From positions 124,001 to 188,000 of the IMG/VR virus record IMGVR_UViG_3300032322_001765: 64,000 nt of DNA, one strand, 5' to 3'. The notes under the pieces were generated by a model. It was not told the origin of the DNA and made no database searches. It was given only the letters and a program-made list of their open reading frames with translations. Shown here piece after piece: positions 1 through 64,000 of the stretch (the first letter of the stretch is position 1; every line of letters starts with the position of its first letter). The position numbers were made by a program, and so were the translations under genes. The DNA comes from a virus.

Positions 1-3000
1 GTATAAACAATTCTAGTTTATTATTTGTTTGGGGCGTCAACGCTGCCTTCCAATTAGGTACAGGTAACACGGTTAGCAGATCAAGTCCTGTACAGATTGC
101 AACAGGAACTAGTTATTCAATAATTTCTGCAGGACCAACACATGCGGTTGCAATAGATACAACTAGTAAGCTATGGACATGGGGACAACAATCAAGCGTA
201 GGGATTGATGTTAATTCATGGACTCAGGTTAGTATAGGTAATCAGTTTGTTCTAGCTATAAGAAATGACGGAAGATTATTTGCTTGGGGAGTCAATTCGT
301 CTGGTCAATTAGGATTGGGTGATACGATACTAAGGTCTAGTCCTGTATTAGTGGGTAATAATAGTTGGTCGGCAATTTCAGCGGCTATTGGTGGAAATAA
401 TAGCGCAGGTATTGCAAGCGACGGTAAATTATTTACTTGGGGTAATAATAATACGGGACAATTAGGTGATGGCACAACAATAAACAAATCGAGTCCAGTA
501 CAGATTTCCTCAGGATCAAGCTTTAGTCTTGTTGCAGCAGGCCCAGGATTCCTGTTGGCTGCATCTACTAATTATGCATTATTTACTTCAGGAGGTAATA
601 GTGTTGGACAATTAGGTGATGGCACAACAATAAACAAATCTACTCCAGTACAAATAACTGATCCGTCAGTTCAAAGTTGGATTTTTATAAGTGCAGGAAC
701 TAGCTATAGTGGTGGCATAGATAATTTAGGAAAGTTATATACTTGGGGAACAAATTTCCTTGGTATTTTAGGTCATGGCGACACAATTAATCGTTCAAAA
801 CCAACTATAGTATCAGGATCGACTAGTTGGTCTAAAGTAAGTGCAGGTGGTGTTAACACATTAGGTATTACTAATTTAGGAGCACTATATGCATGGGGAC
901 AGAATAACGTAGGACAAATAGGTGATGGCACTACTATAAACAAATCTAGCCCAGTACAAATAGGTTCAAGTAGTTGGTCCGCAGTTGCAGCTAGTGATAG
1001 TGTATCTATGGCTATTAGGTCAGATAATACTCTATGGACTTGGGGGCATAATAGTGTAGGACAATTGGGTATAGGTCTTACTACAAATAGATCAAGTCCG
1101 GTGCAAGTTGTAGCTGGCGCACAATGGTCTTCAATAGCTAGTTCTGGTAATAATACTATGGTAGCTATCTCAATAGCTACTGGAACTAGTAATAAACTTT
1201 ACTTGTGGGGCTTCAATGCCTCAGGACAATTAGGTACAGGAGACACAGTAAATCGTAGTAGCCCCACATTACTAGCAGGAACTACAGGAACTGTTATACC
1301 AACTAAAATTTTAAATTATCAAAGCTTTAGCCAAGTAAGCACTGGTATATCTTACACTATAGCTAAAAGAGCTAATGACAATGTTTTAATGGGATGGGGT
1401 ATTAATACTTCTGGACAGTTAGGAGATAATACCGCAACACAAGCAAGAAGGAGTAATCCTACATTAATTGGATATAGAACTTTTGTAGACGCATCAGAAA
1501 ATAATATTACCTCAGTAACATTCACTGGCTCACCAAAAAATGTTGATTTTAGTCCTTTTGCAAATCAGCCATATAATACTGTCACTAGTGGTGGTAGCAC
1601 ACAATTTAGTGGATTAGGTGATGTCATTAACTGTGGCACAAACTCAGTATTTGCATTTGGTACAGGTCCGTTCTGTATTGAGTTTTGGTGCTATAATAAT
1701 ATATTGAAAGCTGTAGCAGCAGTAACAACCAATCCATCTGTCACAAGTGTTACAGATTCATTCATTGTGGGATGGGACGCCGCTGGTTCATATAACGTAG
1801 TGGTAGGAAATACTACATTTGCTTCTTCTCCGGGATTTATAAAGACTAATGTTTGGCAACATATTGTTTGTTGTCGTGATAGTTCCAATAATGTGGCTGT
1901 GTTTATTGATGGTGTGCGAGGATCTCCCGGCGTCGTTGCTAGCAACTTAGTCAGAACAACATTAGGAATAGGAGATTTCCCTACAACCCCATCTCAAAAT
2001 ATTGATGGGTATTTGTCAAATGTACGTCTAGTTAAAGGTAGTTCAGTATATGATCCTACATTGTCAACGTTAACTGTACCAACTTCTCCTTTAACTGCTA
2101 TAGCAAACACTGTTTTACTGACATGTCAAACGTTTGGAACCGCATACACAGGTAATATATCTGCTTTGGGATCAACAAGTGTATTTGGAAACTCAAATAG
2201 TCAGTTATATGTAACTGGTTTAGCAGCATCTGGTCAGTTAGGTGATAATACAACTATTAACAAATCTAGTTCAGTACAGTTAGGTACAGGATACGTAGGT
2301 TTAAACACTAATTACAATACACCTACATTAATTTCAAATCAATCATGGTCTTCAGTAAGTGCAGGCACTAGTTATAGTTTAGCACTGAGAAATGATAATA
2401 GTTTGTTTGCTTGGGGACTTAATAGTTCAGGACAGTTAGGTGTTTCAAATGCAGTTGCAAGAGGATTCCCAACTCAAATAACAAATAATAGCAGTACGTT
2501 TACAGATAACAGTACAAATAATTTTACGATTACACCTAACCTTTATGCACGAATGGTGAATTTTACACCATTTGCAACAGTGCCATATGATACAAGTGTA
2601 TATGGTGGATCAGGATCTTTTATATCAAATGATACATATGTAAGCATAGCTAGTAATGCAGCATTCGACTTGCCGGGCGATTTTACTATTGAACTTTGGT
2701 TTTACCTAAATTTCCCACCGGTTGCCAATAGTGTAATGTTATTAGATCGTTGGGTTACAGGAGTCGCAGGAAGTTACCAATTATATTACAGAGGCACTGG
2801 AAGATCAATCACATTCCTTGTGGATAGCGCAACAGTATTATTACAAGATCCTTCACCTGATACAATTTTACCAAACGTTTGGTATCATGTTGCAGTTGTT
2901 CGTAATGGGGTCGGATCAAATAATGTAACATTGTATATTAATGGTTTACCAAAAATTTCTGCTACTTATACAAGTTCTCTAACAACTAGTAATACATTAT

Positions 3001-6000
3001 ACTTAGGGACTCAAGGTTCAACTCTCACCGCTGATTTAGATGGGTATTTGTCTAATGTGAGAATAGTTAAAGGAGTTGCGGTATACACAAGTAGTTTTGT
3101 TGTGCCAACAAGTCCGTTGACCGCTATATCTGGTACTAGTTTGTTGACATGTCGTGATATAGGTTCAACAACAATATTCAATAAGTTTTCAGCAGGAGCA
3201 GCACACACTTTAATTAGAAATAGTGCTAGTACACAGGTATCTGCATTTGGGCTTACTACATCTGGACAACTTGGTTTAGGTGATACAATTAATAGATCAA
3301 GTCCTGTTATAGTAGGTAGTGGTACTCAAATCAATACTTACACAAATAGTCCTGTTCTAGTAACACCAGGTACTAGTGGATATACACAAGTATTTGCTGG
3401 ACAAAGCTTTAGTGTTGTAAAAAGAACTGACGAAGTTTATGTGTGGGGACTCAATAGTTCAGGTCAATTAGGTGACAATTCAATTATTAACAAATCAAGT
3501 CCTACGTTACTAAGTGCTGGCACAAACTTACAAATTGTGGATCAAAGTAATAGTGGCTTCTCAATTTTACGAAATGGTACTGGATACTCTACTACAGTAG
3601 TACCATTTGCAGGCGCGATATCTGGTTATTTTGGTGGTTCTCCTAACGGATTGCAGGTTGTAAACGCAAATCAATTAGATTTTGGAGTAGGTGATTTTTG
3701 TATGGAATGTTGGATATATCCAACATTATCATATTATCCTCTATCTGGTGTCTTCATGTCACATGGACAGTATAATGGATCAGGCTACTATATAGGTATG
3801 TCATGCTATCAAGGAAACATTAGAGTAGCTATAAGTAATCCCAATACAACACTTACTACTACTGTAGGTGTGACTCCGTTTACCGCTAATACGTGGTATC
3901 ATGTTGCAGTTATTAGAAACCAGTCTACTGTATTACCCTCAACAATGAATATGTATGTTAACGGTACAATTATTGGTTCTATAACCAATACAAATAATTA
4001 TGATTCAGTAGCAAATGAAGGAATAGGTTCTGCTTTTGCAGGAAGTGGGGCAAGGTCACCATACTATTATTTTACTGGATACATTAGCAATGTTCGTATT
4101 GTCAAAGGAAATTATGTTTATGGTGGTAATGGTGCCGTTGGTAATTTCACGCCTCCAACAAGCCCATTAGCAAAAACACAATCAGCAGGTACAAATATAA
4201 ATGCTATAACAGGTAACGAAACTTCCTTATTGATTTACAACACACCTAGTTCGGTAACAGAAGTAAGTGAAGGTTTCAATTTAATTAGTGCTGGTTATAC
4301 ACATGTTACTTCTGTATCAAGCAATAATAAATTATATGCATGGGGATTAAACTCTAGTGGACAATTTGGTACTGGTAATGCAGTAACGTATAGTTCTCCT
4401 GTGCTTGTCGGTAATAGTCAAATAATTAATACTGGTACATTAAGTCCGGTGCAAGTGAATTTTGGATTGCCGAATAGTTGGGCTAGTGTTGCAGCAGGAC
4501 AATCATTTAGTATGGTTCGTGCATTTGATGGTAGTGTTTATGTTTGGGGATTAAATTCCTCAGGACAATTAGGACAAAGTGATTCGATTAATAGATCGAA
4601 ACCAACGTTGGTTGGTGGTCAATTAAATGCTGTATTGGATGTTAGTTCAGCAGCAAATACAATTACTAAATATGGAACCACATATACTACAACAACTGTA
4701 CCAACTGCAGGAAGTGTTGCCGGATATTTTAATGGTGTTAGTGATTATCTAAGATGTGATGCTGCTTTATCTGGTCTGACAACTACTACTGCTCAATTTA
4801 CAATTGAAGGATACGGTAATCCATCAACTTACAGTGGTTTTGCAAACGGTAGATTTATGATTGGCATCAACTCAAAAAGTTCAGGAACTAATAATTTATT
4901 AATAGGCGTAGATAGAATCTATTATAATGGAACAGAAATATCAAGTCTTAGTTTGCCATTAAACACTTGGACACATTTTGCGGCTACTTTTGATGGGACG
5001 ACATTCAGATACTTTATAGGAGGTGTTGAATCGTATTCAGAAGTTGCTGCACCTCAAACAGCATTTAGTAATAATGTATTTTTAATAGGAACAGAGGCTG
5101 ATGCTGCCGACGGAGGAACGTTAGGTAATTATTTACAAGGATATTTGTCAAATATTAGAGTAACACCTCAAGCGTTGTATACAGGTACATTTACGCCTCC
5201 TACTGGTATTTTGACAACATCAAGCGTAGGGACTTCAGGTCCAAATGTTGCTGCAAGTTTATCAGGAACAGTTTCGTTCTTAACATATACGACAGCTGCC
5301 GCTACAATCGATGGGGCACAACCGTTTTATCAATCGTCTATAGCTGCAGGCGCAACTCATTCAACAACTGTAAATGATTTTAATATTCTTTATGCATGGG
5401 GAGCAGGAGGGTCTGGTCAACTTGGAACAAATGCGATTAATAATTTATCAAGTCCGGTAGTGGTTGGTGGACAAACGAATGCTGATTTTAGAAGTCCAAT
5501 ATTAGCGGCATCAGGTAGTTGGTCAAGTGCAAGTGCAGGTGCTAGCCATAGTTTAGCAATAAAGGTCGATAATACATTGTATGGTTGGGGACTTAATAAC
5601 GCGGGTCAACTTGGATTGAATAATACAATTGATAGATCAAGTGTTACACAAATTGATACAACAGATGCTTATGCTTCTGTGAGTGCGGGTAGCAGTACAT
5701 CAATGGTAATTAAGTTAAATAATTTGCTTTATGCAACAGGTTTGGGTACTTCAGGGGTATTGGGTACAAATACTGCAATTAATAGAAGTAGTTTTGTTCA
5801 AGTTGGGTCAAATAGTTGGACTTTAGTATCAACTGGACTTACGACTTCAATGGGTATTGATTCAAATAACCTCTTGTATAGTTGGGGAGCAACAACACTA
5901 GGTCAGTTAGGCTTAAGCACAACTACTCCTGCTAGAAGTAACCCAACATTAGTACAAGGTATTAATCATCAAACAAAATCACCAACTTTAGTTGCAGGAA

Positions 6001-7904
6001 GTTGGAATGCAATTAACGCAGGATTATCACATACTGCTGCATTAAGAAATGCACAACTTTATACATGGGGACTCGCAACTTCAGGCCAAATTGGAAATAA
6101 TTCTGTTACAAACAGATCAAGTCCAGTTTTAATAGGAGCCGGACTAGTAACAATTGTAGATATAAGTTCTTTTAGTAGAACCATATCTACTAGTGGTAGT
6201 CCATACTCACAAAACATTGTAATACCTTTTGCAAATACATCCTCAACTAGTTTTGATGGGAGTTCAGATAATGCATTCTTTGCTTTAACCTCCTCCTACT
6301 GGGATGCAGACTTCACTATTGAATTTTTTATAAAAACTACGGACACAAAGTCACCTGCAGTAATTTTTAGTAATTGGTTTGACTCTAGCTTTTTAGGTGG
6401 TTCTTTTTCTTTGAGTATCTTCTTAGGACAAGTTCGTGTTTCTCATTATCAAAGTAGTGGAACAAATCAAACACAATTTATATCCACAGCAACATCTGTT
6501 AACGACAATAATTGGCATCATGTTGCATTTACTCAAGTACAAGGTATTAGTACTAAAACTTTTCGTATTTTTATTGACGGAATATTAAGTGCGTACAATG
6601 TTCAAACTACTTGGACGCAAGGAAGTTCAAACCCTAACAGCTACATTGCGTCACAAAATCCAGGAACATTTGGTGTAGCAAGTAGATATTTTAATGGATA
6701 TCTTTCTAACTTTAGATTAGTAACTTCAGTAGTTTACTCTACTAGTAGTACGACTATTGGAGCAACAATATTTACGCCTCCATCAAATGCTTTAACCAAT
6801 ATATCAGGAACTCAAGTATTAATTATGGTTCAACCTGTTACTGGTTCGGGTGGCTACAGTTCTACATTTGCAGGTTCGGCAACTACTTATGCTATTCGTG
6901 ATGACGGTAACTTATATGCATGGGGTTTAGGAACTACAGGACAAATAAGTGGCTATGAACAAGCAATTAATAGATCCAATCCAAACCAAATAGGTAATAA
7001 TTATCTTAGTGTCAATCAAAGCAGTCCGGTTTTAATTGCTAGTGGTAGTTGGAGTAAAATAGGTGCTGGTGCTAGTGTAAGTGCAGCTATACGCAGTGAT
7101 GGGTTGCTATTTACTTGGGGTTTGAACACATCAGGCCAAATGGGTGATAATACAGTAATTGCTAAATCAAGTCCTGTACAAATTGGTAATAGTAGTTGGG
7201 CACAAGTAAGTGTAATTGATAACCATATGATAGCTTTGGATACTGCTAGTTCAGCATATACATGGGGATTAAATGCTAGTGGTCAATTAGGTGATGGTAC
7301 TACAATTAATAAAAGCAATCCTGTGTTATTGGGTAGTTTTACCACAATCGCCGCCGGTTCCTCATTTACAGGTGGTATTACTAATACAGGTGCTTTGTTC
7401 ATGTGGGGTGTAGGTGCACTCGGGGTTCTTGGCAATAGTGCAACAATTAATCGTTCAAGCCCAATACAAATAGGAACAAGTAGTTGGACAGCTATAGCAG
7501 CAGGAGCAAGCGTTGCTAGTGCAATCAGAAGTGACGGTAGCATATTTAATTGGGGAGCAGGCACTTTAGGTCAATTAGGTCAAGCATATTCTATTATATC
7601 ACGTTCAAGCCCAATACAATTAGGAAATGAGTATGCGGTTGCTAACGTGTACATACCAACAAAAATTGATGGTGAGTTGGGTACAACGTCTTGGTCTTCA
7701 GTGAGTGCAGGAAATTCATATTCAGCAGGAATTTCAAATAATAACTCTTTATTCTTGTGGGGATTAAATAACGCCGGCCAAATAGGACTGAATGATACTA
7801 TTAATAGATCAAGCCCAACTCAAGTAACCGGTACTTATTCGGAAGTTAGTGCTGGTAATTCGTTTACAGGCGCTAGAGCTATTATATATCCAACATCACA
7901 ATAA
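1..7904 (+). CDS. Giant RCC1-repeat / LamG-domain adhesin, probable tail fibre (5' partial)
   Basis: The reading frame is open from base 3, so the gene begins upstream; about 2,633 residues are visible. It consists of dozens of RCC1-like repeats with the signature WGxNxxGQLGxGxxxxRSSPV, expected to fold as beta-propellers. Five segments of about 220 residues interrupt them, near nt 1483-2140, 2496-3165, 3525-4245, 4627-5310 and 6145-6835. Each has the LamG/concanavalin-like pattern (FTIELW, NVWYHVAV, LYINGxP, GYLSNVRIVKG, then PTSPL). RCC1 plus LamG mosaics are common in marine phage fibres and adhesins. A role in receptor or polysaccharide recognition is inferred from this architecture and from the glycan genes downstream. 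No chaperone or autoprotease domain is visible at the C-terminus, which ends in an ordinary RCC1 unit. Confidence 0.85.
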   Translation, partial: INNSSLLFVWGVNAAFQLGTGNTVSRSSPVQIATGTSYSIISAGPTHAVAIDTTSKLWTWGQQSSVGIDVNSWTQVSIGNQFVLAIRNDGRLFAWGVNSSGQLGLGDTILRSSPVLVGNNSWSAISAAIGGNNSAGIASDGKLFTWGNNNTGQLGDGTTINKSSPVQISSGSSFSLVAAGPGFLLAASTNYALFTSGGNSVGQLGDGTTINKSTPVQITDPSVQSWIFISAGTSYSGGIDNLGKLYTWGTNFLGILGHGDTINRSKPTIVSGSTSWSKVSAGGVNTLGITNLGALYAWGQNNVGQIGDGTTINKSSPVQIGSSSWSAVAASDSVSMAIRSDNTLWTWGHNSVGQLGIGLTTNRSSPVQVVAGAQWSSIASSGNNTMVAISIATGTSNKLYLWGFNASGQLGTGDTVNRSSPTLLAGTTGTVIPTKILNYQSFSQVSTGISYTIAKRANDNVLMGWGINTSGQLGDNTATQARRSNPTLIGYRTFVDASENNITSVTFTGSPKNVDFSPFANQPYNTVTSGGSTQFSGLGDVINCGTNSVFAFGTGPFCIEFWCYNNILKAVAAVTTNPSVTSVTDSFIVGWDAAGSYNVVVGNTTFASSPGFIKTNVWQHIVCCRDSSNNVAVFIDGVRGSPGVVASNLVRTTLGIGDFPTTPSQNIDGYLSNVRLVKGSSVYDPTLSTLTVPTSPLTAIANTVLLTCQTFGTAYTGNISALGSTSVFGNSNSQLYVTGLAASGQLGDNTTINKSSSVQLGTGYVGLNTNYNTPTLISNQSWSSVSAGTSYSLALRNDNSLFAWGLNSSGQLGVSNAVARGFPTQITNNSSTFTDNSTNNFTITPNLYARMVNFTPFATVPYDTSVYGGSGSFISNDTYVSIASNAAFDLPGDFTIELWFYLNFPPVANSVMLLDRWVTGVAGSYQLYYRGTGRSITFLVDSATVLLQDPSPDTILPNVWYHVAVVRNGVGSNNVTLYINGLPKISATYTSSLTTSNTLYLGTQGSTLTADLDGYLSNVRIVKGVAVYTSSFVVPTSPLTAISGTSLLTCRDIGSTTIFNKFSAGAAHTLIRNSASTQVSAFGLTTSGQLGLGDTINRSSPVIVGSGTQINTYTNSPVLVTPGTSGYTQVFAGQSFSVVKRTDEVYVWGLNSSGQLGDNSIINKSSPTLLSAGTNLQIVDQSNSGFSILRNGTGYSTTVVPFAGAISGYFGGSPNGLQVVNANQLDFGVGDFCMECWIYPTLSYYPLSGVFMSHGQYNGSGYYIGMSCYQGNIRVAISNPNTTLTTTVGVTPFTANTWYHVAVIRNQSTVLPSTMNMYVNGTIIGSITNTNNYDSVANEGIGSAFAGSGARSPYYYFTGYISNVRIVKGNYVYGGNGAVGNFTPPTSPLAKTQSAGTNINAITGNETSLLIYNTPSSVTEVSEGFNLISAGYTHVTSVSSNNKLYAWGLNSSGQFGTGNAVTYSSPVLVGNSQIINTGTLSPVQVNFGLPNSWASVAAGQSFSMVRAFDGSVYVWGLNSSGQLGQSDSINRSKPTLVGGQLNAVLDVSSAANTITKYGTTYTTTTVPTAGSVAGYFNGVSDYLRCDAALSGLTTTTAQFTIEGYGNPSTYSGFANGRFMIGINSKSSGTNNLLIGVDRIYYNGTEISSLSLPLNTWTHFAATFDGTTFRYFIGGVESYSEVAAPQTAFSNNVFLIGTEADAADGGTLGNYLQGYLSNIRVTPQALYTGTFTPPTGILTTSSVGTSGPNVAASLSGTVSFLTYTTAAATIDGAQPFYQSSIAAGATHSTTVNDFNILYAWGAGGSGQLGTNAINNLSSPVVVGGQTNADFRSPILAASGSWSSASAGASHSLAIKVDNTLYGWGLNNAGQLGLNNTIDRSSVTQIDTTDAYASVSAGSSTSMVIKLNNLLYATGLGTSGVLGTNTAINRSSFVQVGSNSWTLVSTGLTTSMGIDSNNLLYSWGATTLGQLGLSTTTPARSNPTLVQGINHQTKSPTLVAGSWNAINAGLSHTAALRNAQLYTWGLATSGQIGNNSVTNRSSPVLIGAGLVTIVDISSFSRTISTSGSPYSQNIVIPFANTSSTSFDGSSDNAFFALTSSYWDADFTIEFFIKTTDTKSPAVIFSNWFDSSFLGGSFSLSIFLGQVRVSHYQSSGTNQTQFISTATSVNDNNWHHVAFTQVQGISTKTFRIFIDGILSAYNVQTTWTQGSSNPNSYIASQNPGTFGVASRYFNGYLSNFRLVTSVVYSTSSTTIGATIFTPPSNALTNISGTQVLIMVQPVTGSGGYSSTFAGSATTYAIRDDGNLYAWGLGTTGQISGYEQAINRSNPNQIGNNYLSVNQSSPVLIASGSWSKIGAGASVSAAIRSDGLLFTWGLNTSGQMGDNTVIAKSSPVQIGNSSWAQVSVIDNHMIALDTASSAYTWGLNASGQLGDGTTINKSNPVLLGSFTTIAAGSSFTGGITNTGALFMWGVGALGVLGNSATINRSSPIQIGTSSWTAIAAGASVASAIRSDGSIFNWGAGTLGQLGQAYSIISRSSPIQLGNEYAVANVYIPTKIDGELGTTSWSSVSAGNSYSAGISNNNSLFLWGLNNAGQIGLNDTINRSSPTQVTGTYSEVSAGNSFTGARAIIYPTSQ

Positions 7905-7930
7905 TTAATTTTGGCAAAGATATATCTCTC

Positions 7931-7938
7931 TATAAATA
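7931..7938 (+). promoter_or_regulatory. T4-type late promoter (TATAAATA)
   Basis: Exact TATAAATA octamer 26 nt before the ATG at 7965. With T4 geometry, transcription would start near 7944, leaving a leader that contains a GAGGG Shine-Dalgarno. The octamer lies inside a 9-bp perfect inverted repeat (CTCTATAAA at 7928-7936, TTTATAGAG at 7946-7954). Confidence 0.7.
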
Positions 7939-7964
7939 TCTAACGTTTATAGAGGGAAAATTTT

Positions 7965-9680
7965 ATGCATCCAATTGATCAACTATTGGCATATCAATTA
8001 GAAGGAAAACAAAAAGAAGCTTGGGAAATCTCTGAGAGAATGGAAAGTGAAGGCCCAGAAAATTGCAAAGATCCAACAGGTAAAGTAAATCCAGAAACAT
8101 GGATACGTCACAGTTTTAATCGTGGTTGGTTTTTATTACAACAAGGCGATTATCAAAAAGGTTGTCAACAATTAGAAAATGGAAGATTCATCAGTGTATA
8201 TGGAAGTGGTCCACTAAAAACTGATGCACCTATTTATAATCCACAAGAACATGACATTGTAGGCAAATCAATAATAATTTCATTAGAGGGTGGTTATGGT
8301 GACGAGATTATTCATGCACGTTTCGCAACAAGTTTCAAAAATAAAGGTGCTAGTAAAGTATATCTAGCAGCCGCGCCCGAATTAGTAAGTGTTTTTAAAA
8401 GAATTGAAGGTGTTGATGACGTTATATTACGCAATCAGGCACACACGGTTCAACACGATTATTGGGTTCCTGGCTTTAGTGCGGGTTGGGTAGTCGGACA
8501 TACTTTTGATGATTTTCCGGGTAAACCTTACATGAGCCCACTTCCTGCAAGTGTCGATATATGGAAAAATTTAATTAACAGTGAAAAAATAAAAGTTGGT
8601 ATACGTTGGGCAGGTAATCCTAAATTTGAACATCAGCAGTTTAGAAAGTTTCCCGAAGCTTTCATGACCAACCTTGCAAAATATAAAGAACTTCAAATTT
8701 ACAGTTTACAACGTGATCATAATATTATTCAATTACCAGAAGGTGTAACTGATTTACAACACTTCTTACTAAGTTGGGAAGATACGATGGCATGTATTGC
8801 TAACTTAGACATCGTTATTACTAGTTGTACAAGTATCGCACATATAGCCGCAGCTATGGGCAAAGAAACATGGGTGACACCTCCGATTCTACCATATCAT
8901 ACTTGGGCGTATGGAAGTCCTGAAAACACAACTAGTCCTTATTACGAATGTGTTAAGTTATTTAGACAAGAAGAATCAGGAAAATGGAATACAACATTTC
9001 AAAAATTATACAGTGCATTAGAAGAAAAATTCAATTTAGAACATGTAGAAATGCCAAATGAGGATAAAGTATTAAAACGTTTGAATTTAGGTTGCGGTAT
9101 TAATAAATTTGACGGGTATCTAAATGTTGATAACAGTGAATTAGTTAAGCCAGATCAAATAGTTGATTTAAATGTTACTCCTTGGCCATGGAAAGATAAT
9201 GAGTTTGGTCATATAGTAGCCAAAGATGTACTAGAACATTTAGGAGATACACCTAAAGACTTTATGAACATCTTAAAAGAGATGTATCGTATCAGTGATA
9301 ACGGAGCGGTATGGGAAGTACAAGTACCACATTGGCGCTGTGATATAGCAGTTGATGATCCTACACATAGACGAGTGATAACGTTAGGTACTTTTATGCT
9401 ATTAAATCAAAAGAAAAACTTTGAACGTATGAAAGAAAATCAAAGTGATTCATTATTAGCATTTGAACATGATATTGATTTAGAAGTATGTGATGTTAAT
9501 TTTGAATATTTACCACATTGGAGTGAAAGATTAAAAAGAGGTGAAATTTCTGAAGAAGAATTAAATTATGCTTTGAACACATTTAATAATGTTGCTTTAA
9601 GTATGAGATTACTAATTCAAGTAAATAAACCGGGTCGGGTGTCAATAGGCGAAATAGAATCTTTTATAGCCAATAAATAA
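7965..9680 (+). CDS. Bifunctional glycosyltransferase (GT9/TPR-type) - SAM methyltransferase
   Basis: 571 residues with two parts. The N-terminal ~350 residues contain a TPR-like helical start followed by a GT-B-like region with GGYGDEIIHARF and SIAHIAAAMGKETWV. This resembles the heptosyltransferase-like domains that follow TPRs in bacterial glycosyltransferases. From about residue 370 a class I methyltransferase follows (LNLGCGINKFDGYLNVD, then the acidic post-II motif DVLEHL). The ATG is preceded by GAGGGAAAATTTT, a plausible Shine-Dalgarno, and by a late promoter. It heads an operon whose next two junctions are TAATG overlaps. Likely role: sugar transfer plus methylation of a glycan, perhaps on the adjacent fibre or on host surface sugar. 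The domains are clear; the substrate is unknown. Confidence 0.7.
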   Translation: MHPIDQLLAYQLEGKQKEAWEISERMESEGPENCKDPTGKVNPETWIRHSFNRGWFLLQQGDYQKGCQQLENGRFISVYGSGPLKTDAPIYNPQEHDIVGKSIIISLEGGYGDEIIHARFATSFKNKGASKVYLAAAPELVSVFKRIEGVDDVILRNQAHTVQHDYWVPGFSAGWVVGHTFDDFPGKPYMSPLPASVDIWKNLINSEKIKVGIRWAGNPKFEHQQFRKFPEAFMTNLAKYKELQIYSLQRDHNIIQLPEGVTDLQHFLLSWEDTMACIANLDIVITSCTSIAHIAAAMGKETWVTPPILPYHTWAYGSPENTTSPYYECVKLFRQEESGKWNTTFQKLYSALEEKFNLEHVEMPNEDKVLKRLNLGCGINKFDGYLNVDNSELVKPDQIVDLNVTPWPWKDNEFGHIVAKDVLEHLGDTPKDFMNILKEMYRISDNGAVWEVQVPHWRCDIAVDDPTHRRVITLGTFMLLNQKKNFERMKENQSDSLLAFEHDIDLEVCDVNFEYLPHWSERLKRGEISEEELNYALNTFNNVALSMRLLIQVNKPGRVSIGEIESFIANK

Positions 9681-10363
9681 TGTTAAAATTAGACTATAGT
9701 TATAATCTATCAATCGAATCAGCCTACATCATCACTTTAAAAAATCATCCAATAAGTGAAAAAATGTCAGCGAGGTGTCAACAAAGCCTCGCTGCATTAA
9801 ATATGCCATATAAAGTATGGGATGCATTTGACGGTACTTCAGGCACAATTATTGAACCTAACCACAGCAAAGATGCAAGCTGGACTAGTTGGATTAAGTG
9901 GGTAGATAAAGAGTTAAGTATCACTGAGGTAAGTGTTGCATTAAGTCACATTAGCTTGTGGGCACGTTGCATTGAACTCGATCAACCTATTATAATACTT
10001 GAGCATGATGCAATTATGCTTAAAGAAATTAGAGATCATCCTGTAACAGGTGTCATTCATTATTTGGGTAGTTATGAACAGGCTAAGAAAGGTTGGCCTG
10101 TACTTATTACGCCTCCCCATGCGACCAATGGTAATAATTATCATTTTATATGCAGGGCACATGCGTACAGTATTGACCCATGGTCAGCAAAAAATGCACT
10201 ATCATATGTAATTAAATATGGCATTTGCGAATCCTTAGATATCATGTTGCGCAGTGATATTATACCTGCAATTCAATTGGGATTATATGCATATGATGAA
10301 AGCGATATTGCAAATACTACAATTGTTGGTCGTAAGAAAACGATGGATGGCAAGGAACGTTAA
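9680..10363 (+). CDS. Glycosyltransferase family 25 (LPS-type)
   Basis: 227 residues. The start matches GT25 proteins (AYIITLKNHPISEKMSARCQQSL, NMPYKVWDAFDG), then LSITEVSVALSHISLWARC and IIILEHDAIM, equivalent to the GT25 sequence around the acidic metal site (E-D/H-D). GT25 enzymes transfer galactose or related sugars in LPS core or on proteins. Its start overlaps the preceding stop as TAATG, so it is probably translationally coupled to the GT/methyltransferase before it. Confidence 0.75.
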   Translation: MLKLDYSYNLSIESAYIITLKNHPISEKMSARCQQSLAALNMPYKVWDAFDGTSGTIIEPNHSKDASWTSWIKWVDKELSITEVSVALSHISLWARCIELDQPIIILEHDAIMLKEIRDHPVTGVIHYLGSYEQAKKGWPVLITPPHATNGNNYHFICRAHAYSIDPWSAKNALSYVIKYGICESLDIMLRSDIIPAIQLGLYAYDESDIANTTIVGRKKTMDGKER

Positions 10364-11661
10364 TGTATTCCATTGTAATACCACATTTAAGTGATAGCAA
10401 ATATATAGATACGTGTATAAAATATATTAAAGAAAATAGTAAGTATGATCCTGAGATCATACAAATCGTAGATGAAATAGACGTATATTATGCTTTTAAC
10501 AAAGGCGTCTATCAAGCTAGTAATGATATCGTAGTATTAATGAATGATGATATGATTGTTAGTGAAAATTGGGATGAGTTTATTCCGTTATTTTTGGCAG
10601 AAGATACTTTTCTAACATTTAACGTAGTAGAAGCTAATCCAGGAAAAATGGATGGTCCTGAGTGTATAAAATACGATTGCGGAGATAGTTTAGATAATTT
10701 TAACTATGAAAAGTTTGACCGTTTTGTAAAAGAAAATAAAGATCAAATGCCAATCATACAGTTTAATACGATTGGTTGGTATATGCCTTTTGTAGTAAAT
10801 CGTAAAAGTTTCGTGTCATATCCAAACATTGACAAATTCCCTTTATATGCCAATGATGTGACACTTTTTCATTCAGTTTTACCTAATTTGGGATATAAAG
10901 TTGCATTATTGAATAGTTTCGTGTATCATTTCAGTAGAAAGGGTACCCAACAGTTTTATAAAGAGAAGATTATGAAAAAACGAGCCATATTTACATATAG
11001 TAATCATCAAATAGATGAGAAGATTTCTTATTTACAAAAACAGATGATTAGTAGATACAACACAAACAAGTTGTGCAAGTATGAATATTTGCACTATAAA
11101 AAACCTGATGGAGAAATGACACCCGATCAAGTGATTGAATATGGACTCGATAAATTATTTTACGTAGATAATTATCATACTATCCTAATGTTAGATATAG
11201 ATTGTGTACCATTAAGTACTCATGCACTAGAATATACATTTGAACGTGCGGAACAGGGAGTTTTAATTGGTAATGTTCAACGAAGTAATCATATAGAAAA
11301 CAACAAACATATATATCCAGCTCCTAGTTGTATCGCATTAACAAAAGAAATGTATGAAAAATTAGGTAAACCAAGTTGGAAACCTACAAACAGGGGCGAT
11401 ATAGGAGAAGAACTTTGTTATATTGCAGAGGAAAAAGGCATAGAAATAGAAATGTTTATGCCCAGCAAGTACGAAGAAATACCATATTGGAATACAGATG
11501 AACGCAAGCCTTGGGACTTGCGTGATGGTGATCCGCAATTTGGTATAGGAACTACGTTCGTAGACAAAGATGGCAATGAAATGTTCTATCATTTATTTCA
11601 AAGTAGATTGAATGTGTTCAATCATTTGTTCTTCCTTAAATGTGCGAGTGTGATGCTATGA
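10363..11661 (+). CDS. Glycosyltransferase family 2-like, two-part protein
   Basis: 432 residues. The N-terminus is GT2-like (YSIVIPHLSDSKYIDTCI, then VLMNDDMIVSENWDEFIPLF with a DDD-type metal site). From about residue 225 a second region begins, with TILMLDIDCVPLSTHALEYTF containing a DxD motif and reading like another GT-A-fold domain. It starts by TAATG overlap with the previous gene and ends with an ATGA overlap to the next. The second domain is assigned from the DxD pattern only. Confidence 0.65.
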   Translation: MYSIVIPHLSDSKYIDTCIKYIKENSKYDPEIIQIVDEIDVYYAFNKGVYQASNDIVVLMNDDMIVSENWDEFIPLFLAEDTFLTFNVVEANPGKMDGPECIKYDCGDSLDNFNYEKFDRFVKENKDQMPIIQFNTIGWYMPFVVNRKSFVSYPNIDKFPLYANDVTLFHSVLPNLGYKVALLNSFVYHFSRKGTQQFYKEKIMKKRAIFTYSNHQIDEKISYLQKQMISRYNTNKLCKYEYLHYKKPDGEMTPDQVIEYGLDKLFYVDNYHTILMLDIDCVPLSTHALEYTFERAEQGVLIGNVQRSNHIENNKHIYPAPSCIALTKEMYEKLGKPSWKPTNRGDIGEELCYIAEEKGIEIEMFMPSKYEEIPYWNTDERKPWDLRDGDPQFGIGTTFVDKDGNEMFYHLFQSRLNVFNHLFFLKCASVML

Positions 11662-12341
11662 AAAGTACGAGGGATATATTTTGGAAGTTAAAACTAAAAT
11701 GTCACAAGTGGGAAAACTATTTTGACATTTATGATAAAATAATGCCCAAATATAAAAACACTCATCCTAAAATTTTAGAGGTTGGTGTAGCACACGGTGG
11801 CTCTTTAGAACTGTGGATTAACTATTTTGAAAATGATTTAGATTTGTACGCAGTTGATATAAACAAAGATTTTTTAGGATACAAATTTGATGAAGTAGAA
11901 GTTAATTATAGCTGTGTGGATCAAGGTAGTCAGGAACATTGGGATGCATATTTAAAAGACGATAAAACATTTGATATTATCATCGATGATGGAAGTCATA
12001 TGATGAATGATCAAATTGTAACATTATTGAACTTATTTCCTAAATTGAATAACGGTGGTATGTACATAATAGAAGATACTCATACTAGTTATTGGAGTGA
12101 CTGGGAGGGTGGTTTACATAAACAGGGAACATGTATAGAGTTTTGCAAACAACTAATTGATTTATTACACTCACCTCATATTTCACAGTCAGCACCTCCC
12201 GAACTTGCTAGAGTGTTTAAAGATTTAAAATCTGTAAACTTTTATAATAGTATGATTGTTTTAGAAAAAGAGCATGTAGAGCATCCTGCAAAACCTGCAC
12301 ACAATGAAGAAAGCTGGCACCCCGATTTTAAATGGGGCTAA
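11658..12341 (+). CDS. Class I SAM-dependent methyltransferase (macrocin O-methyltransferase-like)
   Basis: Motif I is ILEVGVAHGGSLELWINYF, followed by LYAVDINKD, IIIDDGSHMMNDQI and GGMYIIEDTHTSYW. This set is typical of the TylF/cephalosporin-hydroxylase-like methyltransferases found in sugar and polyketide clusters. An in-frame ATG lies at 11640, but the ATG at 11658 forms a classic ATGA overlap with the stop of the preceding glycosyltransferase and is preferred (227 residues). Likely methylates a sugar made by this operon. Confidence 0.75.
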   Translation: MKSTRDIFWKLKLKCHKWENYFDIYDKIMPKYKNTHPKILEVGVAHGGSLELWINYFENDLDLYAVDINKDFLGYKFDEVEVNYSCVDQGSQEHWDAYLKDDKTFDIIIDDGSHMMNDQIVTLLNLFPKLNNGGMYIIEDTHTSYWSDWEGGLHKQGTCIEFCKQLIDLLHSPHISQSAPPELARVFKDLKSVNFYNSMIVLEKEHVEHPAKPAHNEESWHPDFKWG

Positions 12342-12343
12342 AC

Positions 12344-13735
12344 ATGGTAAATTTATTAGTAGTATTACAAAGTCATAGTAAATCTAATAATCAAAAACAG
12401 ATTACTAGATATATGTCTAACGATAAAGCTGAAATCAGCTATCGTTGCATTAAATCTTTGATAAAATCATTAAATCATGTTTTAACAGAAAAGCCTAACG
12501 AAGTTAGAATTACACTTCAAATATTAGATGATCATAGTGACAGTAGTTTTTTAGATAAGCTTCAACAATTGATGAAGGACTGTAAGTTTGAGGTAAATCT
12601 AAAACATTTAGACACCTATGGAATAATGCCTAGTATTTTAGCGTGTTATGAGTATGGCAGAGACCATGGAAAAGATTTAGTTTATTTCGCACAGGATGAT
12701 TATCTTTACTATGAAACTTGTATTTTTGAAATGATTGATGCGTATTTTAGGTTTACAGAAAAATCAAAACTTCCTGTATGCATTTATCCTTTTGATGATC
12801 CTTATAGATATGGTATTCCAGTCGATAGACAACCAATGGTTACAGTACATTTAGGAATAAAACGACACTGGAGAACAGCGTTTGGTACAGCAAGTTGTTT
12901 TATGGTAGACCATGCTACACTAATAAAACATTTTGATTTATTTGACGCTATGGGAAATCACCCTGTTAATAATATAATGGAAGATTCAACTATTAACAGA
13001 TTGTTTAGTGAACGAGGATGTCTACTTTTTACTCCCATACCTAGTTTAGCCCTACACGCACAAGCTGACACAGAAAAAGATCCTTATATCGATTGGAAAG
13101 AATTATGGGATCAATTCGCCGAAGATACTAAACAAAATTATAAACATTTATTTCAAACTGATAAAAAAATTGTTTTAAATTTGGGAGCCGGCAGCACTTC
13201 GGTTCATAGACAAACACTATTGTTTAAAGATTACAAAGAATTAACAGTTGATGTTAAAATAGCTGAACCAGATATAGTTGATGATATTGTGACATTGAAC
13301 AATATTCCAGATGAGACTGTAGATGCTTTTTGGGCCTGCCATGTTGTGGAACATGTCTATTATCATAAATTACCAAAAATGTTTAATTCTATGGTAAGAG
13401 TATTAAAAAAAGATGGATTTGGTATTATTCGTGTACCTGACATAGGATCAATCGCACATATGATTGAAGATGATTTGTTTACACCTGTCTATGATAGCAG
13501 TGTCGGACCTATATGTCCGATAGATATTTTATATAGTTCACGTGTCTTAGTTGAAAAGTACGGAGAACCAATGGCACATAAAACAGGATTTACATTAAAA
13601 TCTATGAATAGTATCTTACAGGACTTAAATATAAAAGCTTTCACCAATAAAGTTAATGGTGAAATCGTAGCAATTTTGTTCAAGGATGTAAGTCCTGAAC
13701 ATTTATTTTCAAACCCTAATTTTAAATTTATATGA
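12344..13735 (+). CDS. Glycosyltransferase-like / SAM methyltransferase fusion
   Basis: 463 residues from the ATG just after the preceding stop; an in-frame ATG at 12332 overlaps that stop and is less likely. The N-terminal ~260 residues read like a GT-A protein (NLLVVLQSHSKS, LQILDDHSDSSF, LVYFAQDDYLYYE). The C-terminal part is a methyltransferase (VLNLGAGSTSVHRQTLLF, WACHVVEHVYYH, LKKDGFGIIRVPD). It is the second GT-methyltransferase fusion in the operon, though the order and sequence differ from the first. The last four bases overlap the next gene (ATGA). Confidence 0.65.
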   Translation: MVNLLVVLQSHSKSNNQKQITRYMSNDKAEISYRCIKSLIKSLNHVLTEKPNEVRITLQILDDHSDSSFLDKLQQLMKDCKFEVNLKHLDTYGIMPSILACYEYGRDHGKDLVYFAQDDYLYYETCIFEMIDAYFRFTEKSKLPVCIYPFDDPYRYGIPVDRQPMVTVHLGIKRHWRTAFGTASCFMVDHATLIKHFDLFDAMGNHPVNNIMEDSTINRLFSERGCLLFTPIPSLALHAQADTEKDPYIDWKELWDQFAEDTKQNYKHLFQTDKKIVLNLGAGSTSVHRQTLLFKDYKELTVDVKIAEPDIVDDIVTLNNIPDETVDAFWACHVVEHVYYHKLPKMFNSMVRVLKKDGFGIIRVPDIGSIAHMIEDDLFTPVYDSSVGPICPIDILYSSRVLVEKYGEPMAHKTGFTLKSMNSILQDLNIKAFTNKVNGEIVAILFKDVSPEHLFSNPNFKFI

Positions 13736-14127
13736 AAAAAATATTTATAAACGGCACATTCGACATTTTGCATAGAGGCCATTTAGAGTTATTGAACTAT
13801 GCTAGAAATTTAGGAGATGAATTAAGCGTAGCTATAGATAGTGATGCCCGAGTCAAAAAACTTAAAGGTAAAGACAGACCAATTAATAGTCAAGAAGAAA
13901 GAGCATTGATGTTAATAAATCTAAAAGCAGTAGATAAAGTGTATCTGTTTGATACTGACAAAGATTTAGTAAAATTAATTAGTGAACATGACGTTATGGT
14001 TAAGGGATCCGATTATAAAGATAAAAAAATAATTGGACAAGATGAATGCAAAGAATTAGTATTTTTTGAATATATAGATGGATACAGTACAACAGAAAAA
14101 ATTCAAGATATTACTACTAGGGGATAA
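13732..14127 (+). CDS. RfaE/HldE C-terminal-type nucleotidyltransferase (heptose-1-phosphate adenylyltransferase-like)
   Basis: 131 residues, a full cytidylyltransferase-like domain: FINGTFDILHRGHLELLNYAR with the HxGH signature, then DRPINSQEERALML, KGSDYKDKKIIGQDE and STTEKI. The last motif corresponds to the STT.I end of RfaE domain II. In bacteria this domain adenylates D-glycero-beta-D-manno-heptose 1-phosphate. The gene overlaps the kinase gene that follows by 50 nt, so both domains of the usually fused HldE enzyme are present as separate genes in reversed order. Confidence 0.75.
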   Translation: MKKIFINGTFDILHRGHLELLNYARNLGDELSVAIDSDARVKKLKGKDRPINSQEERALMLINLKAVDKVYLFDTDKDLVKLISEHDVMVKGSDYKDKKIIGQDECKELVFFEYIDGYSTTEKIQDITTRG

Positions 14128-14830
14128 TGGTATTGATCAATATCAATATGGAACGGTGACGAGAATTAGTCCTGAAGCTCCTGTACCTGTATTGAATTAT
14201 ACACATACTGTAACCAAACCTGGCATGGCAGCTAATGTTAAGGACAATCTTGAAAAACTAAACTGCCAAGTTGAATTCATTCATGGGATAAAAACGTCTA
14301 TTAAAACTAGAGTTATAGATAGCAAAACCAAACATCATTTAATTAGGATAGATCAGGATTCTCCGAGTAAAGTGATTAAGATAGATTACAAAAGCCTATC
14401 ACAATATGATGCAATAATAATCAGTGACTATAATAAAGGATCAATTGAATATGAAACAATCGAAAAAGTTCGTGAAAACTATGATGGTCCTATTTTTGTT
14501 GACACAAAAAAAACAGATTTAGTTAGATGTGAGGGATGTTATGTCAAAATCAATCAATCAGAGTTTGAGGCAGCAAAAACATATCCCACAGATTTAATAG
14601 TTACGAACGGAGATAAAGGTGTTAAATATAAAAATCAAACATTTAAAATTCCTAAAATAGAAGCTTTTGATGTTTGTGGAGCCGGAGATACGTTTTTAGC
14701 ATCTCTTGCTTATAAGTATTGCGAAACTAAAGATATTATTGCTTCCATAAATTTTGCTATAAAAGCAGCAAATGTCACAATCCAGCATATAGGTGTTTAC
14801 AGTCCAACATTAGAAGAAATAGAAAAATAA
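14078..14830 (+). CDS. PfkB-family heptose-7-phosphate kinase-like protein (HldE N-terminal domain homologue)
   Basis: 250 residues. The start at 14078 lies inside the preceding gene but is needed to include the first strand, KILLLGDNGIDQYQYGTV, which corresponds to the conserved RfaE kinase N-terminus. ISPEAPVPVL and MAANVKDNLEKLN follow, then the C-terminal catalytic motif DVCGAGDTFLASLAYKY. RfaE kinases are usually longer (about 310-320 residues), so this is a compact form. Together with the adjacent nucleotidyltransferase it would make an ADP-heptose-like donor for the upstream glycosyltransferases. Confidence 0.75.
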   Translation: MDTVQQKKFKILLLGDNGIDQYQYGTVTRISPEAPVPVLNYTHTVTKPGMAANVKDNLEKLNCQVEFIHGIKTSIKTRVIDSKTKHHLIRIDQDSPSKVIKIDYKSLSQYDAIIISDYNKGSIEYETIEKVRENYDGPIFVDTKKTDLVRCEGCYVKINQSEFEAAKTYPTDLIVTNGDKGVKYKNQTFKIPKIEAFDVCGAGDTFLASLAYKYCETKDIIASINFAIKAANVTIQHIGVYSPTLEEIEK

Positions 14831-14831
14831 T

Positions 14832-15209
14832 ATGACAAGACTAGAAGGTTATGTAGAAAAAGGTTGGGGCCATGAATTAATATGGGCTACCAACGATCAG
14901 TACTGTGGGAAGTTATTGAAATTTAACACAGGTGCAAAATTTAGTATGCATTTTCATGCTAAAAAAGATGAATCTTGGTATGTATTAGATGGGTCGTTTA
15001 TCGTTAAAGTTATTGACACTAACAATGCCAACATGCACGAATGTAAACTTGAGCAAGGTATGACATGGAGAAATCTACCATTAGTGCCTCATCAAATAGA
15101 GTGCATTGAAGCAGGAACTATTATTGAAGTTAGTACTCCAGATAGTGTAGAAGATAATTTTAGAGTAATGCCAGGAGACAGTCAAAAAAATGAATATATT
15201 CCAAACTGA
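14832..15209 (+). CDS. Cupin-domain protein (phosphomannose isomerase-like)
   Basis: 125 residues, a single cupin barrel: GWGHELIWATNDQYCGKLL, then KFSMHFHAKKDESWYVLDG (metal ligands HxH and E), and the second cupin motif LVPHQIECIEAGTIIEVSTP. Related to the type II mannose-6-phosphate isomerase C-terminal barrel and to sugar-epimerase-like cupins of heptose and LPS clusters. It starts 1 nt after the kinase gene and overlaps the next gene by 20 nt. Exact reaction unknown. Confidence 0.7.
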   Translation: MTRLEGYVEKGWGHELIWATNDQYCGKLLKFNTGAKFSMHFHAKKDESWYVLDGSFIVKVIDTNNANMHECKLEQGMTWRNLPLVPHQIECIEAGTIIEVSTPDSVEDNFRVMPGDSQKNEYIPN

Positions 15210-15624
15210 CTACGACACAAGATTACAGGATTGGTATAATCTTAAACAATCGTCTAGGGAGTTAGATATACTTGAAAAGTGTGTAAAGATTGATAATTGG
15301 TGGCAAAAAGCACCTTTAGTAAACCGTTATTTACATACAATGGATACAGATTCTTGGCCTGATCCTTGGGAACTTTTGGTAGAAAATACCTACTGTGAAG
15401 TTGCAAGAGCGTTAGGAATGTGTTATACTTTATACATGACCGGCGTTAATGATATAGAAATGGTTGAAGCAACAGATAATTTAGGTAATGATGTGGTATT
15501 AGTCCTAATCGACAGTGCAAAATATATACTTAATTATTGGCCCGACACGGTAGTAAATAACTGTCTACAAGACTTTCGTATCAATCGAACAGTCAACATA
15601 CAAACACTCTTACAAAAATTATAA
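15190..15624 (+). CDS. Conserved-looking hypothetical protein
   Basis: 144 residues, not recognised. Rich in Trp, Asp and Tyr (NWWQKAPLVNRYLHTMDTDSWPDPWELL, CEVARALGMCYTLYM, ILNYWPDTVVNNC), soluble, with no signal peptide or transmembrane segment. Its start overlaps the cupin gene by 20 nt and it ends 10 nt before nrdA, so it closes the glycan operon or bridges it to the nucleotide genes. Confidence 0.6.
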   Translation: MNIFQTDYDTRLQDWYNLKQSSRELDILEKCVKIDNWWQKAPLVNRYLHTMDTDSWPDPWELLVENTYCEVARALGMCYTLYMTGVNDIEMVEATDNLGNDVVLVLIDSAKYILNYWPDTVVNNCLQDFRINRTVNIQTLLQKL

Positions 15625-15634
15625 TAGGTAAAAT

Positions 15635-17968
15635 ATGAATAATATCACAGTCATCAAACGCAGCGGAGAAATAGTACCATTAGATATAAGCAAAATTCAA
15701 AGACAAGTGCAATATGGATGCAGAGGAATCGAACATGTTAGTCCTAGCATGATTGAAATTAAAGCGCAAATAGAATTGCATGACGGCATTAGCACAGAAA
15801 CAATTGATGAATTATTGCTTAAGGCAATGGTTGATTTGATTGATGAAACAGAAAATCCTGACATAAACCATGTCAATTATCAGTATGTAGCAGGAAGACA
15901 AAAAGTAAGTATGTTACGTAAAGAGGTTTATGGTATATATTCTCCACCGCCATTGTATGAGATTGTAAAGAAAAATATTGAATTAGGAATGTATACTCCT
16001 GAGTTGTTAGAATGGTATACAAAAGAAGAATGGGATATTATTGACTTATTCATTGACCACAGCAAGGACGAAAATTATACCTATGCGGCTATCGCACAAT
16101 TGGCAGAAAAGTACTTAGTTCAGAACCGTGCTACTGGTCAAATCTATGAAACACCGCAAGTAAGATATGCTATTGCCGCAGCAACAGCATTTCATAACGA
16201 ACCAAAGGAGAAACGATTAAAATATGTTAAAGAATATTACGAATGCGCTAGTGACGGGCATTTCACGTTGGCTACCCCTGTGTTGGCGGGTCTTGGCACA
16301 ACTACAAAACAGTTTAGTAGTTGTGTCCTTATTAGTAGTGATGATACTCTTGATTCAATTTTTGCAGCTGGTGAAATGATGGCAAAATATGCTAGCAAAC
16401 GTGCTGGCATAGGATTAGAGATTGGGCGTATTCGTCCAGTAGGTGCCCCTATTCGTAATGGTGAAATCAAACATACAGGCATGATTCCTTTCTTAAAGAA
16501 ATGGTTTGGTGACTTACGTAGTTGTAGTCAAGGTGGTGTGCGTAATGCAAGTTGCACAGTTACCTTTCCTGTATGGCATTATCAGTTTGAAGATTTAATT
16601 GTACTTAAAAATAATCAAGGAACAGAAGAAACACGTGTTCGTCAAATGGATTATAGTGTAGTAATTAATAAAATGTTTTGGAATCGTTTTAAAAACAATG
16701 AAAACATTACACTGTTCGATCCTCATGAGGTACCTGATTTATACGAAGCGTTTTATAGAGATTCAGAAGAATTTGAAAAACTCTATAAAATGTATGAGCA
16801 TAAGAAAAATATAAAGAAAAAAGTATTACCTGCAGTAGAGATTATCAAAAATGGTATACTGAAAGAAAGAACAGATACCGGTCGTATCTATATGGTTTTT
16901 ATTGATAACGTCATAAATCAAGGCCCATTCGATACTAAATTAGATCCTATCTATCAAAGTAATCTCTGCCAAGAAATATTGTTACCTACCCGACCATTTC
17001 AAAGAATTGAAGATGTGAACGGTAGAATAGCACTTTGCACACTTGGTAGTATTAATTGGGGAGCATTTAAAACTCCGCAAGAGATGCGCAAAGCATGTAG
17101 AGTCTTAGTCAGAAGTTTAAGTAATCTTTTAGGATATCAAGATTTCTTAAGTGTACAAAGCAAATTAGCAAATGAAGATTTTGAGCCACTAGGTGTGGGT
17201 ATTACAAATCTTGCTTATTGGCATGCAAAGCGTAACATGAAATATGGACAGGAAGATAGTTTAGCAGAAGTAAAACGTTGGATAGAACATCAGGCTTACT
17301 ACTTGACAGAAATGAGTGTTGAACTAGCACAAGAGCGCGGACCATGTAAATTGAGTGGTCAAACATATTATGGTAAAGGCATATTCCCTTGGGAAAGACG
17401 CAACAAAGGGGTCGATGAACTCACTAACTTTGCACCTAGTACAAACTTAGATTGGGAAGCATTAAGAACTAAACTGTTACAATATGGTATTAGAAATGCT
17501 ACACTAATGGCTATTGCACCTGTCGAGAGTTCCAGTGTTGTACTAAACAGCACGAATGGTATTGAATTACCAATGGAATTAATTAGTGTAAAAGAAAGCA
17601 AAGCAGGTAGCTTTGTACAAGTAGTTCCTGAATATAAGCGTTTAAAAAATCGGTATCAATTAATGTGGGAACAAAAAGATTGCGTAGACTATTTGAAAAC
17701 AAGTGCTGTCTTAGCTGCATACATAGACCAAAGCATTAGTACAAATACTTTTTACAATCCTGCATTTTACAATGGTAAAGTGCCAGGCACACTAATTGCT
17801 AAAAATTTGATGCTAGCATACAAGTGGGGAATAAAAACAATATATTATAGCCTCATTAATAAAGTTGGTGCTAAAGCAAATTTAAGTGAAGAACAAAATA
17901 ACGTAGTATATTTTCAAAGTCCTAAAGAAACAGAGGACGAAGAATATTGCGAGAGTTGCGTTCTATAA
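15635..17968 (+). CDS. nrdA: Ribonucleoside-diphosphate reductase large subunit (class Ia)
   Basis: 777 residues, full length. The N-terminal ~90 residues form an ATP-cone (TVIKRSGEIVPLDISKI). The catalytic barrel carries FSSCVLISSDDTLDSI (first redox Cys), SNLCQEILLPT (radical Cys with the N and E neighbours) and CTLGSINWG (second redox Cys). The radical-transfer tyrosine pair is in IKTIYYS and the C-terminal redox pair is CESC. It reduces ribonucleotides for phage DNA synthesis with NrdB and is re-reduced by the glutaredoxin encoded downstream. Its stop overlaps the next start (TAATG). Confidence 0.97.
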   Translation: MNNITVIKRSGEIVPLDISKIQRQVQYGCRGIEHVSPSMIEIKAQIELHDGISTETIDELLLKAMVDLIDETENPDINHVNYQYVAGRQKVSMLRKEVYGIYSPPPLYEIVKKNIELGMYTPELLEWYTKEEWDIIDLFIDHSKDENYTYAAIAQLAEKYLVQNRATGQIYETPQVRYAIAAATAFHNEPKEKRLKYVKEYYECASDGHFTLATPVLAGLGTTTKQFSSCVLISSDDTLDSIFAAGEMMAKYASKRAGIGLEIGRIRPVGAPIRNGEIKHTGMIPFLKKWFGDLRSCSQGGVRNASCTVTFPVWHYQFEDLIVLKNNQGTEETRVRQMDYSVVINKMFWNRFKNNENITLFDPHEVPDLYEAFYRDSEEFEKLYKMYEHKKNIKKKVLPAVEIIKNGILKERTDTGRIYMVFIDNVINQGPFDTKLDPIYQSNLCQEILLPTRPFQRIEDVNGRIALCTLGSINWGAFKTPQEMRKACRVLVRSLSNLLGYQDFLSVQSKLANEDFEPLGVGITNLAYWHAKRNMKYGQEDSLAEVKRWIEHQAYYLTEMSVELAQERGPCKLSGQTYYGKGIFPWERRNKGVDELTNFAPSTNLDWEALRTKLLQYGIRNATLMAIAPVESSSVVLNSTNGIELPMELISVKESKAGSFVQVVPEYKRLKNRYQLMWEQKDCVDYLKTSAVLAAYIDQSISTNTFYNPAFYNGKVPGTLIAKNLMLAYKWGIKTIYYSLINKVGAKANLSEEQNNVVYFQSPKETEDEEYCESCVL

Positions 17969-18615
17969 TGGCGCATTTAGTTGCTAACCTCCCACCAGTG
18001 CATTGTTATATTCGTAAAGAATTCCTTTATGATTTTACTAAAGGGTTCGGCGAATATGAACCATGTATTTGGATTACAATAAAAAGTATTCGTGGACAAG
18101 CGTTTCGTATTGAAGCCTATTTACCTAACTATGGAGCTTTGTATGACAAGTTGCCACTTAATGCGTTTGTAAGTAGAACAGATAATTTAGATGCCGATAA
18201 ATTCTTACCCTTAGACACATTACAAATATGGGATTGTTTTAGTTATGATTTTACTGTAATACAAAAGGCATTTTTAAAAAACTTAACAGCTAAATTTTAC
18301 GCTAAGGATAAACAATTTTATTCAGGTAATTACTTATTCACAGTTGATCATTGCAGCCCAGACACAAATATAATTGATACAAGTTACAGTGAATATCCTG
18401 AGGATCACAAAAGTTTTAATTTTATAGAATTAGACAATGGACAATATGCAGCACAACCAAATAACAGATGTATTTTCTTAGATGCAGCAAGTAATCCAAA
18501 TACATTGTTATTTCCTGATTTTATAGTATGCTCTAAAAAATATGTAGTAGAAACCAATCCTAAATGGAGTTTAGGAGACACAAACACAGTTATGTATGAA
18601 AAGGTAGAAAAATGA
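17968..18615 (+). CDS. Hypothetical protein encoded between nrdA and nrdB
   Basis: 215 residues starting at the ATG of the TAATG overlap with nrdA; an in-frame ATG 21 nt upstream is inside nrdA and disfavoured. Contains MAHLVANLPPVHCYIRKEFLYDF, IWITIKSIRGQAFRIEAYLPNYGALYDKLPL and CSPDTNIIDTSYSEYPEDHKSFNFIELDNGQYAAQPNNRC. No known enzyme motif seen. Overlaps nrdB by ATGA. Position and tight coupling suggest a phage-specific protein co-expressed with RNR, but no function can be read from sequence. Confidence 0.75.
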   Translation: MAHLVANLPPVHCYIRKEFLYDFTKGFGEYEPCIWITIKSIRGQAFRIEAYLPNYGALYDKLPLNAFVSRTDNLDADKFLPLDTLQIWDCFSYDFTVIQKAFLKNLTAKFYAKDKQFYSGNYLFTVDHCSPDTNIIDTSYSEYPEDHKSFNFIELDNGQYAAQPNNRCIFLDAASNPNTLLFPDFIVCSKKYVVETNPKWSLGDTNTVMYEKVEK

Positions 18616-19712
18616 GTAAACAACAATATGATATAGGTAAAAAGGTAAATTATTTACAAAGAAATATGTTTTTGGATATAGAAGGGCCTGTCACAGTGCA
18701 GCGTTTTGAAGAAGTTAAATATCCAAAGATTGCAAAGTATGAAGAAACTGCACGTGGTTTCTTTTGGGTGCCAGAAGAAATTAGTTTGACTAAAGACAAG
18801 ATAGACCATAAAGAAGCAAGTGATACAGTAAAGCATATTTTCACAAGCAATTTATTACGTCAAACAGCACTCGACAGTATTCAAGGTCGTGCGCCTGCAC
18901 AAGTATTTGGTCCAGTAATTAGTGTACCGGAACTTGAAGCATTAGTGAATAACTGGAGTTTCTTTGAAACTAATATTCACAGTAAATCATATTCCCACAT
19001 TATTCGTAATGTATATGGAGTACCAAAAGAAGAATTCAATAAGATACACGACACAAAAGAAATTGTTGAAATGGCATCAAATGTAGGTGAGTATTATGAC
19101 AAACTACATCAACTTAACTGTAGCAAAGAAACAGGAGCTATGGTATCAGAAGATGATCACATTAAAGCTATTTGGTTAGCACTAAATGCAAGTTACGCAC
19201 TTGAGGCATTGCGCTTTATGGTTAGTTTTGCTACAAGTCTTGCGATGGTAGAAAATAAAATATTCATTGGTAATGGTAATATCATAAGTCTTATTTTACA
19301 AGACGAATTACTACATACCGAATGGACAGCATATTTAATTAATCAAGTAGTAAAAGATGATCACAGATTTGCAAAAGCAAAACTAGACTGTGAAAAAGAA
19401 GTTTATGAAATGTATCTTAGCGTCATTAAAGAAGAAAAACAATGGGCAGAATATTTGTTTAGTAAGGGCGTAGTAATTGGACTAAACAGCGATATTCTTA
19501 AGGACTTTGTTGACTTCACAGCTTTTAATCGGTTGAAAGACATAGGCATTAAATATTTAGAGAATCATCCAAAAAGCAGTCCTATTCCTTGGTTCAGTAA
19601 GCACGTGAACATAAACAAGAAACAGGTAGCTTTGCAAGAGAATGAATCTACTAACTACGTTATTGGAGTTATGTCTGACGAGGTTAGTTTAGAAGAACTA
19701 CCTGTACTATAA
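18612..19712 (+). CDS. nrdB: Ribonucleoside-diphosphate reductase small subunit (R2)
   Basis: 366 residues. R2 signatures are LLRQTALDSIQGRAP (first Asp ligand), NWSFFETNIHSKSYSHI (first-helix Glu/His and the radical Tyr), YALEALRFMVSFA (second Glu) and LQDELLHTEW (third Glu and second His). The C-terminus ends in acidic residues followed by PVL, consistent with docking to NrdA. Odd feature: the ExxH segment reads E-T-N-I-H, one residue longer than the E-T-I-H of E. coli R2. Translationally coupled by ATGA to the preceding gene. Confidence 0.96.
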   Translation: MSKQQYDIGKKVNYLQRNMFLDIEGPVTVQRFEEVKYPKIAKYEETARGFFWVPEEISLTKDKIDHKEASDTVKHIFTSNLLRQTALDSIQGRAPAQVFGPVISVPELEALVNNWSFFETNIHSKSYSHIIRNVYGVPKEEFNKIHDTKEIVEMASNVGEYYDKLHQLNCSKETGAMVSEDDHIKAIWLALNASYALEALRFMVSFATSLAMVENKIFIGNGNIISLILQDELLHTEWTAYLINQVVKDDHRFAKAKLDCEKEVYEMYLSVIKEEKQWAEYLFSKGVVIGLNSDILKDFVDFTAFNRLKDIGIKYLENHPKSSPIPWFSKHVNINKKQVALQENESTNYVIGVMSDEVSLEELPVL

Positions 19713-19733
19713 AAAATAATAAAGGGGAGAAGT

Positions 19734-19964
19734 ATGCAGGCAGTAGTATGGAGCAAGTACCACTGTCCTTTTTGTGACCAAGCAAAAGCATTATTAGAAG
19801 CAAAAGGGATAGAGTACGTAGAAAAGAAAATAGGAGATGGGTACACTAGAGAAGATTTACTAGAAGAAGTACCTACTGCAAGAACAGTACCACAAATTTT
19901 CGTAGATGGAAAACTCATAGGTGGGTTTACAGAACTAAAGAAAATGCTAATTGAAAGCAAATAA
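19734..19964 (+). CDS. Glutaredoxin (RNR electron donor)
   Basis: 76 residues with a dithiol CPFC active site (C11/C14), the cis-Pro loop RTVPQIFVDGKLIGGF and an extra acidic helix. Preceded by AAGGGGAGAAGT, a good Shine-Dalgarno. The immediate position after nrdB argues for a T4 NrdC-like role in reducing the phage RNR. Its stop overlaps the next start as TAATG. Confidence 0.93.
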   Translation: MQAVVWSKYHCPFCDQAKALLEAKGIEYVEKKIGDGYTREDLLEEVPTARTVPQIFVDGKLIGGFTELKKMLIESK

Positions 19965-20257
19965 TGGAACTAAACAAAATTTACACATTTAAATTAAACT
20001 CAGGTGAAGAGATAATTGCTAAAATAGTAGGCGACGGTCCTAAGTTTATCGTAATACAAAACCCCGTTTCAGTAGCCCCAAACGGTAAGGGAATCGGATT
20101 AATTCCTAGCTTATTCACTGCTGATATTAACGGTGAGGCCAAGCTAAATATTAATAGTGTTAGTGTGTATGCAGAGACCGACGAAAGCATACAAACTAAG
20201 TACATTGAGATAACTACTGGAATAAGTATTCCAGATAAAAAGATTTTAGTAGGATAA
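19964..20257 (+). CDS. Small Sm-like (LSm/Hfq-fold type) phage protein
   Basis: 97 residues. The N-terminal YTFKLNSGEEIIAKIVGDGPKFIVIQNPVSV looks like the first strands of an Sm fold (the strand-turn-strand with GEEIIAKV), a pattern I associate with small Sm-like proteins in T4-like marine phages. The family assignment is by pattern only. It could bind RNA or oligomerise, but no partner is evident. Coupled to the glutaredoxin gene by TAATG. Confidence 0.6.
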   Translation: MELNKIYTFKLNSGEEIIAKIVGDGPKFIVIQNPVSVAPNGKGIGLIPSLFTADINGEAKLNINSVSVYAETDESIQTKYIEITTGISIPDKKILVG

Positions 20258-20262
20258 ATTAA

Positions 20263-20544
20263 ATGCCAAAACTTAGTCGTGTAGGAGATACAGATCAGCC
20301 CGGAGGTGCGATAGTCCGTGGTGCTCAAACTGTTATCTGTAATGGAATTAAAGTAGGACTGCATGTCAGCCCCATTACACCTCACGCCCCTTGGGGAACC
20401 CCGCACCCTCCCCATCATAATGCAGTCACAACAAACGGTAGCCCAACTGTATTCGCAGAAGGCGCACCTGTACTCAGAGTAGGATCTGGAAACAGTTGTG
20501 GACACAGTATTGTGAAGGGGAGTCCAGATGTTTTCGTGCCATGA
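20263..20544 (+). CDS. PAAR-motif tail-tip protein
   Basis: 93 residues with PAAR architecture: LSRVGDTDQPGGAIVRGAQTVICNG, then HAPWGTPHPPHHNAVTTNGSPTVFAEGAPVLRVGSGNSCGHSIVKGSPDVFV. The repeated G.P.V...G.P...G pattern and conserved His/Cys fit the metal-binding cone that caps the central spike of contractile tails (T4 gp5.4-type). It overlaps the following large gene by ATGA. Confidence 0.9.
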   Translation: MPKLSRVGDTDQPGGAIVRGAQTVICNGIKVGLHVSPITPHAPWGTPHPPHHNAVTTNGSPTVFAEGAPVLRVGSGNSCGHSIVKGSPDVFVP

Positions 20545-22577
20545 GTTTAACACCGTTAAAAGTTAATACATTAGGAGCATTAGTACAGAATCAAGGATTA
20601 TACATAAATCCAGAATCTGTAGGGTACATGGGTTCGAGTACTGCTCTTAATAATTACACTAAAGGTTCTTTAATAAGTTTAAACAGTTTAGGTATTTTAA
20701 GTGATGCTATACGACTAGCATTTACTAAAATTGGCAGTGGCGTTACTTCAAGCACTTATAACAATCTTATTTCTATTGGCTCCGCAAGTATACCTATATT
20801 AGGGTTATCTAAGCCATCAACTTATACAAATACATATACAGGCGAGATAACTAGTTATGGTTGGCTTAGACTGTTTCCTTATCAAGCTCACAAAGAATTC
20901 TATATTAACAACGGAAGTTACAGTGATTTCTTAGCAACATTTAACAGTTCGTATGGCACTTTTGTTTTACAAAATGAAACTATAAATGCTCTGAATAAAT
21001 CTACAACATATTTAGATGGCATCTACAGTAATATGAATGATTTAATTACTGGTGATATTACTGGAGTAAGTTTAAGTACATTTTATTGGGGACAAGATTT
21101 AATTAGTTTAGGTAAAGCTTTAGACTTATTATACATTGATAAATTTGGAAATCCACAAAATTTATTAATGACATTATATAAAAATCAGGCACTAACTACA
21201 GCGGTAAATACCTGTCTTTTAAGTGCCGGCTTAACGTCAACTGATATCGCAAGTTTAAGCAATGGTGTTCCTGCTACAACGGAACAACTAAAATTATTGT
21301 ATGCTGCATTTTCTTTAATTATTGGAAATGATTTAAGTGATGTTTGTGTGCCATTGAATTGTCAAACACAAGGATTAGAAACTTTAGCTGATTTATTGGA
21401 TCCTAAAAAGTTATTTCCAAACAGTTATGCAACACTCACATACCCCAAATATAACAGTATACCATTACCAACAAATAGTAAAACATACTTTTTAATTTAT
21501 TCAGGAAATGAAGTTAACGTAGACAATAGTACAAACATTGGGCAACGACTTTTAAACATTATACCACCTGAAATTGCTTATGCCGCAGATGCATTTGCAA
21601 TAAGTATGATGCAAATTAAAAACATAAAAACAACTAGTATTGAAAAATTTAGTCAAGTAGTTACTAATTTAGAAAATGTAAGCGATTTACAAAATGTAAA
21701 TGGAACTAACATTCCTACTAATACCGGTTTCGCTAATGCAGCTATCACACAAATAGCAAAAGGTTCGGGAAAAAATAACCTTTACACAATGTGTGATTTT
21801 TTTGGTTCTATGACTAGTTTACATTACAATTGGAAATTATTAAATGATAGTTTATCGGGTTTAATTTCCGTTTCACTTGCATCAATATACACAAACATGT
21901 ATAGTTTACTTGCTGGACCCGGTCCATATACTAATTTGCAAAATTTTATTACACAAGCCAATAATGAAATTATAAATATTTTGGATGCGAATCTAAGTAA
22001 AGGTAGTGCAATAAATGCGATTTATAATGATTTTGGAACTAAGTTAACCAAAGAAGAAAATGCAAGAAGTTTGGCTTTAGGAAATTTAACGGAATTACAA
22101 AGTAGTGTTAATGACACTGTTTTGTTTATTGATAATCTGCAACAGTATGCAAATAATACTGAAATTGAAGGTGCTGCGCAGGTACTAGAAAATATAGCAG
22201 ATATAACAACAGAAGGAGGAAATAATTTAATTGCGGCCATGCGTGAGGCGAGAAACGCACAAAGGTTAGGTTTAGCTGGGTTAACTCAAGATAATCAAAT
22301 TCTTGTAGGAACAACTTTAGCTTTGCCTAGGGTATCAGGATCAACATTGAATGAATCCCCTATAGAAGGATACCCCAATAGCGACACTCTAAATGATATT
22401 CCTATCATTACGGGTGCTGCAACAGTTTTAGGAAGCCTAGCAGGCTCATCTGAAACTACGTTAGTACCAGACAATCTCAGTATATTAGTCCAACCATCGG
22501 ACAAGTCTGTACTAGCACCAGACATAGCAGTAGAAGAGGTAACTCTTTGTAACTGTGATTGCTGGGATCTTTTATGA
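20541..22577 (+). CDS. Probable virion structural protein downstream of PAAR
   Basis: 678 residues from the ATG overlapping the PAAR stop (ATGA). Ser/Thr/Asn-rich and helical, with long uncharged stretches (LTPLKVNTLGALVQNQ, GWLRLFPYQAHKEFYINNGSY, YKNQALTTAVNTCLLSAGL). The extreme C-terminus is CNCDCWDLL, four residues before the stop being a Cys-Asp-Cys-Trp cluster. No enzyme motif is seen. Its coupling to PAAR suggests a tail or baseplate component. Not recognised beyond that. Confidence 0.65.
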   Translation: MSLTPLKVNTLGALVQNQGLYINPESVGYMGSSTALNNYTKGSLISLNSLGILSDAIRLAFTKIGSGVTSSTYNNLISIGSASIPILGLSKPSTYTNTYTGEITSYGWLRLFPYQAHKEFYINNGSYSDFLATFNSSYGTFVLQNETINALNKSTTYLDGIYSNMNDLITGDITGVSLSTFYWGQDLISLGKALDLLYIDKFGNPQNLLMTLYKNQALTTAVNTCLLSAGLTSTDIASLSNGVPATTEQLKLLYAAFSLIIGNDLSDVCVPLNCQTQGLETLADLLDPKKLFPNSYATLTYPKYNSIPLPTNSKTYFLIYSGNEVNVDNSTNIGQRLLNIIPPEIAYAADAFAISMMQIKNIKTTSIEKFSQVVTNLENVSDLQNVNGTNIPTNTGFANAAITQIAKGSGKNNLYTMCDFFGSMTSLHYNWKLLNDSLSGLISVSLASIYTNMYSLLAGPGPYTNLQNFITQANNEIINILDANLSKGSAINAIYNDFGTKLTKEENARSLALGNLTELQSSVNDTVLFIDNLQQYANNTEIEGAAQVLENIADITTEGGNNLIAAMREARNAQRLGLAGLTQDNQILVGTTLALPRVSGSTLNESPIEGYPNSDTLNDIPIITGAATVLGSLAGSSETTLVPDNLSILVQPSDKSVLAPDIAVEEVTLCNCDCWDLL

Positions 22578-22655
22578 TAAGTTATTAATTTAACCGCTGT
22601 CATTGTGTAAACTAACAACTGTGGGTGTCCAACATCCATGGAAGAAAGGAGATAA

Positions 22656-23192
22656 ATGATGCACAATTTTTATAATAAGGTTAGGGCCCTTTTAATGCCC
22701 ACAATCGTAGTTTTGGGATTTACTACATGTATCCCATTAGCAGCAAGTATGGATAATGTTCGTCGGCACCATAAGAAAATGGTAAACGTAGAACAAGTGA
22801 AGTGTTTAGCAACTAATATTTTTTATGAGGCTCGAATGGAGCCATTAGCGGGTCAAGCCGCAGTTGCTAGAGTAGTAGTAAATCGAGTTAAACATGGATT
22901 TGCTTCTACCCCTTGCAAGGTAATTTATCAGTCAAATTACTTTAACAGGGGAAATGATATGAAAGTAAAAGTTTGTCAATTTTCATGGGTTTGTGAAAAG
23001 CTAGGAAAACCAAAAGAAAATGATCCTCGCTTTAAACAAGCTATGCAAATTGCATATGACGTATTGGCACATGACAAGTATAAAGAGGTTGTGCCAAAGT
23101 CAACACTTTTCTTCCATGCTACGCACGTGTCACCAGAATGGAAGTATAAAAAGGTTAAAAAAATAGGTAACCATATTTTTTACAGTAAGTAG
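22656..23192 (+). CDS. Cell-wall hydrolase, SleB/Hydrolase_2 family, with signal sequence
   Basis: 178 residues. The N-terminal segment MPTIVVLGFTTCIPLAA is a hydrophobic signal or anchor. The mature part matches SleB-type hydrolases: CLATNIFYEARMEPLAGQAAVARVVVNRV with the catalytic Glu of YEAR, then CQFSW and TLFFHATHVSPEWK. These enzymes cleave peptidoglycan, so lysis is the expected role. AAGGAG lies 5 nt before the ATG. A second ATG follows immediately. Confidence 0.88.
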   Translation: MMHNFYNKVRALLMPTIVVLGFTTCIPLAASMDNVRRHHKKMVNVEQVKCLATNIFYEARMEPLAGQAAVARVVVNRVKHGFASTPCKVIYQSNYFNRGNDMKVKVCQFSWVCEKLGKPKENDPRFKQAMQIAYDVLAHDKYKEVVPKSTLFFHATHVSPEWKYKKVKKIGNHIFYSK

Positions 23193-23216
23193 TCGTTTAT
23201 ATGAATTCTGTAAAAA

Positions 23217-23224
23217 TATAAATA
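23217..23224 (+). promoter_or_regulatory. T4-type late promoter (TATAAATA)
   Basis: Exact octamer 21 nt before the ATG at 23246; the predicted leader contains AGGAG. This is the conventional spacing, unlike the cargo-island promoters. Confidence 0.6.
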
Positions 23225-23245
23225 AAGCATAATAGGAGAACTATC

Positions 23246-23362
23246 ATGCTTGAAACACTATTTTGGTTAGCTGTGGGAATGTTTATAGGATGGAACTTCC
23301 CACAGCCTGAATTCGCAAAAAATATACAATCTCGATTGTTAAACAGTTTTAGGAAAGACTAA
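23246..23362 (+). CDS. Small single-pass membrane protein
   Basis: 38 residues (ATG to TAA), preceded by TAGGAGAACTATC. An N-terminal hydrophobic helix (LETLFWLAVGMFIGWNF) is followed by PQPEFAK and a basic tail. The layout resembles tiny membrane proteins I have seen in T4-like marine phages. Lies 1 nt upstream of iscU's start and may be co-transcribed with it. Confidence 0.7.
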   Translation: MLETLFWLAVGMFIGWNFPQPEFAKNIQSRLLNSFRKD

Positions 23363-23363
23363 C

Positions 23364-23744
23364 ATGGCTTATTCGGAAAAGGTTCTAGATCATTATGAAA
23401 ATCCCAGAAACGTGGGTAGTTTTGATGCTAGCGATCTGTCCATTGGCACTGGTCTTGTTGGTGCACCTGCTTGCGGTGATGTTTTAAAACTTCAAATAAA
23501 AGTAGAAAATGATATTATCACAGACGCAAAATTCAAAACGTATGGCTGCGGGTCGGCGATTGCTAGTTCGTCGCTTGTTACGGAATGGCTTAAAGGAAAA
23601 ACGCTTCAGGAAGCTGATGAAATTAAGAACACGCAAATTGCGGAAGAGTTGGCTCTCCCGCCAGTCAAAATTCACTGTTCAATATTGGCGGAAGATGCTA
23701 TAAAATCTGCTATTAACGATTATAGGAAAAAGTGTTCGCTCTAA
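23364..23744 (+). CDS. iscU: IscU/NifU-like Fe-S cluster scaffold
   Basis: 126 residues, complete IscU fold. The three Cys ligands are in GAPACGDV (C37), YGCGSA (C62) and IHCSILAEDAI (C105), with the partner Asp D39 and His H104. The HscA chaperone-binding motif LPPVK is intact at 98-102, which is diagnostic of IscU rather than SufU. It would accept sulfur from host IscS and hand clusters on. Next to an A-type carrier and upstream of 13 radical SAM genes that each need [4Fe-4S]. Confidence 0.93.
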   Translation: MAYSEKVLDHYENPRNVGSFDASDLSIGTGLVGAPACGDVLKLQIKVENDIITDAKFKTYGCGSAIASSSLVTEWLKGKTLQEADEIKNTQIAEELALPPVKIHCSILAEDAIKSAINDYRKKCSL

Positions 23745-23932
23745 TAGTCATTGCGATTTTAAATGGATCGCCAATTAATAAAAATGATGGTAGTTTAGTC
23801 ATGTATTTTAATACTAGGCAAGAGTGTTTAGATGCCAAAGATAAAATTATAAATTCATGGCAAATTACTAGATATCGTGTTTCTGCTTCCTGCATTTATA
23901 TTAAACCTTATAAAAATGATTACACTAACTGA
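23732..23932 (+). CDS. Small hypothetical protein between iscU and iscA
   Basis: 66 residues with a GTG start overlapping the end of iscU by 13 nt. FALIVIAILNG is a short hydrophobic start, then GSLVMYFNTRQECLDAKDKIINSW and SASCIYIKPYKND. The pair of cysteines and the weak signal sequence suggest an exported protein with one disulfide. Not recognised. Overlaps the next start by 17 nt. Confidence 0.55.
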   Translation: MFALIVIAILNGSPINKNDGSLVMYFNTRQECLDAKDKIINSWQITRYRVSASCIYIKPYKNDYTN

Positions 23933-24242
23933 AACTGCTGCAAATAGAATTAAACAGCAAATATCTAAACGGGGTAAGGGTGAGGGCATCTTATTGGGCG
24001 TTAGAACAACCGGATGCTCAGGTCTAGCTTATAAGTTAGAATATGTAGACCAACCACCTGTAACAAGAGACTACATGCAATACACAAGTAACGGAGTTAA
24101 TATTTGGATAAATGGTAGAGATTTACCATATATTGACGGATTAACAATGGAATATAAAAGAGAAGGCTTAAATGAGGGTTTTGATTTTATTAATCCAAAA
24201 GAAAAAGATCGTTGTGGTTGCGGAGAAAGTTTTAGAGTATAA
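23916..24242 (+). CDS. iscA: A-type Fe-S carrier (IscA/HesB family)
   Basis: 108 residues from the ATG at 23916; a longer in-frame start at 23877 would add 13 residues and is less likely because MITLTETAANRIKQQI is the standard family N-terminus. Conserved ligands are C34 in TGCSGLAYK and C100/C102 in CGCGESF. A-type carriers move [4Fe-4S] or [2Fe-2S] clusters to apo-enzymes. Together with iscU this gives the phage a partial ISC system. Confidence 0.9.
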   Translation: MITLTETAANRIKQQISKRGKGEGILLGVRTTGCSGLAYKLEYVDQPPVTRDYMQYTSNGVNIWINGRDLPYIDGLTMEYKREGLNEGFDFINPKEKDRCGCGESFRV

Positions 24243-24262
24243 AATTTAGTGATACATACTGT

Positions 24263-25135
24263 ATGACTAAACAAAAATCTAAATCTAAACAAAAGCAATT
24301 TGATGTAAATGAACATCTAGATACTCTTAAACCAATATTAGGAACCACAGATACTAAAGTTGGTGAAATGTTGGTTTACAAGAATGATAACATAATCAGT
24401 CTGTCATTAGCATTATATGGCGAGTATTGTCATGCAGAAGTTGACATTATGTCACGCTATTTGGATAATACTAGTATATATGTTGATGTTGGCACAAACA
24501 TCGGTTATCATGCCCTCGCAGTGTTTACACAAACAGGATGTCATGTAAGAGGATTCGAACCTCACCCTACTCATTTTTCTGTTGCTGCATATAATTGCAG
24601 AGATAAACCAATAAGAATTTATAATACGGCAGTGGGAAATAATAATGGTACTATCACTTTACAAGATTTTGATCCTGAGAGTTTTGGTAATTATGGCGAG
24701 ATAAAATTTGATAATAGTGGTACAATAAATGCAAGCATTATTAGACTTGATGATTTAGAAGAATTAACACATTGTGACTTAATAAAAATAGATGTAGAAG
24801 GTTTAGAGCTAGATGTATTGCATGGAGCTACACGACTTTTAAACTCAAGTAGACCTGTTATATTTTATGAAGCAATAGATAGAGAAAATTACGAACCTTG
24901 CCTAAGCTATTTACGTGATATGCAATATAAACAATATTGGGTTACATGTAGAAACAAACCATTGGCACCTACTTACAAACAAACAGATGAAAATCCTTTT
25001 GAGGCATATGGTGTAAGCAATATTTTAGCAGTACCAGCTGAAAAAGAACAACCAATCGATTTGGCTCCAGTTGTTGAAGGGGAAAGTTTTTTAGAAATGA
25101 TTACAAGGTACCAAAATTACAAACTATTGTTTTGA
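24263..25135 (+). CDS. FkbM-family methyltransferase
   Basis: 290 residues. The core is YVDVGTNIGYHALAVF, GFEPHPTHFSVAAYNC, IRLDDL and CDLIKIDVEGLELDVLHGATRLL, the standard FkbM pattern (E-P-x-P after motif I and DVEG-E..V..G). Such enzymes methylate sugars or small molecules. A basic N-terminal tail is present (KQKSKSKQKQ). First gene of the cargo island; convergent with the following minus-strand gene, sharing 19 nt at the 3' ends. Confidence 0.85.
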   Translation: MTKQKSKSKQKQFDVNEHLDTLKPILGTTDTKVGEMLVYKNDNIISLSLALYGEYCHAEVDIMSRYLDNTSIYVDVGTNIGYHALAVFTQTGCHVRGFEPHPTHFSVAAYNCRDKPIRIYNTAVGNNNGTITLQDFDPESFGNYGEIKFDNSGTINASIIRLDDLEELTHCDLIKIDVEGLELDVLHGATRLLNSSRPVIFYEAIDRENYEPCLSYLRDMQYKQYWVTCRNKPLAPTYKQTDENPFEAYGVSNILAVPAEKEQPIDLAPVVEGESFLEMITRYQNYKLLF

Positions 25136-25740
25136 TCAGTTATATAGCTAAATTCAATCACAAAAACTATTCTAGGCTCATCACTTTTATGCTCTGATAC
25201 TGTATGCCACGCTTTAGTTTCGTGAAATAATAAATCACCCTCTTTAATATTTTGCCATATTAAATTTTCTGATTTTATTTCATGATTTCTAGCATGAGCC
25301 CACCCATCTTTTACGAATCCAAAGTCTGCACTATTATGCGGGGCTAACGGATAAAAAACTGCCATGGCATGGCTATCAGGATCGTGATCATGCACGTTTC
25401 CTGAACAGCCCTTCCAAATTTTATTTGTCCAAGCTCTAAAATATTTTATACCGGTTGCATTAGGATGTCCAAAATAATCACTAACACTTAATGCCTGTTT
25501 TTCAAACCACTTCTTAAATGGTTCTATTCCTTCAACATTTTTAAATAAGAAATAATTCTCTAATCTAAATGTACTAATACCTACACCGTTTTGATCTTCT
25601 AAACAAGGACATAATTTAGGATCAGAAAATAGCTTATCTAAACCTTCAGTAATAGTTGGTCCTTTATAAATTGCTTCATCATCGCAATGTGTTCTTGCTA
25701 CTTTATAATCAAATACGTTATATCTTTGCATTATTTCCAC
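25117..25740 (-). CDS. 2OG-Fe(II) oxygenase-like (double-stranded beta-helix) protein
   Basis: 207 residues. The HDHD motif at 117-120, distal H179 in AWHTVSEH and R190 in EPRIVFVIEFS fit the HxH/D...H...R pattern of the 2OG-Fe(II) oxygenases that hydroxylate proteins or small molecules. It overlaps the upstream gene (25731-26297) by 10 nt, so both are probably one transcript. Substrate unknown. Confidence 0.7.
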   Translation of the reverse strand: MEIMQRYNVFDYKVARTHCDDEAIYKGPTITEGLDKLFSDPKLCPCLEDQNGVGISTFRLENYFLFKNVEGIEPFKKWFEKQALSVSDYFGHPNATGIKYFRAWTNKIWKGCSGNVHDHDPDSHAMAVFYPLAPHNSADFGFVKDGWAHARNHEIKSENLIWQNIKEGDLLFHETKAWHTVSEHKSDEPRIVFVIEFSYITDQNNSL

Positions 25741-26297
25741 CTTGGATATTTATTTAAAACTTCGTAAAACTTATCGGGAAACAATTCCCAAACTGTCTGT
25801 TCGTGGCCTCTGTAAAAAACTGTTTTAACCCTTCTCATCATACCTTCTTTTTCCATCAATGGCGCAAATATATTGTGAACCTTACGTTGCGTTCCAATTT
25901 CTGATTCATTGCTTGTAATGTATAATTTAGAATTTTTTGGGGCCCATTCAATGCATTTGGGAATTAAAAATTGTGCTGTTGGATTTTGATTATCTGTAAT
26001 TACTTTTTTTGTGCGTAAAGCAGATCCGTAAGAACCATCTATTTTGTCTGTGAATACGCATGTCCTAGCAGCTATCCTATAGGAATTAGGGCCCATTACA
26101 TCATCAAAACTATGAGCAGCTACACTACCTATTGCATCATTTTTATAATACAATATCCAAATTTGTTTTTCTCTTTCATTGCTAAAGCAATCAACTAATT
26201 TTTCTTTGCTTATATTGTTGATAAATCCCCTACGTGAAGCTTCAGCGTAGAATTCAGATAAGTCTAAATTTTTATCCCATGCAATTAAATTAAACAT
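25731..26297 (-). CDS. Hypothetical protein, possibly GNAT-fold
   Basis: 188 residues. IWILYYKNDAIGSVAAHSFDD and TVFYRGHEQTVWELFP give an alternating strand/helix pattern compatible with a GNAT acyltransferase, but no clear Q/RxxGxG/A acetyl-CoA loop is seen, so this is weak. Preceded by a late-promoter-like GTTAAATA 5 nt upstream of the ATG. Divergent from the GSCFA gene. Confidence 0.55.
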   Translation of the reverse strand: MFNLIAWDKNLDLSEFYAEASRRGFINNISKEKLVDCFSNEREKQIWILYYKNDAIGSVAAHSFDDVMGPNSYRIAARTCVFTDKIDGSYGSALRTKKVITDNQNPTAQFLIPKCIEWAPKNSKLYITSNESEIGTQRKVHNIFAPLMEKEGMMRRVKTVFYRGHEQTVWELFPDKFYEVLNKYPRWK

Positions 26298-26302
26298 TTA
26301 AA

Positions 26303-26310
26303 TATTTAAC
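26303..26310 (-). promoter_or_regulatory. Late-promoter-like octamer GTTAAATA, N5 to ATG
   Basis: On the minus strand, GTTAAATA is followed by exactly 5 nt and then the ATG at 26297. Two deviations from TATAAATA, accepted because the same spacing recurs at other operon heads in this island. Confidence 0.4.
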
Positions 26311-26324
26311 ATAAAAAAGTAGCA

Positions 26325-26332
26325 TATAAATA
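26325..26332 (+). promoter_or_regulatory. Late promoter TATAAATA, N5 to ATG
   Basis: Perfect octamer followed by 5 nt and the ATG at 26338. If +1 lies 6 nt after the octamer's last base, as in T4, the transcript would begin at the A of the ATG, leaving no room for a Shine-Dalgarno. Confidence 0.6.
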
Positions 26333-26337
26333 TAGTT

Positions 26338-27240
26338 ATGCAAACGATCAATTCTGAACTCATTAATTCTAATCCTAATTATCAAAAATATTTTCCATTT
26401 CTGACTTCTGAAACTTATGTTCCCAAAATTGAACCAAAATTTCATTTAAATTGGGGAAAGGATTTTAACGTATTTTGTATTGGTAGTTGCTTTGCTAGAG
26501 AGATTGAACTAGAACTACAACATAAAAATTGTAATGTACAAACGTTAGTACCACTGGCCTCTTTTGAAAATAATGGATTAATGTCGTTGATGAATGAATA
26601 CAATGCAGGTTCTATAGCCCAACGAATTAAATGGGCGTTTGAATCGAATGATATTGGCGACAAAAGCATTTATTTAAAAAATGAAAAATATGTAGACCTA
26701 CTTTTAAATAGTGAAAAGTCACATGATATAGAATGGATTATTGAAAGAAGAAAAAGAATTAATGAAGTATATAAAACCCTTCCTGACGCAAATCTCGTAA
26801 TTATTACTTTAGGATTAACTGAAGTATGGTATGATAAAGAAACTAATTTTTATTTAAATAGAATACCACCTTTTAATGTTGATCCATCGAGGTACGAATT
26901 AAGAATTTTAGATGTAAAAAATTGTTTTGAGTTATTAAACACAGCACTTAAGAAAATTACAGATATTAATATTCCAATAGTCTTGACCATAAGCCCGGTA
27001 CCCTTAAAGGTTACATTTAGTGGTAAAGATCCTATAATAGCGAATGAAGAAAGTAAAAGCACCTTACGTTTAGTTGCATCAATGTTATCTGATTCTAATC
27101 CTTTAATTGATTATTTTCCTTCATTTGAGACAGTCAAAATAGGAGGATTAGAAAACTACTATGATGGCGGAATTCACGTTAAATTTGAATTGGTTGAAGA
27201 AATAGTAAATCATATGATTAACCTATATCAAGCCTCTTAA
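26338..27240 (+). CDS. GSCFA-domain protein (SGNH-like)
   Basis: 300 residues. The name-giving motif FCIGSCFAREIE occurs in the N-terminal part, followed by LVIITLGLTEVWYD and VLTISPVPLKVTF, the conserved blocks of the GSCFA family. That family is related to SGNH esterases and occurs in glycan-modification loci. The 3' end overlaps the convergent neighbour by 23 nt. Function inferred only at family level. Confidence 0.8.
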   Translation: MQTINSELINSNPNYQKYFPFLTSETYVPKIEPKFHLNWGKDFNVFCIGSCFAREIELELQHKNCNVQTLVPLASFENNGLMSLMNEYNAGSIAQRIKWAFESNDIGDKSIYLKNEKYVDLLLNSEKSHDIEWIIERRKRINEVYKTLPDANLVIITLGLTEVWYDKETNFYLNRIPPFNVDPSRYELRILDVKNCFELLNTALKKITDINIPIVLTISPVPLKVTFSGKDPIIANEESKSTLRLVASMLSDSNPLIDYFPSFETVKIGGLENYYDGGIHVKFELVEEIVNHMINLYQAS

Positions 27241-27901
27241 TAAAATCTTCAGGATAGTTGTTTCTAAAACTTTGCCAACAAAGTTTTTCTAGTAAAGAAA
27301 ATGGTTGAGGTTGATCCCAAACTATACCTAATTTTTCTGTGTTCTCTTTTAGTATATTTCGTCTTGTAGAATAAATGTGGCTTTCAACATCTTTAATACT
27401 AAACCATGGCTCAGATTCATGATAAGTAAAAAAATAGTTAATACTTTTTAGTTTACCATCCACTACAAAATAACTGCTGGGGTGCATACTATATTTGTAT
27501 AATCCTAAAGATTTATGAGCCCTAATAATGTTTAACATTTGATCTTGCCAATCAGGTAATACACTATCATAATTTTCTGTAACACAACCAGCTCGCTCCC
27601 AAAAATCAGGACCGTCTATTTCTAAATAAATCTTTTTATTGATTAAATCAATCTGTTTTATTTTAGGAACCAAATTAGGATATTCATTAGACATTAAATA
27701 GATGTATTGTAATTCTCTAGCCCATTTTTCTTCCATTTTTTCAGGGTCTACTACCTCATTTTGTCCCTTATGATATTCTGTGTCATTATAATACCACTGT
27801 ACAAACGTTTTTTTGTCCTCTGAAATAAGGCTTGTGTAAATTAAATTGTTTCTACATTGTCCAACATTAGGAACATTATTATAATAATAATTATAGTTCA
27901 T
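27218..27901 (-). CDS. Divergent kinase-fold-like protein (paralogue of the protein at 41851-42510)
   Basis: 227 residues. The layout ELQYIYLMS...NLVPKIKQIDLINKKIYLEIDG followed by HPSSYFVVDGKLKSINYFFTYH resembles a small kinase-like fold with a degenerate catalytic loop. The protein at 41851-42510 shows the same layout (YLKIFES...APEVLDIKDNKIFIKWYG, then YPHSHYYDTNGQMHCIDFY). Neither has a clear HxD or DFG triad, so both may be pseudokinases or phosphotransferases. Follows the DSBH gene in the same transcript with 11 nt overlap. Confidence 0.5.
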   Translation of the reverse strand: MNYNYYYNNVPNVGQCRNNLIYTSLISEDKKTFVQWYYNDTEYHKGQNEVVDPEKMEEKWARELQYIYLMSNEYPNLVPKIKQIDLINKKIYLEIDGPDFWERAGCVTENYDSVLPDWQDQMLNIIRAHKSLGLYKYSMHPSSYFVVDGKLKSINYFFTYHESEPWFSIKDVESHIYSTRRNILKENTEKLGIVWDQPQPFSLLEKLCWQSFRNNYPEDFIKRLDIG

Positions 27902-28397
27902 CTAAAAATTCTGTAACTTGTAGTACATATCTTGTTGTGTAGCCAATGTTTGCAGACCCATGATAAGCATCTTGTTTTGCATAAGCAAAAACATCTCCTG
28001 CTTTATAGTTCGTAATTAACTCATCGTTAATTATAAAAACATGCCCTGATTCGTAATCAGTCCATGGCATCCAGTATCTCACTACATTTTTTTCTACGTC
28101 AGGATCTTGATGCATATTCATATATTGTGCAGGCATCATTTTAACCATCCACCAATAATAATTATTGGTAGTTATCCAAGGAGGAACAATATCAAATGGA
28201 ACATTAGTGTGTTTAAAATACCAAAAATGCACCGCCGTCATATCATAACCAGATTCTGCTGCACGTTTATAAACGTTAGTATGATATTGATCTATTGGAA
28301 TCGAAGGTGGACGCGGTTGTCCTTGAGTGTTTTTAAAGAACTCTATCCACTCAGGTTTCACCCAATCAATGTAGTTGCCGATATATCGTAATCCCAT
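27891..28397 (-). CDS. 2OG-Fe(II) oxygenase-like (DSBH) protein
   Basis: 168 residues. Facial-triad pattern H96-x-D98 in MNMHQDPD, distal H146 in AYHGSANIG and R156 in TRYVLQVT. The body also has GHVFIINDELITNYKAGDVFAY, as in aspartyl/asparaginyl hydroxylase-like barrels. First gene of a two-gene minus-strand operon with its own late promoter 5 nt before the ATG. Confidence 0.7.
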   Translation of the reverse strand: MGLRYIGNYIDWVKPEWIEFFKNTQGQPRPPSIPIDQYHTNVYKRAAESGYDMTAVHFWYFKHTNVPFDIVPPWITTNNYYWWMVKMMPAQYMNMHQDPDVEKNVVRYWMPWTDYESGHVFIINDELITNYKAGDVFAYAKQDAYHGSANIGYTTRYVLQVTEFLDEL

Positions 28398-28402
28398 TCA
28401 AA

Positions 28403-28410
28403 TATTTATA
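28403..28410 (-). promoter_or_regulatory. Late promoter TATAAATA, N5 to ATG
   Basis: Minus-strand perfect octamer, 5 nt before the ATG at 28397. It forms a divergent pair with the plus-strand element at 28425-28432; only 40 bases separate the two start codons. Confidence 0.6.
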
Positions 28411-28424
28411 GAATGATAATAGTC

Positions 28425-28432
28425 GATAAATA
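28425..28432 (+). promoter_or_regulatory. Late-promoter octamer GATAAATA, N5 to ATG
   Basis: GATAAATA followed by 5 nt and the ATG at 28438. One mismatch to TATAAATA. Confidence 0.55.
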
Positions 28433-28437
28433 TTTTA

Positions 28438-29238
28438 ATGATAAGAGGAATTAATAATAAACCATATTTTGATATGGAAGCATATATCGATATGGATACA
28501 TTTGATACACTACAGCCAGAAATTTATCGTGGTTTTGCAGAAGCAAGAGAATTCGCCAAAGAAGGCACATGGATGACGCCAGGCTTTACATTTGAAAATA
28601 TGAGTTATCAATTATCATGGAAGCCTATATATCAATCAATACAAGATTTTTTAGCATTACCCGATGATGATCCAATTAAACAAGGTGGTATTGATCTATA
28701 TCGTGACTTTGATAACTTTGAAATAAGAAATAAATTTACTAGGTATGTGAAGATGGCTATGGGAGGATACGATCCATACATCTATTATTTTTTATGGGAA
28801 CAAGGCTCATGGGATGATAGAACTGCTCCTAGAAAACTAACACCAGAGGCAAAGTATTTTCCTAACGTAGTAAATTGGGTAGAAAAAATGACAGGATCAA
28901 TATTTACTGATATAGGTCGTGTTATATTTTTTCACTGTGAAGCAGATGGAATCCCTTTTGAACACAGAGACCTAGATGCAAAAAATGGCATCAATGTTGT
29001 TAAACCTCATCGTAATGAATTTATTCACATTCGTCCTAACACAAAAAAAGCTTTTTATATTTGGGACCCTGAAAAGAAAAATAAAATTTACATTAATACT
29101 AGAGCTGCTTGGTGGAATGATACAGATTGGCACGGCGGAGAACGTATTATGGAACAAAGTTATGCTCTAAGAATTGATGGCACATTTACAGATGAATTTC
29201 GTAAAAAATTAGGTATAAGTAATTTAGAATATTATTAA
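28438..29238 (+). CDS. 2OG-Fe(II) oxygenase-like (aspartyl/asparaginyl hydroxylase-type) protein
   Basis: 266 residues. H176-x-D178 in PFEHRDLD, H232 in DTDWHGGER and R245 in YALRIDG supply the metal and 2OG ligands of a DSBH oxygenase. The intervening strands (FIHIRPNTKKAFYIWDP, YINTRAAWWND) are typical barrel strands. The N-terminal ~150 residues are extra and not recognised. A single-gene transcript with its own late-type promoter; its 3' end touches the convergent radical SAM gene. Confidence 0.75.
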   Translation: MIRGINNKPYFDMEAYIDMDTFDTLQPEIYRGFAEAREFAKEGTWMTPGFTFENMSYQLSWKPIYQSIQDFLALPDDDPIKQGGIDLYRDFDNFEIRNKFTRYVKMAMGGYDPYIYYFLWEQGSWDDRTAPRKLTPEAKYFPNVVNWVEKMTGSIFTDIGRVIFFHCEADGIPFEHRDLDAKNGINVVKPHRNEFIHIRPNTKKAFYIWDPEKKNKIYINTRAAWWNDTDWHGGERIMEQSYALRIDGTFTDEFRKKLGISNLEYY

Positions 29239-30359
29239 AATTTGTCAATAAGATCCGGAACCATATCAAACAAATCTAATTTTCTTTCTTCGGCTAGTCT
29301 TAAAGAATTTATTTGAAAAGCCTTCCATTTTTCATCTGACGATTCTTTTTTATAAAGATATTTTATACTATCATCAAACGGATTACTATTTTTAGCCCAA
29401 ATACCAGTAACAGAATCTCTCCAAATTTTTAATTTTTTCTCAAGACCCTTTTTATACTCATTTGGAATAATTGATATTTCTTGCCAATTTGGATTATTTA
29501 AAAAATCAAAATCAAATACTATATTTGGAAATTTATGCTTCATTTCAACAACAAAGTCTCCTAAGGTCCATATATTATAGCAATTTATAACAGTATGGCA
29601 CATCAAAATTATATTGGGAAAGTTCTCCCATCTTTCGTAGTATTTTCGAATATTGTTTTCTACTGTTTTATTATCTGTAGGCCATCTATACCACTCATTT
29701 ACTGATCCTAAACCATCAACGCTTAAAAAATAATGAACAGCTTTGCATTTTTCTAATAATGTTAATAATTTGTCATTTGGAAAAATAGTACAATTTGTTG
29801 TTAATGTAAAGGTTAAATTTTCTAATTTTGTTTTTTCTAATAAAGATATACACTTATCTTGTTCTAATAATGGTTCTCCTCCTACAATTTTTAACACACT
29901 CAATTTTTGTAAATCTAATTGTGCGTAATTAAAATTTGTTGATACTTTTTGAGGTTGTATCAATATTCTTTTGTGTTTAAAATCTTCAGCACCCCATTTA
30001 GATGAAAGTTGTGAATCACAATGCACACATGCAAGATTGCATGTATTACTGAATCCGATATCTAAAAATTCTAATTGGACATCTTTTGGTTCTTTAAACC
30101 ATTCAAGAAACATTTTTCTATTACTAGTAGATCCTAATTTTTCTGAGTTATAGCATTTTTGACAGCCCTCAATCGGCCGTCCCTCTAACATATTTTTTCT
30201 AATATTTTCCCAACTCTCACTATTTAAAAAATCTATTTTGACGGTTGATTCTTTTAAAAATTTTTCATTTGGAGAAAAACTACAACATGGTCGTACAGAA
30301 TCATCTGGAAAAACTGCTGCTGCCAACCACGGCGCTGTACAAATAGTAGAGTTAGTCAT
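29235..30359 (-). CDS. Radical SAM protein, twitch-domain type (I)
   Basis: 374 residues. Radical SAM core motif CNLACVHC (C107, C111, C114), then VGGEPLL and LSVDGLG. The N-terminus carries a twitch-like cluster domain (C7, CC at 25-26, CQKC at 66-69) before the core. That arrangement defines the twitch-domain radical SAM proteins, whose substrates are mostly unknown. Last gene of a six-gene minus-strand operon starting at 35302; overlaps the SDR gene by ATGA. Confidence 0.9.
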   Translation of the reverse strand: MTNSTICTAPWLAAAVFPDDSVRPCCSFSPNEKFLKESTVKIDFLNSESWENIRKNMLEGRPIEGCQKCYNSEKLGSTSNRKMFLEWFKEPKDVQLEFLDIGFSNTCNLACVHCDSQLSSKWGAEDFKHKRILIQPQKVSTNFNYAQLDLQKLSVLKIVGGEPLLEQDKCISLLEKTKLENLTFTLTTNCTIFPNDKLLTLLEKCKAVHYFLSVDGLGSVNEWYRWPTDNKTVENNIRKYYERWENFPNIILMCHTVINCYNIWTLGDFVVEMKHKFPNIVFDFDFLNNPNWQEISIIPNEYKKGLEKKLKIWRDSVTGIWAKNSNPFDDSIKYLYKKESSDEKWKAFQINSLRLAEERKLDLFDMVPDLIDKF

Positions 30360-30913
30360 GTAGTTTGATAAGATTTTTCAGCAAAGTTTTTTAACTCTAG
30401 GGTTTCTTTTAAAGTAAATTCAATCGAAAATATTTTTGGTATTTTTAACCACAAATCAATAACATCATTTATTTCACTAAAAGTGGTAATATATTTTGAA
30501 TCTACTTTAATTGGCAAGGTTGCATTTTCGCAAAAGGATAATTTTAGGTATAATATATTGCATACGTTTTTATCTGAATTCTTAGATAATTTTTTACACT
30601 GGTTTTCTAATTGTAACTTATTTTCATATTCAATATCTAATCGGGAATAATCAGCACTTACTGATCCTAATACTATCATATTACCTACCTGTGTATAAAG
30701 ACTATTTAACAAATTAAGCTGTCCATTTTTACTACAAGCACAGTTTACAAATATGTCACACTGATTAGCTTGGTCTATTATTTTATCGAAATCATTATTG
30801 ATATCATATCCATTTGATCTTGACATTCCTTTGACTTCAAATCCCTTAGAGATAAAATGATTGTATATTGATTTTCCTATTCCATTTGTATGCCCTGTAA
30901 CAATGCATTTCAT
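30356..30913 (-). CDS. Short-chain dehydrogenase/reductase-like protein
   Basis: 185 residues. The Rossmann motif is TGHTNGIGKSIY (TGxxxGIG), then DIFVNCACSKNG in the NNAG position and VLGSVSADYS with the catalytic Ser position. The active-site Tyr-Lys is not canonical (YENK rather than YxxxK), and the protein is shorter than typical SDRs (about 240), so activity is uncertain. Sits between the aminotransferase and a radical SAM gene in the same operon. Confidence 0.75.
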   Translation of the reverse strand: MKCIVTGHTNGIGKSIYNHFISKGFEVKGMSRSNGYDINNDFDKIIDQANQCDIFVNCACSKNGQLNLLNSLYTQVGNMIVLGSVSADYSRLDIEYENKLQLENQCKKLSKNSDKNVCNILYLKLSFCENATLPIKVDSKYITTFSEINDVIDLWLKIPKIFSIEFTLKETLELKNFAEKSYQTT

Positions 30914-30914
30914 A

Positions 30915-32102
30915 TTAAATATCCTTTAAGGAATTAAATACACGGTCTGATAATGTCTGAAAATATTCATCATCAGCAATAGTTGGAGCAACTAAACTTA
31001 TGTTTTTTGCTTCTAACGCCCATCCACCTAATCCGGTTATACCATTTTCTAAAAATTTATTAACATCAATTTTTTTAATAGTATTCGCATAAAAAATTAA
31101 ACCTTCACAATAAAATTTTTCTATCCAACCTTTTTTGACTAGAGAATTACCAAAATCTTTTAAGTTTGACTCTATTTCTATAATTTTATTTGTATCAAAT
31201 AAATCTAATACTCCTAACGCTGCCCCAACACCTGCCATATTTGGTTGCCAAGTATGGCTGTAATAATGACTATTTTTTATAACTTCGGCAATCTTTTGAT
31301 TTGTACATGCGCAACTAAGAGGACTAAATCCTCCTGTAAAGGCTTTACCTAATACTGTAATGTCAGGCTGTATATTAAATTTTTTGAAACTAAAGTATTC
31401 TCCTAATTTTCCTACCCCGCCCATTACATCGTCTAGTATTAAATTTATTTGATATTGATTACATATTTGTTTTAGAGTTATATGAAAATTCTGACTCCAT
31501 GGCATTATTCCATTTAACCATGGAATAGATTCATATATAATCGCACCAATATTAGGATTTAAAATAATCTGATCTACTACTTGCTTTAATAAATTACTTT
31601 CTTGTTCTTCTCTGCTTATTTCATTTTGCCAATTAGGTGCATCAAGAACAATAAATTTATCCATATATTCTTCTTTTCTCATTGCACGTTCAATGTAGGT
31701 AGTTCCATGCCAACCAGGGGAAAAACATATCACTTTATTTTTGTTTACACCTAAATTTCTCCAATAAGTATCATTCATAGCAATAGCACATTCAACTCCA
31801 TCGCTTCCGCTTACTGCCCAAGCAAGCGCAGAATAATCACCTTCAGTACATATCTTTTCAATTATTTCATTATTTTCTTTGCAATATTCATTTGGTTTAC
31901 AGTGAACGTAGGCAATTTTGTCTTGTAATTCTCTCATACGTTGCTTGATGTGAGTGTTATCAAATCCAAAAATAAATGCTGTGTTGCCCATGTGAGCATC
32001 TAGTAGTTTACCAATGCTGGTGTGAACATAATATTTTTCAGTTTTGTAAACTTCTATTTGTTGTTTTTCTGTAAGAGGAATGGTTAGTTCTTGAAAATTC
32101 AT
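30915..32102 (-). CDS. Class III PLP-dependent aminotransferase (or aminomutase-like)
   Basis: 395 residues. Class III features: SGSDGVECAI near residue 98, GWHGTT (PLP-stacking region), ILDDVMGG with the pyridine-binding Asp near 225, and the Schiff-base lysine K253 in VLGKAFTGGFSP. This fold includes ornithine/GABA-type transaminases and glutamate-1-semialdehyde aminomutase. Position among radical SAM enzymes suggests installing an amino group on a small metabolite. Overlaps the radical SAM gene upstream by ATGA. Confidence 0.88.
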   Translation of the reverse strand: MNFQELTIPLTEKQQIEVYKTEKYYVHTSIGKLLDAHMGNTAFIFGFDNTHIKQRMRELQDKIAYVHCKPNEYCKENNEIIEKICTEGDYSALAWAVSGSDGVECAIAMNDTYWRNLGVNKNKVICFSPGWHGTTYIERAMRKEEYMDKFIVLDAPNWQNEISREEQESNLLKQVVDQIILNPNIGAIIYESIPWLNGIMPWSQNFHITLKQICNQYQINLILDDVMGGVGKLGEYFSFKKFNIQPDITVLGKAFTGGFSPLSCACTNQKIAEVIKNSHYYSHTWQPNMAGVGAALGVLDLFDTNKIIEIESNLKDFGNSLVKKGWIEKFYCEGLIFYANTIKKIDVNKFLENGITGLGGWALEAKNISLVAPTIADDEYFQTLSDRVFNSLKDI

Positions 32103-33568
32103 TTTTTCAGCTTTTCTATCTTGTAGTTTAAAATTAGTTTTTGTCGCTTTTCATTAAAAGCCTCAATAATTTCTTGATTGTAATTTCTTTCAATTACATC
32201 TTTTGCGCTCATTCCCGAAGCAACAAATTCCATAAATTCATATTTGCCAGAATTTCTATACTCTACCCAGTGAGTTTCTTTTCGTGCTTCTGCAACCTCA
32301 TTGTTTAGTTTACTAGCTAACTGCACAGCATCGGAAAAGTTCATTAGATCGTTTGTCCAAAATCCATAAATACTATTTGGTATTACTTGTAAGGTGTATC
32401 CATGTTTACTATACTCTCTGTCAAATTCGCTCATTCTTGTCATAACATTGGTTCTTATTATTAATGGAAAAAAGGTCCAACGGTTAAAATATTGATCATT
32501 TTGATTCAAAAACCATTCATGAGTTTTTTGTATATCTTCAGCAGTTTCATGTGGTAAACCAACAATTAATCCTGTATGAGTCCAAATATCTGCCTTCTCT
32601 TTTAATGTTTTTATGGCCTCTAGTTGTTTATTTAAGTCACCTGCTTTTCCTATAATTTTTCTTGTCTTATCTTTCAAACTTTCTATTCCAAAACTGGTTG
32701 AGATGAGACCAGTCTCAACAAGTATGTCAATCATCTCAGGATATCTTGCTAATAAGTCTGCTCGTAAAAATGCAGAATACTTAATTTTTACGTTACTTTT
32801 TTGAATTGCATTTGCTACTGACTCAAGTTTAACTATGTTATCATTAAAGGTATCATCTTGAAATGAATAGGTTGTAACGCCATACATTTCATAATTTCTT
32901 TTTAATTCATCGGCTAAATTTTCTTCATACCTAATGTAATCGTTTTTCTTTTTACCCAATAAAGGATATTGGCAATATTTACATTTAAAAATACATCCTC
33001 TGCTTATCTCAATAGGTAAAACACAAGCATCAACCAAATCAGATTTTTGCCATTCAATGGTTAAATCTGTATCATCGTTCTTGTAAGATTTTTCAGCATC
33101 TATTGCAACAGTGCCTTTATATTCTACCCAATTTAGATTATCTAAACGTTTTTTGGTTAGATAATCTAGGTAGTGTGATATAGCTTCTTCAGCGTATCCC
33201 CAAATTATTCTGTCAACATATTTGGTTTCTAAAAAATTATCATCACCCTGAGATAGGGTAGTTTCAGTACCGCCAATCACAGTTTTGACATGAGGGTATT
33301 TTTCTTTTATAGTTTTAAATAAAAAATTAACTTTGTTAAACTTATTAAAAAAAGTAATACTTACACCCACAAATAGTGTTTTGTCTCCGATGTATTTTTC
33401 GAGTAATTGCTCAATTTCATTTTCAGTAAACTTGCTAAAAAAATCTATAACTTCTACCTCATAGTTTTTTTTCTTTAACCAAGTACGTATTCTGAATGCT
33501 CCGGCTGGTCTCAATATTAAATCGTCATCAGCCATACCAGTAAATATTAGTCCGTGATATAGGCTCAT
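32099..33568 (-). CDS. Radical SAM protein with N-terminal Rossmann (B12-binding-like) domain (I)
   Basis: 489 residues. The N-terminal ~140 residues look like the domain that binds cobalamin in related enzymes (RPAGAFRIRTWLKKKNYEVEVIDFF, VIGGTETTL), but no DxHxxG motif is seen, so B12 binding is open. The core has CIFKCKYC (C192/C196/C199), then FQDDTFNDN. Paralogous to the protein at 37869-39347 (same CxFKCxxCxxPLxGxK block). Adjacent to a Tes/MJ0619-like radical SAM gene, as is its paralogue. Confidence 0.88.
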   Translation of the reverse strand: MSLYHGLIFTGMADDDLILRPAGAFRIRTWLKKKNYEVEVIDFFSKFTENEIEQLLEKYIGDKTLFVGVSITFFNKFNKVNFLFKTIKEKYPHVKTVIGGTETTLSQGDDNFLETKYVDRIIWGYAEEAISHYLDYLTKKRLDNLNWVEYKGTVAIDAEKSYKNDDTDLTIEWQKSDLVDACVLPIEISRGCIFKCKYCQYPLLGKKKNDYIRYEENLADELKRNYEMYGVTTYSFQDDTFNDNIVKLESVANAIQKSNVKIKYSAFLRADLLARYPEMIDILVETGLISTSFGIESLKDKTRKIIGKAGDLNKQLEAIKTLKEKADIWTHTGLIVGLPHETAEDIQKTHEWFLNQNDQYFNRWTFFPLIIRTNVMTRMSEFDREYSKHGYTLQVIPNSIYGFWTNDLMNFSDAVQLASKLNNEVAEARKETHWVEYRNSGKYEFMEFVASGMSAKDVIERNYNQEIIEAFNEKRQKLILNYKIEKLKK

Positions 33569-34659
33569 CGTTTAAAAAATATTCCCTGATTGTCACTAAC
33601 TAATTTTTGTCCTTGCCACCAACCTTTTTTCCAACCATCTCTTAATATTGCTTGTATTAAAAAAGTGCCACGGGTGTTTGGAATAAAAGATGCCCAAGGA
33701 CCCATGTACATGTAACTTGTATCAACCGAATTTACATCTGCCCAATGAATTACTTGTATAAGGCTTTTTTCTAAAACAGTGCCGATATGATAAGGGTTAC
33801 TACCATAATTAGGATGTCTGTGATAGCTTAAATTCTTTTCTTTAGCAATTTCTGAAATCCAATCATAAATTTCGCTTGCGAATATTTCTCTTTCTCTTTC
33901 AAATTCCACACCTATCATTGCCGGCGATCTAATACAGTAGTTAGTAGCTTGTATACCTTTTTCTTCTATCCAAAGAATCTTGTCAATTGCATGTCTTACT
34001 TGTTCTCTACTTTCTACTGTGAATGATACTTGTGCTAATGCTATGCCTTCTTCAATTACATTCGTGAGTGCAGATGACACGTTTTTCCAAACCTTTTCTG
34101 AATGATACTCTGGATGATGAATACTCATGCATACGCTTGAAAGTTTGACTTTTGCTAATTCTTTTACGTAATCTTTATTTTGTAATTTTACTCCATTGGT
34201 GTATACAGTAACAAGCTTGTGAGATTTACCGTAGGGAATACTTTGTATCTTTGCTATAAGTTCAGGTAAATCTTTTCTCATGGTTGGTTCTGCTCCTGCA
34301 AGACAAACAACCTGACCAGGTGCAGCCTTGGCAGTGGTTACTATCCACTCTAATGATTTATCTTGTAAAGTGTTATCAGGGTCGTGATAGCAATGTTTAC
34401 ACTGAACATTGCATTTATCGGTAACTTCTATAGTCGATACATTATTGTAAATATCCCAACATGGATTATCAGGATCTTTTTGCGTTATACTATCCCAAAA
34501 TTCATATGATTTTTCAACCATTGCCTCTTGATATCCATGCGAAGGGCAGGTTTTGGTAATATAGGCTGAACCGTCAGTTCTATATTCAATTTGAGCTGGT
34601 AGTTCTCTATAACATACTTTACACAATCCGGTAGTAAAGTAAGAATTTACTAATTCCAT
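33565..34659 (-). CDS. Radical SAM protein with N-terminal zinc-ribbon-like motif, MJ0619/Tes-like (I)
   Basis: 364 residues. N-terminal GLCKVCYRELPAQIEYR and KTCPSHGY (C13, C16, C38, H41) precede the core CNVQCKHC (C83/C87/C90). CxxC ... CPxHG before the core is the layout of the MJ0619/tetraether-synthase-like radical SAM group. AEPTMRKDL, YTNGVKL and a C-terminal GWKKGWWQGQKLVSD follow. Very similar to the protein at 36222-37319. Substrate unknown. Confidence 0.88.
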   Translation of the reverse strand: MELVNSYFTTGLCKVCYRELPAQIEYRTDGSAYITKTCPSHGYQEAMVEKSYEFWDSITQKDPDNPCWDIYNNVSTIEVTDKCNVQCKHCYHDPDNTLQDKSLEWIVTTAKAAPGQVVCLAGAEPTMRKDLPELIAKIQSIPYGKSHKLVTVYTNGVKLQNKDYVKELAKVKLSSVCMSIHHPEYHSEKVWKNVSSALTNVIEEGIALAQVSFTVESREQVRHAIDKILWIEEKGIQATNYCIRSPAMIGVEFEREREIFASEIYDWISEIAKEKNLSYHRHPNYGSNPYHIGTVLEKSLIQVIHWADVNSVDTSYMYMGPWASFIPNTRGTFLIQAILRDGWKKGWWQGQKLVSDNQGIFFKR

Positions 34660-34672
34660 AATTTTTCCTAAA

Positions 34673-35302
34673 CTATTTTGTTCCGTAAAACCACAAGAAA
34701 GTCAAATCTTTTCCAGTATTTTTGACTTCAAATGTGATGTTTTTAAATCCAATTTCTTCAAATATTAATTTGTATTTTTCTACAGAAGTATGAAAAACTG
34801 GTAATGGATAACCAAGATATTCAAAATAATTTTCAAATTCTTCATGTCCTGTAAATTCCTTACATCCTAAAGTTACGTATACAGGCATGTTATGTTTTAC
34901 CATTTTATAAAACAATTTAAATGATATAATTTGTTTTTCCATAGGCAAATGCATGATTGAGTAAAAACAAGTTATTAAATCAAATGTGTTTTCAGGAAAG
35001 GATAATTCACAGGTATCACACAAAACAGTTTTGGCATTCGGAGCGTGTTTATTTACATATTGTAATGCTTCACCTGCAATATCAGATCCAGTGACTTCGT
35101 GCCCTAAATCATGAAAAAATTTAATTACAGGATATCCAGTCCCGCACCCCGCATCTAAGACTTTACTTGTTTTTGGTAATTTTGCAGCTAGCCCTTCTAA
35201 TTGCTCTGTGTTATTAAAGTAAGTGTCTCTTTCAATGTCATGAAAAGATGAAAATTTATTATATACACTTGATAGTTCATCGGTTATCTGAAGGTAATTC
35301 AT
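34673..35302 (-). CDS. Class I SAM-dependent methyltransferase
   Basis: 209 residues. Motif I VLDAGCGTGYPVIKFF, then VTGSDIAGEAL, LSFPENTFDLITCFYSIMHL and the C-terminal EIGFKNITFEV, the standard UbiE/methyltransf_11 pattern. First gene of a six-gene minus-strand operon driven by AATAAATA 5 nt before the ATG. Confidence 0.88.
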   Translation of the reverse strand: MNYLQITDELSSVYNKFSSFHDIERDTYFNNTEQLEGLAAKLPKTSKVLDAGCGTGYPVIKFFHDLGHEVTGSDIAGEALQYVNKHAPNAKTVLCDTCELSFPENTFDLITCFYSIMHLPMEKQIISFKLFYKMVKHNMPVYVTLGCKEFTGHEEFENYFEYLGYPLPVFHTSVEKYKLIFEEIGFKNITFEVKNTGKDLTFLWFYGTK

Positions 35303-35307
35303 CGTAA

Positions 35308-35315
35308 TATTTATT
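35308..35315 (-). promoter_or_regulatory. Late-promoter octamer AATAAATA, N5 to ATG
   Basis: Minus strand, one mismatch to TATAAATA, exactly 5 nt before the ATG at 35302. It separates the operon ending at 29235 from the operon that starts at 42510 and ends at 35335. Confidence 0.5.
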
Positions 35316-35334
35316 TCTTAATTTTAATAGGTTT

Positions 35335-36225
35335 TTATTCTAATGTGTATTCAATTTTATAAAATTTTAATTCTTTCAAAAATCGAGTTGAATCTACATA
35401 ATCTCCCATTAAATACGATCCGGTTTTGGTCAAGTTTAAGTCTTGAAGTATTGCTGAAACAACTAAACAAGCAGAGTAATAATATCCTGAAAATGTTTTA
35501 ATTGTTAATTTTTGATTTTCTGATTGTATTATTATTTTAGAATATTCATCTCCTAAATTTATCTCATCCATTTGCATATAAAAACCTGCAGTGTTTATAT
35601 TTGAAAAATTTTCTTTTGCTACTTTAAGTTCATAATTTGGAATAGGATTTACATATCCGATATCAAATTTTTTTTGTTGGCTTGTACTAGTAGGAATCCA
35701 ATTACCATCTACTAAGGTACAATCTAGAATTTGGTTGCTTTCATGTATTGTTAAGTATTCATCTATGTTTTGCTGAGATAGGTTTCTATTACTCCAACAA
35801 GTTTTAAAATGAGCTAGAATACTTAATTCATTTTCTACTTTTAACATTTGAAGAAATGGTAAAAATGAAGTTGCCCCGCAATCAAAGACATAGGTATTTT
35901 TTGAAAATTTATATTTTTCAAGAAGATTATAATTTATTTGAGCAGGAGAGTGACAATCAAAAAAACTAGTGTCAGCTTTTTCTATTTTTTTTAATAAATT
36001 TTCTTGATAGTTAATATTATTAGTGCAATTAATTACTAAATTAAAATTACTGTAACCGTCAAAATTTTCAATCGTGTCACACACATACTCTACATTTTCT
36101 TTTGACTGCTGTTTAAGTAAATTTTCGTTTTTTCCTAATATGGTTACATTTAATCCTTTGTCACATAGTAGTTTTAATATTTCTTTACCTAAATTTCCGT
36201 AACTACCTAGCAACAATATTTTCAT
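35335..36225 (-). CDS. Saccharopine dehydrogenase-like NAD(P)-binding protein
   Basis: 296 residues. The N-terminal Rossmann motif is KILLLGSYGNLGKEILKLL, followed by NLVINCTNNINYQENLLKKIEKADTSFFDC and VFDCGATSFLPFLQML, the layout of saccharopine reductase/dehydrogenase-like enzymes. The C-terminal half (FKTCWSNRNLS...) is less conserved. An oxidoreductase role is likely but the substrate is unknown. Last gene of its operon; overlaps the radical SAM gene upstream by ATGA. Confidence 0.75.
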   Translation of the reverse strand: MKILLLGSYGNLGKEILKLLCDKGLNVTILGKNENLLKQQSKENVEYVCDTIENFDGYSNFNLVINCTNNINYQENLLKKIEKADTSFFDCHSPAQINYNLLEKYKFSKNTYVFDCGATSFLPFLQMLKVENELSILAHFKTCWSNRNLSQQNIDEYLTIHESNQILDCTLVDGNWIPTSTSQQKKFDIGYVNPIPNYELKVAKENFSNINTAGFYMQMDEINLGDEYSKIIIQSENQKLTIKTFSGYYYSACLVVSAILQDLNLTKTGSYLMGDYVDSTRFLKELKFYKIEYTLE

Positions 36226-37319
36226 ATGTTTTTTGAAAAACTTAAAGTGTTTACTTGTTTTGAGTCAGAAACAAGACGTTGCCCTTGCCACCAACCACGC
36301 TTCCAACCTTCTCTTAAAATAATTTGTAAATGCAAAGTAGCAAGTGTTACTGGAACAAAATCTGCCCAAGGACCCATATTCATCCAAGACAAATCAACAT
36401 TTTTTACACTCGCCCAATGAATTACTTGTAAGAATAAACCATCTAACAAATATGCAATATGATAAGGATTACTGCCACCATTTGGGTGTTTTTCAAAACT
36501 AAGATTTTTTTCTTTGGCAACTTGTTCTATCCATATTACAATGTCGCTAGCAAAAATTTCTTGATCGTCTATAGCAGTGCCTATCTCAGCAGGACTACGA
36601 ATACAAAAATTACCTGGTATTCTATTTTGAGATTTAAACCAAAGCATTTTGTCAATTGCATATCTAACTTCATCAATGTTTTCTACAGTAAATGATACTT
36701 GTCCTAATCCTATGTTAGTGTTATGTACTACTAATTCTACTCCGGTGGATATTTTTTCCCACAATTGCTCTTTATGGTATTCTGGATTATGAACGCTGAG
36801 ATTTATTGTTCCTAATCCTGCCGCTTCTAATTTTTCAACATAACCGGGTTCTGCAAGTTTTATTCCGTTAGAATAGAGCCCAATCATTTTATTAGATTTT
36901 TCTTTAGCTTCTGTTATTATTTCGAACAAATCTTCTCTCATTGTGGGTTCAGCTCCCATTAAACATACATTATTAAATGGAGCACTTATTATTTTGTTAA
37001 CTATAAAATCTTTTGGTTTATCTTTAATTTTATTATCTGGGTTATGATAACAATGTTTACACATAACATTGCACCTATCAGTAATGTCAATACACACAAG
37101 TTGATTATAACCCATAGTTGTGGGATTATTAGGATTAAATTGAGGGGCTGATTCCCAAAATTCATAAGATTTTTCTACTACGAATTCTTCATATCCATGA
37201 TTAGGGCATGTTTTAGTAATGTAGGCTGCGCCATCACTTCTATACTCAATCGTCGCAGGTAATTCTAAGTAACACGTACTACATAAGCCGCGAGTTGGAT
37301 ATGATTTTATTATTTCCAT
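36222..37319 (-). CDS. Radical SAM protein, MJ0619/Tes-like (II)
   Basis: 365 residues, a close paralogue of the protein at 33565-34659: GLCSTCYLELPATIEYR, KTCPNHGY, core CNVMCKHC (C83/C87/C90), AEPTMREDL and GWKRGWWQGQRLVSDS. The two proteins are alignable almost end to end. The duplicated pairing with a B12-domain-like radical SAM protein suggests a two-step module copied within the island. Its start codon shares one base with the stop of the DSBH gene upstream of it. Confidence 0.88.
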   Translation of the reverse strand: MEIIKSYPTRGLCSTCYLELPATIEYRSDGAAYITKTCPNHGYEEFVVEKSYEFWESAPQFNPNNPTTMGYNQLVCIDITDRCNVMCKHCYHNPDNKIKDKPKDFIVNKIISAPFNNVCLMGAEPTMREDLFEIITEAKEKSNKMIGLYSNGIKLAEPGYVEKLEAAGLGTINLSVHNPEYHKEQLWEKISTGVELVVHNTNIGLGQVSFTVENIDEVRYAIDKMLWFKSQNRIPGNFCIRSPAEIGTAIDDQEIFASDIVIWIEQVAKEKNLSFEKHPNGGSNPYHIAYLLDGLFLQVIHWASVKNVDLSWMNMGPWADFVPVTLATLHLQIILREGWKRGWWQGQRLVSDSKQVNTLSFSKNI

Positions 37320-37876
37320 TATTGTTCCTTAATAATTCCAAAAAAATTGAATAGATATTTAGGTTTAAATCCGCAGTTTATGCCGCCATGCCAATTAGTT
37401 CTTGATGGCCACTTGTAAACTGCACCTTGGTCTTGAAAATACATACAATGATCTTCTATCATTACTGCATGTCCTACAGTAGGTTTTGATATATGACATG
37501 TAAATCTAGCTGTATTTAGTGTTTCATAATAAGCTTCATTATCATTGCAATCCCAATGCCATGGTGTCATGTAACCAGGATTAATTCTACTAATCCAACA
37601 ACTTAATGGATCTACATTTACGTAATCAGCAAATATAGTGACAATTTTTTCATCAAAGTGTACTTCGGGAAAAAACATATCCCAGCCTGCGTTACCGCCA
37701 TCTTTTATAAGCTTGAAACCAGCTTCTTCCCAAAGTTTCGCCATTTCTTTTATGCCTATAATTTCATCCGTACCTTTGTGTCTAGGTCCTATGTATCCTG
37801 GTTCTTTGTTATCTAAGACAGAAATTATAGAATCCCAGTCAATTAAGTGTGAAATATTTCCAATAAGTTCAGCCAT
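37319..37876 (-). CDS. 2OG-Fe(II) oxygenase-like (DSBH) protein, paralogue pair member A
   Basis: 185 residues. H107-x-D109 in PWHWDCND and H163 in NWHGGINCGFKPKYLFNFFG. The same cassette (PWHxD then xWHGxxNCGFK.xYL) is found in the protein at 39344-39862. These resemble small DSBH oxygenases. The third ligand context is typical, but substrate and activity are unknown. Embedded between two radical SAM genes, overlapping the upstream one by 8 nt. Confidence 0.7.
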   Translation of the reverse strand: MAELIGNISHLIDWDSIISVLDNKEPGYIGPRHKGTDEIIGIKEMAKLWEEAGFKLIKDGGNAGWDMFFPEVHFDEKIVTIFADYVNVDPLSCWISRINPGYMTPWHWDCNDNEAYYETLNTARFTCHISKPTVGHAVMIEDHCMYFQDQGAVYKWPSRTNWHGGINCGFKPKYLFNFFGIIKEQ

Positions 37877-39347
37877 TTTTTAATTTATCTATCAAGGGGG
37901 TAAAATAATCAGTTATTGGATTATCAATTGTTCCTAACTTATAATCTACGTTATCTTTTCTAGGACCTCTTGCAGTCCAAACTTTATGATTTAATTCTGT
38001 CGCTAACTCATGCGCCCGTGCATATGTTAAAATATCTGTCCCATCATTTTTAATCCAGTGTGTAGGTTTGTTTTTGTCAGGAATGGTATATCCAAATTTT
38101 TCTGGGTCTTTATCTATTTCACTTGGATGAATCGTAGATCCTTCATAATAAGGATGAATTATTAATCCTAAAAATGATGCACCGTAATTAACAGGACAAT
38201 CGTCTTTGGAAAACCAATCTGCTTGTTCTCTAACAAATGCTTCATCCTCTTCGGGAAGACCAACTATATAACCGCCATTGATTGATACTGTATCTCCCCA
38301 GTGTTCTTGCATTTCATATAAAGCCTGCTTTCTTCTAGATGGATTCATTCCTTTACCAGCAAATTTACCAGCAGCTGGATGAAATGATTCTATTCCTATA
38401 TAACAAGATGAAAGTCCTCCTTCTTTGAGTAAAGGTATTTGCTTTGGTTGTGTTGCGATAATGTCTGCACGAATGTAAGCTTTTGTTTGTAGATTAAAAG
38501 GCAATTTGTTTCTTACTCTCGCCATCATTTCTAATTTTTCAATTGAGTCGTTAAAGGTGTCATCTGCAATAAAATATTTCGTAGTTCCAAACTCATTATA
38601 ATTTCTAATTAGTTCGTTATATATCGTATCTTCTGTTTTTGTATATCCAGCTACATCCTTTTGTCCAATGAGAGGGAACGAACAAAAATTGCATTTAAAT
38701 TTACATCCTCTTGCTATCTCTAAATTTAAAATTTCATTAGCGTTTATTTGGTCATATTTTGTATAGATAGTTGAACAATAATTCCAACCCCAATCACGAG
38801 AATTTGAATTGATATCGTGTTGTATTATCTTAGGCCATAATCTTTTTTGGTCTTTTAATAAATCAATTGTTTGATTTTCTCCTAAACCATTTATAAAATA
38901 ATCAGCAGGAAAATCTCTGTAAAATTCAATTTTTGGTCCGCCTAAAATTATTTTAATTTTTTTATTTTTTTCTTTTACAACATTCGTCCAATCACTAACT
39001 TCTCCCATAACTGCACTATATGTTAAACTATCTTTGCTAATCGTAGGACTTTCACCTGATTCTGTAAACCAGGCAATATTACAAGAACTAAATCTACTAT
39101 TTTTTACGAAAGGGGTTCGATATGGCCACCAAGTTGTGGAAAAACCAACCATTTTAGTGTTATCGCCTATTGCCAAATTGCATATAGTTTTCCATGTGTC
39201 TAAAGTTAGAGCAGAAGAAAAATCAACTACTAAAGTTTTAAACCCGTTAGATCGTAAATGACTAGCAAGCCTGTGTGCTCCATATCCTCTAGACCAAGTA
39301 GGAAATGTCGCCGTATCAGTGACTAATATTACATCAAAGGTATTCAT
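37869..39347 (-). CDS. Radical SAM protein with N-terminal Rossmann (B12-binding-like) domain (II)
   Basis: 492 residues. N-terminal SRGYGAHRLASHLRSNGFKTLVVDFSS and IIKIILGGPKIEF-like strands, then core CKFKCNFC (C215/C219/C222) and IADDTFNDS. Paralogue of the 32099-33568 protein with clear block identity around the core. No DxHxxG was found, so cobalamin dependence is unproven. Overlaps both neighbours (8 nt and ATGA), consistent with one transcript. Confidence 0.88.
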   Translation of the reverse strand: MNTFDVILVTDTATFPTWSRGYGAHRLASHLRSNGFKTLVVDFSSALTLDTWKTICNLAIGDNTKMVGFSTTWWPYRTPFVKNSRFSSCNIAWFTESGESPTISKDSLTYSAVMGEVSDWTNVVKEKNKKIKIILGGPKIEFYRDFPADYFINGLGENQTIDLLKDQKRLWPKIIQHDINSNSRDWGWNYCSTIYTKYDQINANEILNLEIARGCKFKCNFCSFPLIGQKDVAGYTKTEDTIYNELIRNYNEFGTTKYFIADDTFNDSIEKLEMMARVRNKLPFNLQTKAYIRADIIATQPKQIPLLKEGGLSSCYIGIESFHPAAGKFAGKGMNPSRRKQALYEMQEHWGDTVSINGGYIVGLPEEDEAFVREQADWFSKDDCPVNYGASFLGLIIHPYYEGSTIHPSEIDKDPEKFGYTIPDKNKPTHWIKNDGTDILTYARAHELATELNHKVWTARGPRKDNVDYKLGTIDNPITDYFTPLIDKLKNG

Positions 39348-39862
39348 ACGTAGCCTAAAAAATGATACAAGTATTGTTTTTTAAAACCACAATTAGAAGC
39401 ACCGTGCCAATCTAAAAAGTTATTCCATTTAATTATAGTATTTTTTGATTGCATGTAGTAGGATTTATCTTCGATCATTAATAATTGACCATAAGCCGGA
39501 TCATGTATAAAACAAGTATATCTAACAAGTTTTCCTAATTTATTATATTCACTTAAATTGTCATCAACGTCTTGGTGCCATGGTGCATTTTTTCCCGGTC
39601 TTAGACAGCTTATCCAAGAACGGATAGGCTTACAATTTACAATTTGTGAAAATTTATTTTCAACCTCTTTATTGTAATGTAAATTTGGATAATAATTTAT
39701 CCACTCAACTTGCACCGATGTATATTTTGCAGATTCCCATAAAGTAGATATTTCATTAAATTCTCCCTTTTCGTTTTTATAAAAATCTAAACCAATCGTT
39801 CTTACCTCTCCTTGCATTTGAGATATTTCCAAAACTACATCGTCCCAAAAACTGTCATTCAT
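39344..39862 (-). CDS. 2OG-Fe(II) oxygenase-like (DSBH) protein, paralogue pair member B
   Basis: 172 residues. H96-x-D98 in PWHQDVDD and H153 in DWHGASNCGFKKQYLYHFLG, matching the 37319-37876 protein block for block. The N-terminal ~60 residues differ. Part of the same operon (ATGA-type overlap downstream, 8 nt overlap upstream). Confidence 0.7.
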   Translation of the reverse strand: MNDSFWDDVVLEISQMQGEVRTIGLDFYKNEKGEFNEISTLWESAKYTSVQVEWINYYPNLHYNKEVENKFSQIVNCKPIRSWISCLRPGKNAPWHQDVDDNLSEYNKLGKLVRYTCFIHDPAYGQLLMIEDKSYYMQSKNTIIKWNNFLDWHGASNCGFKKQYLYHFLGYV

Positions 39863-41858
39863 CTTTTTTTCCTGCTCTCGACATTTGAAACAATTTCATT
39901 TTAATTCTCTCATTTGTGTCTTTTCTAAATGTTGCAAAATTTCTATACATACTGGATTTGTTTTTCCATTCGACATCAATAGCTTTTGTAACTAAACTTA
40001 CGGTTTCTAATTTAGGTAATATTTTTTTGTTACCTTCTTCTTCCCATATGTCCCAACGATATTTGTTATCCCAAATGAGTTCTTCAGGCACTGCAAATGT
40101 ACTATTTTTACAGTAAAGTAAGCAATCCTCAAGTAAATCATCTATTATTTCAACAAACTCACATCTTAAAGATTCATATATTTCATCACGATTAGTACAC
40201 CACAGCCAAGCATAAGAAGCATAAACAGTCCAAGTTCCTTTAATCGGTCCTATTTCAAATTGCCTCCATGACTTATTCCAAAACTTACCTTCAGCTATAG
40301 GGGTAAGGTATTCATCATAAATTGGCTTATAAAAATTATCAACCTTAGATAGTGCGGTGAAGATTTTTTTGAAAACAACGTCTAACGGAACTTCTTTAAT
40401 ATGAAATAGTATGTCAATAAATGGAGTAAGCATTGCCATATTCATTAATACTAAGTTCATGTCATTCATAAAAAACATTTCTTTCCAATCTTCAACAGAG
40501 TAGGAATAACAACTGATTGGAATATGAAGTGTATTTTCTTTGGGAAAGTTTTTTGATCTATACAATTGTAAGGCGTTTGATTCATTGTCATTTAGTAAAG
40601 ACATTGATTCATCTATTGCGATTGGTGCTAATTTCATATCAAATTTAGCTAAGTAATCGGGATTACCTATAGGTGCATCAGGTAAAACATATAATGGGAC
40701 ATGATGAGTATGAGGTTTAATACTATTCATGAGTGAATATTCTATGGCTGTTTCTTGATAGAATGTTTCTACTTTCATACCAGGCAAACCTAAAATAAGT
40801 TCAACAATCACATCAATGTCATATTTTTCAATTAAATATTTTGCTAGGCTTACATTTTCTTCAGGTGTAACATCTGTTCTTTCGATATTTTCTAATATCT
40901 TTTCATCAATTGTTTGTAGACTTATTTGATATAATGTTACAAGACCTGATTGAATCAAAGGTTCTAATACTGCTTGCCTTTTGGCAGATTTAGTTTTCGC
41001 TAATCCGGTTATACCTACGAATTTCATATAATCATTTTGTTGAGCCAGTAAATTTGCAATATCGGGATCTCTTTTTAAGATACCAAAGTTTGCATCAGTA
41101 AGCCAAACAGTATGAACATTTAACTCTCTAAAGAAAGAAATATCATCAACAAGACTTTCCATTTCTTTTACAATAACTTTAGTGTTTGTGCCTCCTCCCC
41201 ATTCACAATAGGTACATTTATACATACAACCCCTATTTGTTTCGTACATAGCACCTAAAATTTTGTTTTTACTTTTAGCATATTCTGCAATTTTTCTAGC
41301 ATGATCAATGTTTGCTCTTATAATATCTGGTGGATATTTAAACTCTCTTTTGTCTCCTTCCGGACCGTAGCCTTTTCTTGAATAACTACCTCTTACCTTA
41401 AGCCAATTGATTTCGTTTTCTACTAACATATCTAACATGTCAGTTATAAAAAATTCACCGTATTCAACTGGTCTAGAAACAACATCAAAATAGGGATGAT
41501 TTTTAAACCATAAAAAAGGTTGAGTGTAGGTTGTGTGTTGGTGAGGACCGCCTAGCGATAAAATTGCATTTGGCTTACGTTCTTTAATTGCGTTAGCAAC
41601 TACCTTTACTATTTCCCAATTCCACATGTAACTACTAAATAAGTAAACATCAGCATCTTTACTTACGGCATCATCAACAATGTCATCTACCGAATATTGT
41701 TCATAGTCTGTAACAGGTGGTATCCATTCCCATTGTTCAACGTGTTTTCCATTTAATTCATAATATCTTTTAAATTCATACCACATGAGTGGCAAATACA
41801 CATGACTCATTTGCCATGTATTATAATGAAAAATAAATATTTTTTTCTTGTTATCCAT
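39855..41858 (-). CDS. Large radical SAM protein with N-terminal Rossmann domain
   Basis: 667 residues, the largest radical SAM protein here. N-terminal KKIFIFHYNTWQMSHVYLPLMWYEF and LSLGGPHQHTTYTQPF correspond to a B12-binding-like domain (no DxHxxG). The core has RGCMYKCTYCEWGG (C211/C215/C218), then WLTDANFGIL, LQTIDEKIL and ELILGLPGM. A long C-terminal domain of about 250 residues follows. Second gene of its operon, overlapping the kinase-like gene by 8 nt. Confidence 0.88.
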   Translation of the reverse strand: MDNKKKIFIFHYNTWQMSHVYLPLMWYEFKRYYELNGKHVEQWEWIPPVTDYEQYSVDDIVDDAVSKDADVYLFSSYMWNWEIVKVVANAIKERKPNAILSLGGPHQHTTYTQPFLWFKNHPYFDVVSRPVEYGEFFITDMLDMLVENEINWLKVRGSYSRKGYGPEGDKREFKYPPDIIRANIDHARKIAEYAKSKNKILGAMYETNRGCMYKCTYCEWGGGTNTKVIVKEMESLVDDISFFRELNVHTVWLTDANFGILKRDPDIANLLAQQNDYMKFVGITGLAKTKSAKRQAVLEPLIQSGLVTLYQISLQTIDEKILENIERTDVTPEENVSLAKYLIEKYDIDVIVELILGLPGMKVETFYQETAIEYSLMNSIKPHTHHVPLYVLPDAPIGNPDYLAKFDMKLAPIAIDESMSLLNDNESNALQLYRSKNFPKENTLHIPISCYSYSVEDWKEMFFMNDMNLVLMNMAMLTPFIDILFHIKEVPLDVVFKKIFTALSKVDNFYKPIYDEYLTPIAEGKFWNKSWRQFEIGPIKGTWTVYASYAWLWCTNRDEIYESLRCEFVEIIDDLLEDCLLYCKNSTFAVPEELIWDNKYRWDIWEEEGNKKILPKLETVSLVTKAIDVEWKNKSSMYRNFATFRKDTNERIKMKLFQMSRAGKKDE

Positions 41859-42510
41859 ATATCTTTTTGTGTATGTCTGTTAAATTAATTGGCCATTTTC
41901 CAAAATGTGTCAATCCTGATTTAAACAATAACTCTACATTTACTTTACTTTCAATTGTCGCTTTGCTAAATCTGTCAGTATCAAATCCTATGATACTTTT
42001 TACATTTTCAAGTTCTACAAATGGGTTTTCTTTTTCAACGGTAGCATAAAAATCTATACAATGCATTTGACCATTAGTATCATAATAATGACTATGAGGA
42101 TAAATCGTTGCTTTTAAATATCCTAAATTTACTTGATCGTAAATTATTGTACTTATATCTTCGTACCAATTTTCGTTTAAATTTTTATGTTTAAAAATTA
42201 AATCATTGCAGGTATTACCATACCATTTTATGAAAATTTTATTATCTTTAATATCTAATACTTCGGGTGCATATGGTTTTGATTCAAAAATTTTTAAATA
42301 TTTACACTCACGTTCAAACATAAATTCAATATGATTTTTATCATAACACAATCTTACCTGTTTAGATTGATATTCATTTGGGTAAGAAAAATTCATGCAA
42401 AAAACATTGCCCTCAGGATTAATTCTGGGTTCATAACACATTTGAGTTGTTGTTAGCTCACCAGTGGACTCATGAGTTTTATAATATAAATTCCAGTTTT
42501 CTAAATCCAT
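41851..42510 (-). CDS. Divergent kinase-fold-like protein (paralogue of 27218-27901)
   Basis: 219 residues. Shares the order of motifs with the 27218 protein: ERECKYLKIFESKPYAPEVLDIKDNKIFIKWYG, then YPHSHYYDTNGQMHCIDFYATVEKENPF. Canonical kinase catalytic residues are not evident. Heads a seven-gene minus-strand operon with a GATAAATA element 4 nt before its ATG. Both members of the family precede modification enzymes, so they may recognise a shared carrier or substrate. That is inference. Confidence 0.5.
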   Translation of the reverse strand: MDLENWNLYYKTHESTGELTTTQMCYEPRINPEGNVFCMNFSYPNEYQSKQVRLCYDKNHIEFMFERECKYLKIFESKPYAPEVLDIKDNKIFIKWYGNTCNDLIFKHKNLNENWYEDISTIIYDQVNLGYLKATIYPHSHYYDTNGQMHCIDFYATVEKENPFVELENVKSIIGFDTDRFSKATIESKVNVELLFKSGLTHFGKWPINLTDIHKKIYG

Positions 42511-42514
42511 CTGG

Positions 42515-42522
42515 TATTTATC
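42515..42522 (-). promoter_or_regulatory. Late-promoter octamer GATAAATA, N4 to ATG
   Basis: Minus strand, 4 nt before the ATG at 42510. A weaker plus-strand TGTAAATA at 42524-42531 precedes the divergent gene by 10 nt. Confidence 0.5.
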
Positions 42523-42541
42523 GTGTAAATAGCTCTTAGAT

Positions 42542-43936
42542 ATGAAAGATAAAATTCAAAATTACATTAAACTAGTAGAAGAAAAAACAGGAACACCCAC
42601 ATTTTGCGCACTACCTTGGATACACTTAGCAACTAGGCCTAACGGCGACGCAAGACTTTGCTGTGTAACGAACGCAAGCGGAGCCACAACCGGTGACCAC
42701 ACGGTTGGGCTTGTGAAAAAAGAAAATGGCAAGCCGGCTAATTTTGGAAAAGATTCTTTATTAGACGCATTTAATAATGATTATATGCGTAGTGTTAGAA
42801 CAACTATGCTAGCAGGTAATATTCCAGCCAGTTGCACAAAATGCTTTGAAGAAGAAGAAAACGGCGTAGTAAGTAAAAGGTTATGGGAACTGTATGAATG
42901 GAATAGGGACGGGTTAGATTTCAATCAATTAATTAGAGATACGATGGAAGATGGCACTGTACCTCCAATTATAAGGTATATGGATTTACGTTTAGGGCAC
43001 ACATGCAATTTAAAATGTGTAATGTGTAGTCCACATGATTCTAGTCGTTGGCTTCAAGATTATGACAAAGTAATGAATCGTACTACAAGTCAAGTTGTTA
43101 AGTTTCAATTAAACTTTGATGCCGAATCATTTAACAATGTTTGGTACGAAAAGCCTACATTTTGGGATGAAGTGTTTGAACAGATACCAAACATAACACA
43201 ATTATATTTCGCAGGTGGCGAACCGCTGATGATTAAAGAACATCGTAAATTTTTAGATGAAATAGTTAAGCGTGGTTATGCAAAAAACATTAGTTTACGA
43301 TATAACAGTAACGGAATATTTGTTAATGAAGATATTATAAACGTTTGGAAAGAGTTTAAACAAGTTAGATATGCTTTTAGTTTAGATGCTATTTTTGATA
43401 GAAATCATTATATTCGATATCCGGCTAATTGGGACGAAATTGAAAGTAGTTTGCGTCTAATGGATAATACACCTGAACATATTCATTGTGCGATTGCATG
43501 TGCTGTACAAGCACTTAACATTAAACACATAGTAGAATTTGCTAAATGGAAAATAAGCCAAAATTTTAAAAAAATCAATAAATTTAAATTAGATGAATAT
43601 GAAACTGGTGGTGGAATAATTAACTTGCACTTATTGTACATCCCTACATTTTTGAGTGCTAGAATTTTACCAAAAGAGGATAAGTTAGAAATTAGAAAAC
43701 TTATTTTAGATTTTAAACAATGGCTATGGAAAAATTACACACAGGATGATAATTTTTGGCACATTAATCCATATGGTTGGAAAAGATGGGAAGCTATTTT
43801 AAAATTCGTTGAAGCAGAAGATCATTCTCATTTATTAGATGACTTTAAAGAATATATTAAAAATTTAGACGCTGTAAGAAATTTAAATTCTAGTCAAATT
43901 TTTCCTGAGCTTTCGCATTTATTTGATCAAGTATAA
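42542..43936 (+). CDS. Radical SAM protein, twitch-domain type (II)
   Basis: 464 residues. The N-terminal cluster domain (C22, CC at 40-41, CTKC at 98-101) precedes the core CNLKCVMC (C155/C159/C162), then FAGGEPLM and FSLDAIFD. Related to the proteins at 29235 and 46481, but longer between the N-terminal cysteines and the core. A possible TGTAAATA late element lies 10 nt upstream. Its 3' end overlaps the convergent SGNH-like gene by 47 nt. Confidence 0.9.
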   Translation: MKDKIQNYIKLVEEKTGTPTFCALPWIHLATRPNGDARLCCVTNASGATTGDHTVGLVKKENGKPANFGKDSLLDAFNNDYMRSVRTTMLAGNIPASCTKCFEEEENGVVSKRLWELYEWNRDGLDFNQLIRDTMEDGTVPPIIRYMDLRLGHTCNLKCVMCSPHDSSRWLQDYDKVMNRTTSQVVKFQLNFDAESFNNVWYEKPTFWDEVFEQIPNITQLYFAGGEPLMIKEHRKFLDEIVKRGYAKNISLRYNSNGIFVNEDIINVWKEFKQVRYAFSLDAIFDRNHYIRYPANWDEIESSLRLMDNTPEHIHCAIACAVQALNIKHIVEFAKWKISQNFKKINKFKLDEYETGGGIINLHLLYIPTFLSARILPKEDKLEIRKLILDFKQWLWKNYTQDDNFWHINPYGWKRWEAILKFVEAEDHSHLLDDFKEYIKNLDAVRNLNSSQIFPELSHLFDQV

Positions 43937-44666
43937 CCTTCGCAAATTTTCTATGCCAATTAGGACTAGGACTAGCACCGTCTCTAGCCGTGTCATTGCC
44001 AACAGTTTTCTCATCAGTTGAATCCATATACAAATTATACGGTACTGTATATAAGTCTACGTTATACACTTGACGGACTAACTCTACCATATGTGTATTT
44101 TTGTCTCTATTGTACTTGCAAGATGTTTTATCAATGCCAAAAAAATACCCATCATACGGTGGTTTTGAATATGCAGTAACTGCCTCATGATGGTGGTCTA
44201 AGAACACTTCTCTACGCACATCTTGTGGCCACATAATAATAACACTTAGTTTTTTACATTTTGGTAAAAAATATGGTACTGTGCAAGATACCATTCTAGC
44301 AATTGTATCTGGTGCAGCTTTAGCAATTGCTAAATTAAGTATTCTTATATTTGGCAAACTGCGTTCGATGACTCTAAGAAATATATCACGATCGGCTATT
44401 CCTGTTCCAGCTGTGGAACTATTCCCAAACCCCAAAAATAATTCATCATATTGATGATATGATTCTTCAAATTCTTTTTCTCTATAACCTAAAGAGTTTA
44501 CAGTGTAAACAATATCATCACTATCAAATCTTGCATTTTTAGGATTATCAGGGCTCTCAGGAAATAGATTGCTTGCCCATTTAAATGTAGTGCCCGCTAC
44601 TTTTTCCATAGGACTGGCTGCGATCCATGCGGGAGGAATATGAGGATAAAAATATTTATTAGCCAT
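43890..44666 (-). CDS. SGNH/GDSL-like hydrolase
   Basis: 258 residues. FLGFGNSSTAGTG stands in the GDS(L) block I position with Asn in place of Asp, ILNLAIAKAAPDTIARM resembles block III, and RDGASPSPNWHRKFAKVI supplies a D..H pair near the C-terminus. These suggest an SGNH-fold esterase or acyltransferase acting on a glycan or small molecule. It overlaps the upstream radical SAM gene by 8 nt in the six-gene operon from 49311. Confidence 0.65.
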   Translation of the reverse strand: MANKYFYPHIPPAWIAASPMEKVAGTTFKWASNLFPESPDNPKNARFDSDDIVYTVNSLGYREKEFEESYHQYDELFLGFGNSSTAGTGIADRDIFLRVIERSLPNIRILNLAIAKAAPDTIARMVSCTVPYFLPKCKKLSVIIMWPQDVRREVFLDHHHEAVTAYSKPPYDGYFFGIDKTSCKYNRDKNTHMVELVRQVYNVDLYTVPYNLYMDSTDEKTVGNDTARDGASPSPNWHRKFAKVILDQINAKAQEKFD

Positions 44667-45567
44667 TTTTTACCTTTGTTAATGGAATGTCAGACGCACA
44701 AGTACAAAAATCCCTAGTGCAAATTATAGGGTCTATGGGTAATTTAAAATCATCTTTGTATATATTTCCTAAACTACCTCCAACTCTACACGTAGCACGA
44801 TGCACTTCACCGTCCCAGTTAATCATCAAACTTTCTAAACCTGCGTTACAGCTCCAACCCTTATATTTATTAAAGTGTTTTTTAATAATATCATTGGCGT
44901 GCATTTTAATATTGTCATCAATAATACTATTGGGTTCAACAGTAGCATCTTTACTTAATATCCAATCTAAATCATTTTGATCGTAGCGCATATCATCAAA
45001 TATATTATGATCATCATTTGTCCAACGAATTCTACGAATCGTGTACGGTACGTTGTAAACCTCTAACCTTTGAGTTGCGATTCTAACTTCTTTCATTTTA
45101 TCAGGATGAGCCATAATATTAATCATACAAGGTTTGCGCATGCCTGGCTCTACATCACTTGCTGCGTAACGTAATATTGTGTCTAATACTCTTTTCCAGT
45201 CTTTTTCAAAATGCAGACTAAACACAATATGATTTACTGGCAATCTAAAATAATAAATCGGACTTCTTGTTCCATTAGTTGTTACATTTATCCATTTAAT
45301 GTCTTTGTGAACGCAATATTGAACCAATTCTTCAAAATCAGGATGTACTGTAGGTTCTCCGCCTGTAAAACTAAGTCGTATAGGCTTACCCAATATTACT
45401 AGTTTGTCTACCGTTGCCTTTAGTACCTCTATGTCAGTGTGCGGGCTATTATTGTCATGTATACTACTAGGACAATAACTACAATCATAGTTACAACGTT
45501 TACCTAAGTTCCATTCAACCTTAATGCTGTCTTGATGATGCCAACGACTTGTTATTTTTTGCATCAT
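44659..45567 (-). CDS. Radical SAM protein with C-terminal SPASM-like domain (I)
   Basis: 302 residues. Core CNYDCSYC (C25/C29/C32), SFTGGEPTVHPDF, TTNGT. Near the C-terminus: GWSCNAGLESLMINWDGEVHRATCRVGG and CTRDFCTCASD, Cys-rich as in SPASM domains that hold auxiliary clusters. The 51046-51984 protein has the same order, so they form a pair. The first ATG (45567) overlaps the upstream stop as ATGA and is chosen over the next codon, also ATG. Confidence 0.88.
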   Translation of the reverse strand: MMQKITSRWHHQDSIKVEWNLGKRCNYDCSYCPSSIHDNNSPHTDIEVLKATVDKLVILGKPIRLSFTGGEPTVHPDFEELVQYCVHKDIKWINVTTNGTRSPIYYFRLPVNHIVFSLHFEKDWKRVLDTILRYAASDVEPGMRKPCMINIMAHPDKMKEVRIATQRLEVYNVPYTIRRIRWTNDDHNIFDDMRYDQNDLDWILSKDATVEPNSIIDDNIKMHANDIIKKHFNKYKGWSCNAGLESLMINWDGEVHRATCRVGGSLGNIYKDDFKLPIDPIICTRDFCTCASDIPLTKVKNG

Positions 45568-46484
45568 AATATTGATCTTATTTGAGCATGGTCAATCGAC
45601 ATTTCGTGATATTTATTGTCATTATAAAACTTTAAATTTTTGACAGTTACATTATCACCTAAGATATCTTTATTCCACATCAATTTGCATAGATGATTTG
45701 GTATATACCAATCTCCAACATTATTGTGGTAATCTAAAAGAGTTTGATCAATTATTAATTTACCTAATACATATCTACCTAATGATAGTTTGTTTAAGTC
45801 ATGCAATGGGATATTAAATTTGCACTGTTTTGCCCACCGGTAAAAGAAAATTTCACTAGCCTTTGGAAAATTATATTCGGGTTTAAAAAATAACAAAGTT
45901 TCTGAACTAATTGTATTTTGGGCTGCTAACTCTGTATAATCATCATCGTCCGTAGACAAGTCTAACCAATCTTTGCCTAAAGTGCCGTAACCTAAAATTA
46001 AATCGCCCCACTTATTATTAGATTCTAGCCATATTTTATATTCTTCTTTTATGGGTATGTATTGTTCACTATTTGCAGAATAGAATACTATATTCGAATT
46101 GTATTCAGAATATTTACTGTTAATCTTATTTTCTAAAACATGTATTAATTTATTCAATGTAGATAATGTATCGTCATTGGATTCGTTAGTTAATTTGACT
46201 AGTAAACTATGCGTTTTATTTAAATCAGTTTTGGTAAAATTTTTAGGAATCTCTTTAATATTAATTGTTGTACAGATGTCATTTGCTAATCTTAATACCT
46301 TGTCAGTTGGCGTATTCATTTGAATACCTGTATTATATTCACTAGTTTCTAATTGTATCTGTTGCCATATATGCTGTACAGGATTATCAATGAGTTGATA
46401 ATTCAATTTTAGATCACCTACACGACAACTTATAGTTATTTCTAAGGTGTTGTAACCTTCTATATTTTGAAAAATCTCTTTCAT
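45564..46484 (-). CDS. Hypothetical protein in radical SAM operon
   Basis: 306 residues, not recognised. Sequence is polar and acidic (STDDDDYTEL, NESNDDTLSTL), with no cysteine clusters, signal or transmembrane segment. FFKPEYNFPKASEIFFYRWAKQCKFNIPLHDLNKLSLGRYVLGKLI reads like a helical C-terminal domain. Lies between two radical SAM genes with ATGA overlaps at both ends, so co-function with them is likely, perhaps as a binding or substrate-recognition partner. Confidence 0.6.
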   Translation of the reverse strand: MKEIFQNIEGYNTLEITISCRVGDLKLNYQLIDNPVQHIWQQIQLETSEYNTGIQMNTPTDKVLRLANDICTTINIKEIPKNFTKTDLNKTHSLLVKLTNESNDDTLSTLNKLIHVLENKINSKYSEYNSNIVFYSANSEQYIPIKEEYKIWLESNNKWGDLILGYGTLGKDWLDLSTDDDDYTELAAQNTISSETLLFFKPEYNFPKASEIFFYRWAKQCKFNIPLHDLNKLSLGRYVLGKLIIDQTLLDYHNNVGDWYIPNHLCKLMWNKDILGDNVTVKNLKFYNDNKYHEMSIDHAQIRSIL

Positions 46485-47743
46485 ATGTAATCCTTAAATT
46501 CCGGAGTCACCTCTAAAAAACTCTGTTTTCTAGTATTATCCAATCGCATATTGAAATTAATTGTATCTACCCAAAGATGGCTCTCATCTTTTGCTGTTAG
46601 AAAGTTCAAAACGCCATTTATTTGATTTAATGTCAACTCATATAACATCGGGTGTTTTTTAACCATTTTAAAATCTTGCAGTCTTTCAGATACAAGTTTA
46701 AGTTTAGAACTAGCAATGTTTTTTAATTGCTCAGGTAATACTTGTATACTTAAACAATTTGGATATCTAACCATATTAGTATAGAAAACAATTTCTAACT
46801 CATCTAAGAAATACTCAATCATTTCGTCTAATATTAATATGTTAGATATTTGAACAGCTACAGCTCCTACTATTCGATTAATATTAGTAATACTTTGAAC
46901 TTCTTTAATATTCTTAATTAATATATCCCACTCAGCATTACCTCGAATGTATTCATAAGAATCTTTCATGCCATCTATACTGACATTTAATGCAACGCTT
47001 TTAAAATAAGGCCAATATTCATATATATTACGATTTCCCTTACCTAACATTGTTAAATTTGTGGCGTATTTAATTTCAATTTGATGTCCATATGGTTTGA
47101 GCATATTTAATATGCGATAATGCTGCGGATCCATCAAAGGTTCACCTCCTGCAAACTCTACTCGCCTAAAGTATGGTAAATTTTTTTCTAAGCTAGACCA
47201 CCAATTGGGATTGTCTTCAAATTTATCTAATAGCGGCTTGTTTTCTAAATTATGATCTTCCACTAATTGATATATAACTTTACCGGATTCTTTATAAAAG
47301 TCTTTAATTTCTGCCCAGTCATTCCAGCTAGTGCTATCGCCGGGATGACACATCCTGCATTTTAAATTACATAGATTATTCAGCTTTAATTCCATAGTAG
47401 GAATTTTAAAAGGCATGGTCATTGTCGGATGAAGATCATCAAATGCATTTGGGTAAAGTTTTATACGGGCTTCTGGTATCTCACCCTTAATATGTCGTTG
47501 ACGTAAACTTTCTACACCTTGGTCTTCTAAGCTGAAGCAAGGTTCGCATTCTGGTGGACGTTCTCCGGACAAAACTTGAGAACGTATTCTTCTCATCGTA
47601 TGGTTATTCCATATTTCTTCTAAAGTATTATCCTGTATATTACCAATTGGATGACTGCGGCAACACACTTGTATGGCGCCATCTTCTCTTGTTGCTAATC
47701 CGGTAAAAGGATGCATACAAAATGTTTTACTATTACATTGCAT
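46481..47743 (-). CDS. Radical SAM protein, twitch-domain type (III)
   Basis: 420 residues. N-terminal C9, CC at 27-28 and CEPC at 66-69 (twitch), then the core CNLKCRMC (C125/C129/C132), FAGGEPLMDPQHY and NVSIDGMKDS. Clearly related to the 42542 protein (identical CNLKCxMCxPxDS pattern). Overlaps the QueC-like gene by 11 nt. Confidence 0.9.
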   Translation of the reverse strand: MQCNSKTFCMHPFTGLATREDGAIQVCCRSHPIGNIQDNTLEEIWNNHTMRRIRSQVLSGERPPECEPCFSLEDQGVESLRQRHIKGEIPEARIKLYPNAFDDLHPTMTMPFKIPTMELKLNNLCNLKCRMCHPGDSTSWNDWAEIKDFYKESGKVIYQLVEDHNLENKPLLDKFEDNPNWWSSLEKNLPYFRRVEFAGGEPLMDPQHYRILNMLKPYGHQIEIKYATNLTMLGKGNRNIYEYWPYFKSVALNVSIDGMKDSYEYIRGNAEWDILIKNIKEVQSITNINRIVGAVAVQISNILILDEMIEYFLDELEIVFYTNMVRYPNCLSIQVLPEQLKNIASSKLKLVSERLQDFKMVKKHPMLYELTLNQINGVLNFLTAKDESHLWVDTINFNMRLDNTRKQSFLEVTPEFKDYI

Positions 47744-48467
47744 TACTTATAGCCCAATTTCTTTCTTTACACCAAAAACATATATCACATGTAGGTACAT
47801 GTTGATTAGGTATGTATGTTTCATAAGTTATCCCTTCAAATTCACCCTCGCAACTTCTTGTTATAGAAAATAAGTCTAATAAGTTTCTTTTTCTATATTG
47901 TTGAATTACCCAATGTTTCTCAATAAATCTAAATGGGTGTATGGCATATACATTCATGTGCTTCATTAAACGCAGGTGTTGATTAAATTCAGTAGGATCA
48001 ATATCTCTTTCTTTCATCCCATCAAAGTTTTTATTTTTTGGATTTCTCGTAACACCATTATAGTAAGCACTAATTTTATTGTGATAACAAACATATTCAC
48101 TATACGCACGTATTTGAATATTATCTCCGCTTACTTTTTTACCATATTCGTCCATAAGCACAGGACCAGTTGCACCATATTCAATATCCGGTGCAATAAA
48201 ATTTACGTGTCTAGTCCATTCGAACGTTGGAAACTTCTTTGTTAAGTATTCATATACATTTTTTGAATCATATTCTTGCCATGGTCTAGTTTTCCACATA
48301 CGAATATGACTTATGATATGAATTTTCAGATTAGGGTTTTCATTTACTGCAAGTGAACATAATAGATATGCTAATAGCGCCGAATCGGCACCACCACTTA
48401 AACTGACAGCGATACTAGGCCATTCTTTATCATAGGGTATGTTAACGCCGTCTATGTTATATTCCAT
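47733..48467 (-). CDS. PP-loop ATP-pyrophosphatase, QueC-like
   Basis: 244 residues. PP-loop SGGADSA at 24-30 binds ATP. The C-terminal cysteines C206 and C227/C230/C233 (CDICFWC) reproduce the zinc site of 7-cyano-7-deazaguanine synthase (QueC). QueC converts carboxy-deazaguanine to preQ0 with ammonia. No QueD/QueE/FolE homologue was identified among the window's genes, so this may be a repurposed amide- or nitrile-forming ligase for a cargo metabolite. Overlaps the PLP gene by 11 nt. Confidence 0.75.
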   Translation of the reverse strand: MEYNIDGVNIPYDKEWPSIAVSLSGGADSALLAYLLCSLAVNENPNLKIHIISHIRMWKTRPWQEYDSKNVYEYLTKKFPTFEWTRHVNFIAPDIEYGATGPVLMDEYGKKVSGDNIQIRAYSEYVCYHNKISAYYNGVTRNPKNKNFDGMKERDIDPTEFNQHLRLMKHMNVYAIHPFRFIEKHWVIQQYRKRNLLDLFSITRSCEGEFEGITYETYIPNQHVPTCDICFWCKERNWAISNAM

Positions 48468-49311
48468 TTTCTTCTAAATAACGAATTAAAGGTGAAACAC
48501 CGACTGGCATGCCATTTTTTAATGCTAAATAAATGCTTTTTGTTTCAGTTAAATTAAAGTCCTTGCAAATTGTCTTATATCTATGTTCATGAGTATTCCA
48601 AAGGTAATCAGGTACTAGCTCATCTAAAAAATATGAACCAATCATTACTAATGCCTTATTATTCATATGGAAATCGTTCATTATTGTAATACTATCGCTA
48701 TCTTCATTTGACCATCGTAAACCTATTCTGTTCCAACCTAACCCTAATCCTTTACTTAAACTAATACCCACCGATTTAATATTTGGGTGATTAAAATCAA
48801 ATTCTATGTCAGTACATGTTGTAACCCATGCTCCGTCGATATGTACATCAATTTTTTTCTCTGCACACTCACTGAGTATATCCTGCATATTATTATGTAT
48901 AGATCCTATTTGTGGAAATGGCATAGCGATAATTAAAGGCACACCATGTATTAAATTTTTTGGGGTAACAAGGTATGATAAGTTTAATCTACTGTGGTAT
49001 CTGTAGTCATCAACTAGTGTTTGTACCCGATGGTGCATATAAATGTTATCGATAAATTGAGTGCATCCGTTAATAATATCTATACGGTTAAATTTTTTCA
49101 ATCCATATAACGAATTACGTTTAGATTCTGATAACCAATTTACAAATCGAAACTTAAATCTATTATAAACCTCATTACTAATGTCTTTGTCCAAACATCC
49201 ATGCAACACTTGTTGTATTAGAGTGTCAATTTTTTTATCTGTAAGTGGTTGTGGTCTTTCTATTTCTAAATACTTACTATCATAATCGGGTGCAATTTTA
49301 ATTCTATCCAC
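48457..49311 (-). CDS. Fold-type I PLP-dependent enzyme
   Basis: 284 residues with a GTG start, chosen because AGTAAATA lies 4 nt upstream, as at other operon heads here. VHIDGAW (Asp159) and SLSKGLGLGWNRIGLRW (Lys187) match the aminotransferase pyridine-nitrogen Asp and Schiff-base Lys. It is shorter than most (about 350-400), so the N-terminal region is reduced. May use amino donors for a pathway that includes the QueC-like enzyme next to it. Confidence 0.7.
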   Translation of the reverse strand: MDRIKIAPDYDSKYLEIERPQPLTDKKIDTLIQQVLHGCLDKDISNEVYNRFKFRFVNWLSESKRNSLYGLKKFNRIDIINGCTQFIDNIYMHHRVQTLVDDYRYHSRLNLSYLVTPKNLIHGVPLIIAMPFPQIGSIHNNMQDILSECAEKKIDVHIDGAWVTTCTDIEFDFNHPNIKSVGISLSKGLGLGWNRIGLRWSNEDSDSITIMNDFHMNNKALVMIGSYFLDELVPDYLWNTHEHRYKTICKDFNLTETKSIYLALKNGMPVGVSPLIRYLEENGI

Positions 49312-49315
49312 TGAC

Positions 49316-49323
49316 TATTTACT
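49316..49323 (-). promoter_or_regulatory. Late-promoter octamer AGTAAATA, N4 to GTG
   Basis: Minus strand, two differences from TATAAATA, 4 nt before the GTG at 49311. Shares one base with the opposing element at 49323-49330, forming a compact divergent promoter. Confidence 0.4.
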
Positions 49324-49330
49324 ATAAATA
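49323..49330 (+). promoter_or_regulatory. Late promoter TATAAATA, N4 to ATG
   Basis: Perfect octamer 4 nt before the ATG at 49335. Heads the plus-strand trio of hydroxylase and two radical SAM genes. Confidence 0.6.
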
Positions 49331-49334
49331 TTTC

Positions 49335-50003
49335 ATGCTTTCAAAATTGACTCTTTCTGTAGACGTAGATAGTTTAGTAAAACAAGTTAGTGAACTTAAT
49401 TTTGGTAAAAGTTTATCCATTAATTATACCACAGGAAAATTACTTAATGGTCCTTATCTAACGAAACCCGAATTTCTAAATACTCCTTTAGGAAATATTT
49501 TACAATCTATTGAAAATGTAGGTGAAGCTAGATTATTAAAACTAGAAAGTGGAGAATCTTATACTGCACATTCTGACCCAGATGATAGAATACATGTTCC
49601 TATCATAACCAATCTATATTCTTATATTATGGATTTGGACAACAATAAAATGTATCATTTGCCTGCTGATGGATCAGTGTGGTATATGGACACAAGTGTT
49701 ACACATGTGGCAGCAAACTTTGGAGGTAGAACTAGAATACATTTAAACATTCGAGTGCTACTTCCTAAATTTAAATCCCCTGGCTACAAATTAACTGTTA
49801 CAGGAGGCGATTATGATTGGAAACAGGAAGCATATTTTACCTTAATGACTTTTTTTAATAAATCTATTAAAGAAAGAATTATTACAGGATTTGAAAAGGT
49901 AAACGAAAGAGAAGTTTTATTAAATTGTGATCCAATCGTGCTTAATCCTTACATAAAAAAATTAGAAGATAAAGGGTTTAGTATATCTTTAAGCGCCACA
50001 TAA
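49335..50003 (+). CDS. Aspartyl/asparaginyl beta-hydroxylase-like 2OG-Fe(II) oxygenase
   Basis: 222 residues. H79-x-D81 in AHSDPDDRIHVPI, H124 in DTSVTHVAANFG and R134 in RTRIHLNIRV. The HSDP, HVPI and THVAANFG blocks match the Asp_Arg_Hydrox family, which hydroxylates Asp/Asn/Arg in proteins or peptides. Directly followed, with no gap, by a radical SAM gene, so peptide modification is a reasonable hypothesis. Confidence 0.8.
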   Translation: MLSKLTLSVDVDSLVKQVSELNFGKSLSINYTTGKLLNGPYLTKPEFLNTPLGNILQSIENVGEARLLKLESGESYTAHSDPDDRIHVPIITNLYSYIMDLDNNKMYHLPADGSVWYMDTSVTHVAANFGGRTRIHLNIRVLLPKFKSPGYKLTVTGGDYDWKQEAYFTLMTFFNKSIKERIITGFEKVNEREVLLNCDPIVLNPYIKKLEDKGFSISLSAT

Positions 50004-51053
50004 ATGACTTTCTACAATTCTGATTTAAAAATTTTAGATATTGAGCCATCTTCTTTTTGTAATGCAAAATGTCCTCAATGCATGAGAGAATCACAAAATG
50101 GTTCCTATGATTTTTTTAATCAAGTGAATTTAACTGATACTTTTTTTGAGATTTTTTTTCCTAAACAAGTAGTAATAAATTTAGAAATAGTTTCATTTAG
50201 TGGAAATGTGGGGGAACCTACAATGAATAAACATTTGATTGATATTATCAGGTGGTTTAGAAAACAAAACCCTAAAATTTATGTAGAAGTATACACGAAC
50301 GGCAGCGTACAGAAACCAAAGTTTTGGAGCGAATTAGGAGAAGTTATTGGACATAATGGTAATGTGATATTTGCCATCGATGGACTAGAGGATACTAATC
50401 ATATATACCGTATTGGAGTTAAATGGAACCTGCTAATGCAAAATGCAAAAGCATATATAGAATCTGGAGCGAAGGCAACATGGCAGTTTATACCTTTTCT
50501 ACACAACGAGCATCAAGTTGAGTTAGCTAAACAATTAAGTGCAGAAATGGGATTCGATAAATTTAAAATTAAAATATCACATAGAGATTTATTAAATCAA
50601 CAGCAAAATGAAAAAACTAGAGTCTATCCACCAAAAAATCCTATGTATACACATAGCGGAAATAAACTAGATTTTACTAATCTTGATGTTACTGAAAACT
50701 ATTTAAATAGTCTAGATATTAAATGTTATGCCATAGAAAATAGTAACTTATATATTTCTGCTGAAGGTTTAGTGTTCCCTTGTTGTCACACGGCTAGCAT
50801 TATACTTTTAGATGATAATATGGTACCTGAACCGTATAGTTGGATTAGGAAAACAAAAAGTCAATTTAATCTTAATGAAATTAATTTACATAACAATACT
50901 CTAGAACAAATTTTAAAATCAGTTACCTTTAATGAAATTAAAGAGTCATGGAACAAAGACATTAGCGTAGGAAAAAATGCAATATGTGCAGCGATTTGCG
51001 GCAAATGTAAAAATAACAAAAGTCTTATAGAAAATCTATTGCACCATGAATAA
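50004..51053 (+). CDS. Radical SAM protein with SPASM-like C-terminus (II)
   Basis: 349 residues. Core CNAKCPQC (C19/C23/C26), SGNVGEPTMN, YTNGS and IDGLEDTNHIYRIG. The C-terminus has LVFPCCHTAS and CAAICGKCKNN, consistent with auxiliary-cluster Cys as in SPASM proteins. Its pair is the protein at 51968-53053 (CQARCPMC, YIDAYKTILPCCW, CARVCGEF). Abuts the hydroxylase gene and overlaps the next gene by 8 nt. Confidence 0.88.
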   Translation: MTFYNSDLKILDIEPSSFCNAKCPQCMRESQNGSYDFFNQVNLTDTFFEIFFPKQVVINLEIVSFSGNVGEPTMNKHLIDIIRWFRKQNPKIYVEVYTNGSVQKPKFWSELGEVIGHNGNVIFAIDGLEDTNHIYRIGVKWNLLMQNAKAYIESGAKATWQFIPFLHNEHQVELAKQLSAEMGFDKFKIKISHRDLLNQQQNEKTRVYPPKNPMYTHSGNKLDFTNLDVTENYLNSLDIKCYAIENSNLYISAEGLVFPCCHTASIILLDDNMVPEPYSWIRKTKSQFNLNEINLHNNTLEQILKSVTFNEIKESWNKDISVGKNAICAAICGKCKNNKSLIENLLHHE

Positions 51054-51984
51054 ACTAATAAAAATAGAAATAGCTAATCCTAATGCATTGCGTATTAATT
51101 TTGTAATGACACGTAGTTGCACCTACGAATGTAGATATTGTCCGGATGATCTACATTACGGTACACATAGAGATATAAACTTAAATGATTTAAAACTGTT
51201 TCTTAGTAGATTTACGGATAGAAATACGGCCGTTCAATTGACAGGTGGTGAATGCACTACTCATCCACAATTTGAGGAAGTTATAAAATTAATTAAAGAC
51301 TTTAATTATAATGTACTAGTGGATTCTAACAGTGTTAGGACATTGCGCTTCTACGATGAAGTAAAACATTTAGTAGATAATTGGTGCATAACATTACATC
51401 CTAGTCAACATAAATTAGATTTAGAAAAATTAAAATTATTATCACAACATTCTTTTCTAGTGATTTATGTTATGATGGATCCTAATTATTGGGAGATATC
51501 ATTAGACTGGTTTGATCAAATATCAAAATTAAAAGATTTAAAAGTAACACCAATCCGAGTTATGAACAATTGGGGAGGTGCAAATTTTCACGCTAATTAC
51601 AGTGACGAACAATTAGAGTATTTGTCAAAGGCAGAATCTAAATGGCTTTTTACTGTTGAACGAGAAACAGAATTAAGAAAAACTCACATGTGGTTAGCGG
51701 ATACAGAATCTATAGCAACAGACACTACTGGAAACAGGGTTACACTAGATCCATTTAAAATGATACGCACAGGCACAAACAATTTTTATGGTTGGCAGTG
51801 TAAAGCCGGTAATGAATCAATATGCATATTTGATGACGGCAAAGCCATATGGGCAAATTGTGGGATTAAAAAATTTAACCATTACTTAGAGTTGACTCCT
51901 GAAATAATGGCTGAACCACTGAAATGTAATTTTTTAGCTTGTTCATGTGCTACTGATATTCGAGCCTCTAAGTCAAAGAATTAG
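51046..51984 (+). CDS. Radical SAM protein with SPASM-like C-terminus (III)
   Basis: 312 residues. Core CTYECRYC (C25/C29/C32), LTGGECTTHPQF and, near the C-terminus, WQCKAGNESICIFDDGKAIWANCG and CNFLACSCATD. The C-terminal order C..C..C.C matches the protein at 44659. GGEC in place of GGEP is a small variation in the SAM-binding motif. Its 3' end overlaps the convergent radical SAM gene by 17 nt. Confidence 0.88.
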   Translation: MNKLIKIEIANPNALRINFVMTRSCTYECRYCPDDLHYGTHRDINLNDLKLFLSRFTDRNTAVQLTGGECTTHPQFEEVIKLIKDFNYNVLVDSNSVRTLRFYDEVKHLVDNWCITLHPSQHKLDLEKLKLLSQHSFLVIYVMMDPNYWEISLDWFDQISKLKDLKVTPIRVMNNWGGANFHANYSDEQLEYLSKAESKWLFTVERETELRKTHMWLADTESIATDTTGNRVTLDPFKMIRTGTNNFYGWQCKAGNESICIFDDGKAIWANCGIKKFNHYLELTPEIMAEPLKCNFLACSCATDIRASKSKN

Positions 51985-53053
51985 TTTCTATCCACTGATC
52001 ATTGGGTTGACTTATATCTACATTTTTAAATTCACCGCATACTCTGGCACAGGTAATTAATTTTTCTTCATTCCATTTTTTGTGCCAAATATTTTGCCAA
52101 ATTTCAGAATCAATCACATTTTTTATTCCGTTTAGTGCATTAAGTTTTTCTACACCACCAAAATCTTCAATTAGTTTAGTGTATTGATTTTTTATATCTT
52201 CGCTTACATTATGATTGATATATTCAGGATCATAGTATGTATAGGGTATGGAACTTACCCAACAACAAGGAAGTATGGTTTTGTATGCGTCAATGTAGAT
52301 TTCTTTAAGATTTAAAACATGGCAGTTAATTTTTGCCTCAGCTATAAGTTGTTTATAAGAATTAATTACCTCTTTTGGCATAAACTTAATAGTAGTTTCA
52401 GTTGGGGGTTCAATTGTATGTGTATAGTTTCCTTCTTTATCTACAACATCGTATTTTGGTTCTACTAAAAAGCGTGAACTATTTTTTACAACAAATTTTG
52501 AGAAACCTAAACTTTTGGCTACTACCCTACATTCTTCTGTTTGATGCTCATTGTGTTTAAATTTTATAAATGTCCATTCGGCGATTCCCCCTGCATCAAT
52601 AAAAGCTTTTGCATTTTTTATTACAGTATTGTAATTAGTGCCTATCCTATATAATGAATGCGTATCAACTAATCCGTCAAGTGCGAAATGAACACAGTGA
52701 TCTACAGGAAGTGCCTTAGCTAAATCTATCCACCATGACGGCTTTCTAGCTCCGCCATTGGTGTGTATGGCAATTCGTACATTTGGATTCACATGTTTGA
52801 TGTACACACACATTTCTATTAGGTCATCATGCAGCATAGGATCACCAAAATTGCCGCAAAAATATATACATCGGACTAAGTTTAAAATTTCAGGAGAGAT
52901 GATCTTTTTAAACTCAATTAGTGTCCACTGAGTTAATTTTAAATATGGATTAGGCAACCCACCGTGATGATTTCTGGCACACATGGGGCACCTTGCCTGA
53001 CAATTATTAGTTAGCTCTATGTGAATAGATTTTAATTCATTAAATTTAAACAT
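51968..53053 (-). CDS. Radical SAM protein with SPASM-like C-terminus (IV)
   Basis: 361 residues. Core CQARCPMC (C18/C22/C25), FCGNFGDPMLHDDL, HTNGG and FALDGLVDTHSLYRIG. C-terminal ILPCCWVSS and CARVCGEF. Same architecture as the 50004-51053 protein, with alignable blocks. Last gene of the four-gene minus-strand operon starting at 56232. Overlaps the methyltransferase-like gene by 8 nt. Confidence 0.88.
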   Translation of the reverse strand: MFKFNELKSIHIELTNNCQARCPMCARNHHGGLPNPYLKLTQWTLIEFKKIISPEILNLVRCIYFCGNFGDPMLHDDLIEMCVYIKHVNPNVRIAIHTNGGARKPSWWIDLAKALPVDHCVHFALDGLVDTHSLYRIGTNYNTVIKNAKAFIDAGGIAEWTFIKFKHNEHQTEECRVVAKSLGFSKFVVKNSSRFLVEPKYDVVDKEGNYTHTIEPPTETTIKFMPKEVINSYKQLIAEAKINCHVLNLKEIYIDAYKTILPCCWVSSIPYTYYDPEYINHNVSEDIKNQYTKLIEDFGGVEKLNALNGIKNVIDSEIWQNIWHKKWNEEKLITCARVCGEFKNVDISQPNDQWIETNSLT

Positions 53054-53672
53054 TCGCCTTTCCTATAATCATGTATCTGTCATACAATGGCAATTCAAGT
53101 TTTTTTGCATTATAAACATGTAGTTTGCATTGATCTATAAAATGAGTTAAACTATTGGCAATTCGTATGTGTTCATCAATTTTGTAATTATTACTTTGTA
53201 CTACAATCAAACTATTGTGCGGTAAACAAGTTAACCATGTATCATATTGTTCTTGTGTAATGTGTTCACAACTAGTGTTGATAATAATATCTGCATTACT
53301 GTGAATTGCACACATATCCGATGTAATTGCTGTAAATCTTCCTTGCATTTCTTCTTTTTTATTCATAGTTCTAGCTATTTCTTCACAACTAGGATCTATA
53401 TCGATGGTACGAATATACTTAATAGAAATTTTACTTTGAAAAAGAAAACTAGCAAGAGTGCCGACCCACCCGCCGTGTATGTCAATACTGACAGGAAAAT
53501 TTAAACTTTTATCTTGTTCTGAACTGATAAAACTTTCTAAAGTTTCAATTAACCACTCTTTGCTTTGTATCTGTCCTCGCCAAAAGGCGTCTAGTGTACG
53601 TTTGGGGTCTTTGCTCTCACGAATGGCACACATCCAATAATGCAAGTGTTCAGTGTCTATATTCATGTTCAA
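53046..53672 (-). CDS. Class I SAM methyltransferase-like protein
   Basis: 208 residues. VSIDIHGGWVGTLASFLF matches motif I position (DIHGGW), then IRTIDIDPSCEEIARTMN (acidic end of strand 2) and ADIIINTSCEHITQEQYDTWL. A compact Rossmann methyltransferase is likely. The glycine-rich loop HGGW is unusual, so activity should be tested. Starts 1 nt before the upstream radical SAM gene ends, in the same operon. Confidence 0.65.
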   Translation of the reverse strand: MNMNIDTEHLHYWMCAIRESKDPKRTLDAFWRGQIQSKEWLIETLESFISSEQDKSLNFPVSIDIHGGWVGTLASFLFQSKISIKYIRTIDIDPSCEEIARTMNKKEEMQGRFTAITSDMCAIHSNADIIINTSCEHITQEQYDTWLTCLPHNSLIVVQSNNYKIDEHIRIANSLTHFIDQCKLHVYNAKKLELPLYDRYMIIGKANV

Positions 53673-54659
53673 CTATTCTGTTAACTTGCATTTTGGTATT
53701 TTGCTATCTGCCGAACTCACACAGCTAGGGGTTATACACTTTTTTGGCGAGCCAAATAATTTAAAACCATCAGTTAATGTTCCTAATGGTTGGTCGTGGC
53801 AACTATAACTTCTTTTAATTTCATCTCCCCGTATTATAACACTTTGATACCCTGAATTGCAATACCAACCTTTAAAATTATTAAAACCAAAAGAATTAAA
53901 TCTTTCTGCTTGGTCAAACAAGTACTCATTGTTGTCTTGGTCATACAAGCTTATTTGATATATTTCTTGCTCCTTTGCCTTTTGGGGGAACCCATTTTGC
54001 ATTATTGCAATCATTTCGTTTGTGTATCCATCTACAATTGCACTGGCGGTGTCGTTACTCTGTGGCTTTAGTGTGACATTGATTCCTTTATCATGAAATC
54101 TATTACACCTATCATACAACTCATAAAATTGATCTGGTACCATAACTTGATTAATGGTTACGTGAACATTTTCTCCCATTAAGAATAAACATTTTTCTGC
54201 AAATTCATTTTCATTCGCAAACTCACTATGATAACTTGCAGTAATTGATTTGCGTTGAAATAGTTCAGTAGACATGCACCAATTTCCCCACCATTTTTTG
54301 CTTGGACTTAAATTAGTAGTCATGTGTATACTTTGGTATGGGGTGATACCATCTTCAAGGTATTTTAATAAAGATAATAAATGTTTATAAGCAGTTGGTT
54401 CTCCGCCACTAAAGGACCAATGAAATTTATTAAATCTATTTTGCCTTGCTTGAGTTTTTATTGAATCTATTGTTTGAATGTATTTTTGAAAATCCGAATA
54501 GTCAGGCGTTTGGCTATTAGCATAAGGCCAACAATAGCTGCACTTATAATTACAGAACCTACCAAGAATCCAACTAATATTAAAGACATCATCTTTTATT
54601 AAAGTTTGTTGACCAAATTTTACTATTTTCTCAAATGGAATTTTTGTAAAATCGATCAT
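53673..54659 (-). CDS. Radical SAM protein (V of SPASM-like group)
   Basis: 328 residues from the ATG at 54659, which begins MIDFTKIPFEKIVKFG; an in-frame ATG at 54686 would add nine residues and overlap the upstream gene further. Core CNYKCSYC (C36/C40/C43), FSGGEPTAYKHL, TTNLS. C-terminus YCNSGYQSVIIRGDEIKRSYSC and KCITPSCVSS carries SPASM-type cysteines. Overlaps the upstream glycosyltransferase-like gene by 29 nt. Confidence 0.85.
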   Translation of the reverse strand: MIDFTKIPFEKIVKFGQQTLIKDDVFNISWILGRFCNYKCSYCWPYANSQTPDYSDFQKYIQTIDSIKTQARQNRFNKFHWSFSGGEPTAYKHLLSLLKYLEDGITPYQSIHMTTNLSPSKKWWGNWCMSTELFQRKSITASYHSEFANENEFAEKCLFLMGENVHVTINQVMVPDQFYELYDRCNRFHDKGINVTLKPQSNDTASAIVDGYTNEMIAIMQNGFPQKAKEQEIYQISLYDQDNNEYLFDQAERFNSFGFNNFKGWYCNSGYQSVIIRGDEIKRSYSCHDQPLGTLTDGFKLFGSPKKCITPSCVSSADSKIPKCKLTE

Positions 54660-56232
54660 ACTGTTCTTTGAGCCAGTCGTAGTCATTTATCCTTTTTAAT
54701 ACTTCTGTATCATTCTTGTTAGCCATCGCAAATTCTTTGCCTGCAATAGCTCCGTCAATTGCAAATTCGCCGTACTTCTTATCTTTGCCTACTGTACACC
54801 AAACGTTTAATCTGTCGTTAGTTTCAATTGAGTTTTGTCTATCAATTATTTGACTTGCTAACTTTACGCATTCTCTAAATGCACTTCGCCATGTATTGAA
54901 TGGATCCGTATTAAAATTAGTATAATTACTTAGTTTAATTACAGGTTCGTATAAATTACTTATACTTGTAGTCATATCAGGTTTATTAGTTTGCATATGT
55001 AACGTGTAGAATCTGGGTAATAGCTTTACACCACCGTACCCATATATTAACCCATTAATTGGATTAACGCTGCGCCAAACTCTAACTTTGGCTTGTTCAT
55101 AAAAAGGTACACTAAAATCAAAAGAAAAATCATCAACTAATGATGCATCGGCATCTACTACCCAAAAATAATCTGTTTTTGCAATCTTAGCAGCAGCAAT
55201 GTGTGCTTGATGTATCCCTGCTATGCCGTCAATTCTTTTTGCTTTTGGATATTTTTTAAGTACTAGTTCAAAATTTTTTTCAGCGTTTGGTTCACCGTAG
55301 CTTATGAATATTACGTCAAATTCACCTGGGTATTTGTATTTTATAAATGTTTCAGGACTTCTTCTGCTTACAGGAATTTCTTCTTTGTATTCTTTGCTAG
55401 CATTTGGTTGAAATACATCTACAATTCTTCCATCATTTGTTATAGAACTTAACGATCTACCTAATCGATTACATTCAAACAATATATCATCTTTATATAA
55501 TTCATACTGAGCTTCAAATAGGTTATCTAAATGTTCAAAATCTTTGATATCCCCTATATTAAAATTTTGTTTTGACAATGCGATATATGCTGCCTGCCTG
55601 GCGCCCAATATAGCCCAAACTCCATTTTCAACGTCTGTGCCTAAATGCATCCATCTCCAAAGTCTTTCATAATTTCTCCAGTTGATTTCTGAAATTTCTT
55701 TTACGAATATATCATTTTCCATACATAGTTTGATGCCTTCCCTAAACCCACTTCTCCAAGCTTGCTTTGGACTTGAATTTATGTTTACATCACTTAAACT
55801 ACGATTTAATTGTAGATAATTTTTAAAATCAAAATCAACACTATTAGGATTGGAGCTGTTTTCATGGGTACGCATAGTTTTCAGTTTTTCTACTGGCCAA
55901 ACTTTGATACCACCGTTACCATACGTATTTCCATTAATGTTGTTTTTACCACTAAAGCTTATTACACTGTCGGATACGTTTACGGTATCGACTAGATTCA
56001 GTTCAATTTGCAATAAATTATCGTGTACGTAGTTATCACCATCAACAATAATAACGTGACTATGATTTTCAACAAGATTTGCAACAGCTTTGTGTGCAGT
56101 GTCGCTTCCCTTTATATTGTCAACACGCAGTGCATTTGGACAAATTTCTAGTAAGCGTAAGTAATTGGCTTCTTTGTTTTCCTCTTGATAACTTAGAAAA
56201 ACGACTGGATAATTTTGAATTTTGAATAGCAT
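54631..56232 (-). CDS. Tandem GT-A glycosyltransferase-like protein (two repeated domains)
   Basis: 533 residues. Two copies of about 260 residues: the first has VIIVDGDNYVHDN and GNGGIKVWP, the second FWVVDADASLVDD and GYGGVKLLP. Each half also ends in xxWRSxFRExxKLxxxx and an Arg/Tyr-rich helix. DGDN and DADA look like the acidic metal motif of GT-A enzymes, with G.GG.K. marking a donor-loop equivalent. An internal duplication is therefore clear; activity of either half is unproven. Head of the four-gene operon from 56232. Confidence 0.65.
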   Translation of the reverse strand: MLFKIQNYPVVFLSYQEENKEANYLRLLEICPNALRVDNIKGSDTAHKAVANLVENHSHVIIVDGDNYVHDNLLQIELNLVDTVNVSDSVISFSGKNNINGNTYGNGGIKVWPVEKLKTMRTHENSSNPNSVDFDFKNYLQLNRSLSDVNINSSPKQAWRSGFREGIKLCMENDIFVKEISEINWRNYERLWRWMHLGTDVENGVWAILGARQAAYIALSKQNFNIGDIKDFEHLDNLFEAQYELYKDDILFECNRLGRSLSSITNDGRIVDVFQPNASKEYKEEIPVSRRSPETFIKYKYPGEFDVIFISYGEPNAEKNFELVLKKYPKAKRIDGIAGIHQAHIAAAKIAKTDYFWVVDADASLVDDFSFDFSVPFYEQAKVRVWRSVNPINGLIYGYGGVKLLPRFYTLHMQTNKPDMTTSISNLYEPVIKLSNYTNFNTDPFNTWRSAFRECVKLASQIIDRQNSIETNDRLNVWCTVGKDKKYGEFAIDGAIAGKEFAMANKNDTEVLKRINDYDWLKEQYDRFYKNSI

Positions 56233-56237
56233 GACAA

Positions 56238-56245
56238 TATTTATT
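56238..56245 (-). promoter_or_regulatory. Late-promoter octamer AATAAATA, N5 to ATG
   Basis: Minus strand, 5 nt before the ATG at 56232. Lies just left of the plus-strand sigma70-type promoter at 56269-56297, so island and tRNA array are divergently controlled from one intergenic gap. Confidence 0.5.
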
Positions 56246-56268
56246 AGAAAAAACGGGCAAATAAGTAT

Positions 56269-56297
56269 TTGACTATATAGATATCTTATTGTACAAT
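56269..56297 (+). promoter_or_regulatory. Sigma70-type promoter (TTGACT-N17-TACAAT)
   Basis: -35 TTGACT at 56269-56274, 17-nt spacer, -10 TACAAT at 56292-56297, a near-consensus host promoter. It opens the tRNA region and is 48 nt before the ATG of the small ORF at 56346. Confidence 0.75.
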
Positions 56298-56345
56298 GTG
56301 TACATTGAAAATGCGTAAAAAAGCTAGATAATTTAAGCTTTTATT

Positions 56346-56510
56346 ATGCCAGGACTAAATAACTTTACTATGATGAACTTTACTTGTAAAAATACGATGC
56401 TGCATGAAGGGCTATGGTCAGTTTTAGCCATAGAGTCTTTTGCGCCTGTATATCCAACAAGTATCCGTGGCACAAATGATAATCAAAGCGGCTACCGGGG
56501 AACGGAATAA
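56346..56510 (+). CDS. Small ORF downstream of strong promoter, function unknown
   Basis: 54 codons (ATG to TAA) beginning MPGLNNFTMMNFTCKN. It follows a strong sigma70-type promoter and is followed by a terminator at 56540-56570. No Shine-Dalgarno is evident upstream (CTTTTATT before the ATG), so it may be a chance ORF within a non-coding transcript. The stretch shows no domain signature. The transcript itself (about 56300-56570) is the stronger claim. Confidence 0.35.
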   Translation: MPGLNNFTMMNFTCKNTMLHEGLWSVLAIESFAPVYPTSIRGTNDNQSGYRGTE

Positions 56511-56539
56511 ACAAGTAACATTATAAAAGTTTATACGAA

Positions 56540-56570
56540 CCCTGGAAATTTAAAATCTCCAGGGTTTTTT
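56540..56570 (+). terminator. Rho-independent terminator
   Basis: CCCTGG ... CCAGGG stem around an AT-rich loop, followed immediately by TTTTTT. Ends the transcript from 56269. Confidence 0.8.
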
Positions 56571-56589
56571 GTTGCAGGAATACAACACT

Positions 56590-56748
56590 ATGATTGACAA
56601 AATAACAGAAAATGATATAAAATTCGGTTCGCTTGATAACAAAAAGTGGTATGAAGAACATGTGTTATCAAAAGAACAACTAGATTTGTTAATAAAAAAC
56701 AAATTTGATAGGTATAAAAATTATCAAATAGACAAGGTTGATTGCTAA
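56590..56748 (+). CDS. Small charged protein, hypothetical
   Basis: 52 codons (ATG to TAA) with a charged, Lys/Asp/Glu-rich sequence (MIDKITENDIKFGSLDNKKWYEEHVLSKEQ). CAGGA lies 8-14 nt before the ATG. Looks like a typical small phage host-take-over type ORF, but function is unknown. Confidence 0.45.
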   Translation: MIDKITENDIKFGSLDNKKWYEEHVLSKEQLDLLIKNKFDRYKNYQIDKVDC

Positions 56749-56881
56749 TTTTTATACAAGTGTTTAGAGAGAACGAGGCTCTTAGGTTCACTATAAAAAA
56801 TCTTTAACGGGCGGACAGTATACATGAAGTATATGGCGAAAACATATATAGTAAGACTACTGGTTGGAACGTCGATTCTAA

Positions 56882-56906
56882 CATAATGCGAGATAACTCG
56901 CATTAT
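56882..56906 (+). repeat. 10-bp perfect inverted repeat hairpin
   Basis: ATAATGCGAG and CTCGCATTAT with an ATAA loop (arms 56883-56892 and 56897-56906). No T-tract follows, so it is a structural or processing hairpin rather than a clear terminator. Sits in a 260-nt stretch (56749-57014) with no gene except the tRNA-like structure. Confidence 0.5.
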
Positions 56907-56911
56907 TCTAA

Positions 56912-56995
56912 AGCATACTCAGTGATATAGGGTACAGTCGGGATGCCGTAATGGATCCTTTTAGATGAGCGGTTCAACTCCGTTAATAGTATGTT
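56912..56995 (+). other. tRNA-like structure, not a confident tRNA
   Basis: AGCATACT (56912-56919) pairs with AGTATGTT (56988-56995), and near its 3' end there is a T-arm-like hairpin AGCGG-TTCAACT-CCGTT. However, no credible anticodon arm or encoded CCA was found, and a 3-nt linker precedes the acceptor-like strand. Could be a decayed tRNA or a small structured RNA. Confidence 0.3.
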
Positions 56996-57014
56996 TCAGA
57001 ATAATAATTACAAT

Positions 57015-57090
57015 TGGGGATTCGCCAAGTTGGTAAGGCACCGGATTTTGATTCCGGCATTCGGTGGTTCGAGTCCATCATCCCCAGCCA
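57015..57090 (+). tRNA. tRNA-Gln (anticodon TTG)
   Basis: Acceptor TGGGGAT/ATCCCCA, anticodon loop TTTTGAT, T-loop TTCGAGT, encoded GCCA 3' end. Complete cloverleaf, first tRNA of the array. Confidence 0.92.
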
Positions 57091-57092
57091 TT

Positions 57093-57169
57093 GCCCCAAT
57101 AACTCAGTGGACTAGAGTACTGTGCTACGAACGCAGGAGTCGGAGGTTCGAATCCTTCTTGGGGTACCA
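57093..57169 (+). tRNA. tRNA-Arg (anticodon ACG)
   Basis: Acceptor GCCCCAA/TTGGGGT, loop CTACGAA (ACG), T-loop TTCGAAT, encoded CCA. Starts 2 nt after tRNA-Gln. Confidence 0.9.
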
Positions 57170-57175
57170 TTCTTG

Positions 57176-57204
57176 TTGACTAAATACGTTTGCTTGTTTA
57201 ATAT
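57176..57204 (+). promoter_or_regulatory. Sigma70-type promoter (TTGACT-N17-TAATAT) for pqqA-like gene
   Basis: -35 TTGACT at 57176-57181, 17-nt spacer, -10 TAATAT at 57199-57204. Predicted start near 57211, about 19 nt before the ATG at 57230. Confidence 0.65.
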
Positions 57205-57229
57205 GAGCGTTCTTATACAGGAGGTAAAC

Positions 57230-57301
57230 ATGTGGACTAAACCTACAGCACAGGATATGCGTTTTGGTTTTGAAATCACTATGTATATTGCAAATCGCTA
57301 A
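57230..57301 (+). CDS. pqqA: PqqA-like peptide, precursor of pyrroloquinoline quinone (23 residues)
   Basis: Short gene (ATG to TAA, 23 residues). The sequence matches the proteobacterial PqqA pattern: it starts MWTKP and contains RFGFEITMY with ANR at the C-terminus. The crosslinked pair of PqqA, Glu15 and Tyr19, is present with the required E-x3-Y spacing. PqqE, a radical SAM/SPASM enzyme, joins these two side chains to start PQQ synthesis. It is preceded by a perfect AGGAGG five nt upstream, a sigma70-type promoter and followed by a strong terminator, so it is a complete monocistronic unit. No pqqBCDE homologue was identified nearby; the host may provide those enzymes. Very short, so chance similarity must be excluded by database search. 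Confidence 0.85.
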   Translation: MWTKPTAQDMRFGFEITMYIANR

Positions 57302-57319
57302 TATACAACATTGATGGGC

Positions 57320-57346
57320 AAAAAGGTAGCTATGCTACCTTTTTTT
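57320..57346 (+). terminator. Rho-independent terminator after pqqA-like gene
   Basis: AAGGTAGC-TAT-GCTACCTT perfect stem followed by a T run, 19 nt downstream of the stop codon. Confidence 0.85.
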
Positions 57347-57348
57347 AC

Positions 57349-57424
57349 GGTAGAGTAGCATAGCGGCTAATGCGCCACCTTCATACGGTGTTTATCGTCA
57401 GTTCGAGTCTGACCTCTACTACCA
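57349..57424 (+). tRNA. tRNA with anticodon CAT (elongator Met or Ile2)
   Basis: Acceptor GGTAGAG/CTCTACT, anticodon loop TTCATAC, T-loop TTCGAGT, encoded CCA. One of three CAT tRNAs. Ile2 (lysidine-modified) cannot be distinguished from Met by eye. Confidence 0.85.
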
Positions 57425-57438
57425 ATAAAGGAAATATT

Positions 57439-57591
57439 ATGCCAATGTATGAAACTACTGTTAGAACGCCGAGCGGCGAAGAAAAGAAAAGAATTTATGC
57501 GGATACACCGCAAGAGGCTAAAAAACTTTTTGAACAATTGTATGGTGGGCCTAGAGCAGTTCCATATATACCAAAAATAGTACCAAGTTAG
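57439..57591 (+). CDS. Small hypothetical protein
   Basis: 50 residues from the ATG with AAAGGAAATATT upstream; longer in-frame starts lie in the tRNA and are rejected. MYETTVRTPSGEEKKRIYADTPQEAKKLFEQLYGG is a compact beta-hairpin plus helix. Phage-like small protein without a known function. Its last base is shared with the next tRNA's first base. Confidence 0.6.
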   Translation: MPMYETTVRTPSGEEKKRIYADTPQEAKKLFEQLYGGPRAVPYIPKIVPS

Positions 57592-57664
57592 GGGGATTAG
57601 TTAAATGGGATAACAACGGCTTTGCAAGCCGTGATTAACAGTTCGATTCTGTTATCCTCCACCA
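57591..57664 (+). tRNA. tRNA-Ala (anticodon TGC)
   Basis: Acceptor GGGGGAT/ATCCTCC, loop TTTGCAA (TGC), T-loop TTCGATT, encoded CCA. Confidence 0.93.
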
Positions 57665-57675
57665 AAACATTCAAT

Positions 57676-57752
57676 GGTGATGGTAGCTCAGTTGGTAGAG
57701 TCCCGGATTGTGATTCCGGTCGTCGTGGGTTCGAGCCCCATCCTTCACCCCA
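57676..57752 (+). tRNA. tRNA-His (anticodon GTG)
   Basis: Loop TTGTGAT (GTG), T-loop TTCGAGC, G-1:C73 pair present as expected for tRNA-His. One U-U mismatch in the acceptor stem (5:68). Confidence 0.9.
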
Positions 57753-57755
57753 AAT

Positions 57756-57833
57756 ACCCTGATGGCGAAATTGGTAGACGCACCAGTTTAAGGTACTGGA
57801 TTGTTGAGAGTTCGAGTCTCTCTCAGGGCACCA
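57756..57833 (+). tRNA. tRNA-Leu (anticodon AAG)
   Basis: Leucine-type D-arm GGCGAAATTGGTAGACGC, anticodon stem CCAGT/ACTGG with loop TTAAGGT (AAG), T-loop TTCGAGT, encoded CCA. First acceptor pair is A-C. A34 would be decoded as inosine or read CUU. Confidence 0.82.
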
Positions 57834-57835
57834 AT

Positions 57836-57911
57836 GCCGTTCAAGCTAACCAAGTGGAAGCGTCTGTCTGAAGAACAGAATGGCCTGGAGCGTTACCAGG
57901 GGTCGGCACCA
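57836..57911 (+). tRNA. tRNA-Phe (anticodon GAA) with atypical T-loop
   Basis: Acceptor GCCGTTC/GGTCGGC, anticodon stem TCTGT/ACAGA with loop CTGAAGA (GAA), encoded CCA. The T-stem CCTGG/CCAGG closes a loop AGCGTTA instead of TTCRANY. One U-U mismatch at acceptor 5:68. Confidence 0.8.
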
Positions 57912-57915
57912 ATTT

Positions 57916-57944
57916 TTGACAAATATTAAATTATTTGTTATACT
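57916..57944 (+). promoter_or_regulatory. Sigma70-type promoter (TTGACA-N17-TATACT)
   Basis: Consensus -35, 17-nt spacer, one mismatch in the -10. Ends 4 nt before tRNA-Arg(CCG). Confidence 0.8.
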
Positions 57945-57948
57945 TGAT

Positions 57949-58023
57949 GAGTCCTTAGTCTAATGGATAAGATACTGCATTCCGATTGCATTGATGCAGG
58001 TTCGATTCCTGCAGGACTTACCA
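57949..58023 (+). tRNA. tRNA-Arg (anticodon CCG)
   Basis: Acceptor GAGTCCT/AGGACTT, loop TTCCGAT (CCG), T-loop TTCGATT, encoded CCA. Outer anticodon-stem pair is C-U. Confidence 0.88.
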
Positions 58024-58055
58024 AAAGTAAATACTATTTTATATAGGAGATTAAA

Positions 58056-58616
58056 ATGTCTGTCTTAGCTTTGGATATCACAGGAATCCCTAGACAATGG
58101 GTTTCAAACGATATTGCAATCACTTACCATGCAAAAGAGATGGTAGCATGGAGTATTGGTGAAATTGTTGCACGTTATCGTGGTGGCATTCAAAATAATG
58201 GCAAAATGAGTTATCTTGAAACTCCTAGTATTATTGCCATTAAAGGACATGGTTTTGATCCTAGCAAACATGGCAAAGTTGCACTTACTAATAAAACATT
58301 GTTTGGGCGTGACCGTCATGTATGTGCATACTGCGGCGGACATTTTTCGAATTCAAACAACTTAAGTCGTGACCATATTTTACCTAAAAGCAGAGGTGGT
58401 GCAAACAATTGGATGAATGTGGTTACTGCATGTACTCCATGCAATAACAAGAAAGACAACAAAACATTGAAAGAGGCACGAATGGAATTGCTTTATGTTC
58501 CCTATGAGCCAAATTTCTTTGAAGCAATGATTTTGCAAAATAGAAATATTCTCGCTGATCAAATGGAATACTTAATGACAGGTGTACCAAAACATAGCAG
58601 AATTTTGTTATCATAA
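58056..58616 (+). CDS. HNH endonuclease
   Basis: 186 residues, ATG preceded by AGGAGATTAAA. The C-terminal third has HVCAYCGGHF, LSRDHILPKSRGGANNWMNVVTACTPCNNKKDN, the HNH domain with zinc-binding CxxC pairs. The N-terminal ~80 residues are not recognised. Position among tRNA genes is typical of mobile homing-type nucleases in T4-like phages, though it may also be a fixed gene. A weak AGTAAATA lies at 58026-58033. Confidence 0.88.
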   Translation: MSVLALDITGIPRQWVSNDIAITYHAKEMVAWSIGEIVARYRGGIQNNGKMSYLETPSIIAIKGHGFDPSKHGKVALTNKTLFGRDRHVCAYCGGHFSNSNNLSRDHILPKSRGGANNWMNVVTACTPCNNKKDNKTLKEARMELLYVPYEPNFFEAMILQNRNILADQMEYLMTGVPKHSRILLS

Positions 58617-58624
58617 TAAAAACA

Positions 58625-58653
58625 TTGACATAAAATGTTTTGTGTGATATGAT
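58625..58653 (+). promoter_or_regulatory. Sigma70-type promoter (TTGACA-N17-TATGAT)
   Basis: Consensus -35 at 58625-58630 and -10 TATGAT at 58648-58653, 20 nt before tRNA-Thr. Confidence 0.8.
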
Positions 58654-58672
58654 TGCGTTTAAATAGTTTTAT

Positions 58673-58747
58673 GCTGGCGTGGCTCAACGGTAGAGCAACG
58701 GATTTGTAATCCGTAGGTTGAGGGTTCGATTCCTTTCGCCAGCACCA
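58673..58747 (+). tRNA. tRNA-Thr (anticodon TGT)
   Basis: Acceptor GCTGGCG/CGCCAGC, loop TTTGTAA (TGT), T-loop TTCGATT, encoded CCA. Confidence 0.94.
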
Positions 58748-58753
58748 TTTTAT

Positions 58754-58829
58754 TGTCTAGTAGCTCAGTCGGTAGAGCAGGTGACTGTTAATCACCCTGT
58801 CGTAGGTTCGATCCCTACCTAGACAGCCA
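58754..58829 (+). tRNA. tRNA-Asn (anticodon GTT)
   Basis: Acceptor TGTCTAG/CTAGACA, loop CTGTTAA (GTT), T-loop TTCGATC, encoded GCCA. Confidence 0.94.
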
Positions 58830-58853
58830 AACTTCTTGTATTATAGGTATATT

Positions 58854-59048
58854 ATGTTAGTTACTGAAGCACAAGGTTACAAACTTTTCTGTGAAACACA
58901 AAAAATTGATTTCCCGCCGGACACCTATTATGTTCGTATTTTTACCAAATATGAATTTGCTAAGAACTCTGATGCGGAGCAAACTAAGATTGAACTTTTT
59001 CTAACTAAAAGTGAATTAGACAATCTTAGACAAATGCTTACTGTCTAA
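58854..59048 (+). CDS. Small hypothetical protein
   Basis: 64 residues from the ATG at 58854; a TTG 18 nt upstream is less likely. LVTEAQGYKLFCETQKIDFPPDTYYVRIFTKYEFAKNSDAEQTKIELFLTKSELDNLRQML has a beta-rich core and helical C-terminus. Weak upstream AGGTATATT. Function unknown. Confidence 0.6.
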   Translation: MLVTEAQGYKLFCETQKIDFPPDTYYVRIFTKYEFAKNSDAEQTKIELFLTKSELDNLRQMLTV

Positions 59049-59055
59049 TTAATTT

Positions 59056-59130
59056 CTGGCGTTCGTATAAGGGATAATACTACAGACTTCTAATCTGTAA
59101 ATCCAGGTTCGAGTCCTGGACGCCGGACCA
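59056..59130 (+). tRNA. tRNA-Arg (anticodon TCT)
   Basis: Acceptor CTGGCGT/ACGCCGG, loop CTTCTAA (TCT), T-loop TTCGAGT, encoded CCA. Third Arg isoacceptor. Confidence 0.92.
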
Positions 59131-59159
59131 AATTATCAAACTAGCAACAAAAATAATTG

Positions 59160-59188
59160 TTGACGATAAATCCTATTTGATGTATAAT
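59160..59188 (+). promoter_or_regulatory. Sigma70-type promoter (TTGACG-N17-TATAAT)
   Basis: Perfect TATAAT with 17-nt spacing to TTGACG, upstream of tRNA-Glu. Confidence 0.8.
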
Positions 59189-59233
59189 TCTTTTTATCGT
59201 AGTTAATATCTTTAACAATTTAATAACATTTAG

Positions 59234-59309
59234 GCACCCATCGTCTAGAGGCCTAGGACATTGCCCTTTCAAGGCAGTAACACGGGTTCGAATCCCGTTG
59301 GGTGTACCA
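59234..59309 (+). tRNA. tRNA-Glu (anticodon TTC)
   Basis: Acceptor GCACCCA/TGGGTGT, loop CTTTCAA (TTC), T-loop TTCGAAT, encoded CCA. Confidence 0.92.
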
Positions 59310-59369
59310 GTTAATGGTATAACTAACTGTGATACAAGCACAATATGCTTGGTAGATTATACCATACTT

Positions 59370-59446
59370 GCCCACTTAGCTCATTCGGTTAGAGCATCGT
59401 CTTGATAAGGCGGGGGTGCTTGGTTCGATTCCAAGAGTGGGCACCA
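59370..59446 (+). tRNA. tRNA-Ile (anticodon GAT)
   Basis: Acceptor GCCCACT/AGTGGGC, loop TTGATAA (GAT), T-loop TTCGATT, encoded CCA. The CCA end is the start of an 18-bp inverted repeat. Confidence 0.92.
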
Positions 59447-59527
59447 TATTGAAGCACATTATTAGTGACGCTGGGAAGGACAAGATTCAGCGGTAAATAA
59501 ATCCTTCATTAGTGTGTTTCAATATGG
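59444..59527 (+). repeat. 18-bp inverted repeat beginning in the tRNA-Ile CCA
   Basis: Arm 1 at 59444-59461 (CCATATTGAAGCACATTA) pairs fully with 59510-59527 (TAGTGTGTTTCAATATGG), using two G-U pairs. The 48-nt loop is unassigned. A sister structure follows tRNA-Lys. Could be an RNase III processing hairpin. Confidence 0.6.
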
Positions 59528-59556
59528 TTGACAATAAATCAGTTTGCTGTTAAACT
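59528..59556 (+). promoter_or_regulatory. Sigma70-type promoter (TTGACA-N17-TAAACT)
   Basis: Consensus -35, 17-nt spacer, weaker -10. Would start transcription into the structured region 59560-59890. Confidence 0.5.
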
Positions 59557-59559
59557 AGC

Positions 59560-59888
59560 GGCAAATAAAGATTCCGGTTACTACTTTCCTGAAAGTAGCG
59601 TGTGGCGACGATAATTGACCCGGTGGCAGCAAACCGTTAGCGAGGTAACTCCTCAGGCACTGCTAGGCAGAATCCCAACTGCACACAGACACGAGAATAA
59701 ACGGGATGGACAGGGTAACAACTCTGCTAAGGGGCGATGCCTGGAAAACACGTAGCCTTAGCAATATTAGTTTTGCAGTTTGTAAGCACAGAAGCCGGCG
59801 CGAGGCATTATGTAACCAAAGCAATAAACAGTAATCACGTGTAAAGCTGTTGAGCGAGGCATATAGTATAAACTGCAAAACTAATATT
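59560..59888 (+). ncRNA. Candidate structured non-coding RNA (copy 1)
   Basis: A 330-nt stretch without a plausible ORF, preceded by a promoter and rich in paired segments. It contains the element GATGGACAGGGTAACAACTC at 59705, repeated at 60791, with shared flanks (a TAAGGGGC and a GTAGCCTTA block downstream). It also encloses the first arm of a 20-bp inverted repeat. A known ncRNA family was not recognised. Confidence 0.5.
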
Positions 59889-59889
59889 G
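59762..59889 (+). repeat. 20-bp perfect inverted repeat next to tRNA-Asp
   Basis: CAATATTAGTTTTGCAGTTT at 59762-59781 pairs exactly with 59870-59889, enclosing 88 nt. Its second arm ends on the first base of tRNA-Asp. Far longer than chance for this length. Confidence 0.75.
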
Positions 59890-59965
59890 GCTTCATAGTT
59901 CAGTTGGTTAGAACGCCGCCCTGTCACGGCGGAGGTCAGGGGTTCGAGTCCCCTTGAGGTCGCCA
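59889..59965 (+). tRNA. tRNA-Asp (anticodon GTC)
   Basis: Acceptor GGCTTCA/TGAGGTC, loop CTGTCAC (GTC), T-loop TTCGAGT, encoded GCCA. Confidence 0.93.
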
Positions 59966-59985
59966 AACATAGGGTAAACTTCTAC

Positions 59986-60014
59986 TTGCACTTAATTTGA
60001 ACTTAAAGTAAAAT
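59986..60014 (+). promoter_or_regulatory. Possible sigma70-type promoter (TTGCAC-N17-TAAAAT)
   Basis: TTGCAC at 59986-59991, 17-nt spacer, TAAAAT at 60009-60014; moderate match upstream of the small membrane-protein gene. Confidence 0.45.
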
Positions 60015-60047
60015 ATAGGTTCTTTAGTTAAGTCATTGGAGAACAGA

Positions 60048-60251
60048 ATGAATTTGAAATTGAAAGCAGCATTGTATACCTTTCTATATGCATTAACAGG
60101 ATTAGGTGTAGGATTTGTAGTATCACAACTGCCTACTTGGACAGTAGTAACACTTGTGTGTATTTTTGGAATTTGTCTAGCATATATTCTTATACATACA
60201 GGACTAAAATACGATGAAGCAGTAAAAGAAATAAGTAAGAAGTACGAATAA
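60048..60251 (+). CDS. Small membrane protein with two transmembrane helices
   Basis: 67 residues from the ATG preceded by GGAGAACAGA; an upstream TTG in frame is less likely. ALYTFLYALTGLGVGFVVS and VVTLVCIFGICLAYILI are two hydrophobic helices, with a charged C-terminal tail (KYDEAVKEISKKYE). Could be holin-like, but no family match can be claimed. Confidence 0.6.
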   Translation: MNLKLKAALYTFLYALTGLGVGFVVSQLPTWTVVTLVCIFGICLAYILIHTGLKYDEAVKEISKKYE

Positions 60252-60259
60252 TGTAGTTA

Positions 60260-60350
60260 GGAGCGTTGGCCGAGTGGTCGAAGGCAGTGGTTTGCTAAAC
60301 CATCGTACATCAAAAATGTACCATTAGTTCGAATCTAATACGCTCCGCCA
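60260..60350 (+). tRNA. tRNA-Ser (anticodon GCT)
   Basis: Acceptor GGAGCGT/ACGCTCC, loop TTGCTAA (GCT), long variable arm, encoded GCCA. Confidence 0.93.
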
Positions 60351-60377
60351 GTTTTCATATTTTATTTAGGAAAGAAA

Positions 60378-60557
60378 ATGAAATATCTTAATTTTGTATT
60401 ACCCGTTATAATCACACTACTTTCAATAATTGGAATTATTGCTAGTTATGGTGCAGGTAACGATTCTGCACTTAGTGCATATGTTGTAGCATTATCAGGT
60501 TGGATGGTAATCGCAACGGATGAAGTTATTAAATTTATTGATAGTCGAAGAAAATAA
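60378..60557 (+). CDS. Small membrane protein, hypothetical
   Basis: 59 residues, ATG preceded by TAGGAAAGAAA. VLPVIITLLSIIGIIASYGAG and AYVVALSGWMVIATD are hydrophobic, giving two probable membrane helices with a basic C-terminus (SRRK). Pairs in size and layout with the 60048 gene, although the sequences differ. Confidence 0.6.
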   Translation: MKYLNFVLPVIITLLSIIGIIASYGAGNDSALSAYVVALSGWMVIATDEVIKFIDSRRK

Positions 60558-60563
60558 ATTTAT

Positions 60564-60641
60564 GCAACGGTGGCAGAGAGGCCCAATGCAAGAGTCTGCA
60601 AAACTCTAAAGCCGTCAGTTCGAATCTGACCCGTTGCTCCA
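60564..60641 (+). tRNA. tRNA-Cys (anticodon GCA)
   Basis: Acceptor GCAACGG/CCGTTGC, loop CTGCAAA (GCA), T-loop TTCGAAT, encoded TCCA. Confidence 0.93.
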
Positions 60642-60890
60642 AGTATCCCGCAGGCCCTTCTGCGCTATGAAAGGGGGTATATTGGCTTCACCATAACGCC
60701 AGGGCTCTTACGTTGATAGCCTCAAAGCCCGCTTGACATGGGTGATAGAAAAAACGTAGGTGGGTATCACACCTTGCCAGAAGTAAATGTGATGGACAGG
60801 GTAACAACTCAGTAAGGGGCTTATGGGAATAAGTAGCCTTACACTTTATACTATAGGAGATCCTGTTATGGATAGTGACAAGAGTGACAA
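60642..60890 (+). ncRNA. Candidate structured non-coding RNA (copy 2)
   Basis: No convincing ORF. Holds the element GATGGACAGGGTAACAACTC at 60791 with the TAAGGGGC and GTAGCCTTA blocks seen in copy 1, plus several short inverted repeats. The stretch between tRNA-Cys and tRNA-Lys is 255 nt. Confidence 0.5.
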
Positions 60891-60896
60891 GATAAT

Positions 60897-60972
60897 GCGG
60901 GCATAGCTCAGTCGGTAGAGCAGTAGACTTTTAATCTATTGGTCGTGGGTTCGAATCCCCCTGCCCGTACCA
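60897..60972 (+). tRNA. tRNA-Lys (anticodon TTT)
   Basis: Acceptor GCGGGCA/TGCCCGT, loop CTTTTAA (TTT), T-loop TTCGAAT, encoded CCA, which begins an inverted repeat. Confidence 0.93.
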
Positions 60973-61051
60973 TATAAAAACACATTCGCTTATATTTTAA
61001 CGGCTTGCAAGGCACGGGCGTATAAGAGTATTGAGTGTGTTTCTATATGGT
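60969..61051 (+). repeat. Inverted repeat (20 positions, one mismatch) beginning at tRNA-Lys CCA
   Basis: Arm 1 from 60969 (ACCATATAAAAACACATTCG) pairs with 61032-61051, leaving one A-C mismatch, with an inner CTTATA/TATAAG stem. Similar in arms to the repeat following tRNA-Ile. Confidence 0.55.
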
Positions 61052-61056
61052 TTATT

Positions 61057-61141
61057 GGGGATGCGGCTAAGTTAGAGAGTGGCGGCGGACTGTAAATCCG
61101 TTCTTTCGGGTGAGTAGGTGCGAATCCTTCCATCCCCACCA
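61057..61141 (+). tRNA. tRNA-Tyr (anticodon GTA)
   Basis: Acceptor GGGGATG/CATCCCC, loop CTGTAAA (GTA), long variable arm, encoded CCA. T-loop is TGCGAAT rather than TTCGAAT. Confidence 0.88.
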
Positions 61142-61147
61142 ATTAAT

Positions 61148-61221
61148 TCCGGTGTAGTATAATGGCAGTGCGACGGTCTCCAAAACCGTTAGTGGGAGTT
61201 CGATTCTCTCCACCGGAGCCA
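61148..61221 (+). tRNA. tRNA-Trp (anticodon CCA)
   Basis: Acceptor TCCGGTG/CACCGGA, loop CTCCAAA (CCA), T-loop TTCGATT, encoded GCCA. Confidence 0.93.
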
Positions 61222-61222
61222 G

Positions 61223-61513
61223 TTATTTAGTGAATCGTCTAATATGTGTAGATATAGGAGTATTATATTGTTCTGTACCGCGATCACCGCCTACTGTTAA
61301 ACGTAAGTTTACATCAACGGTTTTTGCGTAATAGTTTACATAATTGGCAATTTTACTACTTGTTGTTCTAATTAGACAAATACCGGCATTATTACAAACT
61401 ATGTAGGTAGTTATTCCGAATTCGTCTTTGTCTATGAATAGCATAACATATTTATTAATATTTGGGCAACTAATAGTTGCATTATTAATTTGTTTGATGT
61501 ATAATCTATACAT
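61223..61513 (-). CDS. Hypothetical protein, opposite strand to tRNA array
   Basis: 96 residues on the minus strand, the only one of its size in this direction among the tRNAs. Starts MYRLYIKQINNATISCPN; IKQ, IDKDEFGITTY and VNLRLTVGGDRGTEQY give a plausible protein composition. No Shine-Dalgarno is evident. Fills a 300-nt stretch with no other gene. Confidence 0.4.
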   Translation of the reverse strand: MYRLYIKQINNATISCPNINKYVMLFIDKDEFGITTYIVCNNAGICLIRTTSSKIANYVNYYAKTVDVNLRLTVGGDRGTEQYNTPISTHIRRFTK

Positions 61514-61524
61514 AAGTTAGAAAT

Positions 61525-61601
61525 GCCTCTGTAGCTCAATCGGTCAGAGCAGCGGACTCATAATCCGTTGGTTAGGGGTTCGAGTCCCTTCGGAGGCACC
61601 A
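61525..61601 (+). tRNA. tRNA with anticodon CAT (Met or Ile2)
   Basis: Acceptor GCCTCTG/CGGAGGC, loop CTCATAA (CAT), T-loop TTCGAGT, encoded CCA. Confidence 0.88.
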
Positions 61602-61609
61602 GGTATTAT

Positions 61610-61683
61610 GCGGGATTAGTTTAATGGTAAAACGAAAGCCTTCCAAGCTCTAGTTATCAGTTCGATTCTGATATCCCGCTCCA
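61610..61683 (+). tRNA. tRNA-Gly (anticodon TCC)
   Basis: Acceptor GCGGGAT/ATCCCGC, loop CTTCCAA (TCC), T-loop TTCGATT, encoded TCCA. One mismatch in the anticodon stem. Confidence 0.9.
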
Positions 61684-61692
61684 AGTTAGAAT

Positions 61693-61776
61693 GCCCGGGT
61701 GGTGAAATGGTAGACACAAAGGACTTAAAATCCTTCGCCGCAAGGCGTGCCGGTTCGAGTCCGGCTTCGGGTACCA
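61693..61776 (+). tRNA. tRNA-Leu (anticodon TAA)
   Basis: Acceptor GCCCGGG/TTCGGGT, loop CTTAAAA (TAA), long variable arm, encoded CCA. Confidence 0.9.
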
Positions 61777-61784
61777 AGTAACAT

Positions 61785-61867
61785 GCGCATATGGCGAAAT
61801 TGGTAGACGCGCCAGATTTAGGTTCTGGTCTCAACGGGTGGGGGTTCGAGTCCCTCTATGCGCACCA
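61785..61867 (+). tRNA. tRNA-Leu (anticodon TAG)
   Basis: Acceptor GCGCATA/TATGCGC, loop TTTAGGT (TAG), long variable arm, encoded CCA. Confidence 0.92.
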
Positions 61868-61884
61868 CTGTTCTCTTTTATAAA

Positions 61885-61892
61885 GATAAATA
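61885..61892 (+). promoter_or_regulatory. Late-promoter octamer GATAAATA
   Basis: GATAAATA followed by 8 nt and the ATG at 61901; the leader would be 3 nt or less under T4 geometry. Confidence 0.45.
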
Positions 61893-61900
61893 ATTGTACT

Positions 61901-62074
61901 ATGGCACAATTAAAAATCTTCATTAACGACAAACTATACAAAACAGTACCATTAGATACTGAAAAATATGAGCCTTCTTGGTATTGGCCTCAAATTAAGG
62001 CTGATAAAGAAGCCGGTTTACTAAATTCTTTTAACATTGAAGAATCAATGAAAGTAGAATTTAGAAAAATATAA
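61901..62074 (+). CDS. Small hypothetical protein
   Basis: 57 residues from the ATG (upstream in-frame starts lie inside a tRNA). AQLKIFINDKLYKTVPLDTEKYEPSWYWPQIKADKEAGLLNSF has a beta-hairpin and helix. Layout resembles small T4-like phage proteins. Function unknown. Confidence 0.65.
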   Translation: MAQLKIFINDKLYKTVPLDTEKYEPSWYWPQIKADKEAGLLNSFNIEESMKVEFRKI

Positions 62075-62108
62075 ACCATAATAGTTTGTATACTTTCAAT
62101 ATTGCAAT

Positions 62109-62126
62109 GATATGCTCACGCATATC
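62109..62126 (+). repeat. 7-bp perfect hairpin GATATGC-TCAC-GCATATC
   Basis: Perfect stem, no T-tract on the plus strand, 27 nt before the TATAAATA box at 62153. May be a regulatory hairpin. Confidence 0.3.
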
Positions 62127-62152
62127 AAAAAAGCAAGCCTATTTTTTTAGCT

Positions 62153-62160
62153 TATAAATA
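62153..62160 (+). promoter_or_regulatory. Late promoter TATAAATA for initiator tRNA
   Basis: Perfect octamer; T4 geometry puts +1 near 62166, at the base of the extended helix around tRNA-fMet. Confidence 0.6.
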
Positions 62161-62164
62161 AGTC

Positions 62165-62264
62165 GTAGGACATTAAGACGCGGGTTAGGGAAGAGGTCAT
62201 CCCGTTAGGCTCATAACCTGAAGATCGTTGGTTCAAATCCAGCACCCGCATCTTAGTGTCTTAC
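62165..62264 (+). repeat. 14-bp helix flanking tRNA-fMet (extends acceptor stem to 21 bp)
   Basis: GTAGGACATTAAGA (62165-62178) pairs with TCTTAGTGTCTTAC (62251-62264) in 14 contiguous pairs including two G-U pairs, continuing directly into the acceptor stem. Only C1-A72 is unpaired along the 21-bp helix. Confidence 0.7.
62179..62251 (+). tRNA. Initiator tRNA-fMet (anticodon CAT)
   Basis: Acceptor CGCGGGT/ACCCGCA with a C1-A72 mismatch, the bacterial initiator hallmark, loop CTCATAA (CAT), T-loop TTCAAAT as in initiators. No CCA is encoded. Anticodon stem has two of the three canonical G-C pairs. Confidence 0.85.
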
Positions 62265-62269
62265 AATAA

Positions 62270-62348
62270 CCGGGTGTAGCTTAGTCTGGCTTAAAGCGCC
62301 TGCTTTGGGAGCAGGAGATCGTGAGTTCGAATCCCACTTCCCGGACCA
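62270..62348 (+). tRNA. tRNA-Pro (anticodon TGG)
   Basis: Acceptor CCGGGTG/TTCCCGG, loop TTTGGGA (TGG), T-loop TTCGAAT, encoded CCA. One mismatch in the acceptor stem. Confidence 0.88.
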
Positions 62349-62367
62349 ATTCTTTTTAAGGTGATAT

Positions 62368-62505
62368 ATGGCTAAGCAAGTTGGAGTAAAAGAACGTAAG
62401 AAGGTAGTCAAATTAACTTGTCAGGGAGGAAGTAAACCCAAAACAAGTACTATGAATAAGGATTTAAAAAGAAGTTACAAGAAGTATAGAGGACAAGGTA
62501 AATAG
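62368..62505 (+). CDS. Small basic hypothetical protein
   Basis: 45 residues with Shine-Dalgarno AAGGTGATAT and ATG. Very basic (VKERKKVVKLTCQGGSKPKTSTM), with a C-terminal RSYKKYRGQGK tail. Could bind nucleic acid. Its stop codon's last base is the first base of the next tRNA. Confidence 0.6.
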   Translation: MAKQVGVKERKKVVKLTCQGGSKPKTSTMNKDLKRSYKKYRGQGK

Positions 62506-62579
62506 CATCGTTAGTTCAGCGGTAGAATCCCTGCCTTACAAGCAGGTTGTCGTTGGTTCGAATCCAGCACGATGCACCA
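62505..62579 (+). tRNA. tRNA-Val (anticodon TAC)
   Basis: Acceptor GCATCGT/ACGATGC, loop CTTACAA (TAC), T-loop TTCGAAT, encoded CCA. Confidence 0.94.
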
Positions 62580-62585
62580 AGTATT

Positions 62586-62660
62586 GCGGGTGTAATTCAG
62601 GGGTAGAATGTTTGCTTGCCAAGCAAAATGTCAGGAGTTCGAATCTCCTCACCCGCTCCA
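62586..62660 (+). tRNA. tRNA-Gly (anticodon GCC)
   Basis: Acceptor GCGGGTG/CACCCGC, loop TTGCCAA (GCC), T-loop TTCGAAT, encoded TCCA. Confidence 0.94.
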
Positions 62661-62676
62661 ATTTTATATAATTTTT

Positions 62677-63917
62677 ATGGCACATCAACAACAATTTGAT
62701 TTTGTACAAAGAGTAAAGAATCGCTATCCAATAAATTTTTTTCAGAAAAAAGTTTTAGAAATTGGTAGCTTAAACATTAATGGCACAATAAGAGATTTTT
62801 TCAACTATTGTGATTATTTGGGAGTTGATGTAGGACAAGGTCCATGCGTCGATATAGTTTGTGAAGGTCAAAATGTAGATCATCCCGACAACACTTATGA
62901 CACAGTTGCAAGTTGTGAATGTTTTGAACACAACCCTCATTGGGTAGAAACTTTTCAAAATATGTATCGTATGACTAAGCCGGGTGGTTTAGTTTTTATG
63001 AGTTGTGCAACTACAGGTAGACCTGAACATGGTACAACACGTACTAGTCCTAGTGATAGTCCGTTAACAATTGGTATAGGTTGGGATTACTATAAAAATT
63101 TAACTGAACAAGATTTTAGAGATAACTTTAACATTGATGAAATGTTCAGTGAATATAAATTTGAAGTTGGTACATCACATCCTGATTTATATTTTTATGG
63201 TGTTAAAAAAACAAGTGATGTAATTGATTTTAGAAAATACTTTACTGAAAAGTATTACGACAGTAATTGGTTAAAAACTGCAAAAGAAACTTATGACAAT
63301 AACGATCCTTACCCGCATCTTGTCATAGATGATTTTTTACCAGTTGACGTAATGGAAAAAGTTTTAAATTCTTTCCCTCAACCCGGCGACTTAGATTGGT
63401 GGGAATTCAAGAATGATAACGAAATAAAATTAGGCAGTAGAAAAGAAATTCAATTACCGCAAGTAACAAGAAATGTATGTGCAGAATTAAATTCTGGCTA
63501 TGTGTTAGATTGGTTAGAGTATTTAACCAGTGTACCTGGGCTTATTGCTGATACAAGATTGTTTGGTGGTGGGTTGCATCAAATTGTGCGTGGTGGAAAA
63601 TTAAACATCCATGTAGATTTTAATATTGAACCACATACAAAATTACGTAGGCGACTTAATGTTCTAATCTATCTTAACAAAGATTGGAAAGAAGAATACG
63701 AAGGTTATTTAGAATTGTGGGACAAAACAAAAACACAATGTGTAAAAAAGATAGCGCCCGTTTTTAATCGTTGTGTAATTTTTAATACTAATGATACTTC
63801 ATGGCATGGGCATCCTACTCCATTAAATACGCCCGAACATATTACAAGAAAAAGTTTAGCCATGTATTATTACTCTGTCGATACAGAGAACGTAAAAGTT
63901 CATTCAACCATTTATTA

Positions 63918-63918
<1 letters not shown>
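62677..63918 (+). CDS. Methyltransferase - prolyl 4-hydroxylase-like 2OG-Fe(II) oxygenase fusion
   Basis: 413 residues from the ATG at 62677; upstream in-frame starts lie in tRNA-Gly. Residues ~1-175: VLEIGSLNINGTIRDFF, CECFEHNPHWV and MTKPGGLVFMSC form a Rossmann methyltransferase. Residues ~210-410: PYPHLVIDDFLP, then H312-x-D314 (HVDFN), H377 (SWHGHP) and R391, the P4Hc/2OG-FeII_Oxy_3 pattern. It would methylate and hydroxylate related substrates. It is the only modification enzyme outside the main island, and its stop shares a base with the next tRNA. Confidence 0.85.

Positions 63919-64000
<82 letters not shown>

Follow-up and report, generated by a model that had tools for sequence, protein, structure and literature searches.

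A radical SAM-rich island with a conserved core in a T4-like jumbo phage and its possible role in sugar tailoring

Why would a phage carry thirteen radical SAM (rSAM) genes in a single stretch of DNA, and what might the encoded enzymes make? Sugar and cargo islands of aquatic T4-like phages are known, their chemistry having been guessed gene by gene, and rSAM-rich phages are known as well. The island described here (approximately 34 genes, Table 1) lies in a 64,000-nucleotide window of the 220.9-kb record IMGVR_UViG_3300032322_001765. Judged by gp23, which is 66-68% identical to that of the jumbo phages PA5oct and Vibrio 2.275.O, the record belongs to a T4-like jumbo myovirus; the two long relatives, G002 and G003, also have PF07068.

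All thirteen rSAM ORFs of the original prediction were recovered, each with a CxxxCxxC motif and a whole-protein PF04055 score (31.2-83.2 bits) above the cut-off of 29.5 bits. This places them in the radical SAM superfamily, and radical SAM activity is predicted for all 13. The numbers first listed as motif positions are in fact the lower end coordinates of the ORFs. Searching the whole record in six frames revealed 17 rSAM genes, the additional four lying beyond the window at record positions 14.5-19.8 kb. A second viral contig (127 kb) carries the same 13 rSAM genes and is identical across the 21.5 kb compared, so the island did not arise by misassembly of this one record. With the single protein at 32099 as query, this near-identical contig was the only match in viral contigs, and two distant matches were obtained in phage isolates. 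The 127-kb contig may represent the same viral population as the record.

Table 1. Genes of the island and of neighboring loci in the window. Scores are in bits.
Feature	Part	Position	Strand	Evidence
GT25-type and other putative GTs, methyltransferases, split HldE-like kinase and adenylyltransferase, cupin	second sugar locus	7965..15209	+	PF01755 51.6
IscU-type Fe-S scaffold (NifU_N)	just upstream of island	23364..23744	+	PF01592 175.6
IscA-type Fe-S carrier		23877..24242	+	PF01521 68.3
FkbM methyltransferase	left	24263..25135	+	PF05050 65.3
2OG-Fe(II) oxygenase	left	25117..25740	-	PF13759 29.2, cut-off 27
Putative N-acyltransferase-like protein	left	25731..26297	-	no Pfam match; family in 19 related loci
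GSCFA protein	left	26338..27240	+	PF08885 138.7; late-promoter-like motif upstream
Kinase-like family (by eye)	left	27218..27901	-	no Pfam match; 17 related loci
DSBH (2OG) oxygenase	left	27891..28397	-	HxD...H...R, 22 loci; late-promoter-like motif upstream
DSBH (2OG) oxygenase-like	left	28438..29238	+	HxD...H...R, 20 loci; late-promoter-like motif upstream
rSAM 1, N-twitch type	left	29235..30359	-	PF04055 37.3; NF033640 225.1, cut-off 170
Short SDR-like protein	left	30356..30913	-	PF00106 17.6, under cut-off; 10 loci
Class III aminotransferase (PLP)	left	30915..32102	-	PF00202 131.3
rSAM 2, B12-binding, PhpK/ladderane-like	left	32099..33568	-	PF04055 83.2; PF02310 35.5; TIGR04479 109.5, under cut-off 600
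rSAM 3, zinc-ribbon Tes-like	left	33565..34659	-	PF04055 52.9; PF23545 43.1; nearest solved relative 7tol
Class I methyltransferase	left	34673..35302	-	PF13649 60.9
NAD(P)-binding protein, saccharopine-dehydrogenase-like by eye	left	35335..36225	-	no significant Pfam match
rSAM 4, zinc-ribbon Tes-like paralogue	left	36222..37319	-	PF04055 53.5; PF23545 36.2; 54% identical to rSAM 3
DSBH (2OG) oxygenase	left	37319..37876	-	HxD...H; family recurs in related loci
rSAM 5, B12-type	left	37869..39347	-	PF04055 53.3; PF02310 under cut-off
DSBH (2OG) oxygenase	left	39344..39862	-	HxD...H; 19 loci
rSAM 6, B12 methyltransferase, KedN5/TokK-like	left	39855..41858	-	NF033712 141.4, under cut-off 700; TokK 7kdx E=8.8e-36
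Kinase-like family (by eye)	left	41851..42510	-	17 loci; late-promoter-like motif upstream
rSAM 7, N-twitch (R7)	core	42542..43936	+	NF033640 382.2; 82% identical in L018
SGNH-like protein	right	43890..44666	-	no Pfam match; 78% identical in L018
rSAM 8 (R8)	core	44659..45567	-	PF04055 54.8; C25/C29/C32 and GGEP invariant, 15 homologues
Unknown protein	right	45564..46484	-	81% identical in L018
rSAM 9, N-twitch (R9)	core	46481..47743	-	NF033640 339.8; 83% identical in L018
QueC-like PP-loop ligase	core	47733..48467	-	SGGADS and four Cys invariant, 15 homologues; 42 loci
PLP-dependent aminotransferase-like protein (PLP2)	core	48457..49311	-	motif only; no Pfam or PDB match; 20 loci
Asp/Asn-beta-hydroxylase family	core	49335..50003	+	PF05118 27.4; beta-hydroxylase 7v4f E=4.9e-21
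rSAM 10, SPASM (R10)	core	50004..51053	+	PF04055 31.2; PF13186 23.2
rSAM 11 (R11)	right	51046..51984	+	PF04055 31.7
rSAM 12 (R12)	core	51968..53053	-	PF04055 38.6; C18/C22/C25 invariant, 15 homologues
Class I methyltransferase fold (MT_53046)	core	53046..53672	-	no Pfam family; 77 loci
rSAM 13 (R13)	core	53673..54686	-	PF04055 40.0; motif and auxiliary Cys invariant
Tandem GT-A-like glycosyltransferase	core	54631..56232	-	DxD conserved; late-promoter-like motif upstream; adjoins R13 in 25 loci

The other enzymes named in the original prediction held up to differing degrees. Pfam backs the methyltransferases (34673 and FkbM 24263), one of the two PLP enzymes (30915), the GSCFA protein (26338) and two of the six DSBH oxygenases (25117 and 49335). 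Pfam gave no match for the oxygenases at 27891, 28438, 37319 and 39344, the second PLP enzyme (48457), the QueC-like ligase (47733) or the SGNH protein (43890), which are assigned from motifs and phage homologues, and the proposed SDR (30356) scores below its cut-off. A PHROGs search of the accessory genes returned no family except for a weak aminotransferase match. No solved relative was found for the QueC-like protein by profile search, nor for PLP2. The AlphaFold model of MT_53046 (pLDDT 87.2) matched SAM methyltransferases with a Foldseek probability of 1.00, while the best Foldseek matches of the GT-A-like protein were mostly glycosyltransferases, at low TM.

The locus is not homogeneous but bipartite, with variable cargo on the left (24-42 kb) and a conserved core on the right (42.5-56.2 kb) that holds up to seven rSAM enzymes together with the methyltransferase, QueC-like ligase, PLP-like enzyme, 2OG hydroxylase and glycosyltransferase. 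The core order is kept in divergent uncultured phage contigs (L015, L018, L020-L023 and L084), and MT_53046 adjoins R12 in 62 loci and R13 in 40. Median dN/dS values of 0.04-0.18 indicate strong purifying selection on the core genes. Such a conserved rSAM/methyltransferase/ligase/hydroxylase block under purifying selection implies a defined multi-step product on which selection acts. Cultured phages hold at most distant relatives of the core, and no description of it was found in the open-licence literature. The claim that this rSAM density is unusual for a phage was only partly right, as at least five rSAM genes occur in 24 of the 26 related records (all picked for having one rSAM gene), and the Campylobacter phages CP220 and CPt10 (Eucampyvirinae), described in 2010, have 11 and 12 (PMC2853527).

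The genes are unlikely to be either common host families absent from other phages or dead enzymes: dozens of phage contigs share the core, its catalytic residues are invariant among homologues, and among 399 cellular genomes drawn from a single phylum the R13 profile matches just one. The two cellular Tes-like matches came from lake bins (L096/L097) without a surrounding rSAM island, and the R13 profile found no match in these genomes. The NF033640 (N-twitch) cut-off is exceeded by three island proteins and by L001:18401 (331.7 bits). In the same 399 genomes, an N-twitch search at E<=0.001 returned 339, of which only the two reaching the curated cut-off were used; order-level and class-level searches added no further genome. 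In both of the genomes used, N-twitch genes sit, by eye, among genes for ABC polysaccharide export, RmlC/RmlD-like, WbsX-like and GT2 proteins and an NDP-sugar epimerase. With some hesitation, we suggest that the core (R13, MT, R12, R7, R8, R9, QueC-like, Asp-hydroxylase and GT) may be one undescribed, essentially phage-specific pathway of hundreds of uncultured aquatic phages, with no complete cellular counterpart, whose product would be a sugar or sugar-amino-acid hybrid, heavily tailored and of a new class, carried on tail fibres.

Gene neighborhoods and promoter-like motifs provided further support for a sugar-related role. In all four relatives whose flank was fetched (G002, G003, G006 and G007), the order runs from tail fibres through a GT8 pair, GT-A and an N-twitch rSAM gene on to the core. 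In the record's phage, the tail fibres are followed on the same strand by four N-twitch rSAM genes, a GT8 pair, an SGNH protein and a carbamoyltransferase. This second rSAM cluster and the four relatives adjoin tail fibres and a VrlC-like baseplate gene (VrlC by eye), whereas the island in the window lies apart from the tail-fibre array. On the R13 side, the neighbors in some relatives (for example, L060) are not tail fibres but other genes, KdsA among them. The T4-late-promoter-like motif ATAAATA, a consensus match and not a mapped start, precedes 6 of 9 island operon starts and 2 of 25 internal genes; in related cores the counts are 26 of 156 and 1 of 533. The sequence TATAAATA lies upstream of the Asp/Asn-beta-hydroxylase family gene.

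We put at about even the chance that the island is half of a locus for sugar tailoring, expressed late by this T4-like jumbo phage and directed at tail fibres or a host envelope glycan. No transmembrane protein was found among the island proteins, so its chemistry would be cytosolic. The substrate, reaction order, acceptor and benefit that we infer are as follows. The core would act as one multi-step pathway. Its N-twitch and SPASM-type rSAM enzymes would work with the methyltransferase, QueC-like ATP-dependent ligase, aminotransferase-like enzyme and 2OG hydroxylase to rebuild either a plain sugar or one joined to an amino acid; transfer of the product would then fall to the adjoining GT-A enzyme and, in relatives, to GT8 glycosyltransferases. 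The left half would supply swappable tailoring cargo (B12 methylases, Tes-like rSAM enzymes and 2OG oxygenases), and the adjacent IscU and IscA may provide Fe-S clusters. The most likely target of the product would be the tail fibres of the phage itself, with the host envelope glycan as the alternative, and the decoration would alter host recognition or superinfection. Against this reading, a complete NDP-sugar pathway was not found inside the island, where the core has one glycosyltransferase gene only, and SPASM rSAM and Asp-hydroxylase-family enzymes could just as well act on peptides or free amino acids. The distance of the island from the tail fibres and the differing flank in some relatives also count against it.

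Sugar genes elsewhere in these phages, the DHQ-synthase-type cyclase of relatives among them, support the first reading, and some also bear on a second one that we consider rather doubtful, namely that the pathway alters the LPS or capsule of infected host cells and thereby blocks adsorption by other phages (superinfection exclusion). HldE- and HldD-like genes in the record's phage (best matches of the split HldE-like genes, TIGR02198 and TIGR02199, are both under cut-offs) and KdsA in relatives, which also have a sugar nucleotidyltransferase, point to LPS inner-core sugars. GT25 and GT9 families are present (Pfam), the cellular N-twitch genes lie within O-antigen-type clusters, and such remodelling has been proposed for pelagimyophages (PMC7029224) and jumbo cyanophages (PMC7824862). 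Against it, the island has no flippase, exporter or other membrane protein, and the promoter-like motifs and the codirection with tail fibres in relatives suggest expression that would be late for exclusion.

Tail-fibre genes adjoining the core in four relatives would also suit an improbable third reading, under which the direct targets of the rSAM, 2OG and methyltransferase enzymes would be protein residues, such as those of tail fibres, in the way of RiPP maturases without a dedicated precursor. The SPASM and twitch domains and the Asp-beta-hydroxylase family member are consistent with this, but no RiPP maturase equivalog cut-off was reached, and glycosyltransferases and sugar genes share the loci. 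A RiPP gene cluster within the island was rejected, because the ORFs between 24263 and 56232 overlap or sit approximately 40 bases or less apart and leave no room for a stand-alone precursor, although one may lie elsewhere. The original prediction had likewise seen no precursor inside the island.

The cargo genes resemble enzymes of known pathways at a distance. The protein at 36222 scores 78.3 bits against tetraether synthase Tes (NF045702, cut-off 450), sharing only the zinc ribbon and rSAM core, and rSAM 2 and rSAM 6 fall below the PhpK P-methyltransferase and KedN5-family B12 C-methyltransferase cut-offs, the latter being a distant TokK relative. We regard it as very improbable that the product of the island is a diffusible secondary metabolite such as an antibiotic, signal or cofactor, one option proposed for a cyanophage cluster (PMC7824862). 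The TokK/KedN5-like methylase and the aminotransferase would fit, as would the tryptophan halogenase and DHQ-synthase-type cyclase of relatives, but these last two sit at cargo positions (the halogenase in the left-half cargo of the nearest relative). No NRPS, PKS or transporter was seen, and the core has a glycosyltransferase and adjoins tail fibres in relatives. Between the secondary-metabolite and peptide/glycan options originally offered, context favors glycan tailoring.

Radical SAM and PLP enzymes serve some phage thymidine hypermodification pathways, and PHROGs gave weak QueE-like matches for R8 and rSAM 1. Nevertheless, we give almost no weight to hypermodification of phage DNA bases to evade restriction: no gene for it was found in the island, the single thymidylate-synthase-family gene is full-length and ThyA-like, no C5 DNA methylase (PF00145) is present, and the unassigned 2OG proteins match no Pfam family. 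No cut-off for QueE, viperin or another nucleotide-acting equivalog was reached, prokaryotic viperin (NF038283, cut-off 180 bits) scoring 27-47 through the rSAM core only. Assignment of 47733 to QueC and the deazaguanine pathway was likewise rejected; it has a PP-loop and four Cys, with just a TilS_N match (E=1e-4).

The closest known systems each share part of this locus. The pelagimyophage host recognition cluster (HRC; PMC7029224), of which Pelagibacter phage Mosig EXVC030M is a cultured example, is likewise a variable island that T4-like phages of aquatic settings carry next to VrlC and tail fibres, and it also contains LPS-type genes, rfaE and rSAM cassettes; here, in contrast, there are 13+4 rSAM genes, the main island lies away from tail fibres, and the ordered R13-MT-R12/R7/R8/R9/QueC/hydroxylase core is absent from the HRC description. 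CP220 and CPt10 have an interchangeable five-rSAM module with amidinotransferase and NDP-sugar-transferase-fold proteins (PMC2853527), but their rSAM proteins are distant SPASM relatives (approximately 24% identity), and the region examined has no QueC-like, MT_53046 or N-twitch core members. The capsular-polysaccharide clusters of jumbo cyanophages (PMC7824862) likewise contain a sugar kinase, nucleotidyltransferase, cupin, many glycosyltransferases, carbamoyltransferase, 2OG oxygenases, halogenase and methyltransferases; the word 'radical' is absent from that paper, and the rSAM core is extra here. The 255-kb Vibrio phages K566 and K567 carry a cluster of approximately five N-twitch-related rSAM proteins, but no R12, R13, QueC-like or MT_53046 members in the stretch examined. 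Cellular NF033640 genes also lie beside sugar genes, but only 2 of the 399 genomes sampled from the phylum have them, and the phage core is absent there.

If the glycan reading is true, oxygen-sensitive radical chemistry would contribute to virion or envelope decoration. The core would also give biochemists several uncharacterised rSAM families whose partners are fixed. Why such phages have many rSAM genes could then be tested directly, also in the cultured phage Mosig EXVC030M, which has a reduced version: R10/R12-like and R8-like rSAM proteins, a PLP2-like aminotransferase, a carbamoyltransferase and a remote MT_53046 homologue.

All thirteen radical SAM genes of the original prediction were found in the island, each with a CxxxCxxC core and each above the curated Pfam PF04055 cut-off. 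A six-frame scan of the whole source record (220,867 bases, with the window at positions 124001-188000) gave 17 such genes, the remaining four being N-twitch (NF033640) genes at 14.5-19.8 kb. The same 13 genes lie on a 127-kb contig of a second record, identical across the 21.5 kb compared, which supports their real linkage; that contig may derive from the same viral population. The three N-twitch proteins of the island all exceed the NF033640 cut-off, the Tes-like pair is 54% identical to each other and 39855 is distantly related to TokK and KedN5. Identity of the pair with tetraether synthase (Tes) was rejected on scores far under the Tes cut-off, and an equivalog cut-off was reached by none of the radical SAM proteins scanned.

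Positions of the features discussed (window coordinates unless a stretch is named)
Feature	Position
N-twitch radical SAM genes	29235, 42542 (R7), 46481 (R9)
B12-type radical SAM genes	32099, 37869, 39855
Zinc-ribbon Tes-like radical SAM pair	33565, 36222
Short or SPASM-type radical SAM genes	44659 (R8), 50004 (R10), 51046 (R11), 51968 (R12), 53673 (R13)
Other core genes	47733 (QueC-like), 48457 (PLP2), 49335 (Asp hydroxylase), MT_53046 (methyltransferase fold), 54631 (GT-A-like)
ATAAATA sites	26325-26332, 28403-28410, 49323-49330; also upstream of 28438, 41851, 54631
HldE-like gene pair	13732-14830
tRNA array	57015-62660
RCC1-like and tail-fibre-like proteins	1-7904; stretches L004-L007
Phosphate-related proteins	L008:3019-5541
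Tryptophan halogenase of a relative	L098:3876-5453
Amidinotransferase-like protein	L109:5721-6773
Cyclitol-like genes of a relative	L114:3575-8470
Apparent cellular N-twitch fusion	L133:8579-11143

The right half of the island is a conserved core. Viral contigs were scanned using the R10/R12 pair as a degenerate pattern, which yielded 403 candidates encoding a relative, and 80 loci were retained. Families were counted by best-profile assignment over the retained loci plus additional stretches of some of their contigs; with short loci common and some contigs contributing more than one, the counts refer to stretches and not to independent genomes. R12 was present in 82, by construction because the loci were picked for an R10/R12 relative. 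The other genes were not so selected: MT_53046 was found in 77, R13 and R7 in 70 each, R8 in 57, the Asp hydroxylase in 44, R9 in 43 and the QueC-like gene in 42. The methyltransferase adjoins R12 in 62 loci and R13 in 40. In one relative (L018), the full run of thirteen genes between 42542 and 54686 is collinear, with identities of 56-83%, and 24 of 26 related records carry at least five radical SAM genes (maximum 15). Catalytic residues of the core proteins are kept in homologues, and median dN/dS is 0.04-0.18, albeit from small pair samples (two pairs for PLP2). Gene content varies in the left half, where the closest relative (G014) encodes a tryptophan halogenase.

The known kinds of comparable clusters are Campylobacter phages with 11-12 radical SAM genes (PMC2853527), radical SAM cassettes in pelagimyophage host-recognition clusters (PMC7029224) and sugar clusters of jumbo cyanophages (PMC7824862). 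No description of the ordered core was found in the open-licence papers that were searched. Among 50,697 phage records, tblastn gave no match for MT_53046 or the QueC-like protein and just four for R12, all distant, in Campylobacter phages and Pelagibacter phage Mosig. Profile searches found in Mosig a remote MT_53046-like protein (69 bits), a PLP2-like aminotransferase and R10/R12-like and R8-like radical SAM proteins. When 399 cellular genomes from a single phylum were searched, R13 produced one weak profile match and NF033640 exceeded its cut-off in two genomes. A protein on stretch L109 is 29% identical to a possible glycine amidinotransferase in the radical SAM cluster of Campylobacter phage CP220.

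Accessory genes of the island include a class III aminotransferase, class I and FkbM methyltransferases, GSCFA and two 2OG enzymes (one PF13759, one PF05118); four more DSBH proteins, a PLP-like, an SGNH and a QueC-like protein were assigned at motif level. IscU and IscA genes lie immediately upstream. MT_53046 is modelled with a class I methyltransferase fold (pLDDT 87, Foldseek probability 1.00). That of 54631 has two GT-A-like domains (pLDDT 77.5, pTM 0.48), and glycosyltransferases make up most of its best Foldseek matches, with TM-scores that are low because the model has two domains. Hydropathy revealed no apparent membrane-spanning protein among the island proteins, and the ORF layout leaves no space there for a stand-alone RiPP precursor.

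The core is probably a cytosolic sugar-tailoring pathway, whose product, acceptor and reaction order we infer. A glycan is probably the target, whether on tail fibres or on the host envelope. In the four relatives whose fetched flank on that side holds tail fibres (G002, G003, G006 and G007), a tail-fibre block, GT8 pair and GT-A gene are followed by N-twitch genes and then the core. In this phage, a single strand of stretches L002-L001 carries tail fibres, the GT8 pair, GT-A, four N-twitch genes, SGNH and a carbamoyltransferase, and the core lies apart from this array, in the window. The GT8 and VrlC labels were assigned by eye and synteny, and the GT8 pair has no Pfam match. Exceptions are L060, where KdsA and other genes adjoin R13, and L111 and L114, with sugar-nucleotide and cyclitol-type genes on the R13 side; those of L114, upstream of R13, encode a sugar nucleotidyltransferase, a cupin, a DHQ-synthase-type cyclase and an SDR. 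Read by eye, the two cellular N-twitch loci sit amid polysaccharide genes, one with ABC export, RmlC/RmlD-like and WbsX-like genes and the other with GT2 and an NDP-sugar epimerase. An N-twitch domain is apparently fused to a Wzt-like ABC ATPase in a cellular locus of O-antigen type. This phage also has GT25 and GT9 genes and, as best hits under equivalog cut-offs, HldE- and HldD-like ADP-heptose genes. The HldE-like kinase and adenylyltransferase are two overlapping genes, and the kinase half, short and matching its family in three pieces, may be degraded. The single ThyA-like gene and the absence of a C5 methylase speak against DNA base hypermodification.

ATAAATA is the central element of the T4 late promoter, TATAAATA, and the phage is T4-like, its gp23 being 66-68% identical to those of the jumbo phages PA5oct and Vibrio phage 2.275.O. 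In the island, 6 of 9 operon starts have the motif in the 40 bases preceding them, as against 2 of 25 internal genes. The core operons of related phages show it at 26 of 156 starts, compared with 1 of 533 internal genes, and its spacing to the start codon is almost always 4-7 bases; no permuted version precedes more than 12 of those 156 starts. Exact TATAAATA shows no excess over chance across the whole window, so the signal lies in its placement. The consensus match, as distinct from a mapped start, suggests late expression of the island. At island operon heads ATAAATA stands 4-8 bases ahead of the start codon, and the late mRNAs are perhaps leaderless; in several of the phage's structural genes the distance is 18-35 bases and a ribosome-binding site intervenes. 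As acceptor of the core pathway, the host envelope seems rather unlikely. Tail fibres, an evenly balanced proposition, are preferred on the strength of their genes' linkage to the core, the promoter-like motifs and the absence of exporters.

The island is followed immediately downstream by an array of 26 tRNA genes. Tens of kilobases of this phage are given over to very long RCC1-like repeat proteins and numerous repetitive proteins resembling tail fibres, and PstS-like phosphate-binding and phosphate-porin-like proteins, recognized by eye, likely serve phosphate acquisition.
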